Shown here piece by piece: positions 1 to 64,000 of a DNA stretch of 64,000 nucleotides. Each line of letters begins with the position of its first letter. Position 1 is the stretch's first letter. This DNA is from Pseudomonas sp. DTU_2021_1001937_2_SI_NGA_ILE_001 (GTDB taxonomy: Bacteria > Pseudomonadota > Gammaproteobacteria > Pseudomonadales > Pseudomonadaceae). Under the pieces are notes generated by a model. That model did no database searches. It saw only the letters and a program-made list of their open reading frames with translations, and was not told where the DNA came from. The DNA is taken from the NCBI RefSeq assembly GCF_032463525.1, contig NZ_CP135971.1, positions 992,001 to 1,056,000 on the forward strand. The letters are read 5' to 3'. The position numbers and the translations under genes are program-made.

Positions 1-2116
1 TGGAGCCGGAGGTGTACATCACGTAGGCCGCTGCATCCGCTGCCTGTTCAAGGGCCGGGTTGTGTGCGGCCTGGCCGCTCAGGTCGAGGCGGTCCAGGTC
101 CAGGCGTGGCAGATCGTGGGCAGCAGGCTCGCGGCTATGGCTGAGCAGGCACACCGCCTGGCAGTCCTGCAGCATGAACGCCTGGCGCTCCACCGGCGCA
201 TGCACGTCCAGCGGTACATAGGCCGCAGCGCACTTGAGCACCGCCAGTTGCGCGACCAGCAGGTCTGCCGAGCGCGGCAGCAGCAAGGCGACCTTCGACC
301 CCGCTGTCACGCCCTGGCCGAGCAACTGGTGAGCCAACTGGTTGGCGCGGCTGTTGAGCTGCGCGTAGTTCAGCTCAACCTCGCCGTCGATCACGGCTCG
401 GGCATCCGGGCGGGTCTGCGCCTGAATTTCGAACAGGCGCTGCAAGCTCTGCTCGCGTGGGTAGTCGCTGGCTGCCGGGTTGAGTGCCAGCAGTTGCGCA
501 CGCTGCGCGGCGGGCAGCACCTCAAGGTCCAGCAATGCCGCCTGGCCGCCCAGTTCCAGGGTCTTGGCCAACTGTTCCAGCACGCCGCCCATGGCAGTTG
601 CCACGCCTGCGGCATCGATGCCGCGCAGCGCTTGCACGGTCAGGCGCAGCGATTGGCCGAAGTCATCCACCGACAGCAGCAACGGATAGTTGGTGCGCTC
701 TTCGGCGCTCAACGTGGTGATGCCCTGCCAGGCCTGCGCGGCAGTCGCTTCGGCCACGGCGGGGGCAGCGGAGTGGCGGTAATTGAACAGGCTGTTGAAC
801 AGCGGTGTGGGAGCGGCGACCTGGCTGCAGCGTTGCGCCAGGGCCAGGGGCGCCTGCTCGTGGTTCATCAGCGCGATCAAGGTGCCATGGGTGGCCTTGA
901 GCGCCTGGGCCACGCTCTGTTCGCGCAACACCACGCGCATCGGCAGGGTGTTGATCACCATGCCCAGCAGTTGCCCGCCACGCTGGGCGCGCGACAGGCT
1001 GCCCAGCAGCACGGTGCCGAACACCGCCTCGTCACGCCCGGCCAGCGCACCGAGCAGCCGCGCCCAGGCCAGGTGGCACAGGCTGGCGGTGCTGACGCCA
1101 TGCTGGCGGGCCTGGTGATGCAGGCGCTGGCACAGGGCGGCCGGCAAGTCGTGATGCGCCTCCAGCACATCCTGACCATCGCCCAGCACGTCGTATTGGC
1201 CGAACGCCAGGGTCGGCTCGCTGACCTCGCCGAGCATTTGCGTGAAGAACGCTTCGTGGTCCTGTTGCGAGCCGGCGCGCCGTGCCTGTTCTACATAGGC
1301 GCGGTACGGCAACGCCGGTGGCAGGCTGGCCCCTTGGCCCAGCAGCAGGGCTTGCATCTCCTGTTGCACTACCGCAAGTGCGGCGTGGTCGATGGCCAGG
1401 TGATGGAACAGCAGCGTGGCCTGCCAGCGCTGTTCGGTGCGGTCTTCACCGACCAGCAGGTGCAACAACGGGGCCTGGCTCAGGTTCAGGCGGTGCTGGC
1501 GCGGGTCGACCTTGGCGGGCCATTGGCTGGCCAGCGGCTGTTGCGGGTCGAGTTCGGCGCTGATGTCGGTGATCTTCAGGTGCGCCTGGCGCCACACCAC
1601 CTGCAACGGCGCCTCGAGCTGCTGCCAGTGCAGCGAGGTACGCAGGATGTCGTGGCGGTCGATCACCCCCTGCAGGGCTGCGCAGAACTGCTCCAGGCGC
1701 GCCCGGCTGGCCAGGGTGAAGCTCGACTGCAACAGGTAGGGGTCGCCCTGGCGAGCGCTGATGTGGTGGTACAGAATGCCTTCCTGCAACGGTGCCAGTG
1801 GGTAGATGTCCTGCACATTGGCGGCACCGCCCGGCACGCTGGCGGCAATGCGGTCCAGCTGCTCCTGGGTCAGCGCCAGATGCGGCAGATGCTCGGGTGC
1901 GAGGCGCTCGCAGCCCTCCGGGATGCCCACCGGTTGCAACCCGGTGTCGCCACCCTTGAGGTGCTGCAGCAGCGCCGGCTTGTGCTCCTTGATCAACGCC
2001 AGGGTGGCGGGCTCGGCCAATGATTGCTTGCGCCCGCGCACCACCAGTTGGTCTTCGTTCACCGACAGCTCGATGCCCTTGTCTTCCAGTACAGCCATCA
2101 GGTCGATCACATTCAC
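1..2116 (-). CDS. Peptin NRPS, second synthetase (5' part, runs off window)
   Basis: N-terminal 705 residues of a second peptin synthetase. It starts at GTG 2116, and its first four bases (GTGA) overlap the stop of the upstream nine-module synthetase, so the two are translationally coupled; CGGAG lies just upstream. Residues 1 to about 55 (NVIDLMAVLEDKGIEL...) match the TubC-type N-terminal docking domain, which receives the end of the upstream NRPS. A dual condensation/epimerization domain follows, with the N-terminal HHISARQGD motif and a second HHLAIDHAA motif. The A domain is cut at the TSGS core, so its specificity pocket is outside the window. Its N-terminal half is nearly identical in DNA to module 7 of the upstream synthetase (1-476 against 9840-10314), which suggests Val at position 10. 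A large antisense frame over this region is a codon-bias shadow. Confidence 0.93.
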   Translation of the reverse strand, partial: MNVIDLMAVLEDKGIELSVNEDQLVVRGRKQSLAEPATLALIKEHKPALLQHLKGGDTGLQPVGIPEGCERLAPEHLPHLALTQEQLDRIAASVPGGAANVQDIYPLAPLQEGILYHHISARQGDPYLLQSSFTLASRARLEQFCAALQGVIDRHDILRTSLHWQQLEAPLQVVWRQAHLKITDISAELDPQQPLASQWPAKVDPRQHRLNLSQAPLLHLLVGEDRTEQRWQATLLFHHLAIDHAALAVVQQEMQALLLGQGASLPPALPYRAYVEQARRAGSQQDHEAFFTQMLGEVSEPTLAFGQYDVLGDGQDVLEAHHDLPAALCQRLHHQARQHGVSTASLCHLAWARLLGALAGRDEAVFGTVLLGSLSRAQRGGQLLGMVINTLPMRVVLREQSVAQALKATHGTLIALMNHEQAPLALAQRCSQVAAPTPLFNSLFNYRHSAAPAVAEATAAQAWQGITTLSAEERTNYPLLLSVDDFGQSLRLTVQALRGIDAAGVATAMGGVLEQLAKTLELGGQAALLDLEVLPAAQRAQLLALNPAASDYPREQSLQRLFEIQAQTRPDARAVIDGEVELNYAQLNSRANQLAHQLLGQGVTAGSKVALLLPRSADLLVAQLAVLKCAAAYVPLDVHAPVERQAFMLQDCQAVCLLSHSREPAAHDLPRLDLDRLDLSGQAAHNPALEQAADAAAYVMYTSGS

Positions 2117-5100
2117 AGCACAATCTCCGTCTTTTCCAGCGCCGCGACGTATTGCGCCAGCGTCGGTTGTTCAAACAGCAGCTTCACGTCGGCCTCAAGG
2201 CCGACCTGGCGCAGTTTTTCCATCAGGCTCACCGCCAGCAGCGAATGGCCACCCAGGGCAAAGAAGTCGTCGTGGCGGCCTACCCGTTCCACGTTCAGCA
2301 CTGCGGCCCACAGCGCGGCCATGCTGCATTCGTCTTCACCTTGTGGCGCTTCATATTCGCTTTGCGCCAGGGCGCCGGCCTGCGGTGCGGGCAAGGCCTT
2401 GCGGTCGAGCTTGCCGTTGGGCGTCAGCGGCAAGGCCGGCAGATGCACGTAGGCGCTCGGCACCATCCAGGCCGGCAACTCGGCCAGCAGGTGGGCACGC
2501 AGGGTTTCCGGTTCCGGCATGCCGGCATCGGTGGTGAACCAGGCCACCAGGCGCAGTTCGCCACTGGCATCCGGCAGCGCGCCGACCACTGCCTGGCGCA
2601 CCTGGGCCAGGGCAGCCAGGCGGGCTTCGATCTCGCCCAGCTCGATACGGTGGCCACGGATCTTCACCTGGAAGTCGTTACGCCCCAGGAACTCCAGGCT
2701 GGCGTCGCTGCGGTAGCGCGCCAGGTCGCCAGTGCGGTACATCCGTGCACCCGGCACGAAGGGGTCGTGCAGGAAGCGTTCGGCACTCAGCGCCGCGCGG
2801 TTCAGGTAACCCCGCGCCACGCCATCACCACCGATGTACAGCTCGCCCACCCCGCCTTCCGGCACCGGTTGCTGCTGCTCGTCGAGCAGATAGAAACGTG
2901 TGTTGGCCAGCGGGCGGCCGATGCTCACCGTGGCGCCCTCGAACCCACCGTCGAGCACCGCCCCGGCCGACGACCAGATGGTCGTTTCGGTCGGCCCGTA
3001 GACGTTCCACAACGCCGCCACCTTCGGTTGCAGGCGCCGCGCCAGTTCGCTCGGCAGGGCTTCACCACCGCACAAGGCCTTGAGCCCCGGCGCGCCGGCC
3101 CAGCCGCTGTCCAACAGCATGCGCCAGGTCGCCGGTGTGGCCTGCATCAGCGTCGCGGCGCTGTGCTCGATGGCTTCGGCCAGGCGCTGGGCGTCCTGCG
3201 CCTGTTCACGGGCCAGCAGCACACAGCAGGCACCGCGGATCAGCGGCAGGTACAGCTCCAGGCCGGCGATGTCGAAGCCCAGGGTGGTCAGCGCCAGCAG
3301 GCGGTCGTGGGCCTGCAGGTCGGTCAGCTCGGCCATGGCCCAGAGCAGGTTGACCAAGCCGCGCTGCTCGACCATCACCCCTTTGGGCTGGCCGGTGGAG
3401 CCGGAGGTGTAGATCACATAGGCCAGGTGCTCCGGCGCGCGTTCGCAGGCCGGCGGCGTGTCGGGTTGCTGCTGCCAGGTGGCGTCGTCGGCCAGGGCGA
3501 TCAGCGGGATGCCCTCGGCGGCCAGCGGACCGGCCGTGCCGTCAAGGGTCAGCAAGGCCACCGGCGCGCTGTCCTGCAGCATGTAGTCCAGGCGCTCGGC
3601 CGGATAGGCCGGGTCCAGCGGCACGTAGCAGCCGCCGGCCTTGAGGATGCCCAGCAGGCCGACCAGCATCGGCAGCCCGCGTGGCACACACAGCGCCACC
3701 GGGGCGTTGCGCCCGTCCAGCAGCGGTTGCAGGTGGTGGGCCAGGCGGTTGGCCTGGCGCTCCAGCTCGGCGTAGCTCAACTGCTGCTCGCCGAAGCTCA
3801 CCGCGACCTGGTTCGGCGTGCGCTGCGCCTGGGCCTCGAACAGGTCCTGCAGGGTGGCCTGGCGCGGATAGTCGGCGCTGGTGGCGTTGAACGCGTAGAG
3901 CAGGCGCTCGCGCTCGGCGGCCGGCACGATGCCCAGCTGGCTCAGCGCCGGGCTCGGCGCCGCATGCAGTGCTTCGGCCAGGCCGCGCAGGGTCTGTTCG
4001 ACATAGCCGCACAGGCGCGCCGCACCGATTTCTGCCGGGGCCATGACCGAGAAGGCGAACTGGCTGCCGCCATCGTCCACCGACAGGGTCAGCGGATAGT
4101 TGGTGCGCTCCTGGCCTTCGAGCAGGCTGATGCCTTCCCAACCGGCGGTTTCGCCAGCGCTGCCATCCGTGTGACGGTAGTTGATCAAGGCACTGAACAG
4201 CGGCACGTTGCCGGCCACGCCGCTGCAGCGCTGGGCCAGTACCAGCGAAGCATGTTCGTGGGCCAGCAAGGCGCTGAGTCGTGCATGGGTGGCGGTCACG
4301 CCTTGCAGTGCCGTGTGGCCACCCAGGCTGACGCGCAGCGGCAAGGTGTTGATGAACATGCCCAGGGCTCGGTCGGAACCTTCACCGGCCTGCAGGCGAC
4401 CGCTGAGTACCGTGCCGAACACCACTTCGCTCTGCCCGGTCAGCGCGCCCAGCACCTGTGCCCAGGCCAGGTGATACAGGCTCGCCAGGCTCACGCCCAG
4501 ACGCCGGGCATGCTGACGCAGCGCCTCGGCCAAGGCGGCAGGCACCGGCTGGCGGACTTCTTCGATATCGCTGCCGTCGCCTTGTACATCGTGCAGGCCG
4601 AACGGCAGGGTCGGCTCGCTGATGTCGCCCAGTTGCTCGCGGAAGAACGCCTCGTGCGCTGCGTGGCTGACCCCCAGGCGTGCCTGGGCCACGTAGTTGC
4701 GGTACGGCACCTGACTCGGCAGCGCCTGGCGCCCCTGGCCGGCCAGCAGTGACTGGATGTCATCGCTCATGCGGCTCAGCGAAGTGGCATCGTCGACCAG
4801 GTGATGGAAGCGCAGCACGCCCAGCCAGCGGCCGTTTTCGGCATCTTCGGCATAGCCGATGTGGATCAGCGGTGCCTGACGCAGGTCCAGGCGATGCTGG
4901 CGCGGGTCCAGCGCGGCGCACAGGCGTTCGGCGACGCTACCCGGTGCGTCGGGCAATTCCACCGCCTCCACGGGCAGCGGTGCCTGGCGCCAGACCACTT
5001 GCACCGGCTGCGCCAGGTTCTCCCACTGCACGGCGGTACGCAGGATGTCGTGGTGATCGATGACCTGTTGCAGGGCGCCGGCGAACTGCTGCAGGCGCGC

Positions 5101-5320
5101 GAAGCTGTCGAAGGCCAGCAACGCATATTGCAGGTAGGGGTCGCCCTGCTCGGCAATCAGGTGGTGGTAGAGAATGCCTTCCTGCAGCGGCGCCAGCGGG
5201 TAGATGTCCTGCACGTTGGCCGCGCCGCCCGGCACGCCCTGGGTGATGTGGTCGATGCTCGCCTGGTCCAGCTCGATCAGCGGCAGCAGATCGGGGGTGA
5301 TCTGCGTGCAGCCGGCAGGA
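2113..5320 (-). other. Peptin NRPS module 9: dual C/E - A(Gly) - T
   Basis: C domain motifs HHLIAEQGD and HHLVDDATS. The A pocket reads DILQLGVIW, a Gly-type signature; corpeptin has homoserine at this position and fuscopeptin has Gly, as I recall. The carrier domain (GGHSLLA) is followed only by the tail ending EKTEIVL. Boundaries are approximate. Confidence 0.75.
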
Positions 5321-8300
5321 ATCAGGTTGGGCGGCACTTCCACCTGCCGCGCCTGATCGCCGCCCACCGCTGCCGCGAGGGCCGCGAGGGTTGGCTGGTT
5401 GAACAACACCCGTACATCGGCGCTCAGGCCCTGCTGGCGCATGCGCTCGATGAGTTTCACCGCCAGCAGCGAGTGACCACCCAGCTCGAAGAAGTGATCG
5501 TGACGGCCCACCTGCTCCAGTTGCAGCAGCTCGGCCCACAGCCGTGCCAGGGTACGTTCGGCGTCGGTTTGCGGTGCCTCGTAGGCGCGGCTGGCCAGTG
5601 CCGAAGCATCCGGGGCTGGCAGCGCCTTGCGATCCAGCTTGCCGTTGGCGGTCAGCGGCCATTGCTGCATCACCACGTAGGCGGCAGGCAGCAGGTGCTC
5701 GGCCAGGCGGGTTTGCAGTTCGCCACGCAGGCTGGCCGCGTCCAACACGCCCTCGCCCATCACATAGGCCACCAGACGCTTGTTGCCAGGCACGTCCTCG
5801 CGGGCGACGACCACCGCTTCGCTCACACCGCTGCAGGCTTGCAGCTGCGCTTCGATCTCGCCCAGTTCGATCCGGAAACCGCGGATCTTCACCTGGTCGT
5901 CGTTACGGCCCAGGTACTGCAGCTCGCCGTCCAGCGACCAGCGCGCCAGGTCACCGGTACGGTACAGGCGGCCCAGGGTCGGATGCTGAATGAAGCGCTC
6001 GGCGTTCAGCTCGGGACGGTTCAGGTAACCCCGAGCCACACCGGCACCACCGACATACAGCTCGCCGATCACCCCTTCCGGTAGCGGCTCACGATTGGCG
6101 TCCAGCACGTAGATGCTCAGGTCCGCCAAAGCCTGGCCGATCGGGCTGACGCCTGGTTGCTGGGCATCCGCCGGGGTCAGGGCGCGGTAGGTCACGTGCA
6201 CCGTGGTCTCGGTAATGCCGTACATGTTCACCAGTTGCGTACCAGCGTTACGTACCTGTACGTACCAGGGCTTGAGCAGCGTGGTGTCCAGCGCTTCGCC
6301 GCCGAAGATCACCTGGCGCAAGGAATGCGACTGCTCGCTGCTTGCTTGTGCAGCGATCAACGAACGGAAGGCGCTCGGGGTCTGGTTCAGCACTGTGACG
6401 CCCCGCGCGCAGAGCAGTGCGTAGAAGTCCTGTGGCGAGCGGCTGACGGCGTACGGCACGATGACCAGCTCGCCACCGTGGGCCAGGGCGCCCCAGATTT
6501 CCCACACCGAGAAGTCGAAGGCCACCGAATGGAACAAGGTCCACACGTCGCTGGTGTCGAAGTTGAACTGCACCTGGGTGGCGCTGAACAGCCGGCTGAC
6601 ATTGCCGTGTTCCACCTGCACGCCTTTCGGCAGACCGGTGGAGCCGGAGGTGTAGATCACATAGGCCAGGTTCGATGCCGCGACTTGCACCTCTGGGTTA
6701 CTCAACGGCTGATCGCCCAGTGAATCCATATCGATCAGTGGCGCCGTAGTGTCGAGCAGACCCACCGTCGCGCCCTGCACCAGTACGGCTTTTGGCGCGC
6801 AATCCTGCAACTGGTAGGCCAGGCGTTCAGCCGGGTAATCCGGGTCCAGCGGCACGTAGCCGGCACCAGCCTTGAGCACGCCCAGCAGGCCGACGATCAG
6901 CTGCGGGCCGCGCCCCAGGCACAGCGCCACGCGGTCGTCGGCACTGATGCCCTGGGCCAGCAGGTAATGCGCAACCTGGTTGGCCTGAGCATTGAGTTCG
7001 CCGTACGTCAGGCACTGCGCCTCGTAGCGCAGCGCGATGGCCTGCGGTCGGGCCAGCGCCTGAGCCTCGAACTGGCGGTGTACCGCCGGGGTCTTGGCAC
7101 AGGGTTGGGTGTCGCCGCCCAGGGCCAGCAGGCGCTGACGTTCGGCGGATGCCAGCGGGCTCAACTGCTCAAGGGCGCTGTCGGGAGCCTGCTGCAGCGC
7201 AGCGACCAGTGCTTCAAGCACGGTCTGCAGGTAATCGCAGACCCGCTGTGCGCCGATTGTGCTGGTGGCCAGGGCAGTGATTTCGAAGCCTTCGCCCAGA
7301 TCATCGACGTTCAGGGTCAGCGGATAGTTGGTGCGCTCGCGTCCATTCAGGGCCTGCATGCCGTCCCAGGCCTGGGCGCTTTGCAGGCTGTCATCCGCCG
7401 CGCTGTGGCGGTAGTTGAGCAAGGCGCTGAACAGCGGCGCCTGGCCCTGGATACCGCTGCAACGCTGCGCCAGGGCCAGCGAGGCATGCTCGTGGGCCAA
7501 CAGCGCGGTGAGCTGGGCATGCGCCTGGCGTACACCCTGCGCCACGCTCAGCCCCTCGAGGTTCAGGCGCAGCGGCAAGGTGTTGATGAACATACCCAGT
7601 GCCCGCTCGGCGCCGGCACCCCCTTGCAGGCGGCCCAGCAACACGGTACCGAACACCACGTCACTGCGCCCGCTGGTGACGCCCAGCACCCGGCCCCAGG
7701 CCAGGTGCAGCAGGCTGGCGGCACTGACGCCGCACTGGCGTGCCTGATTACGCAGGGCGGCGCTCAACGCCTCGGGCAGCCGCTGCTTGACTTCCTCGAT
7801 ACCCTGGCCGTCGCCCTGCACGTCGTGCTCGCCGAACGGCAGGGTCGGTTCGCTCACGTCCCCCAGTTGCTCACGGAAAAACGCTTCGTGGGCTTCGGCA
7901 CTCACGCCCAGGCGTGCCTGGGCCACGTAGTTGCGGTACGGCGCCGCGGTGGCCAGGCGGTCGCCCTGGCCCAGCAGTAGGGCCTGCATCTCTTCCTGCA
8001 CCACCGCCAAGGCGGTGTGGTCCAGCACCAGGTGGTGGAACAGCAGGTTCAATACCCAGCGTCCGTTGCCGGCATCTTCGGCGCAGGCCAGGTGCAGCAG
8101 TGGCGCGCGGGTCAGGTCAAGGCGGTAATGAGCGGCGTCGAAGCGCTGGCTCAACTGGGCCGCGATATCACCCGCACCGGCATCCAGCGTCAGCCACTCC
8201 GGTACCAGCCGGGCTTCGCGGCAGACCACTTGCACGGGACTGTTCAGCGCCTGCCAATGCACGCTGGTACGCAGGATGTCGTGGCGCACGACCACCTGCT

Positions 8301-11300
8301 GCAGGGCCTGGATGAAGGCCTGCAGGTGAGCCTGGCTGGCGAAGGCGTACTGCGATTGCAGCACATAGGGGTCGCCCTGCTCGGCACTGAGGTGGTGGTA
8401 CAGGATGCCCTCCTGCAACGGTGCCAGTGGGTAGATGTCCTGGACATTCGCCGCGCCGCCCGGAATCTGCGCCACGATGCGGTCGATTTCGGCCTGTTGC
8501 AGGTCCACCAGCGGCAGCAGCGCCGGGGTGATCTGTGTGCAACCTGGCGGAATCAAGTTTTCAGGCACGCTAATGTCAGTGCTTGCTCCGACGGCGGCCG
8601 CCAGGGCTGCCAGCGTCGGCTGGCTGAACAGCACACGTACATCGGCACTCAGGCCCTGTTCACGCAGGCGTTCCACAAGGCTTACGGCCAGCAGCGAGTG
8701 ACCGCCCAGCTCGAAGAAGTTGTCATGCCGCCCCACTTGCGCCACGCCCAGCAGGTTCTGCCAGATCGTGGCCAGGGTGCGTTCGGTGTCGGTCTGCGGC
8801 GCTTCATAGGCGCGACTCAGCAGCGCGCTGGCATCCGGCGCTGGAAGGGCCTTGCGGTCCAGCTTGCCATTGGCGGTGAGCGGCAGGCTGTCCAGCTGCA
8901 CATAGGCGCTCGGCACCATGTACTCCGGCAGCTCACCCTGCAGATGATCGCGTAAGGCTTCGATGGCCAGCGGGCTGGCTGCTGTGAAGTAGGCCACCAG
9001 GCGTTTATCACCTGGGCTGTCTTCGCGCAGCAGCACGGCATTGGCCTCGATGCCGTCGAACTTGGCCAGGGACGCTTCGATCTCGCCCAGCTCGATACGG
9101 AAACCACGCAGCTTGATCTGGCTGTCGTTACGCCCCAGGTATTCCAGGTTGCCGTCCGCCAGCCAGCGTACCAGGTCGCCGGTACGGTACAGGCGACCCA
9201 GTTCGGCGTGCTGGATGAAGCGCTCGGCGGTCAGCTCCGGCTGGTTGAGATATTCCACAGCCAGACCATCACCACCGATGTACAGCTCACCTGCCACGCC
9301 CAGCGGTGTCAGTTGCTGCTGGTTATCGAGCACATACAGCTGGGTATTGGCCAATGGCCGACCAATCGGCACGCTGCCCTGCCCGGCTTCGCGGATCTCG
9401 TAGGTGCTGGAGAAAGTCGTGGCTTCGGTCGGGCCGTAGCCATTGAGCAAATGCTGCGGTGCGCCATGCTGGAGCACCCCGGCGATCACCGCCGGATCCA
9501 GTACGTCACCCCCGACGATCAGGTAGCGCAGGCGGCTGAACGCGCCGTACAGGCTGGCCGCGTATTGATGGAACAGCCCCGCCGTCATCCACAGGACGCT
9601 GACCGCCTGCTCATCGAGCAGTGCCGCAAAGCGGGCGCGGTCCAGCAGTACATTCTGCTCCACCACTACCACGACGCCGCCATTGAGCAGCGGCGCCCAG
9701 ACTTCCAGGGTGCTGGCGTCGAAGGCCGGGTTGGCGGCGAAGGCCACGCGGTCCTGGGCGTTGAACTCGGCATAGCCGTTGTTCAGCACCAGGCGGGCAA
9801 CCGCTCGATGCGGCACCACCACGCCTTTCGGCTGGCCGGTGGAGCCGGAGGTGTACATCACGTAGGCCGCTGCATCCGCTGCCTGTTCAAGGGCCGGGTC
9901 GTGGGCGGCCTGGCCGCTCAGGTCGAAGCGGTCCAGGTCCAGGCGTGGCAGGTCGTGGGCAGCAGGCTCGTGGCTATGGCTGAGCAGGCACACCGCCTGG
10001 CAGTCCTGCAGCATGAACGCCTGGCGCTCCACCGGGGCATGCACGTCCAGCGGCACATAGGCCGCCGAACACTTGAGCACCGCCAGTTGCGCGACCAGCA
10101 GGTCTGCCGAGCGCGGCAGCAGCACGGCGATCTTCGAACCCGCTGTCACGCCCTGACCGATCAACTGGTGAGCCAGCTGGTTGGCACGGGTGTTGAGTTC
10201 GGCGTAGCTCCACTGAACCTCGCCGTCGATCACCGCCAGGGCGTCCGGGCGGGTCTGCGCCTGGATTTCGAACAGGCGCTGCAAACTCTGCTCGCGTGGG
10301 TAGTCGCTGGCTTCGGGGTTGAAACCCAGGACCTGTTCACGTTCATCCCCGGCCAGCACCGGCACGGCGCACAACGGGGTCTGCAGGTCCTGCTCAAGCG
10401 CCTGGGCCAGGCCCTGCAGCGCGTTGTGCATGTGCTCGGCGACCCGCTGCGCCGCTACGCCCGGCGCGGCCAGCACGCTGAGGGCGAAGGTGTCGCCAAG
10501 GTCGTCCACCGACAGGGTCAGCGGGTAATGCGTACGCTCCTGCGCTGCCAGGGCCTCGATGCCGTCCCAGGCCGGGTGGGCAGCGGCCTGTTCGGCGTCG
10601 GCGCTGTGGCGGTAGTTGAGCAGCGCACTGAACAGCGGTGCCGGCGCGGCCACGCCGCTGCAACGCTGGGCCAACGCCAGCGGTGCGTGCTCGTGGGCCA
10701 GCAGCTGGCTGAGCTTGGCGTGGGTACTGGCTACGGCCTCCACCAGCGGCAGGTCACCGAGCTTGATGCGCAATGGCAGGGTATTGATGAACATGCCCAG
10801 GGCCCGGTCACTGCCCTGCCCGCCACTCAGGCGGCCGAGCAGTACGGTGCCGAACACCACGTCATCGCGCCCGCTGGCGGCGCCCAGCACCCTGGCCCAG
10901 GCCAGGTGGTGCAGGCTCGCCGCACTCACGCCCAGGCGGCGTGCCTGGCTGCGCAAACGCTGGCTGAGGTTTTGGCTCAACGGCAAGCGATGCTCGCTTA
11001 AGGCCTGATCGTCGCTGTGCGCCAGGCAATAAGGCAGGGTGGACGCATCGACGCTGCCCAGTTGCTCACGGAAGAACGCCTCATGCGCTGCGTCGCTCAC
11101 GCCCAGGCGTGCCTGGGCCACGTAGTTGCGGTACGGCACCGGGGCACCCAGGGTTTCGCCCTGGCCTTGCAGCACGGCCTGCATTTCCTGGTTCACCACT
11201 TCAAGGGCGGTGTGGTCCAGCACCAGATGGTGGAAGCGCAGCAGCGCGACCCAGCCCTGCGTGCCTGGAACCTGGCTGCACGCCAGGTGCAGCAGCGGTG

Positions 11301-14300
11301 CGCGAGCCAGATCAAGACGCTGATGCTCGTTGCTGTAGCGTGCCTGCAAGGCGGCAATCAGGTCGTCAGCAGGCACATCCAGCTCAAGGGTCTCCCAGGC
11401 CAGCGGCGCCTGCCGCCAGACCACTTGCAGCGGCTGCGACAGCCCTTGCCAGTGCACACTGGTGCGCAGGATGTCGTGGCGCTCGATGACCGCCTGCAGT
11501 GCCTGGGCGAAGGCCTGCAGCCGCGCCTGTTCGGCAAAGCGGAAAGTGGCCTGCAGCACGTAGGGGTCACTGCCTTCGGCGCTGAGGTGGTGGTAAAGAA
11601 TGCCCTCCTGCAGCGGTGCCAGCGGGTAGATGTCCTGAATGTTCGCCGCGCCGCCCGGCACCTGGGCGGTGATGCGGTCGATCTCGACCTGTTGCAGCTC
11701 CACCAGCGGCAGCAGTTCCGGGGTGATCTGCGTGCAGCCGGCGGGAATCAGGTTCTCCGGCACCTTGATGTCGGTGTTCTCACCTACGGCGGCCGCCAAC
11801 GCGGCCAGGCTCGGCTGGCTGAACAGCACACGCACATCGGCACTCAGGCCTTGCTCGCGCATGCGCTCGACCAGGCTCACCGCCAGCAGCGAATGACCGC
11901 CCAGCTCGAAGAAGTTGTCATGCCGACCCACCTGTTCCACGCCCAGCAGGTTCTGCCAGATCGTCGCCAGGGTGCGTTCGGTGTCGGTCTGCGGCGCTTC
12001 ATAGACGCGGCTCAGCAGTGCGCTGGCATCCGGGGCTGGCAGGGCCTTGCGGTCCAGCTTGCCGTTGGCGGTCAGTGGCAGGCTGTCCAGCTGCACATAG
12101 GCACTGGGCACCATGTACTCCGGCAGCTCGCCCTGCAGATGATCGCGCAAAGCTTCGATGGCCAGCGGGCTGGCTGCTGTGAAGTAGGCCACCAGGCGTT
12201 TATCACCTGGGCTGTCTTCACGCAGCAGCACGGCATTGGCCTCGATGCCGTCGAACTTGGCCAGGGACGCTTCGATCTCGCCCAGCTCGATACGGAAACC
12301 GCGCAGCTTGACCTGGCTGTCGTTTCGTCCCAGGTATTCCAGGTTGCCGTCCGCCAGCCAGCGTACCAGGTCGCCGGTACGGTACAGGCGACCCAGTTCG
12401 GCGTGCTGGATGAAGCGCTCGGCGGTCAGCTCCGGCTGGTTGAGATATTCCACAGCCAGACCATCACCACCGATGTACAGCTCACCCGCCACGCCCAGCG
12501 GTGCCAGTTGCTGCTGGGCATCCAGGACGTAGAGCTGGGTATTGGCCAGCGGCCGACCAATCGGCACGCTGCCCTGCCCGGCTTCGCGAATTTCATAAGT
12601 GCTGGAGAAGGTCGTGGCTTCGGTCGGACCGTAGCCGTTGAGCAGGTGCTGCGGTGCGCCATGCTGGAGCACCCCGGCGATCACCGCCGGATCCAGTACG
12701 TCACCACCGACGATCAGATAGCGCAGGCGGCTGAACGCGCCGTACAGGCTGGCCGCATATTGATGGAACAGCCCCGCCGTCATCCACAGGACGCTGACCG
12801 CCTGCTCGTTGAGCAAGGCCGCAAAGCGGCTGCGATCCAGCAGCACATTCTGCTCCACCACTACCACGACGCCGCCATTGAGCAGCGGCGCCCAGACTTC
12901 CAGGGTGCTGGCGTCGAAGGCCGGGTTGGCGGCGAAGGCCACGCGGTCATTAGCGTTGAATTCGGCGTAGCCGTTGTTCAGCACCAAGCGGGCAACGGCG
13001 CGATGCGGCACCACCACGCCTTTGGGCTGGCCGGTGGAACCGGAGGTGTACATCACGTAGGCCGCCATATCGGCGGTCTGCCCCAGGCCGGGGTTATGGG
13101 TCGGTTGCGCCGAAAGGTCCAGCGCATCCACGGCCAGCCACTGACGCGCCAGGGACAGTCGCTGGTCGGCATAGCCCAGCACGCAGGCGGCGTCGCAGTC
13201 TTCCAGCATGAACAGCTGGCGCTCCACCGGTGCATGCACGTCCAGCGGCACATAGGCCGCCGCGCACTTGAGCACCGCCAGTTGTGCGACCAGCAGGTCT
13301 GCCGAGCGCGGCAGCAGCAGTGCAACCTTGCTGCCTGGAACGACGCCTTGGCTGATCAAGTGATGGGCCAACCGGTTGGCGCGGCTGTTGAGTTGCGCGT
13401 AGCTCAGCTGGGCCATGCCGTCGATGACCGCAAGGGCTTCCGGGTTGCTCTGCGCCTGAATCTCGAACAGGCGCTGCAAGCTCTGCTCACGTGGGTAGTC
13501 GCTGGCTTCGGGGTTGAAGCCCAGGACCTGTTCACGTTCAGCGTTTGCCAGCACCGATACACCGTGCAGCGGGGTCTTCAGGTTGTGCTCCAGCCCCTGG
13601 GCCAGGCCCTGCAGCGCGTTGCGCATGTGTTCGGCAACCCGCTGCGCCGCCACGCCCGGCGCGGCCAGCACGCTGAGGGCGAAGGTGTCGCCGAGGTCGT
13701 CGACCGACAGGGTCAACGGATAATGGGTGCGCTCTTGCGCCGCCACGGCTTCGATCCCTTCCCAGACCGGATGGGCGCCCGCCTGTGCGGCGTCGGCGCT
13801 GTGGCGGTAGTTGAGCAGCGCGCTGAACAGCGGAGTCGGAGCGGCCACGCCGCTGCAGCGCTGGGCCAGGGCCAGTGGCGCATGCTCATGGGCCAGCAGC
13901 TCGCTCAAGTTGGCATGGGTGTGCTTCACCGCTTCGGCCAACGGCCTGTCACCGACCGCGACACGCAATGGCAAGGTATTGATGAACATACCCAAGGCTC
14001 GATCACTGCCCTGCCCGCCGCTCAGACGACCAAGCAGTACGGTGCCGAACACCACGTCATCACGCCCGCTCGCCGCGCCCAGCACCCTGGCCCAGGCCAG
14101 GTGGTGCAGGCTCGCCACACTCACGCCCAGGCGCCGAGCCTGGGTGCGCAGGCGCTGGCTCAGCGCCGGGCTCAGGGCCAGGCGATGCTCGCTGAGGTCC
14201 TGGCCGTCGTGCTGCGCCAGGCCATACGGCAGGGTCGGTTCATCGACGCTGCCCAGCTGGGCCCGGAAGAATGCCTCATGTGCTTGATCACTCACGCCCA

Positions 14301-17300
14301 GACGTGCCTGGACCACGTAATTGCGGTACGGCACCGGCGCGCCCAGTGTGTCGCCCTGGCCTTGCAGCAGCGCCTGGATTTCCTGGGTGATGGTTTTCAG
14401 CGCCGTATGGTCCAGTGCCAGGTGATGGAATTGCAGCAGGGCCTGCCAGCGCTGGCCGCTGCCCAGCGGTGCGCACAACAGGCGCAGTTGCGGGGCCTGG
14501 CCGAGGTCGAAGCTGGCAGCAGCACACGGGATCTGACCTTGTTCGTCAGTGGCCACGGCTTGCAGTTGCAAGCTTGCCTGGCGCCAAACCACTTGCACAG
14601 GAACGGCCAGGCCCTGCCAGTGCACGCTGCTGCGCAGCATGTCGTGGCGGTCGATCACCTGTTGCAGGGCCTGGGCGAATGCATTCAGGCGTTCGTGGCT
14701 GTCGAATTCGAAGGCCGCCTGACGCGCATAGGGGTCGTCCTGCTCGGCGCTCAGGTGGTGGTAAAGGATGCCTTCCTGCAGCGGCGCCAGGGGGTAAATG
14801 TCCTGGACATTGGCTGCGCCGCCCGGAATCTCGGCCACGATACGGTCGATCTCGGCCTGTTGCAGGCTCACCAAAGGCAGCAGGTCCGGGGTGATGCGCG
14901 TGCAGCCTTCAGGAATCAGGTTGTCCGGCACCTGCACGTCGTGGCTGCCGCCCACCGCAGCGGCCAGCGCCGCCAGGGTTGGCTGGCTGAACAGCACACG
15001 CACATCGGCGCTCAGGCCCTGCTCACGCAGACGCTCCACCAGGCTCACCGCCAGCAGCGAGTGACCGCCCAGTTCGAAGAAGTTGTCGTGACGGCCAACC
15101 TGCTCGACACCCAGCAGGGTCTGCCAGATCGTCGCCAGGGTGCGTTCGGTGTCGGTCTGTGGCGCTTCATAGCCCCGGCTGACCAGCGCATCGGCACCCG
15201 GCACTGGCAGCGCCTTGCGGTCGAGTTTGCCGTTCGGCGTGAGCGGCAGCGCGTCCAGATATACATAAGCCGCCGGGACCATGTATTCCGGTAGTTGCCC
15301 TTGCAGGTTTTCACGCAGGCTCTGGATATCCAGTTGCTCGGCACCGCTGTAGTACGCCACCAGGCGCAGGTCGCCCGGCACGTCTTCACGGGCCATGACC
15401 ACCGCGTCCTGAACGCCTTGGCAAGCGGCCAGGCGCGCTTCGATTTCGCCCAGCTCGATGCGGAAGCCGCGGATCTTCACCTGATCGTCGTTACGGCCCA
15501 GGTATTCCAGGTTGCCGTCCGGCAGCCAGCGCGCCAGGTCGCCGGTGCGATACAGGCGACCGAACTCGGCATCTTCGATAAAGCGTTCGGCGGTGAGGTC
15601 ATCGCGATTCAAATAGCCGCGGGCCACACCGGCACCACCGATGTACAGCTCACCGGCCACACCCAGCGGCACCGGCTGGCGGTGTTCGTCGAGCAGGTAG
15701 AACTGGGTATTGCCTACGGGCTTACCAATGTGCGGCGCAAAGCCATCGGCGCGATCCATGGCCACCCAGCTGGAATAGGTGGTGGTTTCCGAAGGACCGT
15801 AGAGGTTGCACAGGCGCTGCACCGAAGTCTCGGCGAAGAGTTTCTCGACCAGCGCGCCCTTCAGCGCTTCACCGGCGACGTTCACCGTGTGCACCCCGTC
15901 GTTCAGCCCACCGGACTCCAGCAGCGCCTTCAGCGCCGACGGCACGGTGTTGATCAGGCTGACATTGGCCTCCCGCGCCGCCAGGGCGTTTTCCACCACA
16001 TGCACGCAACCACCGCTGGTCAGCGGCGCAAAGCACTCGTACACCGCCAGGTCGAAGTTCAGCGAGGTGGAGAACAGCGTGTTCTTCAGCACTTCGGCTT
16101 CAAACGCCTGCTGTGCCCAGGTGAGGAAGTTCACCGCGTTGCGGTGCTCGATCATCACCCCTTTCGGCAAGCCGGTGGAGCCAGAGGTGTAGATCAGATA
16201 AGCCAAGTTGGACGAGGTCAGGCCCGGCACCACCAGGTTGCCCAGACCTTCACCTGCCGCCCAGTCGAAGGCATCCAGATTGACCACGGCACGCTCACCG
16301 AGCAGCGCCAGGGTCGCGTCCTGGCCAATCACCGCGGCTGGCTCGCTGTCCTGCAGCATGTAGGCGATACGTTCCGCCGGGTAATTCGGGTCCAGCGGCA
16401 CATAGGCGCCGCCGGCCTTGAGCACGGCGAGCATCGCCACCAGCATCGAAGTACCGCGCTGCAGGCAGATGCCCACCCGTGCATCCGGCACCACGCCCTG
16501 GGCAATCAGGTGCTGGGCCAGGGCATTGGCGCGGTTGTTGAGTTCGGCATAGCTGAGTACCGTGTCGCCATGCGCCACCGCTGGCGCGTTCGGCGTCCGC
16601 GCCGCCTGGGCTTCGAACAGCCCCGGCAGGGTCTGCTGCTCGGGATAGCTCATGACCGTGGCATTGAACTGTTCGAACAGCAGGTGCCGTTGCTCGGCCG
16701 GCAGCACCGGCAGCGCCCGCAGAGGCACCTGGGTGCCCTGCTCCAATGCTTCGACCAGCGCTTCCAGTACCGTCAGTACCTGTTCCAACACGCTTTGCGC
16801 GTCGATGCGTGGCTCGACCTGTACGGTCAGCTCGAAGGACTCGCCCCGGTCATCCACCGACAGGGTCAGCGGGTAATGCGTGCGCTCGTGCGCTTGCAAT
16901 ACCTCGATGCCGTGCCAGGCCGACGCCAAGGCCAGGTGGTCGGTGCTGTGCCGATAGTTGAGCAGTGCGCTGAACAACGGTGCCGGGGCGGCCACGCCGC
17001 TACAGCGCTGGGCCAGGGCCAGTGGTGCATGCTCGTGAATCAGCAGTTCGCTGAGGTTGGCATGGGTGGTCTTCAATGCCGCAGCCAGTGGCATGTCGGC
17101 CACCTTGATGCGCAGCGGCAGGGTGTTGATGAACATGCCCAGGGCCCGGTCGCTGCCCTGCCCACCATTGAGGCGGCCCAGCAGTACGGTGCCGAACACC
17201 ACGTCATCACGGCCGCTGGCGGCGCCCACGACCCGCGCCCAGGCCAGGTGGTGCAGGCTCGCCGCACTCACACCGAGGCGCCGTGCCTCGCGGCGCAGGC

Positions 17301-20300
17301 GATGGCTCAAGCCTGGCAGCAATGCCTGGCGATGTTCGCTCGGCTCCTGGTTGTCACTCTGCACCAGACCGTACGGCAAGGTCGGTTCGTCGACGTCCCC
17401 CAACTGCGCTCGGAAGAACGCCTCGTGGGTTTCGTCGCTGACACCCAGGCGGGCCTGGGCCACGTAATTGCGGTACGGCATCGGCGTAGCCAGGGTGTCG
17501 CCAAGGCCTTGCAGCAGCGCCTGCATTTCGTTGCTCACCTCCGCCAGGGCGGTGTGGTCCAGCGCCAGGTGGTGGAAGCGCAGCAGCGCGACCCAACCCT
17601 GGCGGCCTGCAGCGTCGATCCCGGCTCGGGCACAGGCCAGGTGCATCAGCGGCGCCAGGGTCAGGTCCAGGTACTGCTGCTCAGTGCTGTAACGAGCCCG
17701 CAAGGCGGCCACCGGGTCGCCGTCGGGCTGATCCAGTTCAACGATTTCCGTGGCCAGCGGCGCCTGGCGCCAGACCACTTGCACGGGTTGTGGCAGCGCC
17801 TGCCAATGCACGCTGGTGCGCAGAATGTCGTGGCGATCAATCACCGCTTGCAGCGCCTGAACAAAGGCTTCCAGCCGTGCGTGATCGTCGAAGCGGAAGG
17901 TGGCCTGCAACACATAGGGGTCGCCCGCCTTGGCGCTCAGGTGATGGTAGAGAATGCCCTCCTGCAGCGGTGCCAGCGGGTAGATGTCCTGAATGTTCGC
18001 CGCGCCGCCCGGAATCTGCGCGCTGATGTGATCGATCTCGGCCTGCTGCAGCGTTACCAGCGGCAGCAGCTGCGGAGTGATCCGGGTACAACCGGCGGGA
18101 ATCAGATTCGCCGGCACCTCGAGGTCGGTGCTTTCACCCACGGCAGCGGCCAGCGCCGCCAGGGTTGGCTGGCTGAACAGCACACGCACATCGGCGCTCA
18201 GACCCTGCTCACGCAGGCGCTCGACCAGGCTCACCGCCAGCAGCGAGTGGCCGCCCAGCTCGAAGAAGTTATCGTGACGACCAACCTGCTCGACACCCAG
18301 CAGGGTCTGCCAGATGCTAGCCAGGGTGCGTTCGGTGTCGGTCTGTGGCGCCTCATAGCCCCGGCTGATCAGCGCATCGGCACCCGGCACCGGCAGGGCC
18401 TTGCGGTCCAGCTTGCCGTTAGGGGTCAGTGGCAAGGCTGCCAGGTACACATAAGCCGCCGGAACCATGTACTCCGGCAACTGGCCTTGCAAGTGTTCAC
18501 GCAGGCTCTGGATATCCAGTTGCTCGGCAGCGGTGTAGTACGCCACCAGGCGCAGATCGCCCGGCACGTCTTCACGGGCCATGACCACGGCATCCTGAAC
18601 ACCGTCACAAGCGGCCAGGCGCGCTTCGATCTCGCCCAGCTCGATACGGAAACCACGGATCTTCACCTGGTCGTCGTTACGCCCCAGGTATTCCAGGTTG
18701 CCGTCCGGCAGCCAGCGCGCCAGGTCGCCGGTGCGATACATCCGCGCGCCCGGCTCGCTGCTGAACGGGTCGGCGAGGAAGCGTTCGGCGGTCAGGTCGT
18801 CGCGGTTCAGGTAACCCCGCGCCACACCGGCACCGCCGATATACAGCTCACCCGGCACGCCCAGCGGCACCGGCTGGCGGTGTTCGTCGAGCAGGTAGAA
18901 CTGGGTATTGCCTACGGGTTTACCAATGTGCGGCGCAAAGCCATCGGCGCGGTCCATGGCCACCCAGCTGGAATAGGTGGTGGTTTCCGAAGGACCGTAG
19001 AGGTTGCACAGGCGCTGCACCGAAGTCTCGGCGAAGAGTTTCTCGACCAGCGAGCCTTTCAGAGCTTCACCGGCGACGTTGACGGTATGCACGCCTTCGT
19101 TCAGGCCGCCGGATTCCAGCAAGGCTTTAAGTGCAGAGGGTACGGTGTTGATCAGGCTGACATTCGCCTCCCGCGCCGCCAGAGCGTTTTCCACCACATG
19201 CACGCAGCCACCGCTGGTCAGCGGCGCGAAGCACTCATAGACCGCCAGGTCGAAGTTCAGCGAGGTGGAGAACAACGTGTTCTGCAGCACCTCAGGCTCG
19301 AAGGCCTGCTGTGCCCAGGTGAGGAAGTTGACCGCGTTGCGGTGCTCGATCATCACCCCCTTCGGCAAGCCGGTGGAGCCGGAGGTGTAGATCAGGTAGG
19401 CCAGGTTCGACGAAGTCAGGCCCGGTACCACCGGGTTGCCCTGCACCTTACGGGTCCAGTCAAAGGCATCGAGGTTTACGACCGATCGGTCGCCGAGCAG
19501 CTCCAGGGTGGCGTCCTGTCCAATCACTGCCGCCGGTTCGCTGTCGGCCAGCATGTAGGCAATGCGCTCGCTCGGGTAATTCGGGTCCAGCGGCACATAG
19601 GCGCCGCCGGCCTTGAGCACGGCGAGCATCGCCACCAGCATCGAAGTACCGCGCTGCAGGCAGATGCCCACCCGTGCATCCGGCACCACGCCCTGGGCAA
19701 TCAGGTGCTGGGCCAGGGCATTGGCGCGGTTGTTGAGTTCGGCATAGCTGAGTACCGTGTCGCCATGCGCCACCGCTGGCGCGTTCGGCGTCCGCGCCGC
19801 CTGGGCTTCGAACAGCCCCGGCAGGGTCTGCTGCTCGGGATAGCTCATGACCGTGGCGTTGAACTGCTCGAACAGCCTGTGCCGTTGCTCGGCCGGCAGC
19901 ACCGACAGCATCTGCAATGGCTGTCGCGAGCCTTGTTCCAGCGCTTCGACCAGGCCTTGCAGTGCGGTGAGCATGTGTCCGAGAACGTGCTGGGCACCCA
20001 CCTGGGCCTCGACCTGAACGCTCAGCTCGAAAGCTTCGCCGAGGTCATCCACGGCCAGCGTCAGTGGGTAATGGGTGTGTTCCTCGGTGGCCAGGATCTC
20101 GATGCCTTGCCAGCCAGCGGCGTCGGCCATGGCCTCGGCCGAGCTGTGGCGATAGTTGAGCAGCGCGCTGAACAGCGGCGTCGGTGCAGCTACGCCGCTG
20201 CAGCGCTGGGCCAGGGCCAGTGGCGCATGCTCATGAGCCAGCAGCTCGCTCAAGTTGGCATGGGTGGTCTTCACCGCCTCGGCCAGAGCGACCTCGGCCA

Positions 20301-23300
20301 CGTTGACGCGCAGTGGCAAGGTGTTGATGAACATGCCCAGGGCCCGGTCACTGCCCTGCCCGCCGCTCAGGCGACCAAGCAGTACGGTGCCGAACACCAC
20401 ATCATCACGCCCGCTCGCCGCGCCCAGCACCCTGGCCCAGGCCAGGTGGTGCAGGCTCGCCACACTGACGCCCAGGCGACGTGCCTGGGTCCGCAGACGC
20501 AGGCTCAAGCTCTCCGCAAGCCGGGTGCGTTGCTCATCGACAGGTTGGCCCAGGTCGCCACGCGGGACCAGGCCATACGGCAGGCTTGGCTCGGCGAGCG
20601 TACCCAGTTGCGCGCGGAAGAAGGCTTCGTGGGCGTCTGCACTCAGCCCCTGACGGGCCTGGGCCACGTAGTTGCGATACGGCACCGGCTGGCTCAAGGC
20701 CTGGCCGTGGCCCAGCAGCAGCACCTGCATCTCCTGGTTCACGACCTCAAGGGCAGCATGGTCCAGTACCACATGGTGGAAGCGCAGTACCGCCAGCCAA
20801 CGCTGATTGGCCTTGTCCTCGGCGTGCACCAGGCGCAGCAACGGCGCCTGGGTCAGGTCGAGGCGTTGCTGACGCGCCAGCAGGCTGGCGGCGACATCCG
20901 TCTCGTCGGCGACCAGCGGCGCTGGCTCGACGCTCAGCGCGGCCTGGCGCCAGACCACCTGCACAGGTGCCGAGAGGCCTTCCCAGGCCAGCGAGGTACG
21001 CAGCACATCGTGGCGGTCGACGACCTGTTGCAGGGCCTGGGCGAACGCTTGCAAGCGTGCCTGCCCATCGAAAGCGAAAACCGCCTGCAGCACATAGGGG
21101 TCACCCTGTTGCGCACTGAGGTGGTGGTAAAGAATGCCCTCCTGTAGCGGCGCCAGGGGGTAGATGTCCTGGACATTGGCTGCGCCGCCCGGAATTACGG
21201 CCACGATACGGTCGATCTCGGCCTGTTGCAGGTTCACCAAAGGCAGCAGCTCCGGGGTGATACGCGTGCAGCCGGCGGGAATCAGGTTGTCCGGCACCTT
21301 GATGTCGGTGCTCTCACCTACAGCGGCCGCCAGCGCGGCCAGGCTCGGCTGGCTGAACAGCACGCGCACATCGGCACTCAGGCCCTGCTCACGCATACGC
21401 TCGACCAGGCTCACCGCCAGCAGCGAGTGGCCGCCCAGTTCGAAGAAGTTGTCGTGGCGGCCGACCTGCTCAACACCCAGCAGGGTCTGCCAGATGCTGG
21501 CCAGGGTGCGTTCAGTCTCGGTCTGTGGCGCTTCATAGCCACGGCTGATAACTGCATCGGCACCGGGCACCGGCAGGGCCTTGCGGTCCAGCTTGCCGTT
21601 GGGGGTCAGTGGCAAGGCTGTCAGGTACACATAGGCCGCCGGGACCATATACTCCGGCAGTTGCCCTTGCAGGTGCTCACGCAGGTCCTGGATATCCAGT
21701 TGCTCGGCACCGGTGTAGTACGCCACCAGGCGCAGATCGCCCGGCACGTCTTCACGGGCCATGACCACCGCATCCTGAACACCGCCGAAAGCGGCCAGGC
21801 GCGCTTCGATCTCGCCTAGCTCGATACGGAAACCACGGATCTTCACCTGGTCGTCGTTACGCCCCAGGTATTCCAGGTTGCCATCGGGCAACCAGCGCGC
21901 CAGGTCGCCGGTGCGGTACAGGCGTGCACCCGGTTCGCTGCTGAACGGGTCGGCGAGGAAACGCTCGGCGGTCAGGTCATCGCGATTCAAATAGCCACGC
22001 GCCACACCGGCACCACCGATGTACAACTCGCCCGGCACGCCCAACGGCACCGGCTGACGATGTGCGTCGAGCAGGTAGAACTGGGTATTACCTACAGGCT
22101 TGCCGATATGCGCGGCAAAGCCATCGGCACGCTCCATGGCCACCCAGCTGGAATAGGTGGTGGTTTCTGACGGGCCATAGAGGTTGCACAGCCGCTGCAC
22201 CGAGGTCTCGGCGAAGAGTTTCTCGACCAGCGCGCCTTTGAGGGCTTCACCGGCGACGTTCACCGTGTGCACCCCTTCGTTCAGCCCACCGGATTCCAGC
22301 AAGGCTTTAAGTGCAGAGGGTACGGTGTTGATCAGGCTGACATTCGCCTCGCGTGCCACCAGGGCATTCTCGACCACATGCACGCAACCACCGGTGGTCA
22401 GCGGCGCAAAGCACTCATACACCGCCAGGTCGAAGTTCAGCGAGGTGGAGAACAGCGTGTTCTGCAGCACCTCAGGCTCGAAGGCCTGCTGTGCCCAGGT
22501 CAGGAAGTTGACCGCGTTGCGGTGTTCGATCATCACCCCCTTCGGCAGGCCGGTGGAGCCGGAGGTGTAGATCAGGTAGGCCAGGTTGGACGAGGTCAGA
22601 CCCGCCACGACGGGGTTGCCCAGACCTTCGCCTGTAGTCCAATCGAAGCCATCCAGATTTACGACCGACCGGTCGCCGAGCAGCTCAAGAGTGGCGTCCT
22701 GGCCAAGCACTGCCGCCGGCTCGCTGTCCTGCAGCATGTAGGCGATACGTTCCGCCGGGTAATTCGGGTCCAGCGGCACATAGGCGCCGCCGGCCTTGAG
22801 CACGGCGAGCATGGCCACCAGCATCGAGGCGCCGCGTTGCAGGCAGATGCCCACGCGGGCATCCGGCACCACGCCCTGGGCAATCAGGTGCTGGGCCAGG
22901 GCATTGGCGCGGGCGTTGAGTTCGGCGTAGCTGAGCACGGTTGAGTCATGCGCCACGGCCGATGCCGTCGGTGTGCGGGCTGCCTGGGCTTCGAACAGAC
23001 CGTGCAGGGTCTGCTGCGCCGGGTAGTTCATCGCCGTGGCGTTGAACGCTTCGAACAGCTGGCTACGCTCGGCTGGCGGCAGCACGGCGACGCTGTGCAG
23101 CGGCGCATCGGGGTGCTGCAGCGCCTCGGCCAGGCTGTGCAGTGCGGTGTGCATGTAGTCGGCGACACGCTGCGGCGACACTTGCGCCACGGTCTGCACC
23201 GTGAGCAGGAAGCCTTCACCCAGGTCATCGACCGAGAGCATGAACGGGTAATTGGTGCGTTCTTCGACATGCAACACCTGCACGCCGGCCCACTGCCGTG

Positions 23301-26300
23301 CGGCCTCTTCTGCCTGCTGCGGGCTGTGCCGGTAGTTGAGCAGCGCGCTGAACAGCGGCAAGGCCGCCGGAACGGCGCTGCAACGCTGTGCCAGCGCCAG
23401 CGGCGCGTGTTCGTGACCCAGCAAGGCGGTCAACCGCGCATGGGTGTCGGCCAGGGCCTGGCGTACCGTCACCTCACCCAGCGCCACGCGCAGTGGCAAG
23501 GTATTGATGAACATGCCCAGGGCGCGCTCGGCGCCCTGCCCGCTGTGCATACGGCCCAGCAGCACGGTGCCGAACACCACGTCGTCACGCCCGGCCAGCG
23601 CGCCCAGCACCTGGGCCCAGGCCAGGTGATGCAGGCTGGCAGGGCTTACCCCGTATTGGCGTGCCAGGTCGCGCAGGCGCAGGCTCAGCGCGGCCGGCAG
23701 CTGAAGCTGGTGCTCCAGCACGCCCTGGCCGTCTCCCTGCACCTGTTGCAGGTCCAGCGGCAAGGTGGGTGTTTCGACATCGCTGAGCATCTCGGTGAAG
23801 AACGCCTCATGGCGTGCCTGGCTGACCCCCAGGCGCGCCTGCGCCACGTACTGCCGGTACGGCACCGGCTCGGCCAGGCTGTGTGGCTGCCCGGCCAGCA
23901 GCGCCTGCATTTCTTCCTGCATCACCTCCAGTGCCACGTGGTCCATGACGATGTGGTGGAACAGCAGCACCGCCACCCAGCGCTGGTTCGCGGCATCCTC
24001 GGCGCACACCAGGCGCATCAGCGGCGCCTGGCGCAGATCCAGACGGCACTGGCGCGGGTCATACAACGCCTGCAATTGCTCGATGACCGGCCCTTGCGCG
24101 GCGTCCAGGGCCAGTGTTTCAACGCTCAGCGGTGCATCCCGCAGCACCACCTGCAGCGGCTGCGGCAGGCCCTCCCAGGCCAGTGCGGTGCGCAGGATGT
24201 CGTGGCGCTCGATGACCCTGTGCAGCGCCTCGACAAAGGCGTCGAACTGCTCGCGACTGCCTACGGCGAAACTGGCCTGCAACAGATAGGGGTCGCCCTG
24301 CCCGGCGCGCAGGTGGTGGTACAGAATGCCTTCCTGCAGCGGCGCCAGTGGGTAGATGTCCTGAATGTTCGACGCCCCGCCAGGCACCTGCCCGGCCAGC
24401 GTATCCAGGTGCTCCTGGTTCAGTTCGACCAGTGCCAGCATGTCCGGGGTGATGCGTGTGCAAACAGCAGGAATGCGATTGTCTGGTACCTGCAGTGTCG
24501 GGTCGTCACGGCCCACCGCGGCGGCCAGTGCGGCGAGGGTCGGCTGGCTGAACAGCACCCGTACGTCGGCCTGCAGGCCCATGGAACGCAGGCGCTCGAT
24601 CAGGCGCACCGCCAGCAGCGAGTGGCCGCCCAGGGCGAAGAAGTGATCATGGCGGCCGACCTTGGCCACGCCAAGCAACTCGCTCCACAGTGCCGCCAGC
24701 GTAGTCTCCAGCTCGCCTTGCGGTGCCTCGTAGGCCTGGCTGGCAAAAGCGTCTTCGCCTGGCGCCGGCAGCGCGCGGCGGTCGAGCTTGCCGTTGGCCG
24801 AGACCGGCATGGCAGCCAGCGCCACCCAGGCAGCCGGGACCATGTAGTCGGGCAACTGCGCCTGCAGGTGGGCGCGCAGCTCGTCAGCGCTGGGCGCGGC
24901 AACGCCAGGCTGTGGCGTGAACCAAGCCACCAGCCGTGGGCCGGCCTCAGCGGGCAGTGCCTTGACGGCCACGTCGCGCAGCGCCGGGTGCTCGGCCAGG
25001 CGGGTTTCCACCTCGCCCAGCTCGACACGGAAGCCGCGGATCTTCACCTGGTCGTCGTTGCGGCCCAGGTACTCGATCACCCCGTTCTGGACATAGCGGC
25101 CCAGGTCGCCGGTCTTGTACAGGCGCTGCGTCGGGTCGTCACTGAACGGGTCGGCGATGAAACGTTCGGCGGTCAGTGGCTCACGGTTCAGGTAGCCGCG
25201 CGCCAGGCAGGCGCCGCCAATATGGATTTCCCCGGCGATGCCTTCCGGCACCGGCTGGCCGCTGGCATCGAGCAGGTACAGGCGGGTGTTGCCGATCGGT
25301 CGGCCAATCGGCGGCAGGCTGGGCCATTGCGCCACGTCAGCGGGCAAGGTGTAGGCGCTGGTGACGTGCGACTCGGTCGGCCCGTAGTGGTTGTGCAGGC
25401 GGCACTGCGGCAGACGCTCGAACAAGGTGCGAATCGGCGCGGTAATGCGCAGCTGCTCACCGGCGGTGATCACCTCGCGCAACTGGCACGGCAAGGCCTG
25501 CAACGCCGGGTTGGCCACGAAGGCTTCGGCCAGGGCCTGCAGCGCCAGGCACGGCAGGTAGAGCCGGGCGATCTCGGCACGGCACAGGTGTTCGAACAAA
25601 GCCGGGAAATCCAGGCGCAACTCGGCCGGAATCAGCGACAGGGCAGCGCCCTGGCTCAACGCAGTGAAAATTTCCTGGAAGGCCACGTCGAAGCCCAACG
25701 CCGCGAATTGCAGCGTGGCAGGCGCATCGCCTGCGCCCTGCCCGGCCTGCCAGTGCAGCAGGTTGACCAGGGGGGCATGGGGCATGGCCACGCCTTTCGG
25801 CTGGCCGGTGGAGCCGGAGGTGTAGATCACGTAGGCCAGCGAATCGGCACGCTGGTCCAGGCGCGGCGGATTGGCCGCGCTGTAGGCGGCGAACGCCTCC
25901 AGGTCGTCGAGCAGCAGCACCGGGCAAGTGGCCTGCGCCAGGCGCGGGCGCAGCGCCGCCTGGGTCAGCAGCACCTGGGGTGCGCTGTCGCCGAGCATGT
26001 AGGTCAGGCGCTCGTCCGGGTAGTCGGGGTCCAGCGGCACGTAACCGGCGCCGGCCTTGAGGATCGCCAGCAGCCCCACGACCATCTCCGGGCCGCGCTG
26101 GCAGCAGATCGCCACGCGCTGGTCGGCACCGGCCCCCAGCTCGCGCAAGCGGTGCGCCAGCTGGTTGGCCTGGCGGTTCAGTTGTGCATAGCTCAGGTGC
26201 TGACCCTGGAAGCTCACCGCCAGGGCGTCGGGCTGGCCTGCGACCTTCGCTTCGACCAGTTCATGAACCAACTGCCCGGTGGGGTAAGCGCTGGCCGTGG

Positions 26301-29300
26301 CATTGAAGTCATGCAACAGACGCTGACGGCGCGTCGCCGGCAGGCAGACCAGCTCGGGCAGCGCCACCTCTACGGGCTGGTCCAATGCCTCGATCAGCGA
26401 CTGCAGCGTCGCGTGCATCATCTCGACCACCTGTTCGGCGTCGATGCCCGGCACCACCTGGGCGGTGAGTTCGAAGCGGTCGCTCAGGTCGTCGACCGAC
26501 ATCGACACCGGATAGTGGGTGCGCTCCTGGCCATCGACCAGCACGCAACCACCCCAGCGGCGCTCGCCCTCACCGGCGGCCACCGCACCGTGGCGGTAGT
26601 TGAGCAGCGCGCTGAACAGCGGCGTCGGCGCGGCCACCCCACTGCAGCGCTGGGCCAGGGCCAGCGGCGCATGCTCATGGGCCAGCAGAGCCGCCAGGCG
26701 CTCATGGGCCTGGCGTGCTGCGCTGCGCACGCTGCTGGCGGCAGTGTCGAGGCGCAGCGGCAAGGTATTGATGAACATGCCCAAGGCGCGTTCGGCCTGC
26801 AGGCCCGCGTGCAGCCGGCCCATCAGTACGGTGCCGAACACCACGTCGTCGCGCCCGGACAGGCGCCCTACCACGATGGCCCAGGCCAGATGATGCAGGC
26901 TGGCGGCGCTGACGCCCAGCTCGCGGGCCTGACTGCGCAGGCGTCTGGCCTGCGCAGCGTCGAGGGTCAGGCTGGCCTGTGCGACGGCCTGGCCGTCGAC
27001 CGGCATCTGCTCCACGCCAAACGGCAGTGTCGGTGCGTCGACATCGCCCAGGGCCGCGTGGAAGAACGCTTCCTGGGCCTGGCGGTCACTGCCCAGCAGG
27101 GTGTGCGCCACATAGTTGCGATACGGCACCGAGGCCGGCAGCAAGGCCTGGCGACCTTCCAGGTGCGCCTCGATTTCCTGGCCCAGCAGCCCCAGCGAGG
27201 TGGCGTCGTCGATCAGGTGATGGAACAGCAGCACCGCGACCCAGCCGTGGCCGGGGTCTTCGGCCAGGTGCAGCTCCAGCATGGGCGCCTGGCGCAGGTC
27301 CAGGCGCGTGTGGCTCGGATCGAGCGCGGCCTTCAGTTGGCCGGCGATGTCACCGTCGGCGGCGGCCAGCGCGTGCTCCCGCACCCGCAGCGGCGCCTGG
27401 CGCCACACCACCTGCATGGGCGTGGTCAGCCCTTCCCAGGCAATGCCGGTACGCAGAATGTCATGTCGGTCGATGACCGCTTGCAGAGCACCGAGCAAGC
27501 CATCGACCTGCTCGCGATCGGCCAGTCGCAGGGTGCCCTGCAGCAGATAGGGGTCGCCCTGGGTGCTGGCCAGGTGGTGATAGAAAATGCCTTCCTGCAG
27601 CGGCACCAGCGGGTAGATGTCCTGAATGTTCGCCGCGCCGCCCGGCACGGCCTGGGCCACGGCATCGAGTTGTGCCTGGCTCAGTTCGGCCAGGGTCAGC
27701 ATGTCTGGTTGCAGGCGCGTACAGCCGGCAGGGATGCGGTTGGCCGGCACCGCGAACGGCGCACTGTCGGCCACGCGACTGGCCAGCGCAGCCAGGCTCG
27801 GCTCGGTGAACAGCGCCCGCACCTCGACGTCCAGGCCCTCGCCACGCAGGCGTTCGGCCAGTTTGACCGCCAGCAGCGAGTCGCCACCCAGCTCGAAGAA
27901 GTGGTCGTGGCGGCTGATCGACTCGATGCCCAGCAGTTCGCTCCAAATCCGCGCCAGGGTCTGCTCCAGCGCCCCTTGCGGTGCTTCGAAACCGCCGCGC
28001 ACGTAAGCCTGGTCATCAGGCTCGGGCAAGGCTTTCTGGTCCAGCTTGCCGTTGCCGGTCAGCGGCAAGGCGTCGAGGGTCACGTAGGCGACCGGCAGCA
28101 TGTAGTCCGCCAGGTGCTGGGCCAGTTCGGCACGCAGTTCACCCGGCACCAGTACCACCCCCGGTTCGGCCAACAGGTAGCAGACCAGGCGCTTGCCGCC
28201 CTGGCCATCGTCGCGGGCGACCACCACGGCATCGCGCACACCCTGGCAACGCGCCGCACGGGCCTGGATTTCCCCCAGTTCGATACGGAAACCGCGCACC
28301 TTGACCTGCTGGTCGTTACGCCCCAGGTAGTCGAGCGCACCGTCGTCCAGCCAGCGCGCCAGGTCACCACTGCGGTACATCCGCGCCTGTGCATCGGCGA
28401 CGAACGGGTCGGCCAGAAAACGTTCGGCGTTGAGTTCCGGGCGGTTCAGATAACCGCGCGCCACCCCCGCGCCGCCCACGTACAGTTCGCCCACCTCACC
28501 CGGCGGCACAGGCTGGCCGTGCGGGTCGAGCAGGTACAGGCGCAGGTCGTCCAGGCGCCGGCCGATCGGGCTGCCGCTGCGCAGGGTGTCGGCCTGGCTC
28601 AACGGGTAGCAGGTCACGTGCACCGTGGTTTCGGTGATGCCATAGAGGTTGTACAGGTGCGTCTGGGCATTCAGCGGGCAGGCGTACCAGGGAATCAGAC
28701 TGGCCGGCTCCAGCGCTTCGCCACCGAAAATCACCTGGCGCAGTGCGTGCTCGCGCGGCTGCTGGCCCTGCGCAGCGATCAACTGGCGGAAGGCGCTGGG
28801 GGTCTGGTTCAGCACCGTCACGCCGCTGTCGCACAGCAGGTCGTAGAAGTCCGCAGGCGAACGGCTGACCCACTGTGGCACCAGCAACAGGCGCCCACCG
28901 TGCAGCAGCGCACCCCAGATTTCCCATACCGAGAAGTCGAAGGCGAAGGAATGGAACAGCGCCCAGGTGTCTTGCTCGGAAAACACCAGCCACGGCGCCG
29001 CCGCGCTGAACAGGCGGGTGACGTTGCGATGTTCAACCATCACGCCCTTGGGCAGCCCGGTAGAGCCGGAGGTGTAGATCACATAGGCCAGGTGCTGCGG
29101 TTGGACATCGGCACGCTCGGGGTCGTGCTGCGGCTGCTCGGCCAACGCCGGCGCCTGCGGACCGGCAAGCCCGGGCAGGAGCAGGGCCTGCTCCGGCAGC
29201 CTGGCATGCACGCTCGGCTCGCTGATCAGCGCCCTTGGCGCGCAATCTTCCAGCATGAAGGCCAGCCGCTCAGCCGGCGCCGCCGGGTCCATGGGCACAT

Positions 29301-30909
29301 AGCCGGCACCGGCCTTGAGCACACCCAATAAGGCGGCGAGCATCCACGGCCCGCGCTCCACGCAGACAGCCACCCGGTCATCGGGTCCTACGCCCTGCCC
29401 GATCAGGTAATGCGCCACCTGGTTGGCCTGGGCATTGAGTTGCGCGTAGCTCAGGATGCTGCCTTCATGCAGCAGCGCCACGGCGTCGGGCCGCTCGCGC
29501 ACCTGGGCCTCGAACAGGCCATGCAAGGTGTGTGGGTTGCTGACGGTCGCCAGCGGCGGATTCCAGGCCTGCAACTGGCGCAGTTCGTCCGGAGTGGCGA
29601 GTTCGAAGGCCTGCACGGCCAGCGCTGGCGTCTGTAAGCCTTGCTCAAGCACATGCATGAAGCGCTCGGCCAGCCGCTCGATGTCCTGGTCGCGGAAAAA
29701 CGCATGGTTGTAGATGAAGTGCAGCCACACCTCGTCGGTGTGCGGGTTGCTGCGAATGTGCAGCGCCAGGGGCGCCTGCTCATGACCATTGCTGGCCTTG
29801 ATCGAATACGGGCGCGTGTCGCCGAACGCCAGCCGGTGGTCGGTCAACTCATAGGACACCGAGACGTCGAACACCTGGCCACGGCCATCGCGCAACAGAC
29901 CCAGGGAGCGGTTCAGGTCGCTCAGCGCGAAGCGTTGGGCGCGGTAGTCCTGGCGCAGGGTAAGGGTAATGCCGTCGACCAGCTCGGCAAAGCTCAGCTG
30001 CGTGCCGAAACTCAGGCGAACGGCGCTGACCTGGGTGAACAGCCCCACGGTCTCGCGGAAGGTGGCGCTGGAGCGGTTGAGGACCGGCAGGCCGATGACC
30101 AGTTCGTCGCGCTGGCGGGCGCGCAGCAGGTACACATAGACCGCCGCCAGCAGCACCTGGAAGCGCGAAGCCTGGCGCGTATTGGCCAGGCTGTCGATAC
30201 GTGCCAGCAGGCTGGCCGGATAGCGGCGGATCACCTGCCCGGACGTGCTGGGGCGTGCCCCGGCCAAGGGTTCGAACAGGGGTTCGGGCACCTGCCGGTA
30301 CTTGTCCAGCCAGTAGGCACGGTCGCGCTCGAAGCGTCGCGAGCCACGGTAGGCGGCGTCATCTTCGATGTAGCGCAGGTAGGATGGCGCCTCGCCGGGC
30401 AGCGGCGCATCGCTGCTGTAAAGCTCGCCCAGGTCGCGCAGCAGCAAGGCGATGCCCCAGCCATCGAGCACGATGTGATGAGCCTGGACACCGAGCAACG
30501 ACCGCTGCTCGCCGACTGCCACCCACTGAAGGCGCAGCAGCGAAGAGTCGTGCATCTGGAATGGCTGGCGATGATAACCCTGCAGCCAGGCCTCGGCCGC
30601 GCCCTGCGGGTCGCTTTCAGCACGCGTGTCGTGTACCTGCACCTGCACCGGCAGGTGGTCGACGAACGTCTGCGCCGGCAGGCCGTCCTCGCCCTGTCCT
30701 TCGAGCAGCACGGTGCGCAACGCCGGGTGACGCTGCACCAGCCGGTCGACCGCCCGCTGCAGCCGCTCGGGGTCGAGCAGGCCGTCGATCTCCACGTGCC
30801 CGCAAATGTTGTAGAGCGGTACCTGCGCCTGCACCGCCTGGTCCAGCCAGATGTCTTTCTGGGCCGAGGTCAAGGAGTGAAGGTGATCGAGCGAACGGAA
30901 CAGATTCAT
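2113..30909 (-). CDS. Nine-module peptin NRPS (starter C-A-T plus eight C-A-T)
   Basis: A 9598-residue nonribosomal peptide synthetase. The first domain is a starter condensation domain (HHIVLDGWG, about residue 145) that attaches a fatty acyl group to residue 1. Eight further C domains follow; most carry the extra N-terminal HHLxxxxGD motif of dual condensation/epimerization domains, so the upstream residue is epimerised. Nine TSGSTG A-domain cores lie near residues 615, 1698, 2783, 3843, 4910, 5956, 7021, 8088 and 9170, and nine carrier GG(H/D)SLLA motifs near 1010 to 9555. Pocket residues read by alignment to GrsA suggest Thr-Pro-Ala-Ala-Ala-Val-Val-Thr-Gly. The protein ends straight after the last carrier domain with EKTEIVL, a short acidic/hydrophobic tail suited to a TubC-type partner. 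No TE or E domain is present. Transcription probably starts from the box at 31003-31026. Start ATG 30909; the Shine-Dalgarno is weak. The overall N-terminal sequence resembles corpeptin. I am sure of the class; the exact product is inferred. Confidence 0.97.
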   Translation of the reverse strand: MNLFRSLDHLHSLTSAQKDIWLDQAVQAQVPLYNICGHVEIDGLLDPERLQRAVDRLVQRHPALRTVLLEGQGEDGLPAQTFVDHLPVQVQVHDTRAESDPQGAAEAWLQGYHRQPFQMHDSSLLRLQWVAVGEQRSLLGVQAHHIVLDGWGIALLLRDLGELYSSDAPLPGEAPSYLRYIEDDAAYRGSRRFERDRAYWLDKYRQVPEPLFEPLAGARPSTSGQVIRRYPASLLARIDSLANTRQASRFQVLLAAVYVYLLRARQRDELVIGLPVLNRSSATFRETVGLFTQVSAVRLSFGTQLSFAELVDGITLTLRQDYRAQRFALSDLNRSLGLLRDGRGQVFDVSVSYELTDHRLAFGDTRPYSIKASNGHEQAPLALHIRSNPHTDEVWLHFIYNHAFFRDQDIERLAERFMHVLEQGLQTPALAVQAFELATPDELRQLQAWNPPLATVSNPHTLHGLFEAQVRERPDAVALLHEGSILSYAQLNAQANQVAHYLIGQGVGPDDRVAVCVERGPWMLAALLGVLKAGAGYVPMDPAAPAERLAFMLEDCAPRALISEPSVHARLPEQALLLPGLAGPQAPALAEQPQHDPERADVQPQHLAYVIYTSGSTGLPKGVMVEHRNVTRLFSAAAPWLVFSEQDTWALFHSFAFDFSVWEIWGALLHGGRLLLVPQWVSRSPADFYDLLCDSGVTVLNQTPSAFRQLIAAQGQQPREHALRQVIFGGEALEPASLIPWYACPLNAQTHLYNLYGITETTVHVTCYPLSQADTLRSGSPIGRRLDDLRLYLLDPHGQPVPPGEVGELYVGGAGVARGYLNRPELNAERFLADPFVADAQARMYRSGDLARWLDDGALDYLGRNDQQVKVRGFRIELGEIQARAARCQGVRDAVVVARDDGQGGKRLVCYLLAEPGVVLVPGELRAELAQHLADYMLPVAYVTLDALPLTGNGKLDQKALPEPDDQAYVRGGFEAPQGALEQTLARIWSELLGIESISRHDHFFELGGDSLLAVKLAERLRGEGLDVEVRALFTEPSLAALASRVADSAPFAVPANRIPAGCTRLQPDMLTLAELSQAQLDAVAQAVPGGAANIQDIYPLVPLQEGIFYHHLASTQGDPYLLQGTLRLADREQVDGLLGALQAVIDRHDILRTGIAWEGLTTPMQVVWRQAPLRVREHALAAADGDIAGQLKAALDPSHTRLDLRQAPMLELHLAEDPGHGWVAVLLFHHLIDDATSLGLLGQEIEAHLEGRQALLPASVPYRNYVAHTLLGSDRQAQEAFFHAALGDVDAPTLPFGVEQMPVDGQAVAQASLTLDAAQARRLRSQARELGVSAASLHHLAWAIVVGRLSGRDDVVFGTVLMGRLHAGLQAERALGMFINTLPLRLDTAASSVRSAARQAHERLAALLAHEHAPLALAQRCSGVAAPTPLFSALLNYRHGAVAAGEGERRWGGCVLVDGQERTHYPVSMSVDDLSDRFELTAQVVPGIDAEQVVEMMHATLQSLIEALDQPVEVALPELVCLPATRRQRLLHDFNATASAYPTGQLVHELVEAKVAGQPDALAVSFQGQHLSYAQLNRQANQLAHRLRELGAGADQRVAICCQRGPEMVVGLLAILKAGAGYVPLDPDYPDERLTYMLGDSAPQVLLTQAALRPRLAQATCPVLLLDDLEAFAAYSAANPPRLDQRADSLAYVIYTSGSTGQPKGVAMPHAPLVNLLHWQAGQGAGDAPATLQFAALGFDVAFQEIFTALSQGAALSLIPAELRLDFPALFEHLCRAEIARLYLPCLALQALAEAFVANPALQALPCQLREVITAGEQLRITAPIRTLFERLPQCRLHNHYGPTESHVTSAYTLPADVAQWPSLPPIGRPIGNTRLYLLDASGQPVPEGIAGEIHIGGACLARGYLNREPLTAERFIADPFSDDPTQRLYKTGDLGRYVQNGVIEYLGRNDDQVKIRGFRVELGEVETRLAEHPALRDVAVKALPAEAGPRLVAWFTPQPGVAAPSADELRAHLQAQLPDYMVPAAWVALAAMPVSANGKLDRRALPAPGEDAFASQAYEAPQGELETTLAALWSELLGVAKVGRHDHFFALGGHSLLAVRLIERLRSMGLQADVRVLFSQPTLAALAAAVGRDDPTLQVPDNRIPAVCTRITPDMLALVELNQEHLDTLAGQVPGGASNIQDIYPLAPLQEGILYHHLRAGQGDPYLLQASFAVGSREQFDAFVEALHRVIERHDILRTALAWEGLPQPLQVVLRDAPLSVETLALDAAQGPVIEQLQALYDPRQCRLDLRQAPLMRLVCAEDAANQRWVAVLLFHHIVMDHVALEVMQEEMQALLAGQPHSLAEPVPYRQYVAQARLGVSQARHEAFFTEMLSDVETPTLPLDLQQVQGDGQGVLEHQLQLPAALSLRLRDLARQYGVSPASLHHLAWAQVLGALAGRDDVVFGTVLLGRMHSGQGAERALGMFINTLPLRVALGEVTVRQALADTHARLTALLGHEHAPLALAQRCSAVPAALPLFSALLNYRHSPQQAEEAARQWAGVQVLHVEERTNYPFMLSVDDLGEGFLLTVQTVAQVSPQRVADYMHTALHSLAEALQHPDAPLHSVAVLPPAERSQLFEAFNATAMNYPAQQTLHGLFEAQAARTPTASAVAHDSTVLSYAELNARANALAQHLIAQGVVPDARVGICLQRGASMLVAMLAVLKAGGAYVPLDPNYPAERIAYMLQDSEPAAVLGQDATLELLGDRSVVNLDGFDWTTGEGLGNPVVAGLTSSNLAYLIYTSGSTGLPKGVMIEHRNAVNFLTWAQQAFEPEVLQNTLFSTSLNFDLAVYECFAPLTTGGCVHVVENALVAREANVSLINTVPSALKALLESGGLNEGVHTVNVAGEALKGALVEKLFAETSVQRLCNLYGPSETTTYSSWVAMERADGFAAHIGKPVGNTQFYLLDAHRQPVPLGVPGELYIGGAGVARGYLNRDDLTAERFLADPFSSEPGARLYRTGDLARWLPDGNLEYLGRNDDQVKIRGFRIELGEIEARLAAFGGVQDAVVMAREDVPGDLRLVAYYTGAEQLDIQDLREHLQGQLPEYMVPAAYVYLTALPLTPNGKLDRKALPVPGADAVISRGYEAPQTETERTLASIWQTLLGVEQVGRHDNFFELGGHSLLAVSLVERMREQGLSADVRVLFSQPSLAALAAAVGESTDIKVPDNLIPAGCTRITPELLPLVNLQQAEIDRIVAVIPGGAANVQDIYPLAPLQEGILYHHLSAQQGDPYVLQAVFAFDGQARLQAFAQALQQVVDRHDVLRTSLAWEGLSAPVQVVWRQAALSVEPAPLVADETDVAASLLARQQRLDLTQAPLLRLVHAEDKANQRWLAVLRFHHVVLDHAALEVVNQEMQVLLLGHGQALSQPVPYRNYVAQARQGLSADAHEAFFRAQLGTLAEPSLPYGLVPRGDLGQPVDEQRTRLAESLSLRLRTQARRLGVSVASLHHLAWARVLGAASGRDDVVFGTVLLGRLSGGQGSDRALGMFINTLPLRVNVAEVALAEAVKTTHANLSELLAHEHAPLALAQRCSGVAAPTPLFSALLNYRHSSAEAMADAAGWQGIEILATEEHTHYPLTLAVDDLGEAFELSVQVEAQVGAQHVLGHMLTALQGLVEALEQGSRQPLQMLSVLPAEQRHRLFEQFNATVMSYPEQQTLPGLFEAQAARTPNAPAVAHGDTVLSYAELNNRANALAQHLIAQGVVPDARVGICLQRGTSMLVAMLAVLKAGGAYVPLDPNYPSERIAYMLADSEPAAVIGQDATLELLGDRSVVNLDAFDWTRKVQGNPVVPGLTSSNLAYLIYTSGSTGLPKGVMIEHRNAVNFLTWAQQAFEPEVLQNTLFSTSLNFDLAVYECFAPLTSGGCVHVVENALAAREANVSLINTVPSALKALLESGGLNEGVHTVNVAGEALKGSLVEKLFAETSVQRLCNLYGPSETTTYSSWVAMDRADGFAPHIGKPVGNTQFYLLDEHRQPVPLGVPGELYIGGAGVARGYLNRDDLTAERFLADPFSSEPGARMYRTGDLARWLPDGNLEYLGRNDDQVKIRGFRIELGEIEARLAACDGVQDAVVMAREDVPGDLRLVAYYTAAEQLDIQSLREHLQGQLPEYMVPAAYVYLAALPLTPNGKLDRKALPVPGADALISRGYEAPQTDTERTLASIWQTLLGVEQVGRHDNFFELGGHSLLAVSLVERLREQGLSADVRVLFSQPTLAALAAAVGESTDLEVPANLIPAGCTRITPQLLPLVTLQQAEIDHISAQIPGGAANIQDIYPLAPLQEGILYHHLSAKAGDPYVLQATFRFDDHARLEAFVQALQAVIDRHDILRTSVHWQALPQPVQVVWRQAPLATEIVELDQPDGDPVAALRARYSTEQQYLDLTLAPLMHLACARAGIDAAGRQGWVALLRFHHLALDHTALAEVSNEMQALLQGLGDTLATPMPYRNYVAQARLGVSDETHEAFFRAQLGDVDEPTLPYGLVQSDNQEPSEHRQALLPGLSHRLRREARRLGVSAASLHHLAWARVVGAASGRDDVVFGTVLLGRLNGGQGSDRALGMFINTLPLRIKVADMPLAAALKTTHANLSELLIHEHAPLALAQRCSGVAAPAPLFSALLNYRHSTDHLALASAWHGIEVLQAHERTHYPLTLSVDDRGESFELTVQVEPRIDAQSVLEQVLTVLEALVEALEQGTQVPLRALPVLPAEQRHLLFEQFNATVMSYPEQQTLPGLFEAQAARTPNAPAVAHGDTVLSYAELNNRANALAQHLIAQGVVPDARVGICLQRGTSMLVAMLAVLKAGGAYVPLDPNYPAERIAYMLQDSEPAAVIGQDATLALLGERAVVNLDAFDWAAGEGLGNLVVPGLTSSNLAYLIYTSGSTGLPKGVMIEHRNAVNFLTWAQQAFEAEVLKNTLFSTSLNFDLAVYECFAPLTSGGCVHVVENALAAREANVSLINTVPSALKALLESGGLNDGVHTVNVAGEALKGALVEKLFAETSVQRLCNLYGPSETTTYSSWVAMDRADGFAPHIGKPVGNTQFYLLDEHRQPVPLGVAGELYIGGAGVARGYLNRDDLTAERFIEDAEFGRLYRTGDLARWLPDGNLEYLGRNDDQVKIRGFRIELGEIEARLAACQGVQDAVVMAREDVPGDLRLVAYYSGAEQLDIQSLRENLQGQLPEYMVPAAYVYLDALPLTPNGKLDRKALPVPGADALVSRGYEAPQTDTERTLATIWQTLLGVEQVGRHDNFFELGGHSLLAVSLVERLREQGLSADVRVLFSQPTLAALAAAVGGSHDVQVPDNLIPEGCTRITPDLLPLVSLQQAEIDRIVAEIPGGAANVQDIYPLAPLQEGILYHHLSAEQDDPYARQAAFEFDSHERLNAFAQALQQVIDRHDMLRSSVHWQGLAVPVQVVWRQASLQLQAVATDEQGQIPCAAASFDLGQAPQLRLLCAPLGSGQRWQALLQFHHLALDHTALKTITQEIQALLQGQGDTLGAPVPYRNYVVQARLGVSDQAHEAFFRAQLGSVDEPTLPYGLAQHDGQDLSEHRLALSPALSQRLRTQARRLGVSVASLHHLAWARVLGAASGRDDVVFGTVLLGRLSGGQGSDRALGMFINTLPLRVAVGDRPLAEAVKHTHANLSELLAHEHAPLALAQRCSGVAAPTPLFSALLNYRHSADAAQAGAHPVWEGIEAVAAQERTHYPLTLSVDDLGDTFALSVLAAPGVAAQRVAEHMRNALQGLAQGLEHNLKTPLHGVSVLANAEREQVLGFNPEASDYPREQSLQRLFEIQAQSNPEALAVIDGMAQLSYAQLNSRANRLAHHLISQGVVPGSKVALLLPRSADLLVAQLAVLKCAAAYVPLDVHAPVERQLFMLEDCDAACVLGYADQRLSLARQWLAVDALDLSAQPTHNPGLGQTADMAAYVMYTSGSTGQPKGVVVPHRAVARLVLNNGYAEFNANDRVAFAANPAFDASTLEVWAPLLNGGVVVVVEQNVLLDRSRFAALLNEQAVSVLWMTAGLFHQYAASLYGAFSRLRYLIVGGDVLDPAVIAGVLQHGAPQHLLNGYGPTEATTFSSTYEIREAGQGSVPIGRPLANTQLYVLDAQQQLAPLGVAGELYIGGDGLAVEYLNQPELTAERFIQHAELGRLYRTGDLVRWLADGNLEYLGRNDSQVKLRGFRIELGEIEASLAKFDGIEANAVLLREDSPGDKRLVAYFTAASPLAIEALRDHLQGELPEYMVPSAYVQLDSLPLTANGKLDRKALPAPDASALLSRVYEAPQTDTERTLATIWQNLLGVEQVGRHDNFFELGGHSLLAVSLVERMREQGLSADVRVLFSQPSLAALAAAVGENTDIKVPENLIPAGCTQITPELLPLVELQQVEIDRITAQVPGGAANIQDIYPLAPLQEGILYHHLSAEGSDPYVLQATFRFAEQARLQAFAQALQAVIERHDILRTSVHWQGLSQPLQVVWRQAPLAWETLELDVPADDLIAALQARYSNEHQRLDLARAPLLHLACSQVPGTQGWVALLRFHHLVLDHTALEVVNQEMQAVLQGQGETLGAPVPYRNYVAQARLGVSDAAHEAFFREQLGSVDASTLPYCLAHSDDQALSEHRLPLSQNLSQRLRSQARRLGVSAASLHHLAWARVLGAASGRDDVVFGTVLLGRLSGGQGSDRALGMFINTLPLRIKLGDLPLVEAVASTHAKLSQLLAHEHAPLALAQRCSGVAAPAPLFSALLNYRHSADAEQAAAHPAWDGIEALAAQERTHYPLTLSVDDLGDTFALSVLAAPGVAAQRVAEHMHNALQGLAQALEQDLQTPLCAVPVLAGDEREQVLGFNPEASDYPREQSLQRLFEIQAQTRPDALAVIDGEVQWSYAELNTRANQLAHQLIGQGVTAGSKIAVLLPRSADLLVAQLAVLKCSAAYVPLDVHAPVERQAFMLQDCQAVCLLSHSHEPAAHDLPRLDLDRFDLSGQAAHDPALEQAADAAAYVMYTSGSTGQPKGVVVPHRAVARLVLNNGYAEFNAQDRVAFAANPAFDASTLEVWAPLLNGGVVVVVEQNVLLDRARFAALLDEQAVSVLWMTAGLFHQYAASLYGAFSRLRYLIVGGDVLDPAVIAGVLQHGAPQHLLNGYGPTEATTFSSTYEIREAGQGSVPIGRPLANTQLYVLDNQQQLTPLGVAGELYIGGDGLAVEYLNQPELTAERFIQHAELGRLYRTGDLVRWLADGNLEYLGRNDSQIKLRGFRIELGEIEASLAKFDGIEANAVLLREDSPGDKRLVAYFTAASPLAIEALRDHLQGELPEYMVPSAYVQLDSLPLTANGKLDRKALPAPDASALLSRAYEAPQTDTERTLATIWQNLLGVAQVGRHDNFFELGGHSLLAVSLVERLREQGLSADVRVLFSQPTLAALAAAVGASTDISVPENLIPPGCTQITPALLPLVDLQQAEIDRIVAQIPGGAANVQDIYPLAPLQEGILYHHLSAEQGDPYVLQSQYAFASQAHLQAFIQALQQVVVRHDILRTSVHWQALNSPVQVVCREARLVPEWLTLDAGAGDIAAQLSQRFDAAHYRLDLTRAPLLHLACAEDAGNGRWVLNLLFHHLVLDHTALAVVQEEMQALLLGQGDRLATAAPYRNYVAQARLGVSAEAHEAFFREQLGDVSEPTLPFGEHDVQGDGQGIEEVKQRLPEALSAALRNQARQCGVSAASLLHLAWGRVLGVTSGRSDVVFGTVLLGRLQGGAGAERALGMFINTLPLRLNLEGLSVAQGVRQAHAQLTALLAHEHASLALAQRCSGIQGQAPLFSALLNYRHSAADDSLQSAQAWDGMQALNGRERTNYPLTLNVDDLGEGFEITALATSTIGAQRVCDYLQTVLEALVAALQQAPDSALEQLSPLASAERQRLLALGGDTQPCAKTPAVHRQFEAQALARPQAIALRYEAQCLTYGELNAQANQVAHYLLAQGISADDRVALCLGRGPQLIVGLLGVLKAGAGYVPLDPDYPAERLAYQLQDCAPKAVLVQGATVGLLDTTAPLIDMDSLGDQPLSNPEVQVAASNLAYVIYTSGSTGLPKGVQVEHGNVSRLFSATQVQFNFDTSDVWTLFHSVAFDFSVWEIWGALAHGGELVIVPYAVSRSPQDFYALLCARGVTVLNQTPSAFRSLIAAQASSEQSHSLRQVIFGGEALDTTLLKPWYVQVRNAGTQLVNMYGITETTVHVTYRALTPADAQQPGVSPIGQALADLSIYVLDANREPLPEGVIGELYVGGAGVARGYLNRPELNAERFIQHPTLGRLYRTGDLARWSLDGELQYLGRNDDQVKIRGFRIELGEIEAQLQACSGVSEAVVVAREDVPGNKRLVAYVMGEGVLDAASLRGELQTRLAEHLLPAAYVVMQQWPLTANGKLDRKALPAPDASALASRAYEAPQTDAERTLARLWAELLQLEQVGRHDHFFELGGHSLLAVKLIERMRQQGLSADVRVLFNQPTLAALAAAVGGDQARQVEVPPNLIPAGCTQITPDLLPLIELDQASIDHITQGVPGGAANVQDIYPLAPLQEGILYHHLIAEQGDPYLQYALLAFDSFARLQQFAGALQQVIDHHDILRTAVQWENLAQPVQVVWRQAPLPVEAVELPDAPGSVAERLCAALDPRQHRLDLRQAPLIHIGYAEDAENGRWLGVLRFHHLVDDATSLSRMSDDIQSLLAGQGRQALPSQVPYRNYVAQARLGVSHAAHEAFFREQLGDISEPTLPFGLHDVQGDGSDIEEVRQPVPAALAEALRQHARRLGVSLASLYHLAWAQVLGALTGQSEVVFGTVLSGRLQAGEGSDRALGMFINTLPLRVSLGGHTALQGVTATHARLSALLAHEHASLVLAQRCSGVAGNVPLFSALINYRHTDGSAGETAGWEGISLLEGQERTNYPLTLSVDDGGSQFAFSVMAPAEIGAARLCGYVEQTLRGLAEALHAAPSPALSQLGIVPAAERERLLYAFNATSADYPRQATLQDLFEAQAQRTPNQVAVSFGEQQLSYAELERQANRLAHHLQPLLDGRNAPVALCVPRGLPMLVGLLGILKAGGCYVPLDPAYPAERLDYMLQDSAPVALLTLDGTAGPLAAEGIPLIALADDATWQQQPDTPPACERAPEHLAYVIYTSGSTGQPKGVMVEQRGLVNLLWAMAELTDLQAHDRLLALTTLGFDIAGLELYLPLIRGACCVLLAREQAQDAQRLAEAIEHSAATLMQATPATWRMLLDSGWAGAPGLKALCGGEALPSELARRLQPKVAALWNVYGPTETTIWSSAGAVLDGGFEGATVSIGRPLANTRFYLLDEQQQPVPEGGVGELYIGGDGVARGYLNRAALSAERFLHDPFVPGARMYRTGDLARYRSDASLEFLGRNDFQVKIRGHRIELGEIEARLAALAQVRQAVVGALPDASGELRLVAWFTTDAGMPEPETLRAHLLAELPAWMVPSAYVHLPALPLTPNGKLDRKALPAPQAGALAQSEYEAPQGEDECSMAALWAAVLNVERVGRHDDFFALGGHSLLAVSLMEKLRQVGLEADVKLLFEQPTLAQYVAALEKTEIVL
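5321..8560 (-). other. Peptin NRPS module 8: dual C/E - A(Thr) - T
   Basis: C domain motifs HHLSAEQGD and HHLVLDHTA. The A pocket reads DFWNIGMVH, the classic Thr signature. The following C domain carries HHLVDDATS, as after module 1, so this Thr is also a candidate for dehydration to Dhb. Boundaries are approximate. Confidence 0.85.
8561..11745 (-). other. Peptin NRPS module 7: C - A(Val) - T
   Basis: The C domain has HHLSAEGSD in place of HHLxxxxGD, plus HHLVLDHTA. A pocket DALWIGGTF, predicted Val. The A-domain front is near-identical to that of the next synthetase (1-476). Boundaries are approximate. Confidence 0.78.
11746..14920 (-). other. Peptin NRPS module 6: C - A(Val) - T
   Basis: The C domain has HHLSAEQDD where the dual C/E motif usually has GD, and HHLALDHTA. 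The A pocket reads DALWIGGTF, a Val-type signature. The A domain is almost identical to module 7. Boundaries are approximate. Confidence 0.78.
14921..18105 (-). other. Peptin NRPS module 5: dual C/E - A(Ala) - T
   Basis: C domain motifs HHLSAKAGD and HHLALDHTA; A pocket DLYNNALTY, predicted Ala. Shares long identical DNA with module 4. Boundaries are approximate. Confidence 0.75.
18106..21285 (-). other. Peptin NRPS module 4: dual C/E - A(Ala) - T
   Basis: C domain motifs HHLSAQQGD and HHVVLDHAA; A pocket DLYNNALTY, predicted Ala. Its A-domain N-terminal DNA (about 19582-19855) looks identical to that of module 5 (about 16386-16660), a sign of recent duplication or gene conversion. Boundaries are approximate. 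Confidence 0.75.
21286..24475 (-). other. Peptin NRPS module 3: dual C/E - A(Ala) - T
   Basis: C domain motifs HHLRAGQGD and HHIVMDHVA. The A pocket reads DLYNNALTY, close to the DLFNNALTY form that I associate with Ala in Pseudomonas peptins. The A domain is nearly the same as in modules 4 and 5. Boundaries are approximate. Confidence 0.75.
24476..27749 (-). other. Peptin NRPS module 2: dual C/E - A(Pro) - T
   Basis: The C domain has HHLASTQGD at its start and HHLIDDATS as the main active-site motif, unlike modules 3 to 8. The A pocket reads DVQYIAHVT, a Pro-type signature. Dhb-Pro is the standard N-terminus of peptins. Boundaries are approximate. Confidence 0.82.
27750..30909 (-). other. 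Peptin NRPS module 1: starter C - A(Thr) - T
   Basis: Starter condensation domain, then an A domain whose pocket reads DFWNIGLVH, one change from the common Thr signature DFWNIGMVH, then a carrier domain with GGDSLLA. Because the C domain that follows is of an unusual type (HHLIDDATS), this Thr probably ends up as dehydrobutyrine, as in other peptins. Boundaries are approximate. Confidence 0.85.
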
Positions 30910-31002
30910 GCGTGAATTCCCATAGCATCGTGGCGGCCAGGCACGTCCTCCACGGGCGGCCCTGTCCCTGTGACGGGGACTTTAATCAGCCGCTGGTAGC
31001 GG

Positions 31003-31026
31003 TGTATGTCACGCAAAACCCGGACA
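31003..31026 (-). promoter_or_regulatory. Extended syr-syp box and promoter of the peptin NRPS
   Basis: Read on the minus strand the site has left half TGTCCGGG, central TT and right half GACATACA. A -10-like TTAAAG begins 18 bases beyond its end (30980-30985), leaving a 17-base spacer from the last six bases of the box. The box ends 94 bases before the NRPS ATG. It points towards the NRPS. Confidence 0.75.
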
Positions 31027-31052
31027 AGCTGTCCCCGGTTCGCTGCGGTGGC

Positions 31053-31076
31053 TGTCCGGCTTTCCGGTGACAGACA
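31053..31076 (+). promoter_or_regulatory. Extended syr-syp box facing right, towards the small gene at 31145
   Basis: Left half TGTCCGGC, central TT, right half GACAGACA. A -10-like TCGAAT begins 18 bases after the box (31094-31099). The orientation is opposite to the neighbouring peptin NRPS, so this copy should drive a plus-strand transcript through 31145. Confidence 0.7.
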
Positions 31077-31144
31077 GCCAGGGGCATCGCTGCTCGAATG
31101 CCGAAACGGACGCGCATGGGGCGCGCCCTGCAGGAGGCAGGCAG

Positions 31145-31347
31145 ATGAATGATTTCGCAGCGGGACAGTACGTGCGCCTGCGCTCGGCGGTCGAGTCATG
31201 CGGGTGCTTGCCGCGCCGCCCTTTGCCAGTCCGCTGGTGGCGTGCGAGTACCAGGACAAACATCGGCGGGTGACTGGCCTCTACGCGGCCAGTGAATTGG
31301 TGCAAGCGCCGGCGCCGCGGCAGCGCGCGGCAATCGCAGGCGGATGA
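31145..31347 (+). pseudogene. Small frameshifted gene, resembles YodC/DUF2158 proteins
   Basis: ATG 31145 has a perfect AGGAGG seven bases upstream (31132-31137) and a matching promoter box at 31053. The first frame gives 42 residues (MNDFAAGQYVRLRSAVES...) and stops at 31273. A -1 shift near 31197 joins it to a frame running to 31347 (MRVLAAPPFASPLVACEYQ...LYAASELV). The joined product, about 67 residues, follows the layout of YodC/DUF2158 small proteins: an F-x-x-G-x-x-V-x-L-x-S start, a central M-x-V, then V-x-C-x-(W/Y) and a closing A-A-x-x-L-V. No slippery heptamer is visible at the junction, so a one-base loss or a sequencing error is likelier than programmed shifting. The family call is inference; that this was a translated gene is better supported. 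Confidence 0.5.
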
Positions 31348-31354
31348 GCGTGGC

Positions 31355-31957
31355 TCAGGCCAGCAACGGCTTGACTGCCACGCTGTAGAGCAGGCCACTG
31401 GCGAACAGGGCGATCACCATCGATACGCCCCGGTTCATCCAGAACGTGGCGTGCGCGGAAGTCAGGCGCCCTCCGAACATGGCCCCGAAAGCAACCCAGG
31501 CGGCCCCCACCGGCAGGACCACCAGGGTGAACGCGGCCATGAATTCCAGGTAGCTGGCGCCCGTCATGAACGTGCCGGCTGGCGCCACGAACGACGCGAA
31601 GAACAGCCCCTTGGGGTTGCTCAGGGTGGCCACGAACAACCCCACCGGCGAGAGTCCCGGAGTGGTGTCTGCGGCGCCTCGGCGTGCCATACCCCACAGC
31701 TTGATGGCGATGTAGAACAGAAACCCGACCGCAAAGACTTTGCTCGCGGTGGCCACCCAAGGATGGTCACGGGCGATCCAGTCCAGGGTCAGGCCCCAGA
31801 CGCTGATCTGCAGCATATAGGCTGCCCATTCCGCCACCACCCAGCGCAGGGCGCGCAGACTCAGACCGCGATTGACGCCGGTCTGGAACAACAGCGAGTT
31901 GGTTGGCCCGGGGACGGCCAACACGGCGAACAAGGTCAGGAAGATCGTTTCACTCAT
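31355..31957 (-). CDS. LysE/RhtB-family amino-acid exporter
   Basis: A 200-residue inner-membrane protein with the LysE-family layout: an N-terminal helix carrying FAVLAVPGPTNSLLF, GLSLRALRWVVAEWAAYMLQI, the NPKGLFFASFVAP segment and about six hydrophobic stretches, at the usual family length. The family exports amino acids and similar small compounds (Lys, Thr, homoserine). The substrate here cannot be read from sequence. It lies between the peptin NRPS and the diaminobutyrate aminotransferase gene, and an extended syr-syp box (32018-32041) points at it with a TTCAAT -10 and a short leader. That suggests co-expression with the lipopeptide genes, perhaps to relieve build-up of an amino-acid precursor (inference). 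Start ATG 31957 with GGTGAG eight bases upstream. Confidence 0.85.
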   Translation of the reverse strand: MSETIFLTLFAVLAVPGPTNSLLFQTGVNRGLSLRALRWVVAEWAAYMLQISVWGLTLDWIARDHPWVATASKVFAVGFLFYIAIKLWGMARRGAADTTPGLSPVGLFVATLSNPKGLFFASFVAPAGTFMTGASYLEFMAAFTLVVLPVGAAWVAFGAMFGGRLTSAHATFWMNRGVSMVIALFASGLLYSVAVKPLLA

Positions 31958-32017
31958 GCGCGGTACTCACCTGTCTTGAAATTACAGAGCCGGTATTGAA
32001 GCTTCGCTCACCGGCAG

Positions 32018-32041
32018 TGTCTGGCATGGAAAGCCGGGACA
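32018..32041 (-). promoter_or_regulatory. Extended syr-syp box between lysE-like and dat genes
   Basis: On the minus strand: left half TGTCCCGG, central TT, right half GCCAGACA; TTCAAT begins 18 bases downstream (31995-32000). It faces the LysE-family gene. The divergent dat gene has only a poor plus-strand match (from 32059), so either this copy serves both or dat is driven differently. Confidence 0.65.
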
Positions 32042-32133
32042 GCCGGGTCGGCGGAAATTGTCCGGTCGCCGGCACTGCCGGAGAATCGAGCTGCCCATGG
32101 GGCCTATCTCTTTCGCGCAACGGATGACCGAAC

Positions 32134-33441
32134 ATGCCAGAAATCAGCGATTTGTCGAAGGTGGAATCCAACGCCCGCACTTATGCGGCCAGCTTCAAGC
32201 AATTGTTCGTCAAGGGCAACGGTATGCGCCTCAAGGATGCCCAGGGCCGCGAATACCTCGACTGCCTGAGCAACGCCGGCACCCTGGCGCTGGGGCACAA
32301 CCCGCCAGCGGTGCGCGACGCCGTGCTGGAATTCCTGCAGACCGACCAGTTGCAGCAGGCCCTTGACCTGGCCACACCGGCCAAGCACGCCTTCGTCAAG
32401 ACGCTGTTCGCCACCCTGCCCCCGGCACTGCGCGAGCATGGCAAGGTGCTGTTCTGCGGGCCCAGCGGCTCGGATGCGGTGGAGGCAGCCATCAAGCTGG
32501 CGCGCCATTACACCCAGCGCTCGACCTTGCTGGCCTTCCAGGGCGGCTATCACGGCATGACCGCCGGGGCGCTCTCGGCGATGGGCAACCTTAAGCCGAA
32601 GTTTCACGCCGCCGCGGTGACCGCCGGTACGCATTTCATGCCCTTCCCCTACCCGCTGCGCTGCCCGTTCGGCACCGACGGCAGCCACACCGAGCAGTTG
32701 AGCATCGATTACCTGCGCACGCTGCTGGGCGACCCGGAGAGCGGCGTTCAGCAACCGGCGGCGGTCCTGGTGGAGGTGGTACAAGGCGAAGGGGGTTGCA
32801 TTCCGGCCTCGGCCAACTGGATGCGCCAGTTGCGCGAGCTGACCCGGGAGCTGGGCATTCTGCTGATCGTCGACGAGGTGCAGACCGGCCTGGGCCGCAC
32901 CGGCAGCCTGTTCGCCATCGAACATTCCGGCATCGTGCCGGACATTCTGGTGTTGTCCAAGGCCATCGGCGGGGGTTACCCGATGTCGCTGATCGTGTTC
33001 GCCGAGCACCTGGACACCTGGACCGCCGGCATGCATGCCGGCACCTTCCGTGGCAATCAGATCGCCATGGTGGCCGGCGCAGCGACCATCGAGCACATCC
33101 AGGCCAACGGTCTGGTGGCGCGTGCTGCGCGGGCCGGTGAGCGCTTGCGCGAGGGGCTCGACAGCCTGGCCAGGCGCTACCCGGCGCTGGCCGAGGTACG
33201 CGGGCGCGGGCTGATGCTGGGCGTGGAAATCGCCCAGCCCGGCCAGGACGGCCGCCCAGGCCCGGCAGACAAGGCTCTGGCTGCGGCGATCAAGCGTGAG
33301 TGCTTTGCCAAAGGCCTGCTGATCGAAACCGGCGGCCGGCACAGCTCGGTGCTGCGCTTGCTGCCGCCGCTGAACATCAGTGATGAGGAGATCGGCCAGG
33401 TGCTGGAGCGCTTGGACAGTGCGCTGGAGGCAGCCTGCTGA
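32134..33441 (+). CDS. dat: Diaminobutyrate--2-oxoglutarate aminotransferase
   Basis: A 435-residue class III PLP-dependent aminotransferase that converts aspartate semialdehyde to 2,4-diaminobutyrate with glutamate as amino donor. Visible features: the substrate-end motif CLSNAGTLALGHNPP typical of Dab aminotransferases, GPSGSDAVEAAIKLAR, the cofactor-binding DEVQTGLGRTG, and the Schiff-base lysine in LVLSKAIGGGYPMS. Length fits the family. Dab is a common residue of peptins and mycins, so the location makes sense as precursor supply. Pyoverdine clusters use a related enzyme (PvdH), but nothing else here is pyoverdine-like. Start ATG 32134; the ribosome-binding site is weak. Confidence 0.88.
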   Translation: MPEISDLSKVESNARTYAASFKQLFVKGNGMRLKDAQGREYLDCLSNAGTLALGHNPPAVRDAVLEFLQTDQLQQALDLATPAKHAFVKTLFATLPPALREHGKVLFCGPSGSDAVEAAIKLARHYTQRSTLLAFQGGYHGMTAGALSAMGNLKPKFHAAAVTAGTHFMPFPYPLRCPFGTDGSHTEQLSIDYLRTLLGDPESGVQQPAAVLVEVVQGEGGCIPASANWMRQLRELTRELGILLIVDEVQTGLGRTGSLFAIEHSGIVPDILVLSKAIGGGYPMSLIVFAEHLDTWTAGMHAGTFRGNQIAMVAGAATIEHIQANGLVARAARAGERLREGLDSLARRYPALAEVRGRGLMLGVEIAQPGQDGRPGPADKALAAAIKRECFAKGLLIETGGRHSSVLRLLPPLNISDEEIGQVLERLDSALEAAC

Positions 33442-33753
33442 GGCAGGCTGGAGCGTTTTATCACTCAAGGGCCTTGGCCGCGGAAAGCTTCCCGGCTGAA
33501 GCCAATACCGTTCGCTTAAGCGGCATGTGGCCCGGTGGGAGCGGCTTTAGCCGCGAAAGCGCCAGGAAATTCACGGCATCTGTTGTGAACAGGCGATCGC
33601 TTCGCGGCTAAAGCCGCTCCTACCCGGCCTGACTGAACAGTATTGCGGCTAAATCCAATACTGGTGAGTTAAGAGCTCTTCGGCTTTTTTTGGAGCGACC
33701 TGATCGAAGGGTATCGGGTTCAAGCGCAATGGGCCGTCCGTGGCCCTTTGTGC
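33442..33753. other. Intergenic stretch between dat and syrD ends, filled with repeats
   Basis: About 310 bases between two convergent genes. It holds the REP pair at 33534-33624 and most of a longer intergenic repeat from 33640. No credible small gene is visible. Confidence 0.7.
33534..33624. repeat. Inverted pair of Pseudomonas REP elements
   Basis: The left arm (33534-33560) contains GGAGCGGCTTTAGCCGCG. The right arm (33599-33624) is its inverse, GCTTCGCGGCTAAAGCCGCT..., ending CCTACC. The right arm is identical over 26 bases to the REP at 42822-42847. The type is abundant between genes in P. putida-group genomes. Confidence 0.88.
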
Positions 33754-33760
33754 CTAAGCC
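33640..33760 (+). repeat. Intergenic direct repeat, copy A (internally deleted)
   Basis: Begins GCGGCTAAATCCAATAC (33645-33661), continues through CTCTTCGG and TTGGAGC, and ends with a segment GCAATGG(G)CCGTCC(G)TGGCCC...GCCTAAGCC (33726-33760). The same start and end flank a longer interior in copy B at 40900-41150, in the same orientation. The right end overlaps the stop codon of syrD. Confidence 0.7.
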
Positions 33761-35451
33761 TGCCGCTCCTGCAGTGTGCAATCGACATCCGAGACGATCC
33801 GTCCACTGTCGAGCTTGATGATGCGGTCGGCCAGCTGGAAGTACTGGTCGTCGTGGGTGATGATCAGCACCGTCTTGCCGCGCCGCTTCAGGTCGGGCAG
33901 CAGCTCCTGATAGAAGAAGCGCTTGAACGGCGGATCCTGGTCGGCGGCCCACTCATCGAGCACGTACACCGGCCGGTCCTCCAGGTAGGCACACACCAGC
34001 GCCAGGCGTTTCTGCTGCCCGTACGACAGCGCCTTGAGCGTCGAGTAGCCGTGCCCCTGAATCTGCACCTTGTCCGCCAGCCCCAGGGTTTCCAGGTACT
34101 GTTTGGCGGTGTCCGGACAGGCGCCGTTTTCATCCGGACCGATCAGCCGGTTGAACAGCTGGAAGTCCGAGAACACCGCCGAGAACAGGTCGCGGTAGGC
34201 GCTGCGGTTGTGCTCGTCGACGACTTGGTCGCCCAGTTTGAGCTGGCCATCGCTGGGCACATAAAGCCCGCACAGGACCTTGGCCAGGGTACTTTTGCCG
34301 CACCCGTTGCCGCCCACGATGTACACCAGCTGCCCGGGTACCAGCTGCAGGTCGATGGGACCCAGGGCAAAGCCCGCGCTGGCATCGGCGCCCTGGTACT
34401 GCACCCGCACACCCTGCAACGAAATGCCCGGCATGCCTTCGCTGCCGGCGACGGCGGGCAGCGAAGGCACGTCCGGCTCGACGGTATGGCCGTGATGCGC
34501 ATCGATGGAAAAGCCGAACTGCGCCAAGCGGGTACTGGCCACCCGCCCCTGGGCGAGCACCGGCATGGCCCCAACCAGCAGCGATACCGGCCCCATGATG
34601 TACAGCACTGCCAGCAGGCTGGCGGTCAGCACACTGGGCTCGAGCACCGCCAGTTGCGGCGCGACGAACAGCAGGCAGCCGATCAGCAACGACAAGGTCA
34701 GCTGACCGACGTTGTCGCCCAGGGTAAACCACACCCTTTCGACGAAATTCAGCTGCGCCACACGGGTGGACGACGCCTCGATTGCCGTACGGCTGAACCA
34801 GTTGCGGCGAATGCGGTTGAGCTTGAGTTCCTTGAGCCCGAATACCAGCGCATGGGTGTATTCATTGAAGGCGGTGTATTCGTCGCGCATGCGGCTTGAC
34901 ACGCCGATGCCCTTGCCGAAGCAGAAGAAATACAGCACCACGCCGAGCAGCATCAGGCCCAGGGTGAAGGCCAGCACCACCCACGACAGGTAGGCCAGGT
35001 AGCCGATACCGAAGACGAACACCGTGGCCTCGACCAGCACCGTGGGAATCACCACCAGCGTGGTGCTGAGCTGGGGAATGTCGGTGGTGAGCATGGTCAG
35101 CACATTGGCCGCGCCGCGCCGGTCGACTTCCTCCAGGGGGGTGACGAGGATCTTGCGGCACAGCGCGATGCGCAGGTGGGTCATGATGCGCCGGCTGGCG
35201 AGCGCCGGGAAGAGTGCCGCGCCGTTGCGAAACAGCAGCGCCACCACACTCAGGCCGACGAACCAGTACAGCGCCGTAGAGCGGGCGGCGTCATCGTGGA
35301 TCGCCGTGTTGATTACGTTGACCACCGCGATGGAGGCCACCCCGCTGATCACCCCGGTCAGTACGGTGAACAGGGTCAGCCAGGGGTGGCTGCGCCATAG
35401 CAGGCGCAGCAGCGAACCGGGCTTGGCCGGCGTGTCGGCTGCGCTACTCAT
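33754..35451 (-). CDS. syrD: SyrD/PvdE-type cyclic-peptide ABC exporter
   Basis: A 565-residue fused ABC exporter of the cyclic-peptide transporter family, acting in the inner membrane as a homodimer to move the lipopeptide to the periplasm. The N-terminal half has about six membrane helices starting with WRSHPWLTLFTVLTGVISG. The C-terminal ATPase carries Walker A GGNGCGKST, signature LSYGQQKRLAL (a Q/Y variant usual in this family) and Walker B VYVLDEW followed by the ITHDD switch. Its ATG (35451) overlaps the stop of the syrP-like gene by four bases (ATGA), so the two form one operon read from the box at 36608. In P. syringae SyrD is needed for syringomycin export. The last codons and the stop lie inside an intergenic repeat. 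Confidence 0.93.
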   Translation of the reverse strand: MSSAADTPAKPGSLLRLLWRSHPWLTLFTVLTGVISGVASIAVVNVINTAIHDDAARSTALYWFVGLSVVALLFRNGAALFPALASRRIMTHLRIALCRKILVTPLEEVDRRGAANVLTMLTTDIPQLSTTLVVIPTVLVEATVFVFGIGYLAYLSWVVLAFTLGLMLLGVVLYFFCFGKGIGVSSRMRDEYTAFNEYTHALVFGLKELKLNRIRRNWFSRTAIEASSTRVAQLNFVERVWFTLGDNVGQLTLSLLIGCLLFVAPQLAVLEPSVLTASLLAVLYIMGPVSLLVGAMPVLAQGRVASTRLAQFGFSIDAHHGHTVEPDVPSLPAVAGSEGMPGISLQGVRVQYQGADASAGFALGPIDLQLVPGQLVYIVGGNGCGKSTLAKVLCGLYVPSDGQLKLGDQVVDEHNRSAYRDLFSAVFSDFQLFNRLIGPDENGACPDTAKQYLETLGLADKVQIQGHGYSTLKALSYGQQKRLALVCAYLEDRPVYVLDEWAADQDPPFKRFFYQELLPDLKRRGKTVLIITHDDQYFQLADRIIKLDSGRIVSDVDCTLQERQA

Positions 35452-36509
35452 GACCGCCTCCAGACCTGGTCACGCTCGACCATCTCGCCCATGGCCACGG
35501 CGATCAGGCGAGGCTCCTGATAAGGGTCACGGGCATGCGCGGTGAGCATGTTGTCGAGCATCACCAGGTCGCCCTGCCGCCAGTCGAAGCGTACCGCGCA
35601 GGCCTCATAGGCCTGGCCGATCAATTCCATGGTGTGGTCGTCGATGGGGCTGCCATCGCCATAGCTCACCAGCCGTGGCAGGCGGCCCTCGCCGAACAGG
35701 TCGAGCAGGTCTTCCCGCATGTCTTCACCCAGGCAGTACGGGTGATGCAGTTGCACCTGATTGAAGAACGCCGCCTCGCCGGTAATCGGATGCTGCAGCA
35801 CGCCAGGGCAATGGGTATGGATCTGCAGGGTGTTGTCGTCGAGCCATTCGAATGGCGTGCCCTGCGCGCGGCAGTGGGCCTCTACCTGCTCGCGCTGCTC
35901 GGTGCCGAAGAACTGCTGCCAGCTCGGCTCGACCCCCTCGATGAAGGTGCGGCTGTAACGCAGGCCCTTGCTGGCGAAGGCCTGCGCCACGTCGGCTGGC
36001 AGCCGGCGCAGTACCTGGCGGATGTCGGCCAGCGGCGTGGCACCTCCCACCTTGGACGGCAGCTCGCAGTAGAACCATTGCTTGCGCGGCCAGCTCTCCA
36101 GGTGCGAACTCTCGTTGTGGTACAGGATCATTTCCCGCTCCGGATAAGGCGTGGAGCGGTACACGTTGCGCCCGCCTTCCTTTTTCGGCAGGTCGCCATA
36201 GCCGCCATGCAGGCCTGGCGACAGCGCTTCGGCAAAGGCTTCGAAGGCCGCCACGCTGTCCAGACCAAACCCACGGAACAGCAGCGCACCGTGCTCGCAC
36301 AGCAGAGCGTCCAGGGCGCAACGCTGTTCGGCGGCCCAGGCGAGAACATCCAGACCTGGCTGCGCGGGCTCTATCACCAGCGGCAAGGTGGCCTGCGGCG
36401 ACAGCGGCGCAACGCGCACGCGGTCGTCCAGCGCCCCACCTGGTGGTTGCAAGGGCATCGTGCGGCCAGCGTGGCTGACGGTGGACGAGGCATGGGTGTC
36501 TGCGGTCAT
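35448..36509 (-). CDS. syrP: SyrP-like Fe(II)/2-oxoglutarate aspartyl hydroxylase
   Basis: A 353-residue TauD-family oxygenase. SyrP in P. syringae adds the 3-hydroxyl group to the Asp residue held on the mycin NRPS. Iron ligands are visible as H131-N-E133 (LYHNESSH) and a distal His near residue 325 in LTAHARDPYQEPR, whose Arg binds 2-oxoglutarate. The stretch LPSKVGGATPLAD is typical of the SyrP group. Start ATG 36509 is preceded by GGGAG; the box at 36608-36631 with TTAGAT -10 lies upstream, and the syrD gene overlaps its stop. The role follows from the neighbouring chlorothreonine cassette and mycin NRPS. An AspH-family gene at 52151 could share or split the same job. Confidence 0.9.
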   Translation of the reverse strand: MTADTHASSTVSHAGRTMPLQPPGGALDDRVRVAPLSPQATLPLVIEPAQPGLDVLAWAAEQRCALDALLCEHGALLFRGFGLDSVAAFEAFAEALSPGLHGGYGDLPKKEGGRNVYRSTPYPEREMILYHNESSHLESWPRKQWFYCELPSKVGGATPLADIRQVLRRLPADVAQAFASKGLRYSRTFIEGVEPSWQQFFGTEQREQVEAHCRAQGTPFEWLDDNTLQIHTHCPGVLQHPITGEAAFFNQVQLHHPYCLGEDMREDLLDLFGEGRLPRLVSYGDGSPIDDHTMELIGQAYEACAVRFDWRQGDLVMLDNMLTAHARDPYQEPRLIAVAMGEMVERDQVWRRS

Positions 36510-36607
36510 GGGCGGCTCCCGGGCAATGACAAAGGCTCAGGGCGCTACCGCGAAATTCCGGCATGGCGCGCCCAGCAGCCGACGATCTAAGCACCGCCCC
36601 AGAGGAC

Positions 36608-36631
36608 TGTCTGTCACCTCAAACCGGGACA
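36608..36631 (-). promoter_or_regulatory. Extended syr-syp box and promoter of syrP-syrD
   Basis: Minus strand: left half TGTCCCGG, central TT, right half GACAGACA; TTAGAT begins 18 bases downstream (36585-36590). Ends 99 bases before the syrP ATG. Back-to-back with the box at 36649. Confidence 0.82.
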
Positions 36632-36648
36632 GTCGGGTAGCAAAGGTT

Positions 36649-36672
36649 TGTCCCGGTTTCCATCGACAGACA
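36649..36672 (+). promoter_or_regulatory. Extended syr-syp box and promoter of syrB1-syrB2-syrC
   Basis: Plus strand: left half TGTCCCGG, central TT, right half GACAGACA; TCCAAT (36691-36696), preceded by TGC as in extended -10 elements, begins 19 bases downstream. The box ends 113 bases before the syrB1 ATG. Confidence 0.82.
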
Positions 36673-36784
36673 CCCCGAACGCCTGGGTGCTCCAATTCTT
36701 CGATGTAAGCAAACCCATACACCCTGCGCCAGGCAAGGTGCCACGGCGTAATGCCCTTTGCGACCCCTACAGGAGCGTTATCGA

Positions 36785-38659
36785 ATGCCGATTTCTCCCC
36801 CCACTGGCAGCCCAGGCCACTCCTCCAGCACCCCGTTGCCCAAGTCTGCACTGCTGCACGAGCTGTTCAGCGCCCAGGCCCGGGCCCTTCCCGAGCGTAC
36901 CGCGGTCAGTGACCAGGACGGGGCCCTGAGCTATGCCGAACTGGATGCCGCGTCTTCGCGCCTGGCCGCTCACTTGCGCGCCGAGGGCGTCAAGGCCGGC
37001 ACCCTGGTGGGCCTGTGCCTGCCGCGCGGTACGCAGCTGGTCAGTGCCCTGCTGGGCATTCTCAAGGCCGGCGGCGCCTACGTGCCGATCGACCCGCGCT
37101 ACCCGGCCAAGCGCATTGCCCACATCATTGAGGACAGCGGCCTGCAAGTGCTGATCGGCGATGCCCAGAGCCTGGAGCAACCGCTGCCTGAAGGCATCAG
37201 GCTGCTGGGCATCGAGGCGCTGCTGCAGAGCAGCGACAAGCCACTGACGCCTGGTGATGCCCGCGACCCGGCCCAGTCGCCAGCCTATGTGATCTACACC
37301 TCCGGCTCCACCGGCACCCCCAAGGGCGTGCAGGTCACCCATGCCAACGCCAGCGCGCTGTTGGCCAGCACCCAGCGCCGCTTCGCATTCAACAGCGACG
37401 ATGTGTGGTCGATGTTCCACTCCATCGGCTTCGACTTTTCGGTCTGGGAAATCTGGGGCGCCCTGGCGTATGGCGGGCATGTGGCAATCGTGCCTTACGA
37501 GGTGTCCCGCTCGCCGCAGGCCTTCCAGGCCTGGCTGGCCAAGACCGGGGTCACCGTCCTCAGCCAGACCCCCTCGGCATTCCGCGGCCTGGACCAGGCC
37601 AATCAGCAGGCCCCCGAACCACTGGCACTGCGTTACGTGGTGTTCGGTGGCGAGGCGCTGCCGTCCAGCGTGCTGAAGTCCTGGGTGGCGCGCCATGGCG
37701 ACGCACAGCCGCAACTGGTGAACATGTACGGGATTACCGAGGCCACGGTGCACACCACCTACCACCGCGTATTGGCCAAGGACCTGGCGAACCACACCAG
37801 CGTACCGATCGGCGAGCCGCTGGATGGCTGGGTCCTGCACCTGCTCGACGAACATGGCGATGCCGTGGCGGACGGGCAAGTGGGTGAACTGTTCATCGAA
37901 GGCGCAGGCGTGGCACCGGGTTACCTGAACCGTCCGGACCTGACCGCCCAGCGTTTCGTGACCCTGCCCGGCAGCCAGGCGCGTGCCTACCGCAGCGGCG
38001 ACCTGCTCAGCCGTGACAGCCAGGGCGTGCATCACTACAAGGGGCGCGCCGACCAGCAGCTGAAGGTGCGCGGCTTCCGTATCGAGGCCGGTGAGGTGCA
38101 GGCCTGCCTGCAGCGCGACGGACTGATCAGCGCCAGCCATGTCTGCGCCCACGATTACGGCGACGGTGACGTTCGCCTGCTGGCCTATGTGGTGCCGGCC
38201 GATGGCGGCGGACAGCTGAGCCCTGCCCTGCGCGAGCGCCTGGCCGCCCTGGCCAGCGAGCACCTGCCCGACTTCATGCGTCCTTCGGCCTACATGGCAC
38301 TGGCGCAACTGCCATTGACCGACCACGGCAAGATCGACAGCGCCCGCCTGCCCTCGCCGAGCAGCGCCGATCAGCCGGCGGCGCAACCGCAAAGCGACCT
38401 TTCGGAACACCAGCGCCGCGTGCTCAAGGTGTGGTCCGAAGACATCGGCCTCAAAGGCATTGGCATCGACGACGACTTCTTCGACTTCGGCGGCACCTCG
38501 CTGGCGCTGATCCGCGCCCTGAGCGTTCTGAAAAACCACTACCGCATCGACCTCAACCCCGGTGTGCTGGCCGATGGCGCCACCGCACGGATCCTGGCCC
38601 AGAGCATTGAAATGTCACTTGCCAACGCCCAACGTTCGAAGGAGCAAGCCCATGTCTGA
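36785..38659 (+). CDS. syrB1: SyrB1-like free-standing A-T didomain, Thr-activating
   Basis: A 624-residue adenylation-carrier protein. It activates L-Thr and holds it as a thioester for SyrB2 to chlorinate. The A-domain core [15 protein letters not shown] is followed by a pocket reading DFWSVGMVH, the SyrB1 type of Thr signature, and the carrier site FGGTSLAL near residue 573 replaces the usual GGHSL. There is no condensation domain, which fits an in-trans loading protein. ATG 36785 is chosen over a TTG at 36758 because AGGAGCG lies eight bases upstream and SyrB1 proteins start close to this point. The stop overlaps the syrB2 start by eight bases. Confidence 0.94.
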
Positions 38660-39599
38660 AGTCGCTACAGCGCAACGTTTTCACCTCACTGCCGAAGAAC
38701 GCGCCCAGTTCGAGAAAAACGGTTTCATCGGTCCGTTCACCGCCTATTCCCAAGAGGAAATGAAGGAGATCTGGCGGCGCACCCGCCTGCGCCTGCTCGA
38801 CCGCAGCCATGCCGCCTATCAGGACCTGGACGCTATCTCCGGGGCCACCAACATCGCCAACTACGACCGCCATCTGGACGATGACTTCCTCGCCGACCAC
38901 ATCTGCCGCGCGCAGATCTGCGACCGCGTGCAAAGCATCCTGGGCCCTGAGGTGATCTGCTGGCGTACCGAGTTCTTCCCCAAATACCCCGGCGACGAAG
39001 GCACCGACTGGCACCAGGCCGACACCTTCGCCAACGCCTCCGGCAAGCCACAGATCATCTGGCCGGAACATGAAGACTTCGGCGGCACCATCACGGTCTG
39101 GACCGCCTTCACCGACGTGACCATCGCCAACGGTTGCCTGCAGTTCATCCCCGGCACGCAGAACAGCATGAACTACGACGAAACCAAGCGCATGGAGTAC
39201 TCGCCGGAGCTGGTCAACGCCAAGGAAAAGAACGGCGTGCGCCGCGGCTTCTTCGGCTACGACTATCGTCAGTTGCAGATCGACGAGAACTGGGAACCGG
39301 ATGAAAGCCAGGCGGTGCCGATCCAGATGAAGGCCGGCCAGTTCGTGATCTTCTGGTCGACCCTGATGCACGCCTCCTACCCGCACAGCGGCGAGAGCCA
39401 GGAAATGCGCATGGGCTTTGCCTCGCGCTACGTGCCGTCGTTCGTGCATGTGTACCCGGACTCCGACCACATCGAGGAGTACGGCGGCAAGATCAGCCTG
39501 GAAAACTACGGCGCGGTACAGGTGGTCGGTGAGCACACCCCGGCCTACAACCGCCTGGTCACCCACACCACACGCGGCAAGCGCTTCGAGCGCAGCTGA
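38652..39599 (+). CDS. syrB2: SyrB2-like non-haem iron halogenase (4-chlorothreonine)
   Basis: A 315-residue Fe(II)/2-oxoglutarate halogenase that chlorinates the methyl group of Thr bound to SyrB1. The iron site shows H121 and H240, with Ala123 in H-Q-A where hydroxylases have Asp or Glu; that gap is where chloride binds, and it marks a halogenase rather than a hydroxylase. The segments [19 protein letters not shown] and [16 protein letters not shown] are practically those of SyrB2. Start ATG 38652 has AAGGAG seven bases upstream and overlaps the end of syrB1, so expression is coupled. The 4-chloro-Thr is the usual last residue of mycins, which links this cassette to the NRPS at 55318. Confidence 0.96.
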
Positions 39600-39606
39600 C
39601 CCCCTC

Positions 39607-39630
39607 GGCAGGGCCGGCCCCGGCCCTGCC
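39607..39630 (+). terminator. Strong hairpin between syrB2 and syrC
   Basis: Perfect stem GGCAGGGCC / GGCCCTGCC (extendable to 11 pairs) in the 61-base gap; a TTTTTT run follows after an 11-base interval. It may partly stop transcription or protect the upstream syrB1-syrB2 message. Confidence 0.5.
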
Positions 39631-39660
39631 AACTCCTTCTGTTTTTTGCGGAGCTGTCCC

Positions 39661-40827
39661 ATGACCCTGCCAAACGACCCGACCTTGCGGGTGTGCCAGG
39701 CAGTGCGCCTGCTGCGCCACCTGGCCCCGAACCTGCCCAGCCCCTTGAGCATCGCCTTCAACCCCGTGCCTGCCAGCCATCTGGAAACCTGTGAACGCCT
39801 GGTCAGCCAGGCCTTCGCCGCCTGTGGCGTACAGCCGCTGCGCTTCTGCCATGACGCCCCCGAGCAGCTGTCATCCTTCGAGCTGTTGATCAGTCGGCGC
39901 CTGAGCAAGGCTCTGCCGAGCGGCCCCGTGGATACTGGCCCGCACAGCGAGCGACTGATCGCCGAATTCGATTTCAGCCCGCCCCCCGCCGGCCTGCAGG
40001 CCTGTGTGATCGACAGTTTCGATGGCGCGCCGCTCAACGCCTACAGCGGCGGCGAGCCCGGCCTGCCAGCCCTGCTGTTGGCCTTGCCCTGCGGCTTGCC
40101 TTTCGAACTGTGCCAGGACTGGGTCCAGGGCCTGGCACAGCAGTACCGGGTGCTCACCTGGGAAACCCGTGGCCTGTTCGGCGGCGCCGAAGATTTCGAC
40201 AGCCTGGCCGTGGATACCGATGCCCAAGTGGCGGATCTGTTTGCCGTGATGGACCATTTCGACCAGCCAGACGCGCACCTGATGGGCATTTGCGGTGGCG
40301 CGATGATCGCCCTGTGCGCGGCGGCCAGCCAGCCCGCACGCGTGCGTTCGCTGAGCCTGTGGCATGGCGACTACACCCTGGGCGAGGATGACTGGCGCAC
40401 CCCGCACCAGCGCAATTTCGAGTGGTTGATGGAAGCCGCAGCCGGCGACCGCGAGGAAGCCCGCGAGCTGCAGAAGCTGTTCGTCGACCCCGCCACACTG
40501 ATGACCACCCCCGAGCCCATCGCCCACCTGGCGTTGTACCCCTACACCAACGCCGAGCTGTTCTACCGCTACGCACGGCTCAACCATGCTCTGAACCAGA
40601 CCGACCTGCATGCCGTGCTGCCGAGTATCGAAGTGCCTGCCCTGGTGGTGGCCGGCGACAACGACCAGACCACCCATATCGGTGGCTCCAAACACGTGGC
40701 CCGTACCCTGCCCCAGGCGCGCCTGCACATTGAACAAGGCGGCAGCCATGTGGCGTTCTTCGAACATGGCCGACGCTCGCTGCCGGTGGCGTTTGGCTTC
40801 ATGGAAGCGTTGCTGGCGGCGGCCTGA
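39661..40827 (+). CDS. syrC: SyrC-like aminoacyl shuttle (chlorothreonyl transferase)
   Basis: A 388-residue protein of the SyrC/CmaE type. In P. syringae SyrC moves the 4-chlorothreonyl group from SyrB1 to the carrier of the mycin NRPS. The C-terminal two thirds form an alpha/beta-hydrolase fold with Cys211 as nucleophile in G-I-C-G-G (Ser in ordinary hydrolases) and His363 in GGSHVAFF. The first 95 or so residues form a separate domain (LRVCQAVRLLRHLAPNLPSP...) that is homologous to the small protein at 51692. Start ATG 39661 with CGGAG upstream. It follows syrB2 after a gap with a strong hairpin, and a REP-type terminator lies downstream. Confidence 0.92.
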   Translation: MTLPNDPTLRVCQAVRLLRHLAPNLPSPLSIAFNPVPASHLETCERLVSQAFAACGVQPLRFCHDAPEQLSSFELLISRRLSKALPSGPVDTGPHSERLIAEFDFSPPPAGLQACVIDSFDGAPLNAYSGGEPGLPALLLALPCGLPFELCQDWVQGLAQQYRVLTWETRGLFGGAEDFDSLAVDTDAQVADLFAVMDHFDQPDAHLMGICGGAMIALCAAASQPARVRSLSLWHGDYTLGEDDWRTPHQRNFEWLMEAAAGDREEARELQKLFVDPATLMTTPEPIAHLALYPYTNAELFYRYARLNHALNQTDLHAVLPSIEVPALVVAGDNDQTTHIGGSKHVARTLPQARLHIEQGGSHVAFFEHGRRSLPVAFGFMEALLAAA

Positions 40828-40842
40828 CCCTCCTCCACACCG

Positions 40843-40897
40843 GGAGCCGCCTCATCCGCGAATCATTTTCGCCGCTGAAGCGGCTCCTACCTTTTTA
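40843..40897 (+). terminator. REP-associated terminator after syrC
   Basis: GGAGCCGC (40843) pairs with GCGGCTCC (40880-40887) around an inner GCCGCT/AGCGGC hairpin, followed by CTACCTTTTT. Lies 16 bases after the syrC stop. Confidence 0.5.
40869..40893 (+). repeat. REP element after syrC
   Basis: Contains GCCGCTGAAGCGGCTCCTACC, a diverged copy of the REP arms at 33534-33624; precedes repeat copy B exactly as the REP at 33599 precedes copy A. Confidence 0.7.
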
Positions 40898-40899
40898 AC

Positions 40900-41150
40900 G
40901 CGGCTAAATCCAATACCGACCAGTTAGACACTCTTCGGATTCTGTTGGAGCTTGCTCGCGAACTCCTCCCAACTGATGTTCAAGCTGGCCCGGCCCCAGG
41001 TTTCGCCCTGGCGGGCGACCCACTTTGTTACGGCAAAGTGGGCAAACCACTGCTCCTGGTTTGGCCCCGCCTGCGGCGGGGTTCCCTCCTTCCGGCGCCA
41101 TTCCAGGGGGCCGGCGCAATGGCCCGTCCCTGGCCCAGTGCGCCTAAGCC
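40900..41150 (+). repeat. Intergenic direct repeat, copy B (full length)
   Basis: The first 17 bases (GCGGCTAAATCCAATAC) are identical to copy A at 33645; CTCTTCGG and TTGGAGC follow, and it ends GCAATGGCCCGTCCCTGGCCC...GCCTAAGCC. An interior of about 150 bases is missing from copy A. Copies A and B bracket syrD-syrP-syrB1-syrB2-syrC in direct orientation. Confidence 0.7.
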
Positions 41151-41406
41151 GGCATCCCTGCCGGCTTACCCCCTTCCATGACACCTCCACTCGGCCTGCA
41201 CCGAAGTCGCGTTTGGCGGCGTCTGCAAGTTCTGTGCTTTAAAAAAAGCAAAAGCGACGCCAGACGAGATTCCTCTGGTCTAAAAGATCAGTATTGTGGC
41301 TAGCTTCAAGCCTCGGCAGGGCTGACCTTTCGGCGTGTATTGGCAGTCTGGCTCGCTGGAGAAATGCTGGCTGCAGGGCGCCCCTGTCTTCGCCATCATC
41401 GGCCCA

Positions 41407-42312
41407 TCAAGGGACATCCCTCTCAAGCGACTTCCACAGCTCGATCATCGTTTGATTGGTGTTGCCGATCGAACGGAACGACCATATCTCCAACTCAGCA
41501 GCCCATTCAGGTCCTCCCGCGCGAACGAGTTTGCCGGCCGCGATTTCCTCTTCCACCGCCGACTCGGGTAACCAGGTAATTCCATAGCCCTCGCGCGCCA
41601 TTCGCATCAGGTGCATGGCCATGTCGGCTTCGTAAAAACGCTGCAGGTCAGGTTGCACCGGTTGGCCATGAAGAATCAGATCGACTACCCGGCCCAGAAA
41701 CGAGGTCGCGGTATAAGAGAGGTAAGGAATGGGCTGGTGAGGAGATCCAGACAATGCGAATAACGGTTTGCCATCGGCACCGGGGGCTGAAACCGGGAAA
41801 AACGCATCAGTGCCCAAGCGAAGCCCCACGAATTTGTCTGGGTCCAGAAGGATGGGCGCGCGTGGATGGCTGTAACCGATCATCAGGTCACAGCCACCTT
41901 CTGCCAATGCAATAACGGCTTCCTGAACGTTGGCTGCCAGTACACGGGCCGTGAAATAGCCATTGCGCTGTTGGAATTGAGTGAACCATTTGGGTACGAA
42001 CGTCATGGACAGTGTATGACCCGCAACCACCTGAATGGATCGTCCAGGCATCCGCTCACCGCGCCGCAATGACGAGCGCAAGTCCATGAATGCAGACAAA
42101 GCTTCCCGCCCCTCGTTGCAGAATGTCTGCCCGGCCAGGGTGAGCTGCACCGGGTAGGTCCCCCGATCAACGAGTTCGACGCCCACCCACTCTTCAAGCG
42201 ACTTGATCCGCCGCGACAACGCCGACTGAGTGATGCAACGCATCTCTGCCGCACGGGAAAAGTTCTTGGTTTCTGCGATCGCTAACAGGTCATCTATCCA
42301 TTTGGTCTGCAT
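41407..42312 (-). CDS. LysR-family transcriptional regulator
   Basis: A 301-residue LysR-type regulator. The N-terminal winged helix (residues about 5-60: LLAIAETKNFSRAAEMRCITQSALSRR...) binds DNA and the rest is the effector domain (SIQVVAGHTLSMTFVPKWF... to the C-terminus). Start ATG 42312 (MQTKWIDD) is chosen over an upstream in-frame ATG at 42492 because LysR proteins start about 15 residues before the helix-turn-helix. It is divergent from the symporter-racemase pair, so it most likely controls those genes (the usual LysR arrangement; inference). Codon usage is less GC-rich than in the NRPS genes. No syr-syp type box is present here. Confidence 0.9.
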   Translation of the reverse strand: MQTKWIDDLLAIAETKNFSRAAEMRCITQSALSRRIKSLEEWVGVELVDRGTYPVQLTLAGQTFCNEGREALSAFMDLRSSLRRGERMPGRSIQVVAGHTLSMTFVPKWFTQFQQRNGYFTARVLAANVQEAVIALAEGGCDLMIGYSHPRAPILLDPDKFVGLRLGTDAFFPVSAPGADGKPLFALSGSPHQPIPYLSYTATSFLGRVVDLILHGQPVQPDLQRFYEADMAMHLMRMAREGYGITWLPESAVEEEIAAGKLVRAGGPEWAAELEIWSFRSIGNTNQTMIELWKSLERDVP

Positions 42313-42966
42313 GATGTTCTCGATGGATCCTCGACACGGCGAAAAAATTGCAGCAGGGCTGATTCCGAGCTTTGCACGCGCTGCGCGTCCCTTCCAACTG
42401 TCCAACCGGCCGTCGCAGCCTCCGCGCGCAGCCTTCGATGAAATATCGCCGCAGTTACGCGAATATATCGCCTCATTCCGTGAAAATCGCAAACTATGAT
42501 TTTATGGCATGAAACTATGGCGCATCCTCATCAACTGCTTCATCCGCTTGGCGTAATCTGCACCCATCGCCCCTGTCGAGGTTGTCATGAATACGCTATG
42601 TAAGGTCTTTTGTTTTTGCGCCAAAAGCACCGCCCATAGACAGCATGCGCCGTTGCGCTGCGCTCTCCAGCATGCCAGTTCATTACTGACCAAGAAGTTC
42701 TGCAGGCCGACCGGATAATCCTTCTTATTTCCCTGATCGGGCTGCTTTGACAGCCATACCGGTCAGTTAGTCGTTATGGGGGCTCGCTCCCAGGGCCTAA
42801 CTGTGTCGTGAACATGCGGTCGCTTCGCGGCTAAAGCCGCTCCTACCGAGCCCCATAACAACTAACTGAACTGTATTGGCTTTAACTGCGAACCCTGTCC
42901 TGGCCAGCGCCATATTTTCAAGGGCGCTGCGAGCTTCGACGCGCCATTAATAATAAAGAGGTCGAA
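42313..42966. other. Divergent promoter region, LysR gene / symporter
   Basis: About 650 bases, AT-richer near 42430-42530. A REP copy sits at 42822-42847 and a degenerate piece of the intergenic repeat near 42866. An open minus-strand frame at 42502-42693 has no support. The LysR binding site is expected here but I cannot pick one with confidence. Confidence 0.6.
42822..42847 (+). repeat. REP element upstream of the symporter gene
   Basis: Contains GCTTCGCGGCTAAAGCCGCT and ends CCTACC; identical over 26 bases to the REP arm at 33599-33624, with similarity extending about 16 bases further left (GTGAACA). Confidence 0.85.
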
Positions 42967-44262
42967 ATGAACAACAAGAAACTACCCACCTATATCGCCG
43001 TTGCGATTGTCCTTGGCATCGTCGTGGGCTGGGGTTGCAATACGTACTCGGCGTCTCCTGCCGCCGCGAAAGAAATGGCCGCGTACTTCAGCCTGGTCAC
43101 CGATATTTTTCTGCGCATGATCAAAATGATCATCGCGCCCCTGGTGTTTGCGACCCTGGTCGCGGGCATCAGCAGCCTCGGCAACTCCGGCTCGGTCGGC
43201 CGAATCGGGTTGCGCTCGATGATCTGGTTCGTAAGCGCCTCGGTGTTCTCTCTTGCACTGGGCATGTTGCTGGTGAACATCTTTCAACCAGGCGCCGGCC
43301 TCAACCTGGACCTTCAGCAAGCTCAGGCCTCCGGCGCCGTCACCGTCAATGCAGGTGACTTCAGCCTCAAGACATTCATAAGCCATGTTTTCCCCCGCAG
43401 CATCGCCGAGGCCATGGCCAATAACGAGATCCTGCAAATCGTGGTGTTCTCATTGTTCTTCGGTCTGGCGCTCGCTTACGTCAAACAACAGGGCAACGAA
43501 AGGATTGGCGCCCTGGTCGATGATCTGGCCAAGGTCATGTTCCGTATCACCGACTACGTCATGATGTTCGCGCCTATTGGCGTTTTTGCAGCGCTTGCAG
43601 CAGCGGTGACCACGCAAGGTATCGGGTTGCTGTTCGACTACGGCAAGCTGATTGGCGAGTTCTATTGTGGCGTTCTACTGCTGTGGGCGGTGCTCTTCGC
43701 CGTGGGCTACTTGTTCCTTGGTCGTTCGGTGTTCCGGCTTGGCAAGTTGATCCGCGAACCCGTTCTGCTGGCGTTCTCGACCGCCAGCAGCGAGTCGGCC
43801 TATCCGAAAACGATCGATGCACTGGAAAAGTTCGGTGCTTCAAAACGCGTTTCCAGCTTCGTCCTTCCATTGGGTTACTCATTCAACCTTGACGGTTCGA
43901 TGATGTATCAAGCCTTCGCGATCATGTTCATTGCCCAGGCGTACAACATTGATCTGTCATTTACTCAGCAGGCCCTGATTCTGCTGACCTTGATGGTCAC
44001 CAGTAAGGGCATGGCAGGCGTAGCACGCGCATCCATCGTCGTCGTCGCCGCCACGCTGCCAATGTTCCACCTCCCCGAAGCCGGTCTGCTGCTGATATTG
44101 GCTATCGATCAGTTCCTGGACATGGGCCGTACCGCCACCAACGTGGTGGGCAACAGCATTGCCACCGCCGTCATCGCCAAGATGGAAGACAAGCACGAAA
44201 AAGGTGCCTTGCCACAGGCGTCACCGCGATCAGCCATTCAGAGCGATCCTCAGAACGCCTGA
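42967..44262 (+). CDS. Dicarboxylate/amino acid:cation symporter (GltP/DctA family)
   Basis: A 431-residue inner-membrane symporter of the DAACS family, which imports glutamate, aspartate or C4-dicarboxylates with protons or sodium. Visible family motifs are the serine-rich loop FSTASSESAYPKT, GYSFNLDGSMMYQ, the TSKGMAGV hairpin and DQFLDMGRTATNVVGNS, whose Asp and Arg/Thr contact the substrate. Length is normal. AAGAGG lies five bases before ATG 42967. The racemase gene begins shortly after its stop, so they are probably one operon under the divergent LysR regulator: uptake of an acidic amino acid (possibly the D-form) coupled to racemisation. The exact substrate is unknown. Confidence 0.9.
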   Translation: MNNKKLPTYIAVAIVLGIVVGWGCNTYSASPAAAKEMAAYFSLVTDIFLRMIKMIIAPLVFATLVAGISSLGNSGSVGRIGLRSMIWFVSASVFSLALGMLLVNIFQPGAGLNLDLQQAQASGAVTVNAGDFSLKTFISHVFPRSIAEAMANNEILQIVVFSLFFGLALAYVKQQGNERIGALVDDLAKVMFRITDYVMMFAPIGVFAALAAAVTTQGIGLLFDYGKLIGEFYCGVLLLWAVLFAVGYLFLGRSVFRLGKLIREPVLLAFSTASSESAYPKTIDALEKFGASKRVSSFVLPLGYSFNLDGSMMYQAFAIMFIAQAYNIDLSFTQQALILLTLMVTSKGMAGVARASIVVVAATLPMFHLPEAGLLLILAIDQFLDMGRTATNVVGNSIATAVIAKMEDKHEKGALPQASPRSAIQSDPQNA

Positions 44263-44309
44263 AGCGAACATTGTTGAAAGCCCCCCCTTACTGCCTCGTT
44301 GAACAGAAC

Positions 44310-45764
44310 ATGAAACAGTCGAGAAGAAAATACGCTGGACGAACGCTGGGCATCATCGGCGGCCTTGGCTCGCTTGCCGGAGGAGACCTGTTCTTGAAGT
44401 TGCTCAAGACTGAACCGGTGCTTGCTGACCAAGGCCGTTACCATCTCCTTTTCGAGCAGCACCCGTTCAAGGATTTATCCTTGCCATTGAGCGCCGACGC
44501 CAGCATGACGTCGCGCAAGCTGTACGTGTTTCAGGTGTGCCAAGGGTACGCACAGAGCGACGCCGACGCCGTGCTGATTCCGTGCTTTGCCAGTCATACC
44601 TTCATCGATGAACTCAAGGCGGAACTGGATATCCCGATCGTCGACATGATGCAGGGCTTGAAGTGCCATTTGAGCGCGCTGGCCGAGCCTGGAACGCGCT
44701 TGGGTATCCTGGCTTCGGACTATGTACGGGCCGCCGGTTTGTTCGAAAAACATCTTGGGGACGACTTCGAACTGGTCTACCCCTGCGAAGTCAGCCAGGT
44801 TGCGTTGATGCAGGCGGTCTACGGCCCGGCGGGTATAAAGGCGGGGTATCTGGATGGCGCGGCAATCGAAATGCTGCACCAGGTATGTCTTGACCTCAAA
44901 AGCCAGGGGGTCACGCTTTTACTCCCTGGGATGACAGAGATCTCGCTGGTTGTAGCCGAGCTGCTGCGTCGAGGCATCGACTGTATCGACGTAAACCAGG
45001 TCTACGCCGAGTTCGCCACTGCAACGGAGTCGCCCCGGACTGGCCCCAGTTTCAAACTGGGCATCGTCGGAGGTGTGGGACCCGCTGCTACGGTCGATTT
45101 CATGGGCAAGGTGGTAAAGAACACGCCAGCAGGACGTGACCAGGATCACATCAAGATGGTGGTCGAGCAGAATCCACAGATCCCCGATCGCACGGCCAAC
45201 CTGCTGCACAACGCAACGGACCCTACGGTAGCGATGTACTCCACCTGCAAGCGCCTGGAGGACGAGGGCGCTGACGCAATCGCCATTCCCTGCAACACCG
45301 CCCACGCCTACGTCGAGCGCATCCAGGATCATCTGCGAATTCCGATCATCAACATGCTGACCGAGACGATCGACTTCATTCAACGAACTTACGGCTCATC
45401 CAGGCAAGTCGGCCTGCTCGCCACCTCAGGCACCCTCCAGAGCCGGGTATATCACTGCGCGGCAGAACGTGTGGGCCTGGACTTGCTGGTACCCGACGAC
45501 GCCGCGCAAGCGCTGGTCATGCGCTCGATTTACGGCGAGCGCGGGGTCAAGGCGGGGCATACCAGTGGACCATGCAAAGATGACCTGCTGACAGCGGCGG
45601 CTCATTTGGTCGAGTGCGGTGCCACGATCCTGATCCTGGGCTGTACCGAGTTGCCACTGGTCCTTCCTCAGTCGGATGGCTTGCTTATCGGAACGACCCG
45701 TGTGGCGCTGGTCGATCCGACTACCGTCCTTGCCCAGCGCTGTGTCGCCTTGGCTCTCGCCTGA
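44310..45764 (+). CDS. Tandem Asp/Glu racemase-family protein, one half lacking a catalytic Cys
   Basis: 484 residues formed by two copies of the aspartate/glutamate racemase fold; single-domain members are about 230 residues. Each half begins with the family glycine motif (LGIIGGLGS; LGIVGGVGPAAT). Cofactor-independent racemases use two cysteines. The C-terminal half has both, Cys328 in IPCNTAHAY and Cys445 in LGCTELPL. The N-terminal half has Cys92 (IPCFASH), but the second position is Met208 (LPGMTEIS), so that half should not racemise by the normal route. It may be structural, regulatory or specialised. ATG 44310 is used; a TTG at 44271 would add 13 residues. Lies downstream of the symporter gene. 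Confidence 0.87.
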   Translation: MKQSRRKYAGRTLGIIGGLGSLAGGDLFLKLLKTEPVLADQGRYHLLFEQHPFKDLSLPLSADASMTSRKLYVFQVCQGYAQSDADAVLIPCFASHTFIDELKAELDIPIVDMMQGLKCHLSALAEPGTRLGILASDYVRAAGLFEKHLGDDFELVYPCEVSQVALMQAVYGPAGIKAGYLDGAAIEMLHQVCLDLKSQGVTLLLPGMTEISLVVAELLRRGIDCIDVNQVYAEFATATESPRTGPSFKLGIVGGVGPAATVDFMGKVVKNTPAGRDQDHIKMVVEQNPQIPDRTANLLHNATDPTVAMYSTCKRLEDEGADAIAIPCNTAHAYVERIQDHLRIPIINMLTETIDFIQRTYGSSRQVGLLATSGTLQSRVYHCAAERVGLDLLVPDDAAQALVMRSIYGERGVKAGHTSGPCKDDLLTAAAHLVECGATILILGCTELPLVLPQSDGLLIGTTRVALVDPTTVLAQRCVALALA

Positions 45765-45840
45765 TCGAGGCGCCCGGCCGAAGGCACGAAGGTGACTCAA
45801 AGCCACTCTCGACGCTGCCAGCCAGGCGCAGTCTTGGTCC

Positions 45841-48800
45841 CTACCCCTTGCCCAGCCGCCGCTTCAGGCACTGCAGCACGTCGTCCACCCAGGTGAAGAT
45901 CACCGGTACCACCAGCAGGCTCAGCACGGTCGAGGCCAACAGACCGCCCATCACGATCACCGCCATCGGCTGGCGGAACGCCGGGTCTTCGCCGAAGCCC
46001 AGGGCGGTGGGCAGCATGCCGCCGCCCATCGCCAGGGTGGTCATGATGATCGGCCGCGCGCGCTTGTGGCAGGCATCGATCAGCGCGTCGTAACGGCTCA
46101 TGCCCCTTTCACGGCGCGCGACGATGGCGTATTCCACCAGCAGGATGGAGTTCTTGGTCACGATCCCCATCAGCATCAGGAAGCCGATCACCGACGGCAG
46201 CGAAAAGCTCATGCCACACAGGATCAGCGCCAGCAGCGCGCCGCCCAGCGACAGCGGCAGCGCCGAGAGAATGGTCGCCGGTTGCAGGAAGTCGTGGAAC
46301 AGCAGCACCAGCACCGCATACACGCACAACACACCGATAGCCATCGCCAGGCCGAAGCTGGCGAACAGCTCGGTCATCAGCTGCAGCTCGCCCTGCTCGA
46401 CGATCTTCACCTGTTCGGGCAGATGCTGCATGGCTGGCAGTTGCCGCGCCTCGGCCATGACATCGCCCAGGTTACGGCCATTGAGTTCCACTGACAGCGT
46501 GATGTTGCGCAAGCGGTCCAGGCGGGTGATCTGCGCCGGGCCACTGCCCATGCTCAGCTCGCCCAGCGAGGCGAGCGCCACCTGGCCGTCGCGGCCAGCG
46601 ACCCGTAGCTGGCCGATCAGCCCCAGGTCGTGGCGCACCGCCGGGTCCATGCGCACCCGCACATCCACCTGGCGCTGCGACAGGTTGATCTTGCCCAGTT
46701 GCGAGCTGTATTGCCCGTAGGTGGCCATGCGCAGGGTGTCGGCGATGGCCTGGCTGGTGATGCCCTGTGCCGCCGCGCGCGCCGTGTCCGGATGCATCTG
46801 GATCTCCGGGCGTTGCAAGGCGCTGCTGGAGGACACCGCGCCAATGCCGTGAATTTGCCGCAATTGCGGCTCCAGCGCCTGTGCGGTGCGCTCCAGCAGG
46901 TCGCCGTCGTCACTGGCCAGTACGATGCTGAGCTTTTCGCCGCTGCTGTCCCCCCCCACATCGACACGTGCGCCCGGGAGGCTGCGTAGCGCCTCGCGCA
47001 TCTTCGACTCCACCGCGCTCTGCTTGATCGAACGCTGGTCGCGGGGCACCAGTTCGACGGTAAGGACCGCATCGCCGGCGCCGATGATGCCCGCCGCGCC
47101 TGAGGCCGAGCTTTTCGCCGAGCCCACCACGCTGAACACATGCGCGACCTCGGGAATCGCCCGCAGGCGCTGGTCGGCCTGCCGGGTGATCTGCGCGGTC
47201 TGTTCGAGCGTGGTGCCCGGCGGCAGCTCCAGCATCACCTTGCTGGTGCCACTGTCCTGCGCGGGCAGGAAGCTGGTGGACAGCCAGGGGATCAACCCCA
47301 GGGTACCGATGAAGAACAGCGTGACGGCCAGGAAAGTGGCACGGCGCCGGGTCAGGGTCAGGTGAATCCAGCCCAGGTAGCGCCGCATGAGCGGGCCGTC
47401 GCGCTCGGACTCCTGGCGGGCCTTGAGGAAATACGCGGCCATCATCGGCGTGAGCACCCGCGCCACCAGCAGCGAAAACAGCAGCGCCACCGAAGCGGTC
47501 ACGCCGAACTGGCGAAACAGTTTGCCCACCACGCCGCCCATGAAGGCGGTGGGCAGGAACACCGCGACCAGCGTGAAGGTCGTGGCCAGCACCGCCAGGC
47601 CGATTTCACCCGCCGCCTCGCTGGCCGCGCGGGCCGGCGGCGTCCCCCCACGCAAGTGGCGGGCGATGTTCTCGATCTCGACGATGGCATCGTCCACCAG
47701 CACCCCGATCACCAGCGCCAGGGCCAGCAGAGAGATGGTGTTGAGGGTGAAGCCTGCCAGGTACATCACCCCGAAGGTCGGCAGGATCGACAGCGGCAAC
47801 GCCGTGGCGACGATCAGCGTGGCGCGCCAGTCGCGCAGGAACAGCCCGACCACCAGCACCGCCAGCAGCATGCCCTCGTAAAGAAGGTGCATCGAGTCGT
47901 GGTAGTTGGCCAGGATCGGCCGCACGGTGTCGCTGACCTCGGTGATCTTCACCTGCGGGTGCTGGGCCTGGAAGCTGGCCATCGCTTCGCGTGCGCCCTG
48001 CGCCACCTCCACGTCGGAGAAGCCCAGCGAACGGGTCAACTGCACGCCGATCACCGGCTTGCCGTCATGAAAGGCCAGGCTGCTGCGCTCGGCATGGCCG
48101 TCGCGGACAGTACCCAGCTGGCTCAGCGGCAACAGTCGCCCGTCGGCGCTGGGAATCGCCAGCCGGGCCAGCGCTGCGGGGTCGTCGATCGCGCCCAAGG
48201 TACGCACCGCCTGCTGGCCGCTGCCCAGGTTGCCCTGGCCGCCGGAGTTGTCCTTCTGCATGGCCCTGAGCTGGGCATCGACCTCGGCCACGCTGACACC
48301 CAGCCCGGCCATCAGTGCCGGGTCCAGGTCCACCTGTACTTCCCGATCGACCCCGCCGCTACGGGCGATCTGGGCAATGCCGGGGACACTCAGGAGCTTC
48401 TTCGCCAGGTCGTTATCGACGAACCACGACAACGCCTCCTCGTCCATCCCCGGCGCTTCGACCACGTAGCTGAGCAACGGCGCGGCACTGGTGGTCAGGC
48501 GCGACACCGACGGTGTGTCGAGGTTGGCCGGCAGCCCCGGCATGGCGCTGTCGACGGCGTTGCGCACCTCCATCAGTGCTTCGTCGCCGTCCTTGTCGAT
48601 CTCGAAGCTGACACTGATGGTCACCGCACCGTCGGTGATCACCGTGTTCACGTGCTTGAGCAGACGCAGCGAGGTCAGGCGGTCCTCGAGCTTGCGCGCC
48701 ACCTCGGTTTCCAACTGTTCGGGCGCGGCGCCTTCCAGAGAGGCGGTGATCGTCACCACCGGCAGGTCCATGTCCGGGAAGTCCTGGATGGGCAGGCGCT

Positions 48801-48888
48801 CGAAGCCCAGCCAGCCGAACAGCGTCAGCACGATGAACAGCAGCACACCCGGTACCGGGTAGCGGATCGACCAGGCCGAAAGGTTCAT
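45841..48888 (-). CDS. pseC: RND efflux pump inner-membrane subunit (PseC-like)
   Basis: A 1015-residue RND transporter, the proton-driven inner-membrane part of a tripartite pump. N-terminal helix PVPGVLLFIVLTLFGWLGF, then FPDMDLPVVTI and the porter domain; the proton-relay pair of Asp residues sits in LVIGVLVDDAIVEIENI. It is the last gene of a three-gene operon; ATG 48888 overlaps the adaptor stop by four bases. In P. syringae the PseABC pump lies at the edge of the syr-syp island and takes part in syringomycin/syringopeptin secretion. The operon carries an extended syr-syp box at 51476, which supports the same role here. The symbol is by analogy. Confidence 0.9.
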   Translation of the reverse strand: MNLSAWSIRYPVPGVLLFIVLTLFGWLGFERLPIQDFPDMDLPVVTITASLEGAAPEQLETEVARKLEDRLTSLRLLKHVNTVITDGAVTISVSFEIDKDGDEALMEVRNAVDSAMPGLPANLDTPSVSRLTTSAAPLLSYVVEAPGMDEEALSWFVDNDLAKKLLSVPGIAQIARSGGVDREVQVDLDPALMAGLGVSVAEVDAQLRAMQKDNSGGQGNLGSGQQAVRTLGAIDDPAALARLAIPSADGRLLPLSQLGTVRDGHAERSSLAFHDGKPVIGVQLTRSLGFSDVEVAQGAREAMASFQAQHPQVKITEVSDTVRPILANYHDSMHLLYEGMLLAVLVVGLFLRDWRATLIVATALPLSILPTFGVMYLAGFTLNTISLLALALVIGVLVDDAIVEIENIARHLRGGTPPARAASEAAGEIGLAVLATTFTLVAVFLPTAFMGGVVGKLFRQFGVTASVALLFSLLVARVLTPMMAAYFLKARQESERDGPLMRRYLGWIHLTLTRRRATFLAVTLFFIGTLGLIPWLSTSFLPAQDSGTSKVMLELPPGTTLEQTAQITRQADQRLRAIPEVAHVFSVVGSAKSSASGAAGIIGAGDAVLTVELVPRDQRSIKQSAVESKMREALRSLPGARVDVGGDSSGEKLSIVLASDDGDLLERTAQALEPQLRQIHGIGAVSSSSALQRPEIQMHPDTARAAAQGITSQAIADTLRMATYGQYSSQLGKINLSQRQVDVRVRMDPAVRHDLGLIGQLRVAGRDGQVALASLGELSMGSGPAQITRLDRLRNITLSVELNGRNLGDVMAEARQLPAMQHLPEQVKIVEQGELQLMTELFASFGLAMAIGVLCVYAVLVLLFHDFLQPATILSALPLSLGGALLALILCGMSFSLPSVIGFLMLMGIVTKNSILLVEYAIVARRERGMSRYDALIDACHKRARPIIMTTLAMGGGMLPTALGFGEDPAFRQPMAVIVMGGLLASTVLSLLVVPVIFTWVDDVLQCLKRRLGKG

Positions 48889-49997
48889 AGGGTGGCGCCT
48901 TCGGCTGGAACCACAGTGACCTTCGCGCCGTCGGCCAGGAACGCACCGCCGCTGCGTACCACCGGGGTGTCGGCATCCAGCCCGCTGAGCACTTCAACGG
49001 CCTGCTGCTGGCGTCGGCCGAGGGTCACCAACTGCTGCTTGACGTGCTGGTCCGCCCCCACGCTGAAGACATACGAACGCCCGTCGCGCAGCACCACGGC
49101 CGAGTCCGGCAGGGTCAGCGCGTCGCGCGTCGGCAGGTCGATCCGGCCACTGGCATACATGCCGGCCTGGGCCGGGCTGCCAACCGGCAGCGCCACATAG
49201 ACCAGCGCACGGCTGGTCTTGGCGTCCAGCACGGGCGACACCAGGCGCACCTGGCCGGTGACCTGCTGGCCGTCTGGCAACTGCACCCGGGCCACCTGAC
49301 CGATCCGCACCTGGGACAGTTGCCGGGCATCCAGCTCGGCCTGCCACTCGATGCGATTACCGCGGATCAGGCGAAACAGCTCATCGCCAGCGGCCAGCAC
49401 TTTGCCCAGCAGCGCCGTGCGCGAGGAAATCACTCCGTCGTCGACGGCCAGGATCCTGGTCTGGCCAAGGTTGATGCGGGTTGCCCGCAAATCAGCCTCG
49501 GCGCTGGCCAGCGCAGCCTTGGCCACCGCGACCTGGATGCGGTACTGCTCGCGCTGCTGGTCGGACAACGAGCCGCCCTGCCCCACGACATTCGCGCGGC
49601 GGTCGTTGGAGCGGGCTTCCTCCAGATTGGCACGCGCCTGAGCCACGGCGGCCAGCTGTTTCTGTTCCTGGGCCTGAACGGTCTCCGGGGCCAGGGTCGC
49701 CAGCACCTGGCCTTTTTTCACCTGGCTGCCGACATCGGCATTCAGGCTGGCGATACGCAAGCCGCTGGTTTCGGCGTTGATCACCGCCTCTTGCCAGGCC
49801 GCCAGCGCGCCACTGGCCTGCAACACGCCGGGCCACTGCTGGCGTTGCGGCTTGACCACTTCCACGCTGAGGCTGCTGACCGTTTCGCTCGGCGCATCGT
49901 TTTCGGGGGGCGGTGCAGGTGTACAACGACTCGACAGCACCCCCACCAGCACGACGCCGGCAGCGACCAGCAGGCTGTTACGGAGCCAAGGTTTCAT
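48885..49997 (-). CDS. pseB: RND periplasmic adaptor (PseB-like)
   Basis: A 370-residue membrane-fusion protein. One N-terminal membrane helix (NSLLVAAGVVLVGVL) anchors it. An SSRC follows, but Arg before the Cys makes it a poor lipobox. The lipoyl-like half-motifs ASGALAAWQEAVINAE and VKKGQVLATL flank a coiled-coil hairpin (residues about 110-180), and beta-barrel segments follow (VLAAGDELFRLI, VSPVLDAKTSRALVYVALP). It bridges the RND transporter and the outer-membrane channel. ATG 49997 is chosen, not the upstream in-frame ATG at 50054, because it overlaps the previous stop as ATGA and places the signal anchor at the very start. Confidence 0.9.
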   Translation of the reverse strand: MKPWLRNSLLVAAGVVLVGVLSSRCTPAPPPENDAPSETVSSLSVEVVKPQRQQWPGVLQASGALAAWQEAVINAETSGLRIASLNADVGSQVKKGQVLATLAPETVQAQEQKQLAAVAQARANLEEARSNDRRANVVGQGGSLSDQQREQYRIQVAVAKAALASAEADLRATRINLGQTRILAVDDGVISSRTALLGKVLAAGDELFRLIRGNRIEWQAELDARQLSQVRIGQVARVQLPDGQQVTGQVRLVSPVLDAKTSRALVYVALPVGSPAQAGMYASGRIDLPTRDALTLPDSAVVLRDGRSYVFSVGADQHVKQQLVTLGRRQQQAVEVLSGLDADTPVVRSGGAFLADGAKVTVVPAEGATL

Positions 49998-51445
49998 GTG
50001 CCACCTCCCGGCAACGAAGATGGCTGGCGCGCCAGCGGAGCATCGGGCTGCCAACCGCCGCCCAGGGCTTTGTAGAGATTGATCCAGTCACGCACTTGGT
50101 CCTGTTGCAGGGTGATGCGCTGGATGTCGGCTTCCAGCGCCTGGCGGCGCGCCGTTTCGCGGTCCAGCAGGCTGGCATTGCCGGCCTGCCAGTTGCGGTC
50201 GGTGGCTTCGAAAGAGGCTTGGTAACCGGCGCTGGCACGCTCGGCCGAGGCTTCGCGGCGGCCACTGGCGTCCAGCCGCACCAGCGCCTGCTCCACCTCC
50301 ATCACGCCGGTGCGCAGGGTCTGCCGATAGGCTGCGACGGCGGCGGCGTATACCGCTTCGGCGCCACGCTGGGTGGCCAGGCGTCGACCGCCGTCGAGTA
50401 GCGGCAGTGAAATGCTCGGCCCCAGGGTCCAGCTACGGTTGGCCTGGCCGATCTGCGCACCGGCGGTGAACGTACCCACCAGGCTCAGGCTGGGCAGGCG
50501 GTCGGCCTTGGCGACGCCGATCTCGGCATTGGCGGCGGCCATTTCCCGCTCACGCGAGGCGATGTCCGGGCGTTGCCGGACCAGGTCCGCCGGAATCTGC
50601 GTCACCTGCAGCTGTGCAGGCTGCGGCAAGCGGGCCGGTGTCGCGTCGAGCACGCTCCGCAGACGTGGCTCGTTGCCGCCGGTCAGGGCAACCAGACTCT
50701 TGACCAGCAGCTGGCACTGCGACTCTTGCTCGATCAGCGCAGACTGGCTGCTGGCGGCACTGGCGTCGGCCAATGCGGCGTCGGCGCTGGAGATCAGGCC
50801 AGCCTGCAAGGATTGTCGGGTGGCATCGGCCGTCGCCTGCTGCGAGCGCAGCTGGTCTGCGTAAAGTTGGCTGAGCAACTGGCAACCCCGGTACTGCACG
50901 TAATCATTGGCCACCTGCGCCGCCAGCGACACGCGCGCGTCGTGCCAGTCATCCACCCGCGCCTCCAGGCGTGCCTGGCCAGCCTCGTTGTTGCGCCGCA
51001 GCTTGCCGAACAGGTCCAGCTCCCAGCTGGCATCCAGGGTCTTGGCATAGCCTGAACCGCCGACCTTCTGCTCGCCCTGGCGCTGGCCGCCACGACCCAC
51101 CTGGTATTGGCCGTTGACCTGGGGCCAGGCATCGGCCTCACGGCTGCCCAGCGTGGCCCGCGCCTGGGCGATGTTGGCCCAGGCCTGATCCATGCTCGGG
51201 CTGTCGGCCTCGGCCATGCGCAGCAGTTGAGTCAGCGCCGGGTCGTTGAATTGCTGCCACCAGTGCTGCAGGCCGCTGACCGAGCCGCCATGCGGCAACG
51301 GCGCTTGCCATTGCGGGTCGAGCGCAACCGGCGGACGCTGGTAGTCCGGGCCCAGCATGCAGCCGCCCAGAGCCAGCGCAGTGCAGGCCCAGGCCAATAA
51401 AGGCAGGCGTTTGAGAGGGTCGAGGCGGTACGTGAAGGTGCGCAT
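49994..51445 (-). CDS. pseA: Outer-membrane efflux lipoprotein (PseA/NodT family)
   Basis: A 483-residue TolC-like outer-membrane factor. The signal peptide ends in a lipobox (LALGGC), and CMLGPDYQRP is the classic start of OprM/NodT lipoproteins. Two repeats of the channel domain follow (FNDPALTQLLRMAEADSPSMDQAWANI...; LPSLSLVGTFTAG...). It is the first gene of the pseA-B-C operon. The -10-like TCTAAT lies only seven bases before ATG 51445 and no Shine-Dalgarno sequence precedes it, so the message may be leaderless. Divergent from the small gene at 51692. Confidence 0.9.
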   Translation of the reverse strand: MRTFTYRLDPLKRLPLLAWACTALALGGCMLGPDYQRPPVALDPQWQAPLPHGGSVSGLQHWWQQFNDPALTQLLRMAEADSPSMDQAWANIAQARATLGSREADAWPQVNGQYQVGRGGQRQGEQKVGGSGYAKTLDASWELDLFGKLRRNNEAGQARLEARVDDWHDARVSLAAQVANDYVQYRGCQLLSQLYADQLRSQQATADATRQSLQAGLISSADAALADASAASSQSALIEQESQCQLLVKSLVALTGGNEPRLRSVLDATPARLPQPAQLQVTQIPADLVRQRPDIASREREMAAANAEIGVAKADRLPSLSLVGTFTAGAQIGQANRSWTLGPSISLPLLDGGRRLATQRGAEAVYAAAVAAYRQTLRTGVMEVEQALVRLDASGRREASAERASAGYQASFEATDRNWQAGNASLLDRETARRQALEADIQRITLQQDQVRDWINLYKALGGGWQPDAPLARQPSSLPGGGT

Positions 51446-51475
51446 GCGGGAAATTAGACCTGCCGTCTCGGAAGG

Positions 51476-51499
51476 CGTCTGTCACCAGAAACCGGGACA
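51476..51499 (-). promoter_or_regulatory. Extended syr-syp box of the pseABC operon
   Basis: Minus strand: left half TGTCCCGG, central TT, right half GACAGACG; TCTAAT (51453-51458) begins 18 bases downstream. The expected transcription start falls at or next to the pseA ATG. Confidence 0.8.
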
Positions 51500-51526
51500 A
51501 CCCTGGCACGGCCCGCTCGGGTCTTC

Positions 51527-51550
51527 TGTCCCGGGTTCAGGTGCCAGACA
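51527..51550 (+). promoter_or_regulatory. Extended syr-syp box facing the small SyrC-N-like gene
   Basis: Plus strand: left half TGTCCCGG, central TT, right half GCCAGACA; a weaker TGAACT begins 18 bases on (51568-51573). The box ends 142 bases before ATG 51692. Back-to-back with the pseABC box. Confidence 0.68.
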
Positions 51551-51691
51551 CCTGCAATCAAGGATGATGAACTGGCAGACCTGCGATTCCCAAGACGCAC
51601 CAATCCGTTGGCCAGCAGTCGAAGCCTTCTGATGCCATTGATGCCACAACGCCGCCATCGGCGCGGCGTGACCGTCCGGAGTTCAGCCCCA

Positions 51692-52090
51692 ATGTCCCAA
51701 ACCCAAGATGTAGCCCTGCGTTTATGTGAAACCGTCAGCCGCTTCCGGCACCTGGCCGAGCAGCTGCCGCCGCCGGTATGCCTGAGTTTTCTGGCCCGTG
51801 AAGGCGAACCAGACCCCGAAGAAGCCAGCCAGAGCGTGCGTGCCACCGAGCGCGCGCTGACCTCGGTGCTGGTGCAGGTGGGCGTGCGCCCGGTGTACTA
51901 CGTGCACGGCCTGGCGCAGGCGCTGAGCGAAGATGAATACCTGCTCAGCACCCAGTTGTGCCAGGCACTGGATTACGCCTACGCGCACTTCGATGAGCCG
52001 GAGAGCTGCAAGACCCTGGCGCGGGTGGTCAAGGCGTTCGATTTCGCCGACGCCGCTGCCGAGCCCAAGCCTGTTCCTGTCGCAGTGTGA
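51692..52090 (+). CDS. Small protein homologous to the N-terminal domain of SyrC
   Basis: A 132-residue soluble protein with no signal or membrane segment. Aligned by eye to residues 8-95 of the SyrC-like protein of this window it shares LR-x-C-x-x-V-x-x-x-RHLA-x-x-LP-x-P, then ER, GV-x-P, H, LS-x-x-E and a final AL: about 26 identities over some 85 positions with one gap of about seven. It lacks the whole hydrolase part (no G-I-C-G-G), so it cannot shuttle chlorothreonine itself. A binding partner for SyrB1, the NRPS or SyrC is conceivable but not shown. ATG 51692 with CGGAG upstream; in-frame ATGs from 51608 precede it but lack a ribosome-binding site. It has its own syr-syp type box, and a perfect hairpin follows its stop. 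Confidence 0.75.
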   Translation: MSQTQDVALRLCETVSRFRHLAEQLPPPVCLSFLAREGEPDPEEASQSVRATERALTSVLVQVGVRPVYYVHGLAQALSEDEYLLSTQLCQALDYAYAHFDEPESCKTLARVVKAFDFADAAAEPKPVPVAV

Positions 52091-52104
52091 GGCGCCACGC
52101 CAAC

Positions 52105-52136
52105 GGCCCCGGACAACGTCGTCACTGTCCGGGGCC
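52105..52136. terminator. Perfect 11-bp hairpin between convergent genes
   Basis: GGCCCCGGACA / TGTCCGGGGCC with a 10-base loop, between the stops at 52090 (plus) and 52151 (minus). No T-run follows on either side, so termination efficiency is uncertain; the position fits a two-way terminator. Confidence 0.55.
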
Positions 52137-52150
52137 TGGCAGGACCCTGC

Positions 52151-52762
52151 TCAGGCGACCATGTGCACGTCGCGGTAGAACTCCATGTACAGCACCGTAC
52201 GGTGGCCTCGTGAGGCGTTCACGGCGAAATGGTCCAGCGAGCCGTCGAAGATCACCAAGTTGCCATTGGTGCTTTGATTGAAGCTGCCGTTCACGTTGAG
52301 GTAGGCGTAGTTCTGCTCCAGTGGCGCATCGACGGTCAGTTGCATGTGCAACAGGCCCTCTTCCCAGGTGCCGGTGTGCGCATGGGTGCCAAGAAACACA
52401 TTGGGCTCCATGCGCAGCAGCGCGCACAGCTTGATGCCAGGCACCTGGGCCAGCAGATCGAGGGTGCGCGGCATGGCCTCGCGAACGTGGGGAATGGCCT
52501 TGTCGTAGGCCACCAGGCCGTACTGGGTCCACTCCGGCATGGGCTGCATGTTGTCGCCCCAGCCCCACAGCCAACCGTATTCACCGCCGGCCTGCATGTG
52601 CTGGTCGACCTCGTCGACGATTTCGGTGATCGACTTGCCGACCCGGTTGATGGTCAGTGTAGGGGCGTCAAGGGCCAGGAATTCCTGGCGTATCACTTCC
52701 CAGTTGTTGGCCAGGCGCTGCAGGTGCGGAAAGCGGCTGGCGTCATAAAACGAGGGGCGCAT
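52151..52762 (-). CDS. AspH-family aspartyl/asparaginyl beta-hydroxylase
   Basis: A 203-residue Asp_Arg_Hydrox-family Fe(II)/2-oxoglutarate enzyme. The family pattern is visible: first iron His in GTHAHTGTWEEGLLHMQLTVD, then VIFDGSLDHFAVNASRGHRTVLYMEFYRD with the second His and the 2-oxoglutarate-binding Arg. Such enzymes hydroxylate the beta-carbon of Asp, Asn or related residues, and several NRPS clusters use them on carrier-bound Asp. Here a SyrP-like enzyme already covers hydroxy-Asp, so this one may act on another residue of the mycin or peptin. ATG 52762 is preceded by AAGGAGA (six bases); an upstream in-frame ATG at 52780 is less likely. A syr-syp type box lies inside the end of the MFS gene just upstream. 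Confidence 0.87.
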   Translation of the reverse strand: MRPSFYDASRFPHLQRLANNWEVIRQEFLALDAPTLTINRVGKSITEIVDEVDQHMQAGGEYGWLWGWGDNMQPMPEWTQYGLVAYDKAIPHVREAMPRTLDLLAQVPGIKLCALLRMEPNVFLGTHAHTGTWEEGLLHMQLTVDAPLEQNYAYLNVNGSFNQSTNGNLVIFDGSLDHFAVNASRGHRTVLYMEFYRDVHMVA

Positions 52763-52791
52763 CGGGGGTCTCCTTCTCAATGATCAGCGTT

Positions 52792-54141
52792 CTAGCTGGC
52801 CAAGGGTGACTGCCCGGCTTCGGGCTGTCTGTCATGTGAAACCGGTACAGTCCGGCCGAGCCGGCGCATCGCCCGCGAAGCCAGCAGGGCGAGTACCAAC
52901 AGGCCCAGCAGCGCCCCCAGGCTTACCAGCAGCAGGCCCACGCCACGCCCGACGCCAGTACCCAGCCAGGGTCCCAGGACGGCAGCATAGGCACCGCCCG
53001 GCAGCATGGCCGGTTGCAGCCAGTGGTCGACGGCAAAGCCGGCCAGCAGCGTCAGGACACTGGTCGTGGCAATGGTCAGCATGCTGATCAGGGCGAACAC
53101 GCTGGCGCGACTGGCGGCGCCCAGGTTGCGCATCCACAAGGCATTCACGCAGGCATCGGCAATGCCGGCCACACAGATGGCGACGAACACCAACGGGTAG
53201 TAGGCCCAAGGCTGGGCGACCCAGCCCAGGCCCATGACACAGGCGGCCAGTACCGCATCGGCCAGGGTCGCGCTGACCAGCAGGTTGCGCGGCTCACCCA
53301 GCACGATCAGCACACCGGCTGCCGCCAGGCCACCCAGCGCCGCCCAGGTGTAGGCCATGCCCAGCGCCTGGCTGCCCAGGGTCGAGAGCAGCAAGGGCGT
53401 CATCATCAAGGTGGCCACCGCCACCACGGCACCACGGGCCATGGTGTAGACCAGCAGGCCAAGCAAGGTCCGACGGCTGGCCAGAAACCGCAGCGCCAGG
53501 CGCACATGCCCCTGGGCGCTGCCGGTTGTCGGTTCAGGCTCGGGCTTGTCAACCACGACCCGACGCAACCCGGAGAACGCCTTGACCACCAGCAGCGAGC
53601 CGGCGCAGTAAGCGATCAGGTCGACCATCAGAATGGTCACCAGCCCCGAGTGGGCCATGATCGCCCCGGCCAGCAAGGGCGCTACCAGCGCCGAAGTGTT
53701 CTTGCTCAGGCTGCTCAGCCCCGAGGCCTTGGTGAACTTGCCGGGTTTCACCAGCAGGCTGACTGCCGCCTGGTAGGCCGGCTTGCGAAAGGCACTGACC
53801 ACTGACGCCAGGGCGTTGAAGGCGTACAGGTGCAAGGGTTGTAGACGATCGGTCCACAATAGCGCCATCAGGCCGAGCAACAGCGTGGCGAGAATCAGGT
53901 CGCAGCACAGAATGATCGCCCGGTGACTGAAGCGGTCGGCCAGCCCGCCGGCCAGCGGCAGGAACAGCACGGCCGGCAGGGTCGCCGCCAGCACCGCGTT
54001 GGCAAACGCCACGGTCGAGCCGGTGTGGTTGTAAACCCATACGCCCAAGGCGAATTCCATCAGTGCGGTGCCCACCACCGCCAGCGACTCGCCGCACCAG
54101 AGCCAGTAGAAGCCGCGCCCCAGGTCGAAACGCCCGCTCAT
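52792..54141 (-). CDS. MFS transporter
   Basis: A 449-residue major-facilitator protein of the MFS_3/EntS-like drug-exporter kind, with about 12 membrane helices. Visible are GRGFYWLWCGESLAVVGTALMEFALGVWVYN at the start and LADRFSHRAIILCCDLIL, the A-motif loop between helices 2 and 3. Start ATG 54141 overlaps the stop of the cupin-like gene as ATGA; an upstream in-frame start at 54357 would lie inside that gene. Placed between two putative tailoring enzymes and next to the mycin NRPS, it could export the product or confer self-resistance (inference). Its last 20 or so codons contain the promoter box of the following AspH gene. Confidence 0.87.
   Translation of the reverse strand: MSGRFDLGRGFYWLWCGESLAVVGTALMEFALGVWVYNHTGSTVAFANAVLAATLPAVLFLPLAGGLADRFSHRAIILCCDLILATLLLGLMALLWTDRLQPLHLYAFNALASVVSAFRKPAYQAAVSLLVKPGKFTKASGLSSLSKNTSALVAPLLAGAIMAHSGLVTILMVDLIAYCAGSLLVVKAFSGLRRVVVDKPEPEPTTGSAQGHVRLALRFLASRRTLLGLLVYTMARGAVVAVATLMMTPLLLSTLGSQALGMAYTWAALGGLAAAGVLIVLGEPRNLLVSATLADAVLAACVMGLGWVAQPWAYYPLVFVAICVAGIADACVNALWMRNLGAASRASVFALISMLTIATTSVLTLLAGFAVDHWLQPAMLPGGAYAAVLGPWLGTGVGRGVGLLLVSLGALLGLLVLALLASRAMRRLGRTVPVSHDRQPEAGQSPLAS
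52826..52849 (-). promoter_or_regulatory. Extended syr-syp box inside the 3' end of the MFS gene
   Basis: Minus strand: left half TGTACCGG, central TT, right half GACAGACA. Ends 64 bases before the AspH start. The -10 at the usual spacing is poor (CACCCT), so this copy is the weakest as a promoter although the box itself is good. Confidence 0.58.
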
Positions 54142-55124
54142 GCCGCCCCCCTTCTCAAGCCGTTGGCCAGGCGCCAGGCCATGGAATAGCCCACGGCGGC
54201 GGCCACCAGCGGCGCGTAACGCGAGAACAGGTAGGTGCGCAGTACGCGCCGGGCGATGGGCGAACGGATATCGCCACTGACATGCAAGGGGGTGCGGAAA
54301 GTCGCCGCCACCGTGGCGCCATAGGCTTCGTCCAGCGACTGCACGGCGTGCCACCAATACACCGGGATGTACAACGCATCGCCCGGGCCGACCACGGTGC
54401 GCAGCGGTTGCAGCGCCTGGGTGCCGGGAAAGCGCTCGGTGTCGATGTCGTACAGCCGCCCGGTGTCTTCGATCACCGGGCGCAGGGCGCGCCAGGCCGC
54501 TTCATCGGGCGGCAGGATCAGCACCTCCTTGGCACCCACCACCTGGGCCATGAAGGTCTCGTCGGTGACGTGGAAATGCCAGTCGGTGTAGGAGTCGCGA
54601 TACAGAAAGCTGCGGTGCGCCGGGTAGGCCAGCGACTTGCCCAGGGTCGGCATGAACGGCAGCCCGCCCACATCGTCCTTCATCGGCTCGATGGCCGAGC
54701 CTTCGCTGAAGCGGCAGCTGTCCGCCACCCAGGGCCCGCTGCCGGCCGTCAGGCCAGCAAGAAACTCATGAAAGGGCATGTCGCGGTACACGCTGTTGGC
54801 GTAGGCCGTGAGTTCGGCCTTGACCTGCGGGCGCGCCCAGCCGATCACCTCGGGCACCACCTGGGCGCGCACCACCACCGGTTTGTTGTGCGAATGCCGG
54901 ACCAGGTAATCCAGCGCCTGCCAGCGCTCGAACGCCGGCCAGTGGCGTACCGCATTGCGCACCAGGCAGGGTCGGTTGCGGTTCACGTAATGATGAACGA
55001 AGTCGGCGCGGCTGATGCTCAGGGCGTCGATCTCGTCCACCGCGCCACAGCGGGTGTAGTTGGGAAAGCGCGACAGGCTCCAGAACTTGTTCGCCGGCTG
55101 CGCGAGCGATTGGGGCAATGACAT
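54138..55124 (-). CDS. Cupin-8/JmjC-like putative 2-oxoglutarate dioxygenase
   Basis: A 328-residue protein with the FIH-like JmjC/cupin-8 pattern: SYTDWHFHVTDETFMAQVVG, KEVLILPPDE and TVVGPGDALYIPVYWWHAVQS, the last being the stretch that brings the C-terminal iron His. The expected H-x-D at the first iron site reads H-F-H here. A hydrophobic segment near the C-terminus (PLVAAAVGYSMAW) is unusual for the family and might tether it to the membrane. It is the first gene of an operon with the MFS transporter, read away from the mycin NRPS, with which it shares the intergenic region. Its substrate is unknown; a tailoring hydroxylation on the lipopeptide or its fatty acid is possible. Confidence 0.78.
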   Translation of the reverse strand: MSLPQSLAQPANKFWSLSRFPNYTRCGAVDEIDALSISRADFVHHYVNRNRPCLVRNAVRHWPAFERWQALDYLVRHSHNKPVVVRAQVVPEVIGWARPQVKAELTAYANSVYRDMPFHEFLAGLTAGSGPWVADSCRFSEGSAIEPMKDDVGGLPFMPTLGKSLAYPAHRSFLYRDSYTDWHFHVTDETFMAQVVGAKEVLILPPDEAAWRALRPVIEDTGRLYDIDTERFPGTQALQPLRTVVGPGDALYIPVYWWHAVQSLDEAYGATVAATFRTPLHVSGDIRSPIARRVLRTYLFSRYAPLVAAAVGYSMAWRLANGLRRGAA

Positions 55125-55201
55125 GTTCGCCTCGTGATGGCTCAGAACGAGGCCCTAGGTATAACAGCCCGCCCGGTCCAGACCCCGGCATGGATGGCCA
55201 T

Positions 55202-55225
55202 TGTCCCCGCTTTCCGTGACAGCCA
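55202..55225 (+). promoter_or_regulatory. Extended syr-syp box of the mycin NRPS
   Basis: Plus strand: left half TGTCCCCG, central TT, right half GACAGCCA; TAGTTT begins 18 bases downstream (or TCTAGT at 16). The box ends 92 bases before the NRPS ATG. It may also serve the divergent cupin-MFS operon, for which no separate copy was found. Confidence 0.72.
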
Positions 55226-55317
55226 TGGCCAGGCGGATGCTCTAGTTTTTTCAGCCACTGAGAAGGGGATTGCCCCCGTCAACCTCCCCGCCTTTGGGCC
55301 TACGCAGGTGCTTTGAG

Positions 55318-58300
55318 ATGACCGATACCCCGCGCACGCAAGACACCACTTTCCATCCGCTGGCCTCCGTTCAGCAAGGCATCTGGCTCGATCAGATCGC
55401 TCACCCCGGCCTGCCGTACTACAACATCGGCATGTCGCTGGAGATCCGCGGCAAGATCGATGTCGCGCTGTTCGAAAAAGCCCTGGAAATGGTCGCCAAC
55501 CGCCACGACACACTGCGCCTGAGCTTCAGCCAGGAGGGCGGTCTGGGCCGCCAGTGCGTGCTGCCCGAGGTCAAGGTCAAGCTCAAGCTGGTGGAGTTCA
55601 GCGAGGCCGATGACGACGCCGGCCTGGCCATGGCCTACCTGCGCGATGCGTTTCGCCAGCCCTTCGAAAGCCTCACCGGGCAGTTGTGGGAGGCCCAGCT
55701 GGTGCGCTGCGGGCCGAATCGCCATTACTGGCTGGCGCGCTATCACCACCTGGTCACCGACGGTATCGGCGTGGCCCTGATCGGCCACGCCGTAGGCACG
55801 GCCTACAACGCCCTGCTGGCCGGCAGCGAAGAGGTGCCCGACGGGCATTCCTACCTGGATTTCGTCGCCGACGACCAGGCCTACCTGCAATCGAGCCGCT
55901 ACGAGCGCGACCGGCAATTCTGGCAGGACACCTTCGCCGAGCTGCCACCGGCCTTGCTGCAACGCCGCGCCGACTACCGTGCCAGTACCCAGGCCGGGCA
56001 GCTGGCGCCCAGCGAACAGGTGCAGTGCATGCTGCCGCGCGCGCTGTACAACGCCCTGGGGCAGTTCGCTGGCGAGCACAAGTTGTCGCTGGCCCACGTG
56101 CTGATCAGCGTGGTGGCGATCTACTTCAGCCGCACCGAGGGCGTCGATGACCTGGTGATCGGCATGCCGGTGCACAACCGCACCACCGCCAAGGCCAAGG
56201 CCACCTCCGGAATGTTCTCGTCGGTCAGCCCCATCCGCCTGGCGGTGCAGCCAGAGGCCACGCTGCTGGAACTGATGCAGGCAGCCAACGCCCAGTTGCG
56301 CCGCTGCTACCGCCACCAGCGCTTCCCCATCGCCGACCTGAACCGCCTGCTGGGCCTGGCGCGGCTGGGGCGGCGCCAGCTGTTCGAGGTTTCGCTGTCG
56401 TTCGAAAGCCTCGACGGCGACGACCAGTTCGGCGGCACCGCGTCGCGGGTCATCACCATGGACAACGGCTACGAGCAGACGCCGATGGCCATCTTCGTGC
56501 GTGACTACCACCCCTTCGAAGACGTGCACCTGGACTTCAACTTCAACACCGCCTATTTCAGCGCCGACCAGGCCCGGCACTTCCAGCAGCGCATCGTGGC
56601 GATGCTCGAAGCCGTGCTGGAGCACGCCGAAACCCCGGTGGCGCGCTTCCCGCTGATGAGCGCGGCCGAGCAGCGTTGCGTGCTCGAAGACTTCAACCCC
56701 GCGCCACAGCCGTACCCTGCGCAATTACTGGTCCACGGCCTGTTCGAAGAGCAGGTTCGCCAACGGCCGCAAGCCTGTGCGCTGCGCGGCGACACCGGCC
56801 CGTTGCTCAGTTATGACCAGCTCAACCGCCAGGCCAACCGCCTGGCGCATCGCCTGATCGCACTGGGCGCCGGCCCCGATGCGCGGGTGGCGGTATGCCT
56901 GGAGCGCGGCCCGCAGCTGGTCGTCGCCCTGTTGGCCACCCTCAAGGCCGGCGCAGCCTACGTGCCCGTCGACCCGGCCCTGCCGGCCCAGCGTCAGGCC
57001 TACATGCTCGATGACAGCGCCCCCATGGCGTTGCTCAGCACGCAGGCCCTGGCCGACGGGCTGCCCGCCAGCAGCGCACCGCTGATGCTGATCGACACGC
57101 TGGATCTGACCAGCCAGCCTGACAGCAACCCCGACGTCGCTGGCCTGACCCCGCAGCACCTGGCCTATGTGCTGTATACCTCCGGCTCCACCGGTATGCC
57201 CAAAGGCGTGATGAACGAGCACGCCGGGGTGGTCAACCGCTTGCTCTGGGCGCGTGATTACCACGGTGTGGAGGCCAGCGAGCGGATCCTGCAGAAAACC
57301 CCGTTCGGTTTCGACGTCTCGGTGTGGGAGTTCTTCCTGCCGTTGCTGGCCGGCGCCGAGCTGGTGCTGGCGCGTCCCGGTGGTCACCAGCAGCCGGAGT
57401 ACCTGGCCGACCTGCTGAACCAGGCCGGGGTGACCATGCTGCACTTCGTGCCCTCGATGCTCGAGGTGTTCCTGCAACAGCCTGGCGCCCTGCACTTCCC
57501 GGCCTTGCGCCGCGTGCTGTGCAGTGGCGAGGCCTTGCCCCGCGCCCTGCAGCAGCGCTTCGAAAGCCGTCTGCCCGGTGTGGAGCTGCACAACCTGTAT
57601 GGCCCCACCGAAGCGGCCATCGACGTCACCGCCTGGCAATGCCGTCCCACCGACGCGGGCGACAGCGTGCCCATCGGCCGCCCGATCGCCAATATCCAGA
57701 TGTACGTGCTCGATGCGCTGCACCAGCCCCTGCCGATTGGCGTGGCCGGTGAACTACACATCGGCGGTGTCGGCGTGGCACGGGGTTACTTCAACCGCCC
57801 TGATCTCAGCGCCGAGCGTTTCGTCGAAACGCCACTGGGCCGCTTGTACAAGACCGGCGACCTGGGCCGCTGGCGCGCCGACGGTGCCTTGGAGTACCTG
57901 GGCCGCAATGACTTCCAGGTGAAGATCCGCGGTTTCCGTATCGAGCTGGGCGAGATCGAAAGCGCCCTGCTGGCCTGCGAAGGCGTGCGTGAAGCGGTGG
58001 TGATCGCCCGTAACGACAGTCATGGCGATAGCGACGGCACGCGCCTGGTGGCCTACCTGTGCGGTGCTCCAGCCGATGCTTCGGCCCTGCGTGCCGCGCT
58101 GCTCGAGCGCCTGCCGGAGTACATGGTGCCCAGCGCGTTCGTGGTGCTGGAGCAACTGCCGCTGAACAGCAACGGCAAACTCGACCGCCGCGCCCTGCCC
58201 GCCCCCGGCGCCGAGACCCTGGCCAGCCAGGCCTACGCCGCGCCCGAAGGCGACACCGAGCAGGCCATCGCGCAGATCTGGCAAAGCCTGCTGGGCGTCG

Positions 58301-61300
58301 AGCAAGTCGGCCGCGACGACGGCTTCCTGGCCCTGGGCGGTCATTCGCTGCTCACCGTGCAGTTGCAGGCCCGCCTGCTGCAGGAACTGGGCGTGCAGCT
58401 CGACCTGCAGACCCTGTTCGCCCAGCGTTCGCTGCGTGAGCTGGCCACGCGCGTGGACCAGCACATGGGCGAGGCAAACGTCACCGAGCAGCAGGCGATC
58501 GTGCGCATCGCCCGTGAACAGCCGATGCCGCTGTCACTGGCCCAGCAGCGCCTGTGGTTTCTCGACCAGCTCGATCCGGCGGCCAGCCTGGCCTACCACA
58601 TGCCTGCCGCCCTGCATCTGCGTGGCGAGCTGAACGTCGCCGCGCTCAAGCAGGCCCTGGACCGCATCGTCGCCCGCCACGAAAGCCTGCGCGCCCGTTT
58701 CCCGAAGGCTGGCAGCGTGCAGTTCGCTCCGGCCGACTGTGGCTTCAGCCTGGTCGAGCACGACCTGCGCGGTCAGCCGGCAGAGGCCGTGGAGCAGCAG
58801 CGCGCCGAGGAAGCCCGCACGCCGTTCGACCTCGGCCAGGGTCCTCTGGTACGTGGCCGCCTGCTGCGCATCGCCGATGACGAGCACCTGCTGCTGGTGA
58901 CCCAGCACCACATCGTCTCCGATGGCTGGTCGGTGGCGGTGATGATCGGCGAGTTCAACCGCCTGTACGCCGCGTTCTGCCAGGGCCAACCGGACCCATT
59001 GCCGCCGCTGGACCTGCAATACGCCGACTACGCTGCCTGGCAACAGCAGCAGTTGCAGGGCGAACGCCTGCAACACCAGCTGGAGTTCTGGCAGCAACAC
59101 CTACGCGGCGCCCCGGCGCTGCTGGAGCTGCCCGCCGACCGCCCACGCCCCGCCGAACAGAGCTACCGCGGCGCGGCCCTGGCCGTGCAACTGCCCGCCG
59201 AGCTGAGCCAGCGCCTGCGCCAGTTCAGCCAGCAACAGGGCCTGACCCCCTTCATGACCCTGCTGGGGGCCTGGTCGATCCTGCTGTCACGACTGAGCAA
59301 CCAGGCGCAAGTGGTGCTCGGCACGCCGGTAGCCAACCGCACCCGCCAGGAAACCGAGGCGCTGATCGGCTTCTTCGTCAACACCCTGGCCCTGCACCTG
59401 GACCTGTCCGCACACCGCCGCGTCGACGAGCTGCTGGCGCACGTCAAGGCCACCACGCTCGACGCTTACGAGCACCAGGCGGTGCCGTTCGAACAGGTGG
59501 TCGAGGCCCTGCAACCGGAACGCAGCCTGGGTCACAGCCCGCTGTTCCAGGCCATGCTGGTGCTCGGCAACACGCCGCAGGACCAGGCCATCGCCCTGCC
59601 GGGCGTCGAACTGACGCCGCTGACGCCAGAAGCCAGCACCACCCAGTTCGACCTGACCCTGGCGCTGAACGACGATGGCGAGACCTTCAGCGGCCAGTTC
59701 GAATACGCCACCGACCTGTTCGACGCCAGCACCATCGCGCGCTGGCGCGAGCACCTGCTGTGCCTGCTCGATGCCATGCTGGCGGGCGCCGACCAGCCAC
59801 TGGCGACCCTGCCATTGTTGAGCAACGCCCAGCGCCGCCAGCTGCTCAACCGCCTCAATCCGCCCGCCACCGCCTTCGTCGAAAGCCTGTGCGCACAGCA
59901 GGCCTTCGAAGCGCAGGTACGTGCCCGCCCGCAGGCAAAGGCCCTGGAAGCCGACGGCCAGACGCTCAGCTATGCCGAACTCAATGCCCGCGCCAACCGT
60001 GTGGCACACCGCCTGATCGCCCTGGGGGTACGCCCGGATGACCGCGTGGCGCTGCTCGCCGAGCGCAGCCCGGCGATGATCGTCGGCGTGCTGGGCATCC
60101 TCAAGGCCGGTGGCGCCTACGTGCCGCTGGACCCCAACTACCCCGGCGAGCGCCTGCAACACATGCTCGAAGACAGCGCACCGAAGGTGCTGCTGACCCA
60201 GGCGGCATTGGCCCAGCATCTGCCGACGCCAGCACTGGCCCAAGTGACCCTGGAAAGCTGTGACCAGGGCGACAGCCATGACCCGCAGGTCGAAGGGCTG
60301 ACCAGCCGCCACCTGGCCTACGTCATCTATACCTCCGGCTCCACCGGCAAGCCCAAGGGCGTGATGATCGAACACCGCTCGTTGTGCAACCAGATCGCTG
60401 CCCTGCAGGAGCGCTATGGCCTGAACCCGCAGGACCGCGTGCTGCAATTCGCCAGCCTGGCCTTCGACATGTCGGTGGAAGAGATCTTCGGCGCCCTGTT
60501 CAGCGGCGCCACCCTGGTACTGCGCAGCGACGCCTGGATCGCCGGTAGCGCGGCGTTCGCCAGCCTGTGCGAACAACACGCGATCAGCGTGGCCAACCTG
60601 CCCACGGTGTTCTGGCAGCAACTGGCGCGTGACAGTCACGTGCCCATGCCCACCTGCATCCGCCAGCTGATGATCGGCGGCGAAGCGGTAAGCAAGCAGG
60701 CCGTGGCGCAGTGGTTCCAGCGCAGCGGCCATCGCCCGCAATTGTTCAACGCCTATGGCCCGACCGAAGCCACGGTGAATGCCTCGGTGCGCCTGATCCG
60801 CAGCGCCAGCGACGACTTCCGCAGCATCGGCGAACCGCTGCGCAACACCCAGCTGCATGTGCTGGATGCCGCCGGGCAACTGGCGCCGCTGGGCGCGGTC
60901 GGGGAAATCCATATCGGTGGCGTGGGCGTGGCCCGCGGTTATCTGAACCGCGAGGAACTGAGCGCCGAACGCTTCATCGCGGACCCGTTCAGCACCGCCC
61001 CCGATGCACGCCTGTACAAGACCGGCGACCAGGGCCGTTGGTGCGCCGACGGCACCCTGCATTACCTGGGGCGTAACGACGACCAAGTGAAGATCCGCGG
61101 CTTCCGGGTCGAACTGGGCGAAATCGAAAGTGTGCTCGCCAGTTGCCCTGGCGTGCGCGAGGCGGTAGTGGTGGCCAGACCGGCCGAGAGCGGCGGCCAA
61201 CGCCTGATTGCCTACCTGTGCGGCGAACCAGTGGCCATCGAGCGCCTGCGCGAACACCTGCTGGCGCGACTGCCCGAATACATGCTGCCCAGCGCCTGGG

Positions 61301-64000
61301 TGCGTCTGGAAACCCTGCCACTGACCCCCAATGGCAAGCTGGACCGCAAGGCCCTGCCCGCCCCTGGCCAGGAAGCTTTTGCCAGCCGCGCCTACGAGGC
61401 GCCGCGCGGCGCTCTGGAACAGCGCTTGGCGCAGGTGTGGCAGGACGTGCTGGGTGTGGAACAGGTCGGCCGCCACGACCGCTTCTTCGAGCTGGGCGGC
61501 CACTCGCTGCTGGCGGTAAGCCTGATCGACCGGCTGCGCGAACAGGGCCTGCACGCCAGCGTACGCACGGTGTTCAGCACCCCGACCCTGTGGGAAATGG
61601 CGCAGAGCATCAATCGTGCACCGCAAACCGCCTTCAGCGCGCCAGCCAACGGCATTCCAGCCGGCTGCACCGCACTGACCCCGGACATGCTGCCGCTGGT
61701 GCAGATCAGCCAGGAACACTTGGACAAGCTGCTGGCCGACGTGCCCGGTGGCGCCGCCAACGTGCAGGACATCTACCCTCTGGCGCCGTTGCAGCAGGGC
61801 ATGCTGTTCCACCATCTGCTGGGGCACCAGGGTGATGCCTACCTGGTGCGCTCGATGATCGAATTCGACAGCCGCGCGCACCTGCAGGCCTTCACCGCAG
61901 CGCTGCAGCAGGTCATCGACCGCCACGACGTATTGCGTACCGCCGTGCACTGGGCCGGCCAGGCGCAGCCGCTGCAAGTCGTGCAGCGTCAGGCCACGCT
62001 GCCGGTCACCGTCCTGGCCGACCTGGACGGTCTGAGCGCCCGCCAGGCCCTGGAACGGGCCAGCGACCCGCGCAGCCTGCGCCTGAACCTCAACCAGGCG
62101 CCGCTGATGCACGCCTGGAGCGCCGAAGAACCCGACAGCGGGCGCTGCTGGCTGGCCCTGCTGGACCACCACCTGATCAGCGACCACGTTTCGCTGGCCA
62201 TCGTGCTGGAAGAAGTGCAGGCACTGATGCAGGGCCAGGCCAGCGCGCTGCCGGAACCGGTGCCATACCGCGAGTTCATCGCCCATCTGCAAACCTTGCC
62301 GGCTGACAGCCACACCGAGTATTTCCAGCGCCGCCTGGCCGATATCGACACGCCCACCGCGCCATTCGGGCAGCTCGACGTACAGGGCGATGCGGCCAGC
62401 GTACACGAGGCGCACCGGCGCCTGCCGAACGCACTGGCGCAGCGCCTGCGCAGCTGCGCCCGCCAGGCCCAGCTGACCCCGGCAGTGCTTTTCCATGTGG
62501 CCTGGGCGCAGGTGCTGGCGCGCTGCACCGGCCAGCCCGACGTGGTGTTCGGCACCGTGCTGGCCGGCCGTTCGCAGGGTTCGCTGGGCGCCGGTCGTGC
62601 CCTGGGCGTGTTCATCAACACCCTGCCGGTGCGCGTAGCCTTGCAGGGCCGTAGCACCCAGGCGTTGCTGGAAGACACCGCCGCCGACCTGGCCGAACTG
62701 CTGCGCTATGAACAGGCACCGTTGACCCAGGCGCAGCGTTGCAGCGCGGTCGCCGTCCCGCTGCCACTGTTCACCACCCTGCTGAACTACCGCCACCAGA
62801 GCGAAGGCGGCTCGCTGGCCAACGACGGTGCAGTCCTGACCTGGGACGGCGTGCAGGTGCATAGCAACGAAGCGCGCACCAACTACCCGATCGAAGTCGC
62901 GGTGGGTGATGAAGGCACAGGGTTCTCCATCAGCGCCCAGGCCGTGGCGGGCATTGACCCGACACAGGTCGCCCAGTACCTGGAGCAGGCCGTGGCTTCC
63001 CTGGTCGATGCCCTGCAGCATGACCCGGCACGTCCGGCCCAGGCCCTGGAGGTGTTGCCCGACGCCGAGCGCGAGCAACTGCTGCGCGGCTTCAACCACA
63101 CCGCCGAGGATTTCGGCGCGGTTCGCCCGCTGCACCAGCAGTTCGAAGACCAGGCCCGCCAGCAGCCGGACGCCACCGCGCTGGTCCATGAGCAGCAATC
63201 GCTTAGCTACCGCCAGCTCAACCGCCGCGCCAACCACCTGACTCGCCAGTTGCTCGCCCTCGGCGTGCAGCCCGACGACCGCGTGGCGCTGTGCGCCGAG
63301 CGCAGCCTGGAGATGATCGTCGGGGTGCTCGGCGTGCTCAAGGCCGGTGCCGCCTACGTGCCGCTGGACCCGGCCAACCCCGCCGAGCGCATGGCCTTCC
63401 TGCTCGCCGACAGCCAGCCCTGCGCCGTGCTGGCCCAGGCCGCGCTGACGCTGCCGGAGGTCAACGTACCGCGCCTGGCCCTGGATACCGCCGAGTCCCT
63501 GGCCGCTGCCGACGACTCCAGCTACGACAGCAACCCGCAGGTGCCCGCCCTCACCCCGGAGCACCTGGCCTATGTGATCTACACCTCCGGCTCCACCGGC
63601 CAGGCCAAGGGCGTGATGGTCGAGCACCGCTCGCTGTTCAACTTCAGCCAGGTGCTGGCACACACCACCCACAGCCATTGCACGGCTCAGGCGCGGGTGG
63701 CCCTGAATGCCGGCTTCTACTTCGATATGTCGCTCAAGGGCATCTGCCAGCTCGGCGCCGGCCACTGCCTGGTGATCGTGCCGCAGCACCTGCGCGCCAG
63801 CGGCCAGGAGCTGCTGGACTTCCTCGAAGCCGAGCAGATCCAGGCCTTCGACTCCACCCCTTCGCAACTCGACGGCCTGCTCGCCGCCGGGCTGCTGGAG
63901 CGTGAACGCTACAAACCGCGCAGCGTGCTACTGGGTGGCGAGCCGATCAATGCCGCGACCTGGGCACGCCTGCGTGCCTGCCCGAGCATCCACTTCTACA
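55318..64000 (+). CDS. Mycin NRPS (5' part: starter C-Ser, LCL-Orn-like, dual C/E-third A)
   Basis: First 2894 residues of a syringomycin-class synthetase, running off the window. Order: starter C domain (YHHLVTDGIG) for lipidation; A1 with core near residue 621 and pocket DVWHLSLID (Ser); carrier near 1007; an ordinary LCL condensation domain (HHIVSDGWS, about 1196), so Ser stays L; A2 (core about 1671) with pocket DMENMGAVN, close to the Orn/hydroxy-Orn signature DMENLGLIN; carrier about 2058; a dual C/E domain (HHLLGHQGD and HHLISDHVS), so residue 2 is D; A3 (core about 2755) with partial pocket DMKDLG, which I cannot assign. L-Ser then D-Orn matches cormycin/thanamycin-like mycins rather than syringomycin (Ser-Ser-Dab), from memory. 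ATG 55318, weak AGGTG upstream. Long antisense frames here are shadows. Confidence 0.95.
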   Translation, partial: MTDTPRTQDTTFHPLASVQQGIWLDQIAHPGLPYYNIGMSLEIRGKIDVALFEKALEMVANRHDTLRLSFSQEGGLGRQCVLPEVKVKLKLVEFSEADDDAGLAMAYLRDAFRQPFESLTGQLWEAQLVRCGPNRHYWLARYHHLVTDGIGVALIGHAVGTAYNALLAGSEEVPDGHSYLDFVADDQAYLQSSRYERDRQFWQDTFAELPPALLQRRADYRASTQAGQLAPSEQVQCMLPRALYNALGQFAGEHKLSLAHVLISVVAIYFSRTEGVDDLVIGMPVHNRTTAKAKATSGMFSSVSPIRLAVQPEATLLELMQAANAQLRRCYRHQRFPIADLNRLLGLARLGRRQLFEVSLSFESLDGDDQFGGTASRVITMDNGYEQTPMAIFVRDYHPFEDVHLDFNFNTAYFSADQARHFQQRIVAMLEAVLEHAETPVARFPLMSAAEQRCVLEDFNPAPQPYPAQLLVHGLFEEQVRQRPQACALRGDTGPLLSYDQLNRQANRLAHRLIALGAGPDARVAVCLERGPQLVVALLATLKAGAAYVPVDPALPAQRQAYMLDDSAPMALLSTQALADGLPASSAPLMLIDTLDLTSQPDSNPDVAGLTPQHLAYVLYTSGSTGMPKGVMNEHAGVVNRLLWARDYHGVEASERILQKTPFGFDVSVWEFFLPLLAGAELVLARPGGHQQPEYLADLLNQAGVTMLHFVPSMLEVFLQQPGALHFPALRRVLCSGEALPRALQQRFESRLPGVELHNLYGPTEAAIDVTAWQCRPTDAGDSVPIGRPIANIQMYVLDALHQPLPIGVAGELHIGGVGVARGYFNRPDLSAERFVETPLGRLYKTGDLGRWRADGALEYLGRNDFQVKIRGFRIELGEIESALLACEGVREAVVIARNDSHGDSDGTRLVAYLCGAPADASALRAALLERLPEYMVPSAFVVLEQLPLNSNGKLDRRALPAPGAETLASQAYAAPEGDTEQAIAQIWQSLLGVEQVGRDDGFLALGGHSLLTVQLQARLLQELGVQLDLQTLFAQRSLRELATRVDQHMGEANVTEQQAIVRIAREQPMPLSLAQQRLWFLDQLDPAASLAYHMPAALHLRGELNVAALKQALDRIVARHESLRARFPKAGSVQFAPADCGFSLVEHDLRGQPAEAVEQQRAEEARTPFDLGQGPLVRGRLLRIADDEHLLLVTQHHIVSDGWSVAVMIGEFNRLYAAFCQGQPDPLPPLDLQYADYAAWQQQQLQGERLQHQLEFWQQHLRGAPALLELPADRPRPAEQSYRGAALAVQLPAELSQRLRQFSQQQGLTPFMTLLGAWSILLSRLSNQAQVVLGTPVANRTRQETEALIGFFVNTLALHLDLSAHRRVDELLAHVKATTLDAYEHQAVPFEQVVEALQPERSLGHSPLFQAMLVLGNTPQDQAIALPGVELTPLTPEASTTQFDLTLALNDDGETFSGQFEYATDLFDASTIARWREHLLCLLDAMLAGADQPLATLPLLSNAQRRQLLNRLNPPATAFVESLCAQQAFEAQVRARPQAKALEADGQTLSYAELNARANRVAHRLIALGVRPDDRVALLAERSPAMIVGVLGILKAGGAYVPLDPNYPGERLQHMLEDSAPKVLLTQAALAQHLPTPALAQVTLESCDQGDSHDPQVEGLTSRHLAYVIYTSGSTGKPKGVMIEHRSLCNQIAALQERYGLNPQDRVLQFASLAFDMSVEEIFGALFSGATLVLRSDAWIAGSAAFASLCEQHAISVANLPTVFWQQLARDSHVPMPTCIRQLMIGGEAVSKQAVAQWFQRSGHRPQLFNAYGPTEATVNASVRLIRSASDDFRSIGEPLRNTQLHVLDAAGQLAPLGAVGEIHIGGVGVARGYLNREELSAERFIADPFSTAPDARLYKTGDQGRWCADGTLHYLGRNDDQVKIRGFRVELGEIESVLASCPGVREAVVVARPAESGGQRLIAYLCGEPVAIERLREHLLARLPEYMLPSAWVRLETLPLTPNGKLDRKALPAPGQEAFASRAYEAPRGALEQRLAQVWQDVLGVEQVGRHDRFFELGGHSLLAVSLIDRLREQGLHASVRTVFSTPTLWEMAQSINRAPQTAFSAPANGIPAGCTALTPDMLPLVQISQEHLDKLLADVPGGAANVQDIYPLAPLQQGMLFHHLLGHQGDAYLVRSMIEFDSRAHLQAFTAALQQVIDRHDVLRTAVHWAGQAQPLQVVQRQATLPVTVLADLDGLSARQALERASDPRSLRLNLNQAPLMHAWSAEEPDSGRCWLALLDHHLISDHVSLAIVLEEVQALMQGQASALPEPVPYREFIAHLQTLPADSHTEYFQRRLADIDTPTAPFGQLDVQGDAASVHEAHRRLPNALAQRLRSCARQAQLTPAVLFHVAWAQVLARCTGQPDVVFGTVLAGRSQGSLGAGRALGVFINTLPVRVALQGRSTQALLEDTAADLAELLRYEQAPLTQAQRCSAVAVPLPLFTTLLNYRHQSEGGSLANDGAVLTWDGVQVHSNEARTNYPIEVAVGDEGTGFSISAQAVAGIDPTQVAQYLEQAVASLVDALQHDPARPAQALEVLPDAEREQLLRGFNHTAEDFGAVRPLHQQFEDQARQQPDATALVHEQQSLSYRQLNRRANHLTRQLLALGVQPDDRVALCAERSLEMIVGVLGVLKAGAAYVPLDPANPAERMAFLLADSQPCAVLAQAALTLPEVNVPRLALDTAESLAAADDSSYDSNPQVPALTPEHLAYVIYTSGSTGQAKGVMVEHRSLFNFSQVLAHTTHSHCTAQARVALNAGFYFDMSLKGICQLGAGHCLVIVPQHLRASGQELLDFLEAEQIQAFDSTPSQLDGLLAAGLLERERYKPRSVLLGGEPINAATWARLRACPSIHFY

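Follow-up and report, generated by a model that had tools for sequence, protein, structure and literature searches.

The window analysed here is a stretch of 64,000 nucleotides (992001-1056000 of contig 1 of a Pseudomonas genome) which overlaps a 105-kb lipopeptide region of the same contig. Besides frames for non-ribosomal peptide synthetases (NRPS), this region encodes an adenylation-domain protein, a cyclic-peptide ABC exporter, a diaminobutyrate aminotransferase and a tripartite efflux set, together with TauD-, Asp/Asn-hydroxylase-, cupin-, LysE-, PhyH-, MFS- and MacB-type proteins. Judged by gene family and order, we take it to resemble a mycin and peptin region. Nine 24-base sites are present in the window at the coordinates and on the strands of the original prediction, each deviating from TGTCCCGGNTTNNNNNGACAGACA at no more than two positions, and two of them at none; dinucleotide-preserving shuffling gave a mean of 0.07 and a maximum of one such site per window (100 shuffles).

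The site at 31003..31026 (-) faces an NRPS frame of 9598 amino acids (2113-30909, -), and 23 of its 24 bases are the same in the sister species G113. The small ORF faced by the site at 31053..31076 (+) lies near 31145, and in the window its frame is broken; G113 possesses this site and an intact copy of the ORF. A LysE-type gene (31355-31957, -) is faced by the site at 32018..32041 (-), and a TauD-type gene (35448-36509, -), followed by the cyclic-peptide ABC exporter gene (33754-35451, -), by the site at 36608..36631 (-). On the other strand, the site at 36649..36672 (+) faces the adenylation-domain gene (36758-38659, +) and then a PhyH-type gene (38562-39599, +). The efflux set (outer-membrane factor, 49994-51445, -; adaptor, 48885-50054, -; RND permease, 45841-48888, -) is preceded by the site at 51476..51499 (-). 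The site at 51527..51550 (+) faces a gene for a 132-aa protein (51692-52090, +) with no assigned family; protein and site are found in G113 too, and the G113 copy of the protein gave no Pfam match. The site at 52826..52849 (-) faces an Asp/Asn-hydroxylase-type gene (52151-52780, -), and the same pairing of box and gene occurs at 17 more loci. Finally, the site at 55202..55225 (+) faces an NRPS frame starting near 55270 (+). The box had been predicted to face a gene everywhere, which is clear for eight of the nine sites, 31053(+) with its broken small ORF being the exception.

Distribution of the box in this and other genomes

When the whole genome (5,662,787 bases) was scanned with up to three mismatches, 13 matches to the 24-base form were found (two in the reversed control). 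Twelve of them are located within the lipopeptide region, between 942763 and 1047225, i.e., the 24-base form does not lie at random loci, and its location is near-exclusive to this region. The thirteenth match (3880973, three mismatches) was rejected as a member of the set, scoring 18.7 compared with at least 28.7 for the 12 sites of the region in a matrix that includes these sites. Furthermore, a matrix that drew only on other species (28 unique 24-mers) gave scores of at least 23.5 for all 12 sites, the next score in the ~146 kb scanned being 12.7. Three of the 12 sites fall outside the window, on its left side: 942763(-) and 942831(+) form a divergent pair between an HlyD-type membrane-fusion gene and a LuxR-type gene, and 981069(-) sits between two long NRPS frames (seen in pieces that were left unjoined). 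The prediction that the racemase block stands outside the set was borne out, as no box precedes it. The claim that all lipopeptide genes carry the box must be dropped: no site was found upstream of the diaminobutyrate aminotransferase gene (32134+), of the cupin/MFS pair (55124 to 52792, minus strand) or of the second LuxR gene of the region (genome 945952+).

Across the genus, 121 of 398 genomes contain a match with at most two mismatches; the reversed control matched ~34 genomes (counted by hand), and therefore part of the single hits must be due to chance. The source genome shares its genus group with G079 and G124. Among 75 matching stretches from a contig database, 58 carry the name Pseudomonas, and the remaining 17 were set aside by organism name. 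Of 30 loci from the genus scan (L020-L049), 23 are of the lipopeptide type; the seven without a lipopeptide-type gene (L020, L021, L032, L038, L043, L046, L049) were dropped before the following counts. The genes downstream of the 111 lipopeptide-type sites, grouped by blastp into families named after the window genes, encode NRPS or adenylation proteins (64), hydroxylases (18), TauD-type proteins (12), LuxR-type regulators (6), outer-membrane factors (2) and membrane fusion proteins (2); three are window genes with no relative in the set, and four are unclassed. One single site precedes a two-module NRPS gene (two Condensation and two AMP-binding stretches), and at another locus a single site lies between divergent LuxR and NRPS genes. 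Both loci appear to be single-lipopeptide clusters.

Dyad, extension and predicted -10

The element consists of a 20-bp dyad, TGTCCCGG N TT NNNNN GACA, and a conserved GACA that follows it on the gene side. That the known syr-syp dyad is contained in the element holds for the 12 sites of the genome, as 11 have 0-1 mismatch to the 20-base core and one has two. A query with this core, which ignores the extension, returned 11 matches with at most one mismatch in the whole genome, all of them in the lipopeptide region. Each of the 11 is followed by at least three of the four bases of GACA (exact in seven), a result expected by chance in ~5% of sites with uniform bases, and the predicted asymmetric extension was thus recovered. 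At two mismatches there are 20 more matches, one of which is the twelfth site, 31053. The total of 31 at up to two mismatches is equalled by the reversed control (31), and the signal is thus confined to the close 20-base matches.

In eight other genomes, picked for having 24-base sites, 40 core matches with at most one mismatch were found, and the next four bases are exactly GACA in 28, match it in three positions in three and in 0-2 positions in nine. Thirty-one of the 40 matches account for 22 exact cases and all nine poor ones; the other nine comprise six exact cases and three with three of four bases. The following GACA hence separates two groups of 20-base matches in these genomes. In the flanks of fetched loci, 17 further sites gave 15 exact cases, 14 of which are copies of one promoter, and two poor ones. 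On the left side, the mirror bases match TGTC in three of four positions in only two of 104 sites and completely in none, and the 24-base form is therefore asymmetric.

The original prediction had placed -10-like hexamers at a fixed distance from the box, and the hexamers it quoted are indeed present, seven at base 18 past the box and one (TCCAAT) at base 19; at the remaining site, 52826, the hexamer at base 18 reads CACCCT. We searched for the -10 using a weighted matrix. The predicted -10 sequences are TCGAAT (31094..31099, +) for the 31053 promoter and TTCAAT (31995..32000, -) for the 32018 promoter; the 31003 promoter (30979..30985, -) offers TTAAAG at 18 or TAAAGT at 19. By matrix, the hexamers proposed for the promoters 36608 (TTAGAT, 36585..36590, -), 36649 (TCCAAT at offset 19, 36691..36696, +) and 51476 (TCTAAT, 51453..51458, -) are second best, and that for 51527 (TGAACT, 51568..51573, +) is third best. 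The position at 52826 (CACCCT, 52803..52808, -) is very weak, although conserved in G113, and the 55202 promoter (55243..55248, +) has TAGTTT at 18 with TCTAGT at 16 as an alternative. The -10 hexamers are weak, and the single best position falls at offset 18 in four and at 19 in one of the nine window sites.

For the 12 sites of the genome the mean -10 score peaks at offset 18 (0.65, the next being -0.88 at 19), and none of 2000 shuffles reached this peak; the single best hexamer lies at 18 or 19 in eight of the 12. In the set of 111 lipopeptide-type sites, the weighted matrix places the best -10 at 18 in 74 and at 19 in 18 (92 of 111). Of 90 unique downstream sequences, 74 have it at 18 or 19, compared with 9% in shuffles, and 51 of these 74 are NRPS promoters. 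For TauD-type promoters, six of nine unique sequences favour offset 22, and for hydroxylase promoters eight of 15 favour 19, so that the -10 register is shared rather than exact. Thus, from the claim of a -10 at exactly 18 the phased weak -10 stands, but the register is 18-19, with 16 as an alternative for peptin-type NRPS promoters. Plain, unweighted counting of TATAAT matches finds offset 16 most often (52 of 118 sites), which speaks against a register of 18-19; the weighted matrix shifts the preference to 18/19, and both outcomes are given here.

The 12 sites of G113 pair one to one with the 12 sites described here. Identity between the two species is 95.5% in the box and 95.2% in the 7-base -10 block, compared with 79.4% in the spacer and 82.8 and 85.4% in the flanks (-10 block versus spacer, p = 0.0006). 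It is the spacer that drifts, between a conserved box and a conserved predicted -10.

A LuxR gene with its own box

Two GerE matches were found in the region, the LuxR genes at genome positions 942980 and 945952, both outside the window. In Pfam searches, the two regulators matched GerE and, below threshold, HTH_23, with no autoinducer-binding domain at the thresholds used. A box lies 125 bases upstream of the gene at 942980, which is followed by an outer-membrane factor gene. As a syrF-oprM gene order has been reported (PMC4783005, as far as available to us), the gene is likely SyrF-like, a label based on gene order only. The nearest relative of its product (93% identity) is found in Pseudomonas sp. 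GOM7. In six other genomes, picked for having boxes, there were 17 matches to this protein. All nine examined relatives with 39-93% identity and a returned locus have an upstream box-like site facing the gene (19.5-34.7 bits; three of these boxes were already in the genus scan), and none of three more distant relatives (34-35%) has such a site. The five matches that came without a locus were kept outside this count.

The own-gene box disagrees with one published negative report. According to the available part of that work, neither syrF nor syrG was found to have a syr-syp box, the start of syrF lying 498 bp upstream (PMC4783005), whereas here the operon of LuxR and outer-membrane factor genes is preceded by one. 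Genome G018 shows the same order as the present region, with fusion protein, box pair, LuxR gene and, as assigned by eye, an outer-membrane-factor-like gene, and the site before the LuxR gene has three mismatches. Such a site could have been missed in the published search, or the G018 gene could be other than syrF. In the same source, as far as seen, deletion of syrF lowers syrF::gfp expression from 44,857 to 7,713, and syrB1::gfp keeps part of its expression in deletions of syrF and of syrG (PMC4783005); from the latter, more than one regulator may act.

A candidate operator-promoter and its known relatives

We consider it probable (roughly 80%), judging from sequence, that the element is an extended, directional syr-syp box that makes up an activator-dependent weak sigma70 promoter, serving lipopeptide genes and the activator gene itself. 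A SyrF-type LuxR regulator would read the 20-bp dyad as a dimer, and CAGACA, the last six bases, would take the place of a weak -35, 17-18 bases before the weak -10. The dyad centre, computed from the predicted -10, comes to lie near -43; lux boxes sit close to -43. Bound activator would keep sigma70 polymerase at a promoter that is too weak to function unaided, biosynthesis, tailoring and export genes would be switched on together, and the activator would raise its own gene via the same box. The box before the activator's gene would make a simple and testable feedback loop.

It is also conceivable, though in our judgement unlikely, that the extra GACA is read by the activator as a third GACA-type contact giving direction, and that CAGACA is not used as -35. 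Indeed, GACAGACA is a direct repeat, the box-like sites before LuxR genes often have a degenerate right GACA (TACA) with the extension kept, and the weak -10 with its variable register is loose for a fixed -35. However, a phased -10 at 17-18 bases past CAGACA is what a -35 predicts, and no trade-off between the two GACA copies was detected (p = 1). A role of the box as the operator of a repressor or another DNA-binding protein, rather than of a LuxR-type activator, seems very improbable: an operator over the -35 can repress too, but P. syringae SyrF binds the syr-syp box and activates the syr-syp genes (literature including PMC4783005, in the parts available), and GerE-type LuxR genes are present in the same region, one of them with its own box. 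Chance, or common descent of duplicated upstream regions with no regulatory function, can practically be dismissed. Related NRPS genes do carry copies of one another's promoters in several cases, but three results already contradict this reading: nine sites were seen where 0.07 are expected, unrelated downstream families share the box, and the spacer drifts beside a conserved box and -10.

With the activator-dependent promoter as the preferred reading, we tentatively propose, at slightly less than even confidence, that in Pseudomonas lipopeptide clusters the functional unit is a directional 24-base operator-promoter whose direction is set by GACAGACA on the gene side, that the SyrF-type activator gene has a variant of it, and that positive self-feedback via the box is conserved in producers of several lipopeptides and of a single one, also in P. 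syringae-group genomes, for which its absence has been reported. A more sharply defined box would allow prediction of lipopeptide regulons from sequence.

The lux and las-rhl boxes are 20-bp inverted repeats near -42 that overlap the -35, and their half-site differs from that of the present element. AHL-type lux boxes are read by LuxR proteins with an autoinducer-binding domain; the two cluster regulators, candidate readers of the present box, match GerE and gave no match to such a domain in Pfam at the thresholds used. A 'lux box' has also been noted in nunamycin and nunapeptin promoters and assigned to an AHL-binding complex, which, according to the available part of the review, is not experimentally proven (PMC10928948). 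The likeness is one of setting, as this box too lies in promoters of related mycin and peptin clusters.

The closest counterpart is the syr-syp box of P. syringae pv. syringae, a 20-bp dyad before lipopeptide biosynthesis and export genes, located around the -35 of sigma70-like promoters and read by SyrF dimers (Wang et al. 2006, as cited in the available parts of PMC3597554 and PMC4783005). Genes for both biosynthesis and secretion follow the present boxes as well (NRPS, adenylation, TauD-type and efflux genes), and the named genomes L082 and L123 have related boxes before TauD-type and NRPS genes. The element differs from the syr-syp box, as described in the parts of this literature at hand, in its four additional conserved bases on the gene side. 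Neither the GACA extension nor the feedback box is described in the parts of the syr-syp literature surveyed, which include the 2006 work as cited by others. We make no claim that either is unpublished, and the best reading of the element is that of a known LuxR-type activator box, now more sharply defined.

Box-associated genes in the window

One copy of the box (the 24-base extended syr-syp element), 52826-52849 (-), overlaps an MFS-type frame (52792-54357, minus strand) and falls wholly within its 3' end, and the predicted promoter of the hydroxylase gene is therefore placed inside the upstream MFS-type gene. Opposite the efflux operon, a 132-aa protein with its own box is encoded at 51692-52090 (+); this protein belongs to no known Pfam family and is kept in the sister-species Pseudomonas genome G113. 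Furthermore, a small ORF (31067-31347, plus strand) is located downstream of the 31053(+) box, its reading frame being interrupted (or affected by a sequencing error). The sister species has an unbroken copy of this ORF (L187:427-630), and this copy gave no match in the Pfam search.

Matches without the extension or outside Pseudomonas

Two Pseudomonas genomes possess the site TGTCCCGGATTGCCGGTACA, which resembles the 20-base core and is followed by AAAC, without the gene-side GACA extension; it lies on the minus strand in both cases (L117 near 3882; L165 near 1501). The 24-base pattern has one match in each of two Amphritea species (L075, L094); these matches could be due to chance or to a common locus.

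Gene neighbourhoods in other genomes

At locus L206, a LuxR gene from among the less closely related ones (34-35% identity to the region's LuxR protein) has no box, and the adjoining ORF (L206:2341-3114, minus strand) resembles an AHL synthase gene. At locus L192, the two-module NRPS gene with a box adjoins a McbB/SagB/YcaO set (L192:7352-11921), within which a Gly/Cys-rich ORF of 66 aa is located on the minus strand (L192:11721-11921). We take this set, together with the small ORF, to resemble a microcin B17-like cluster.
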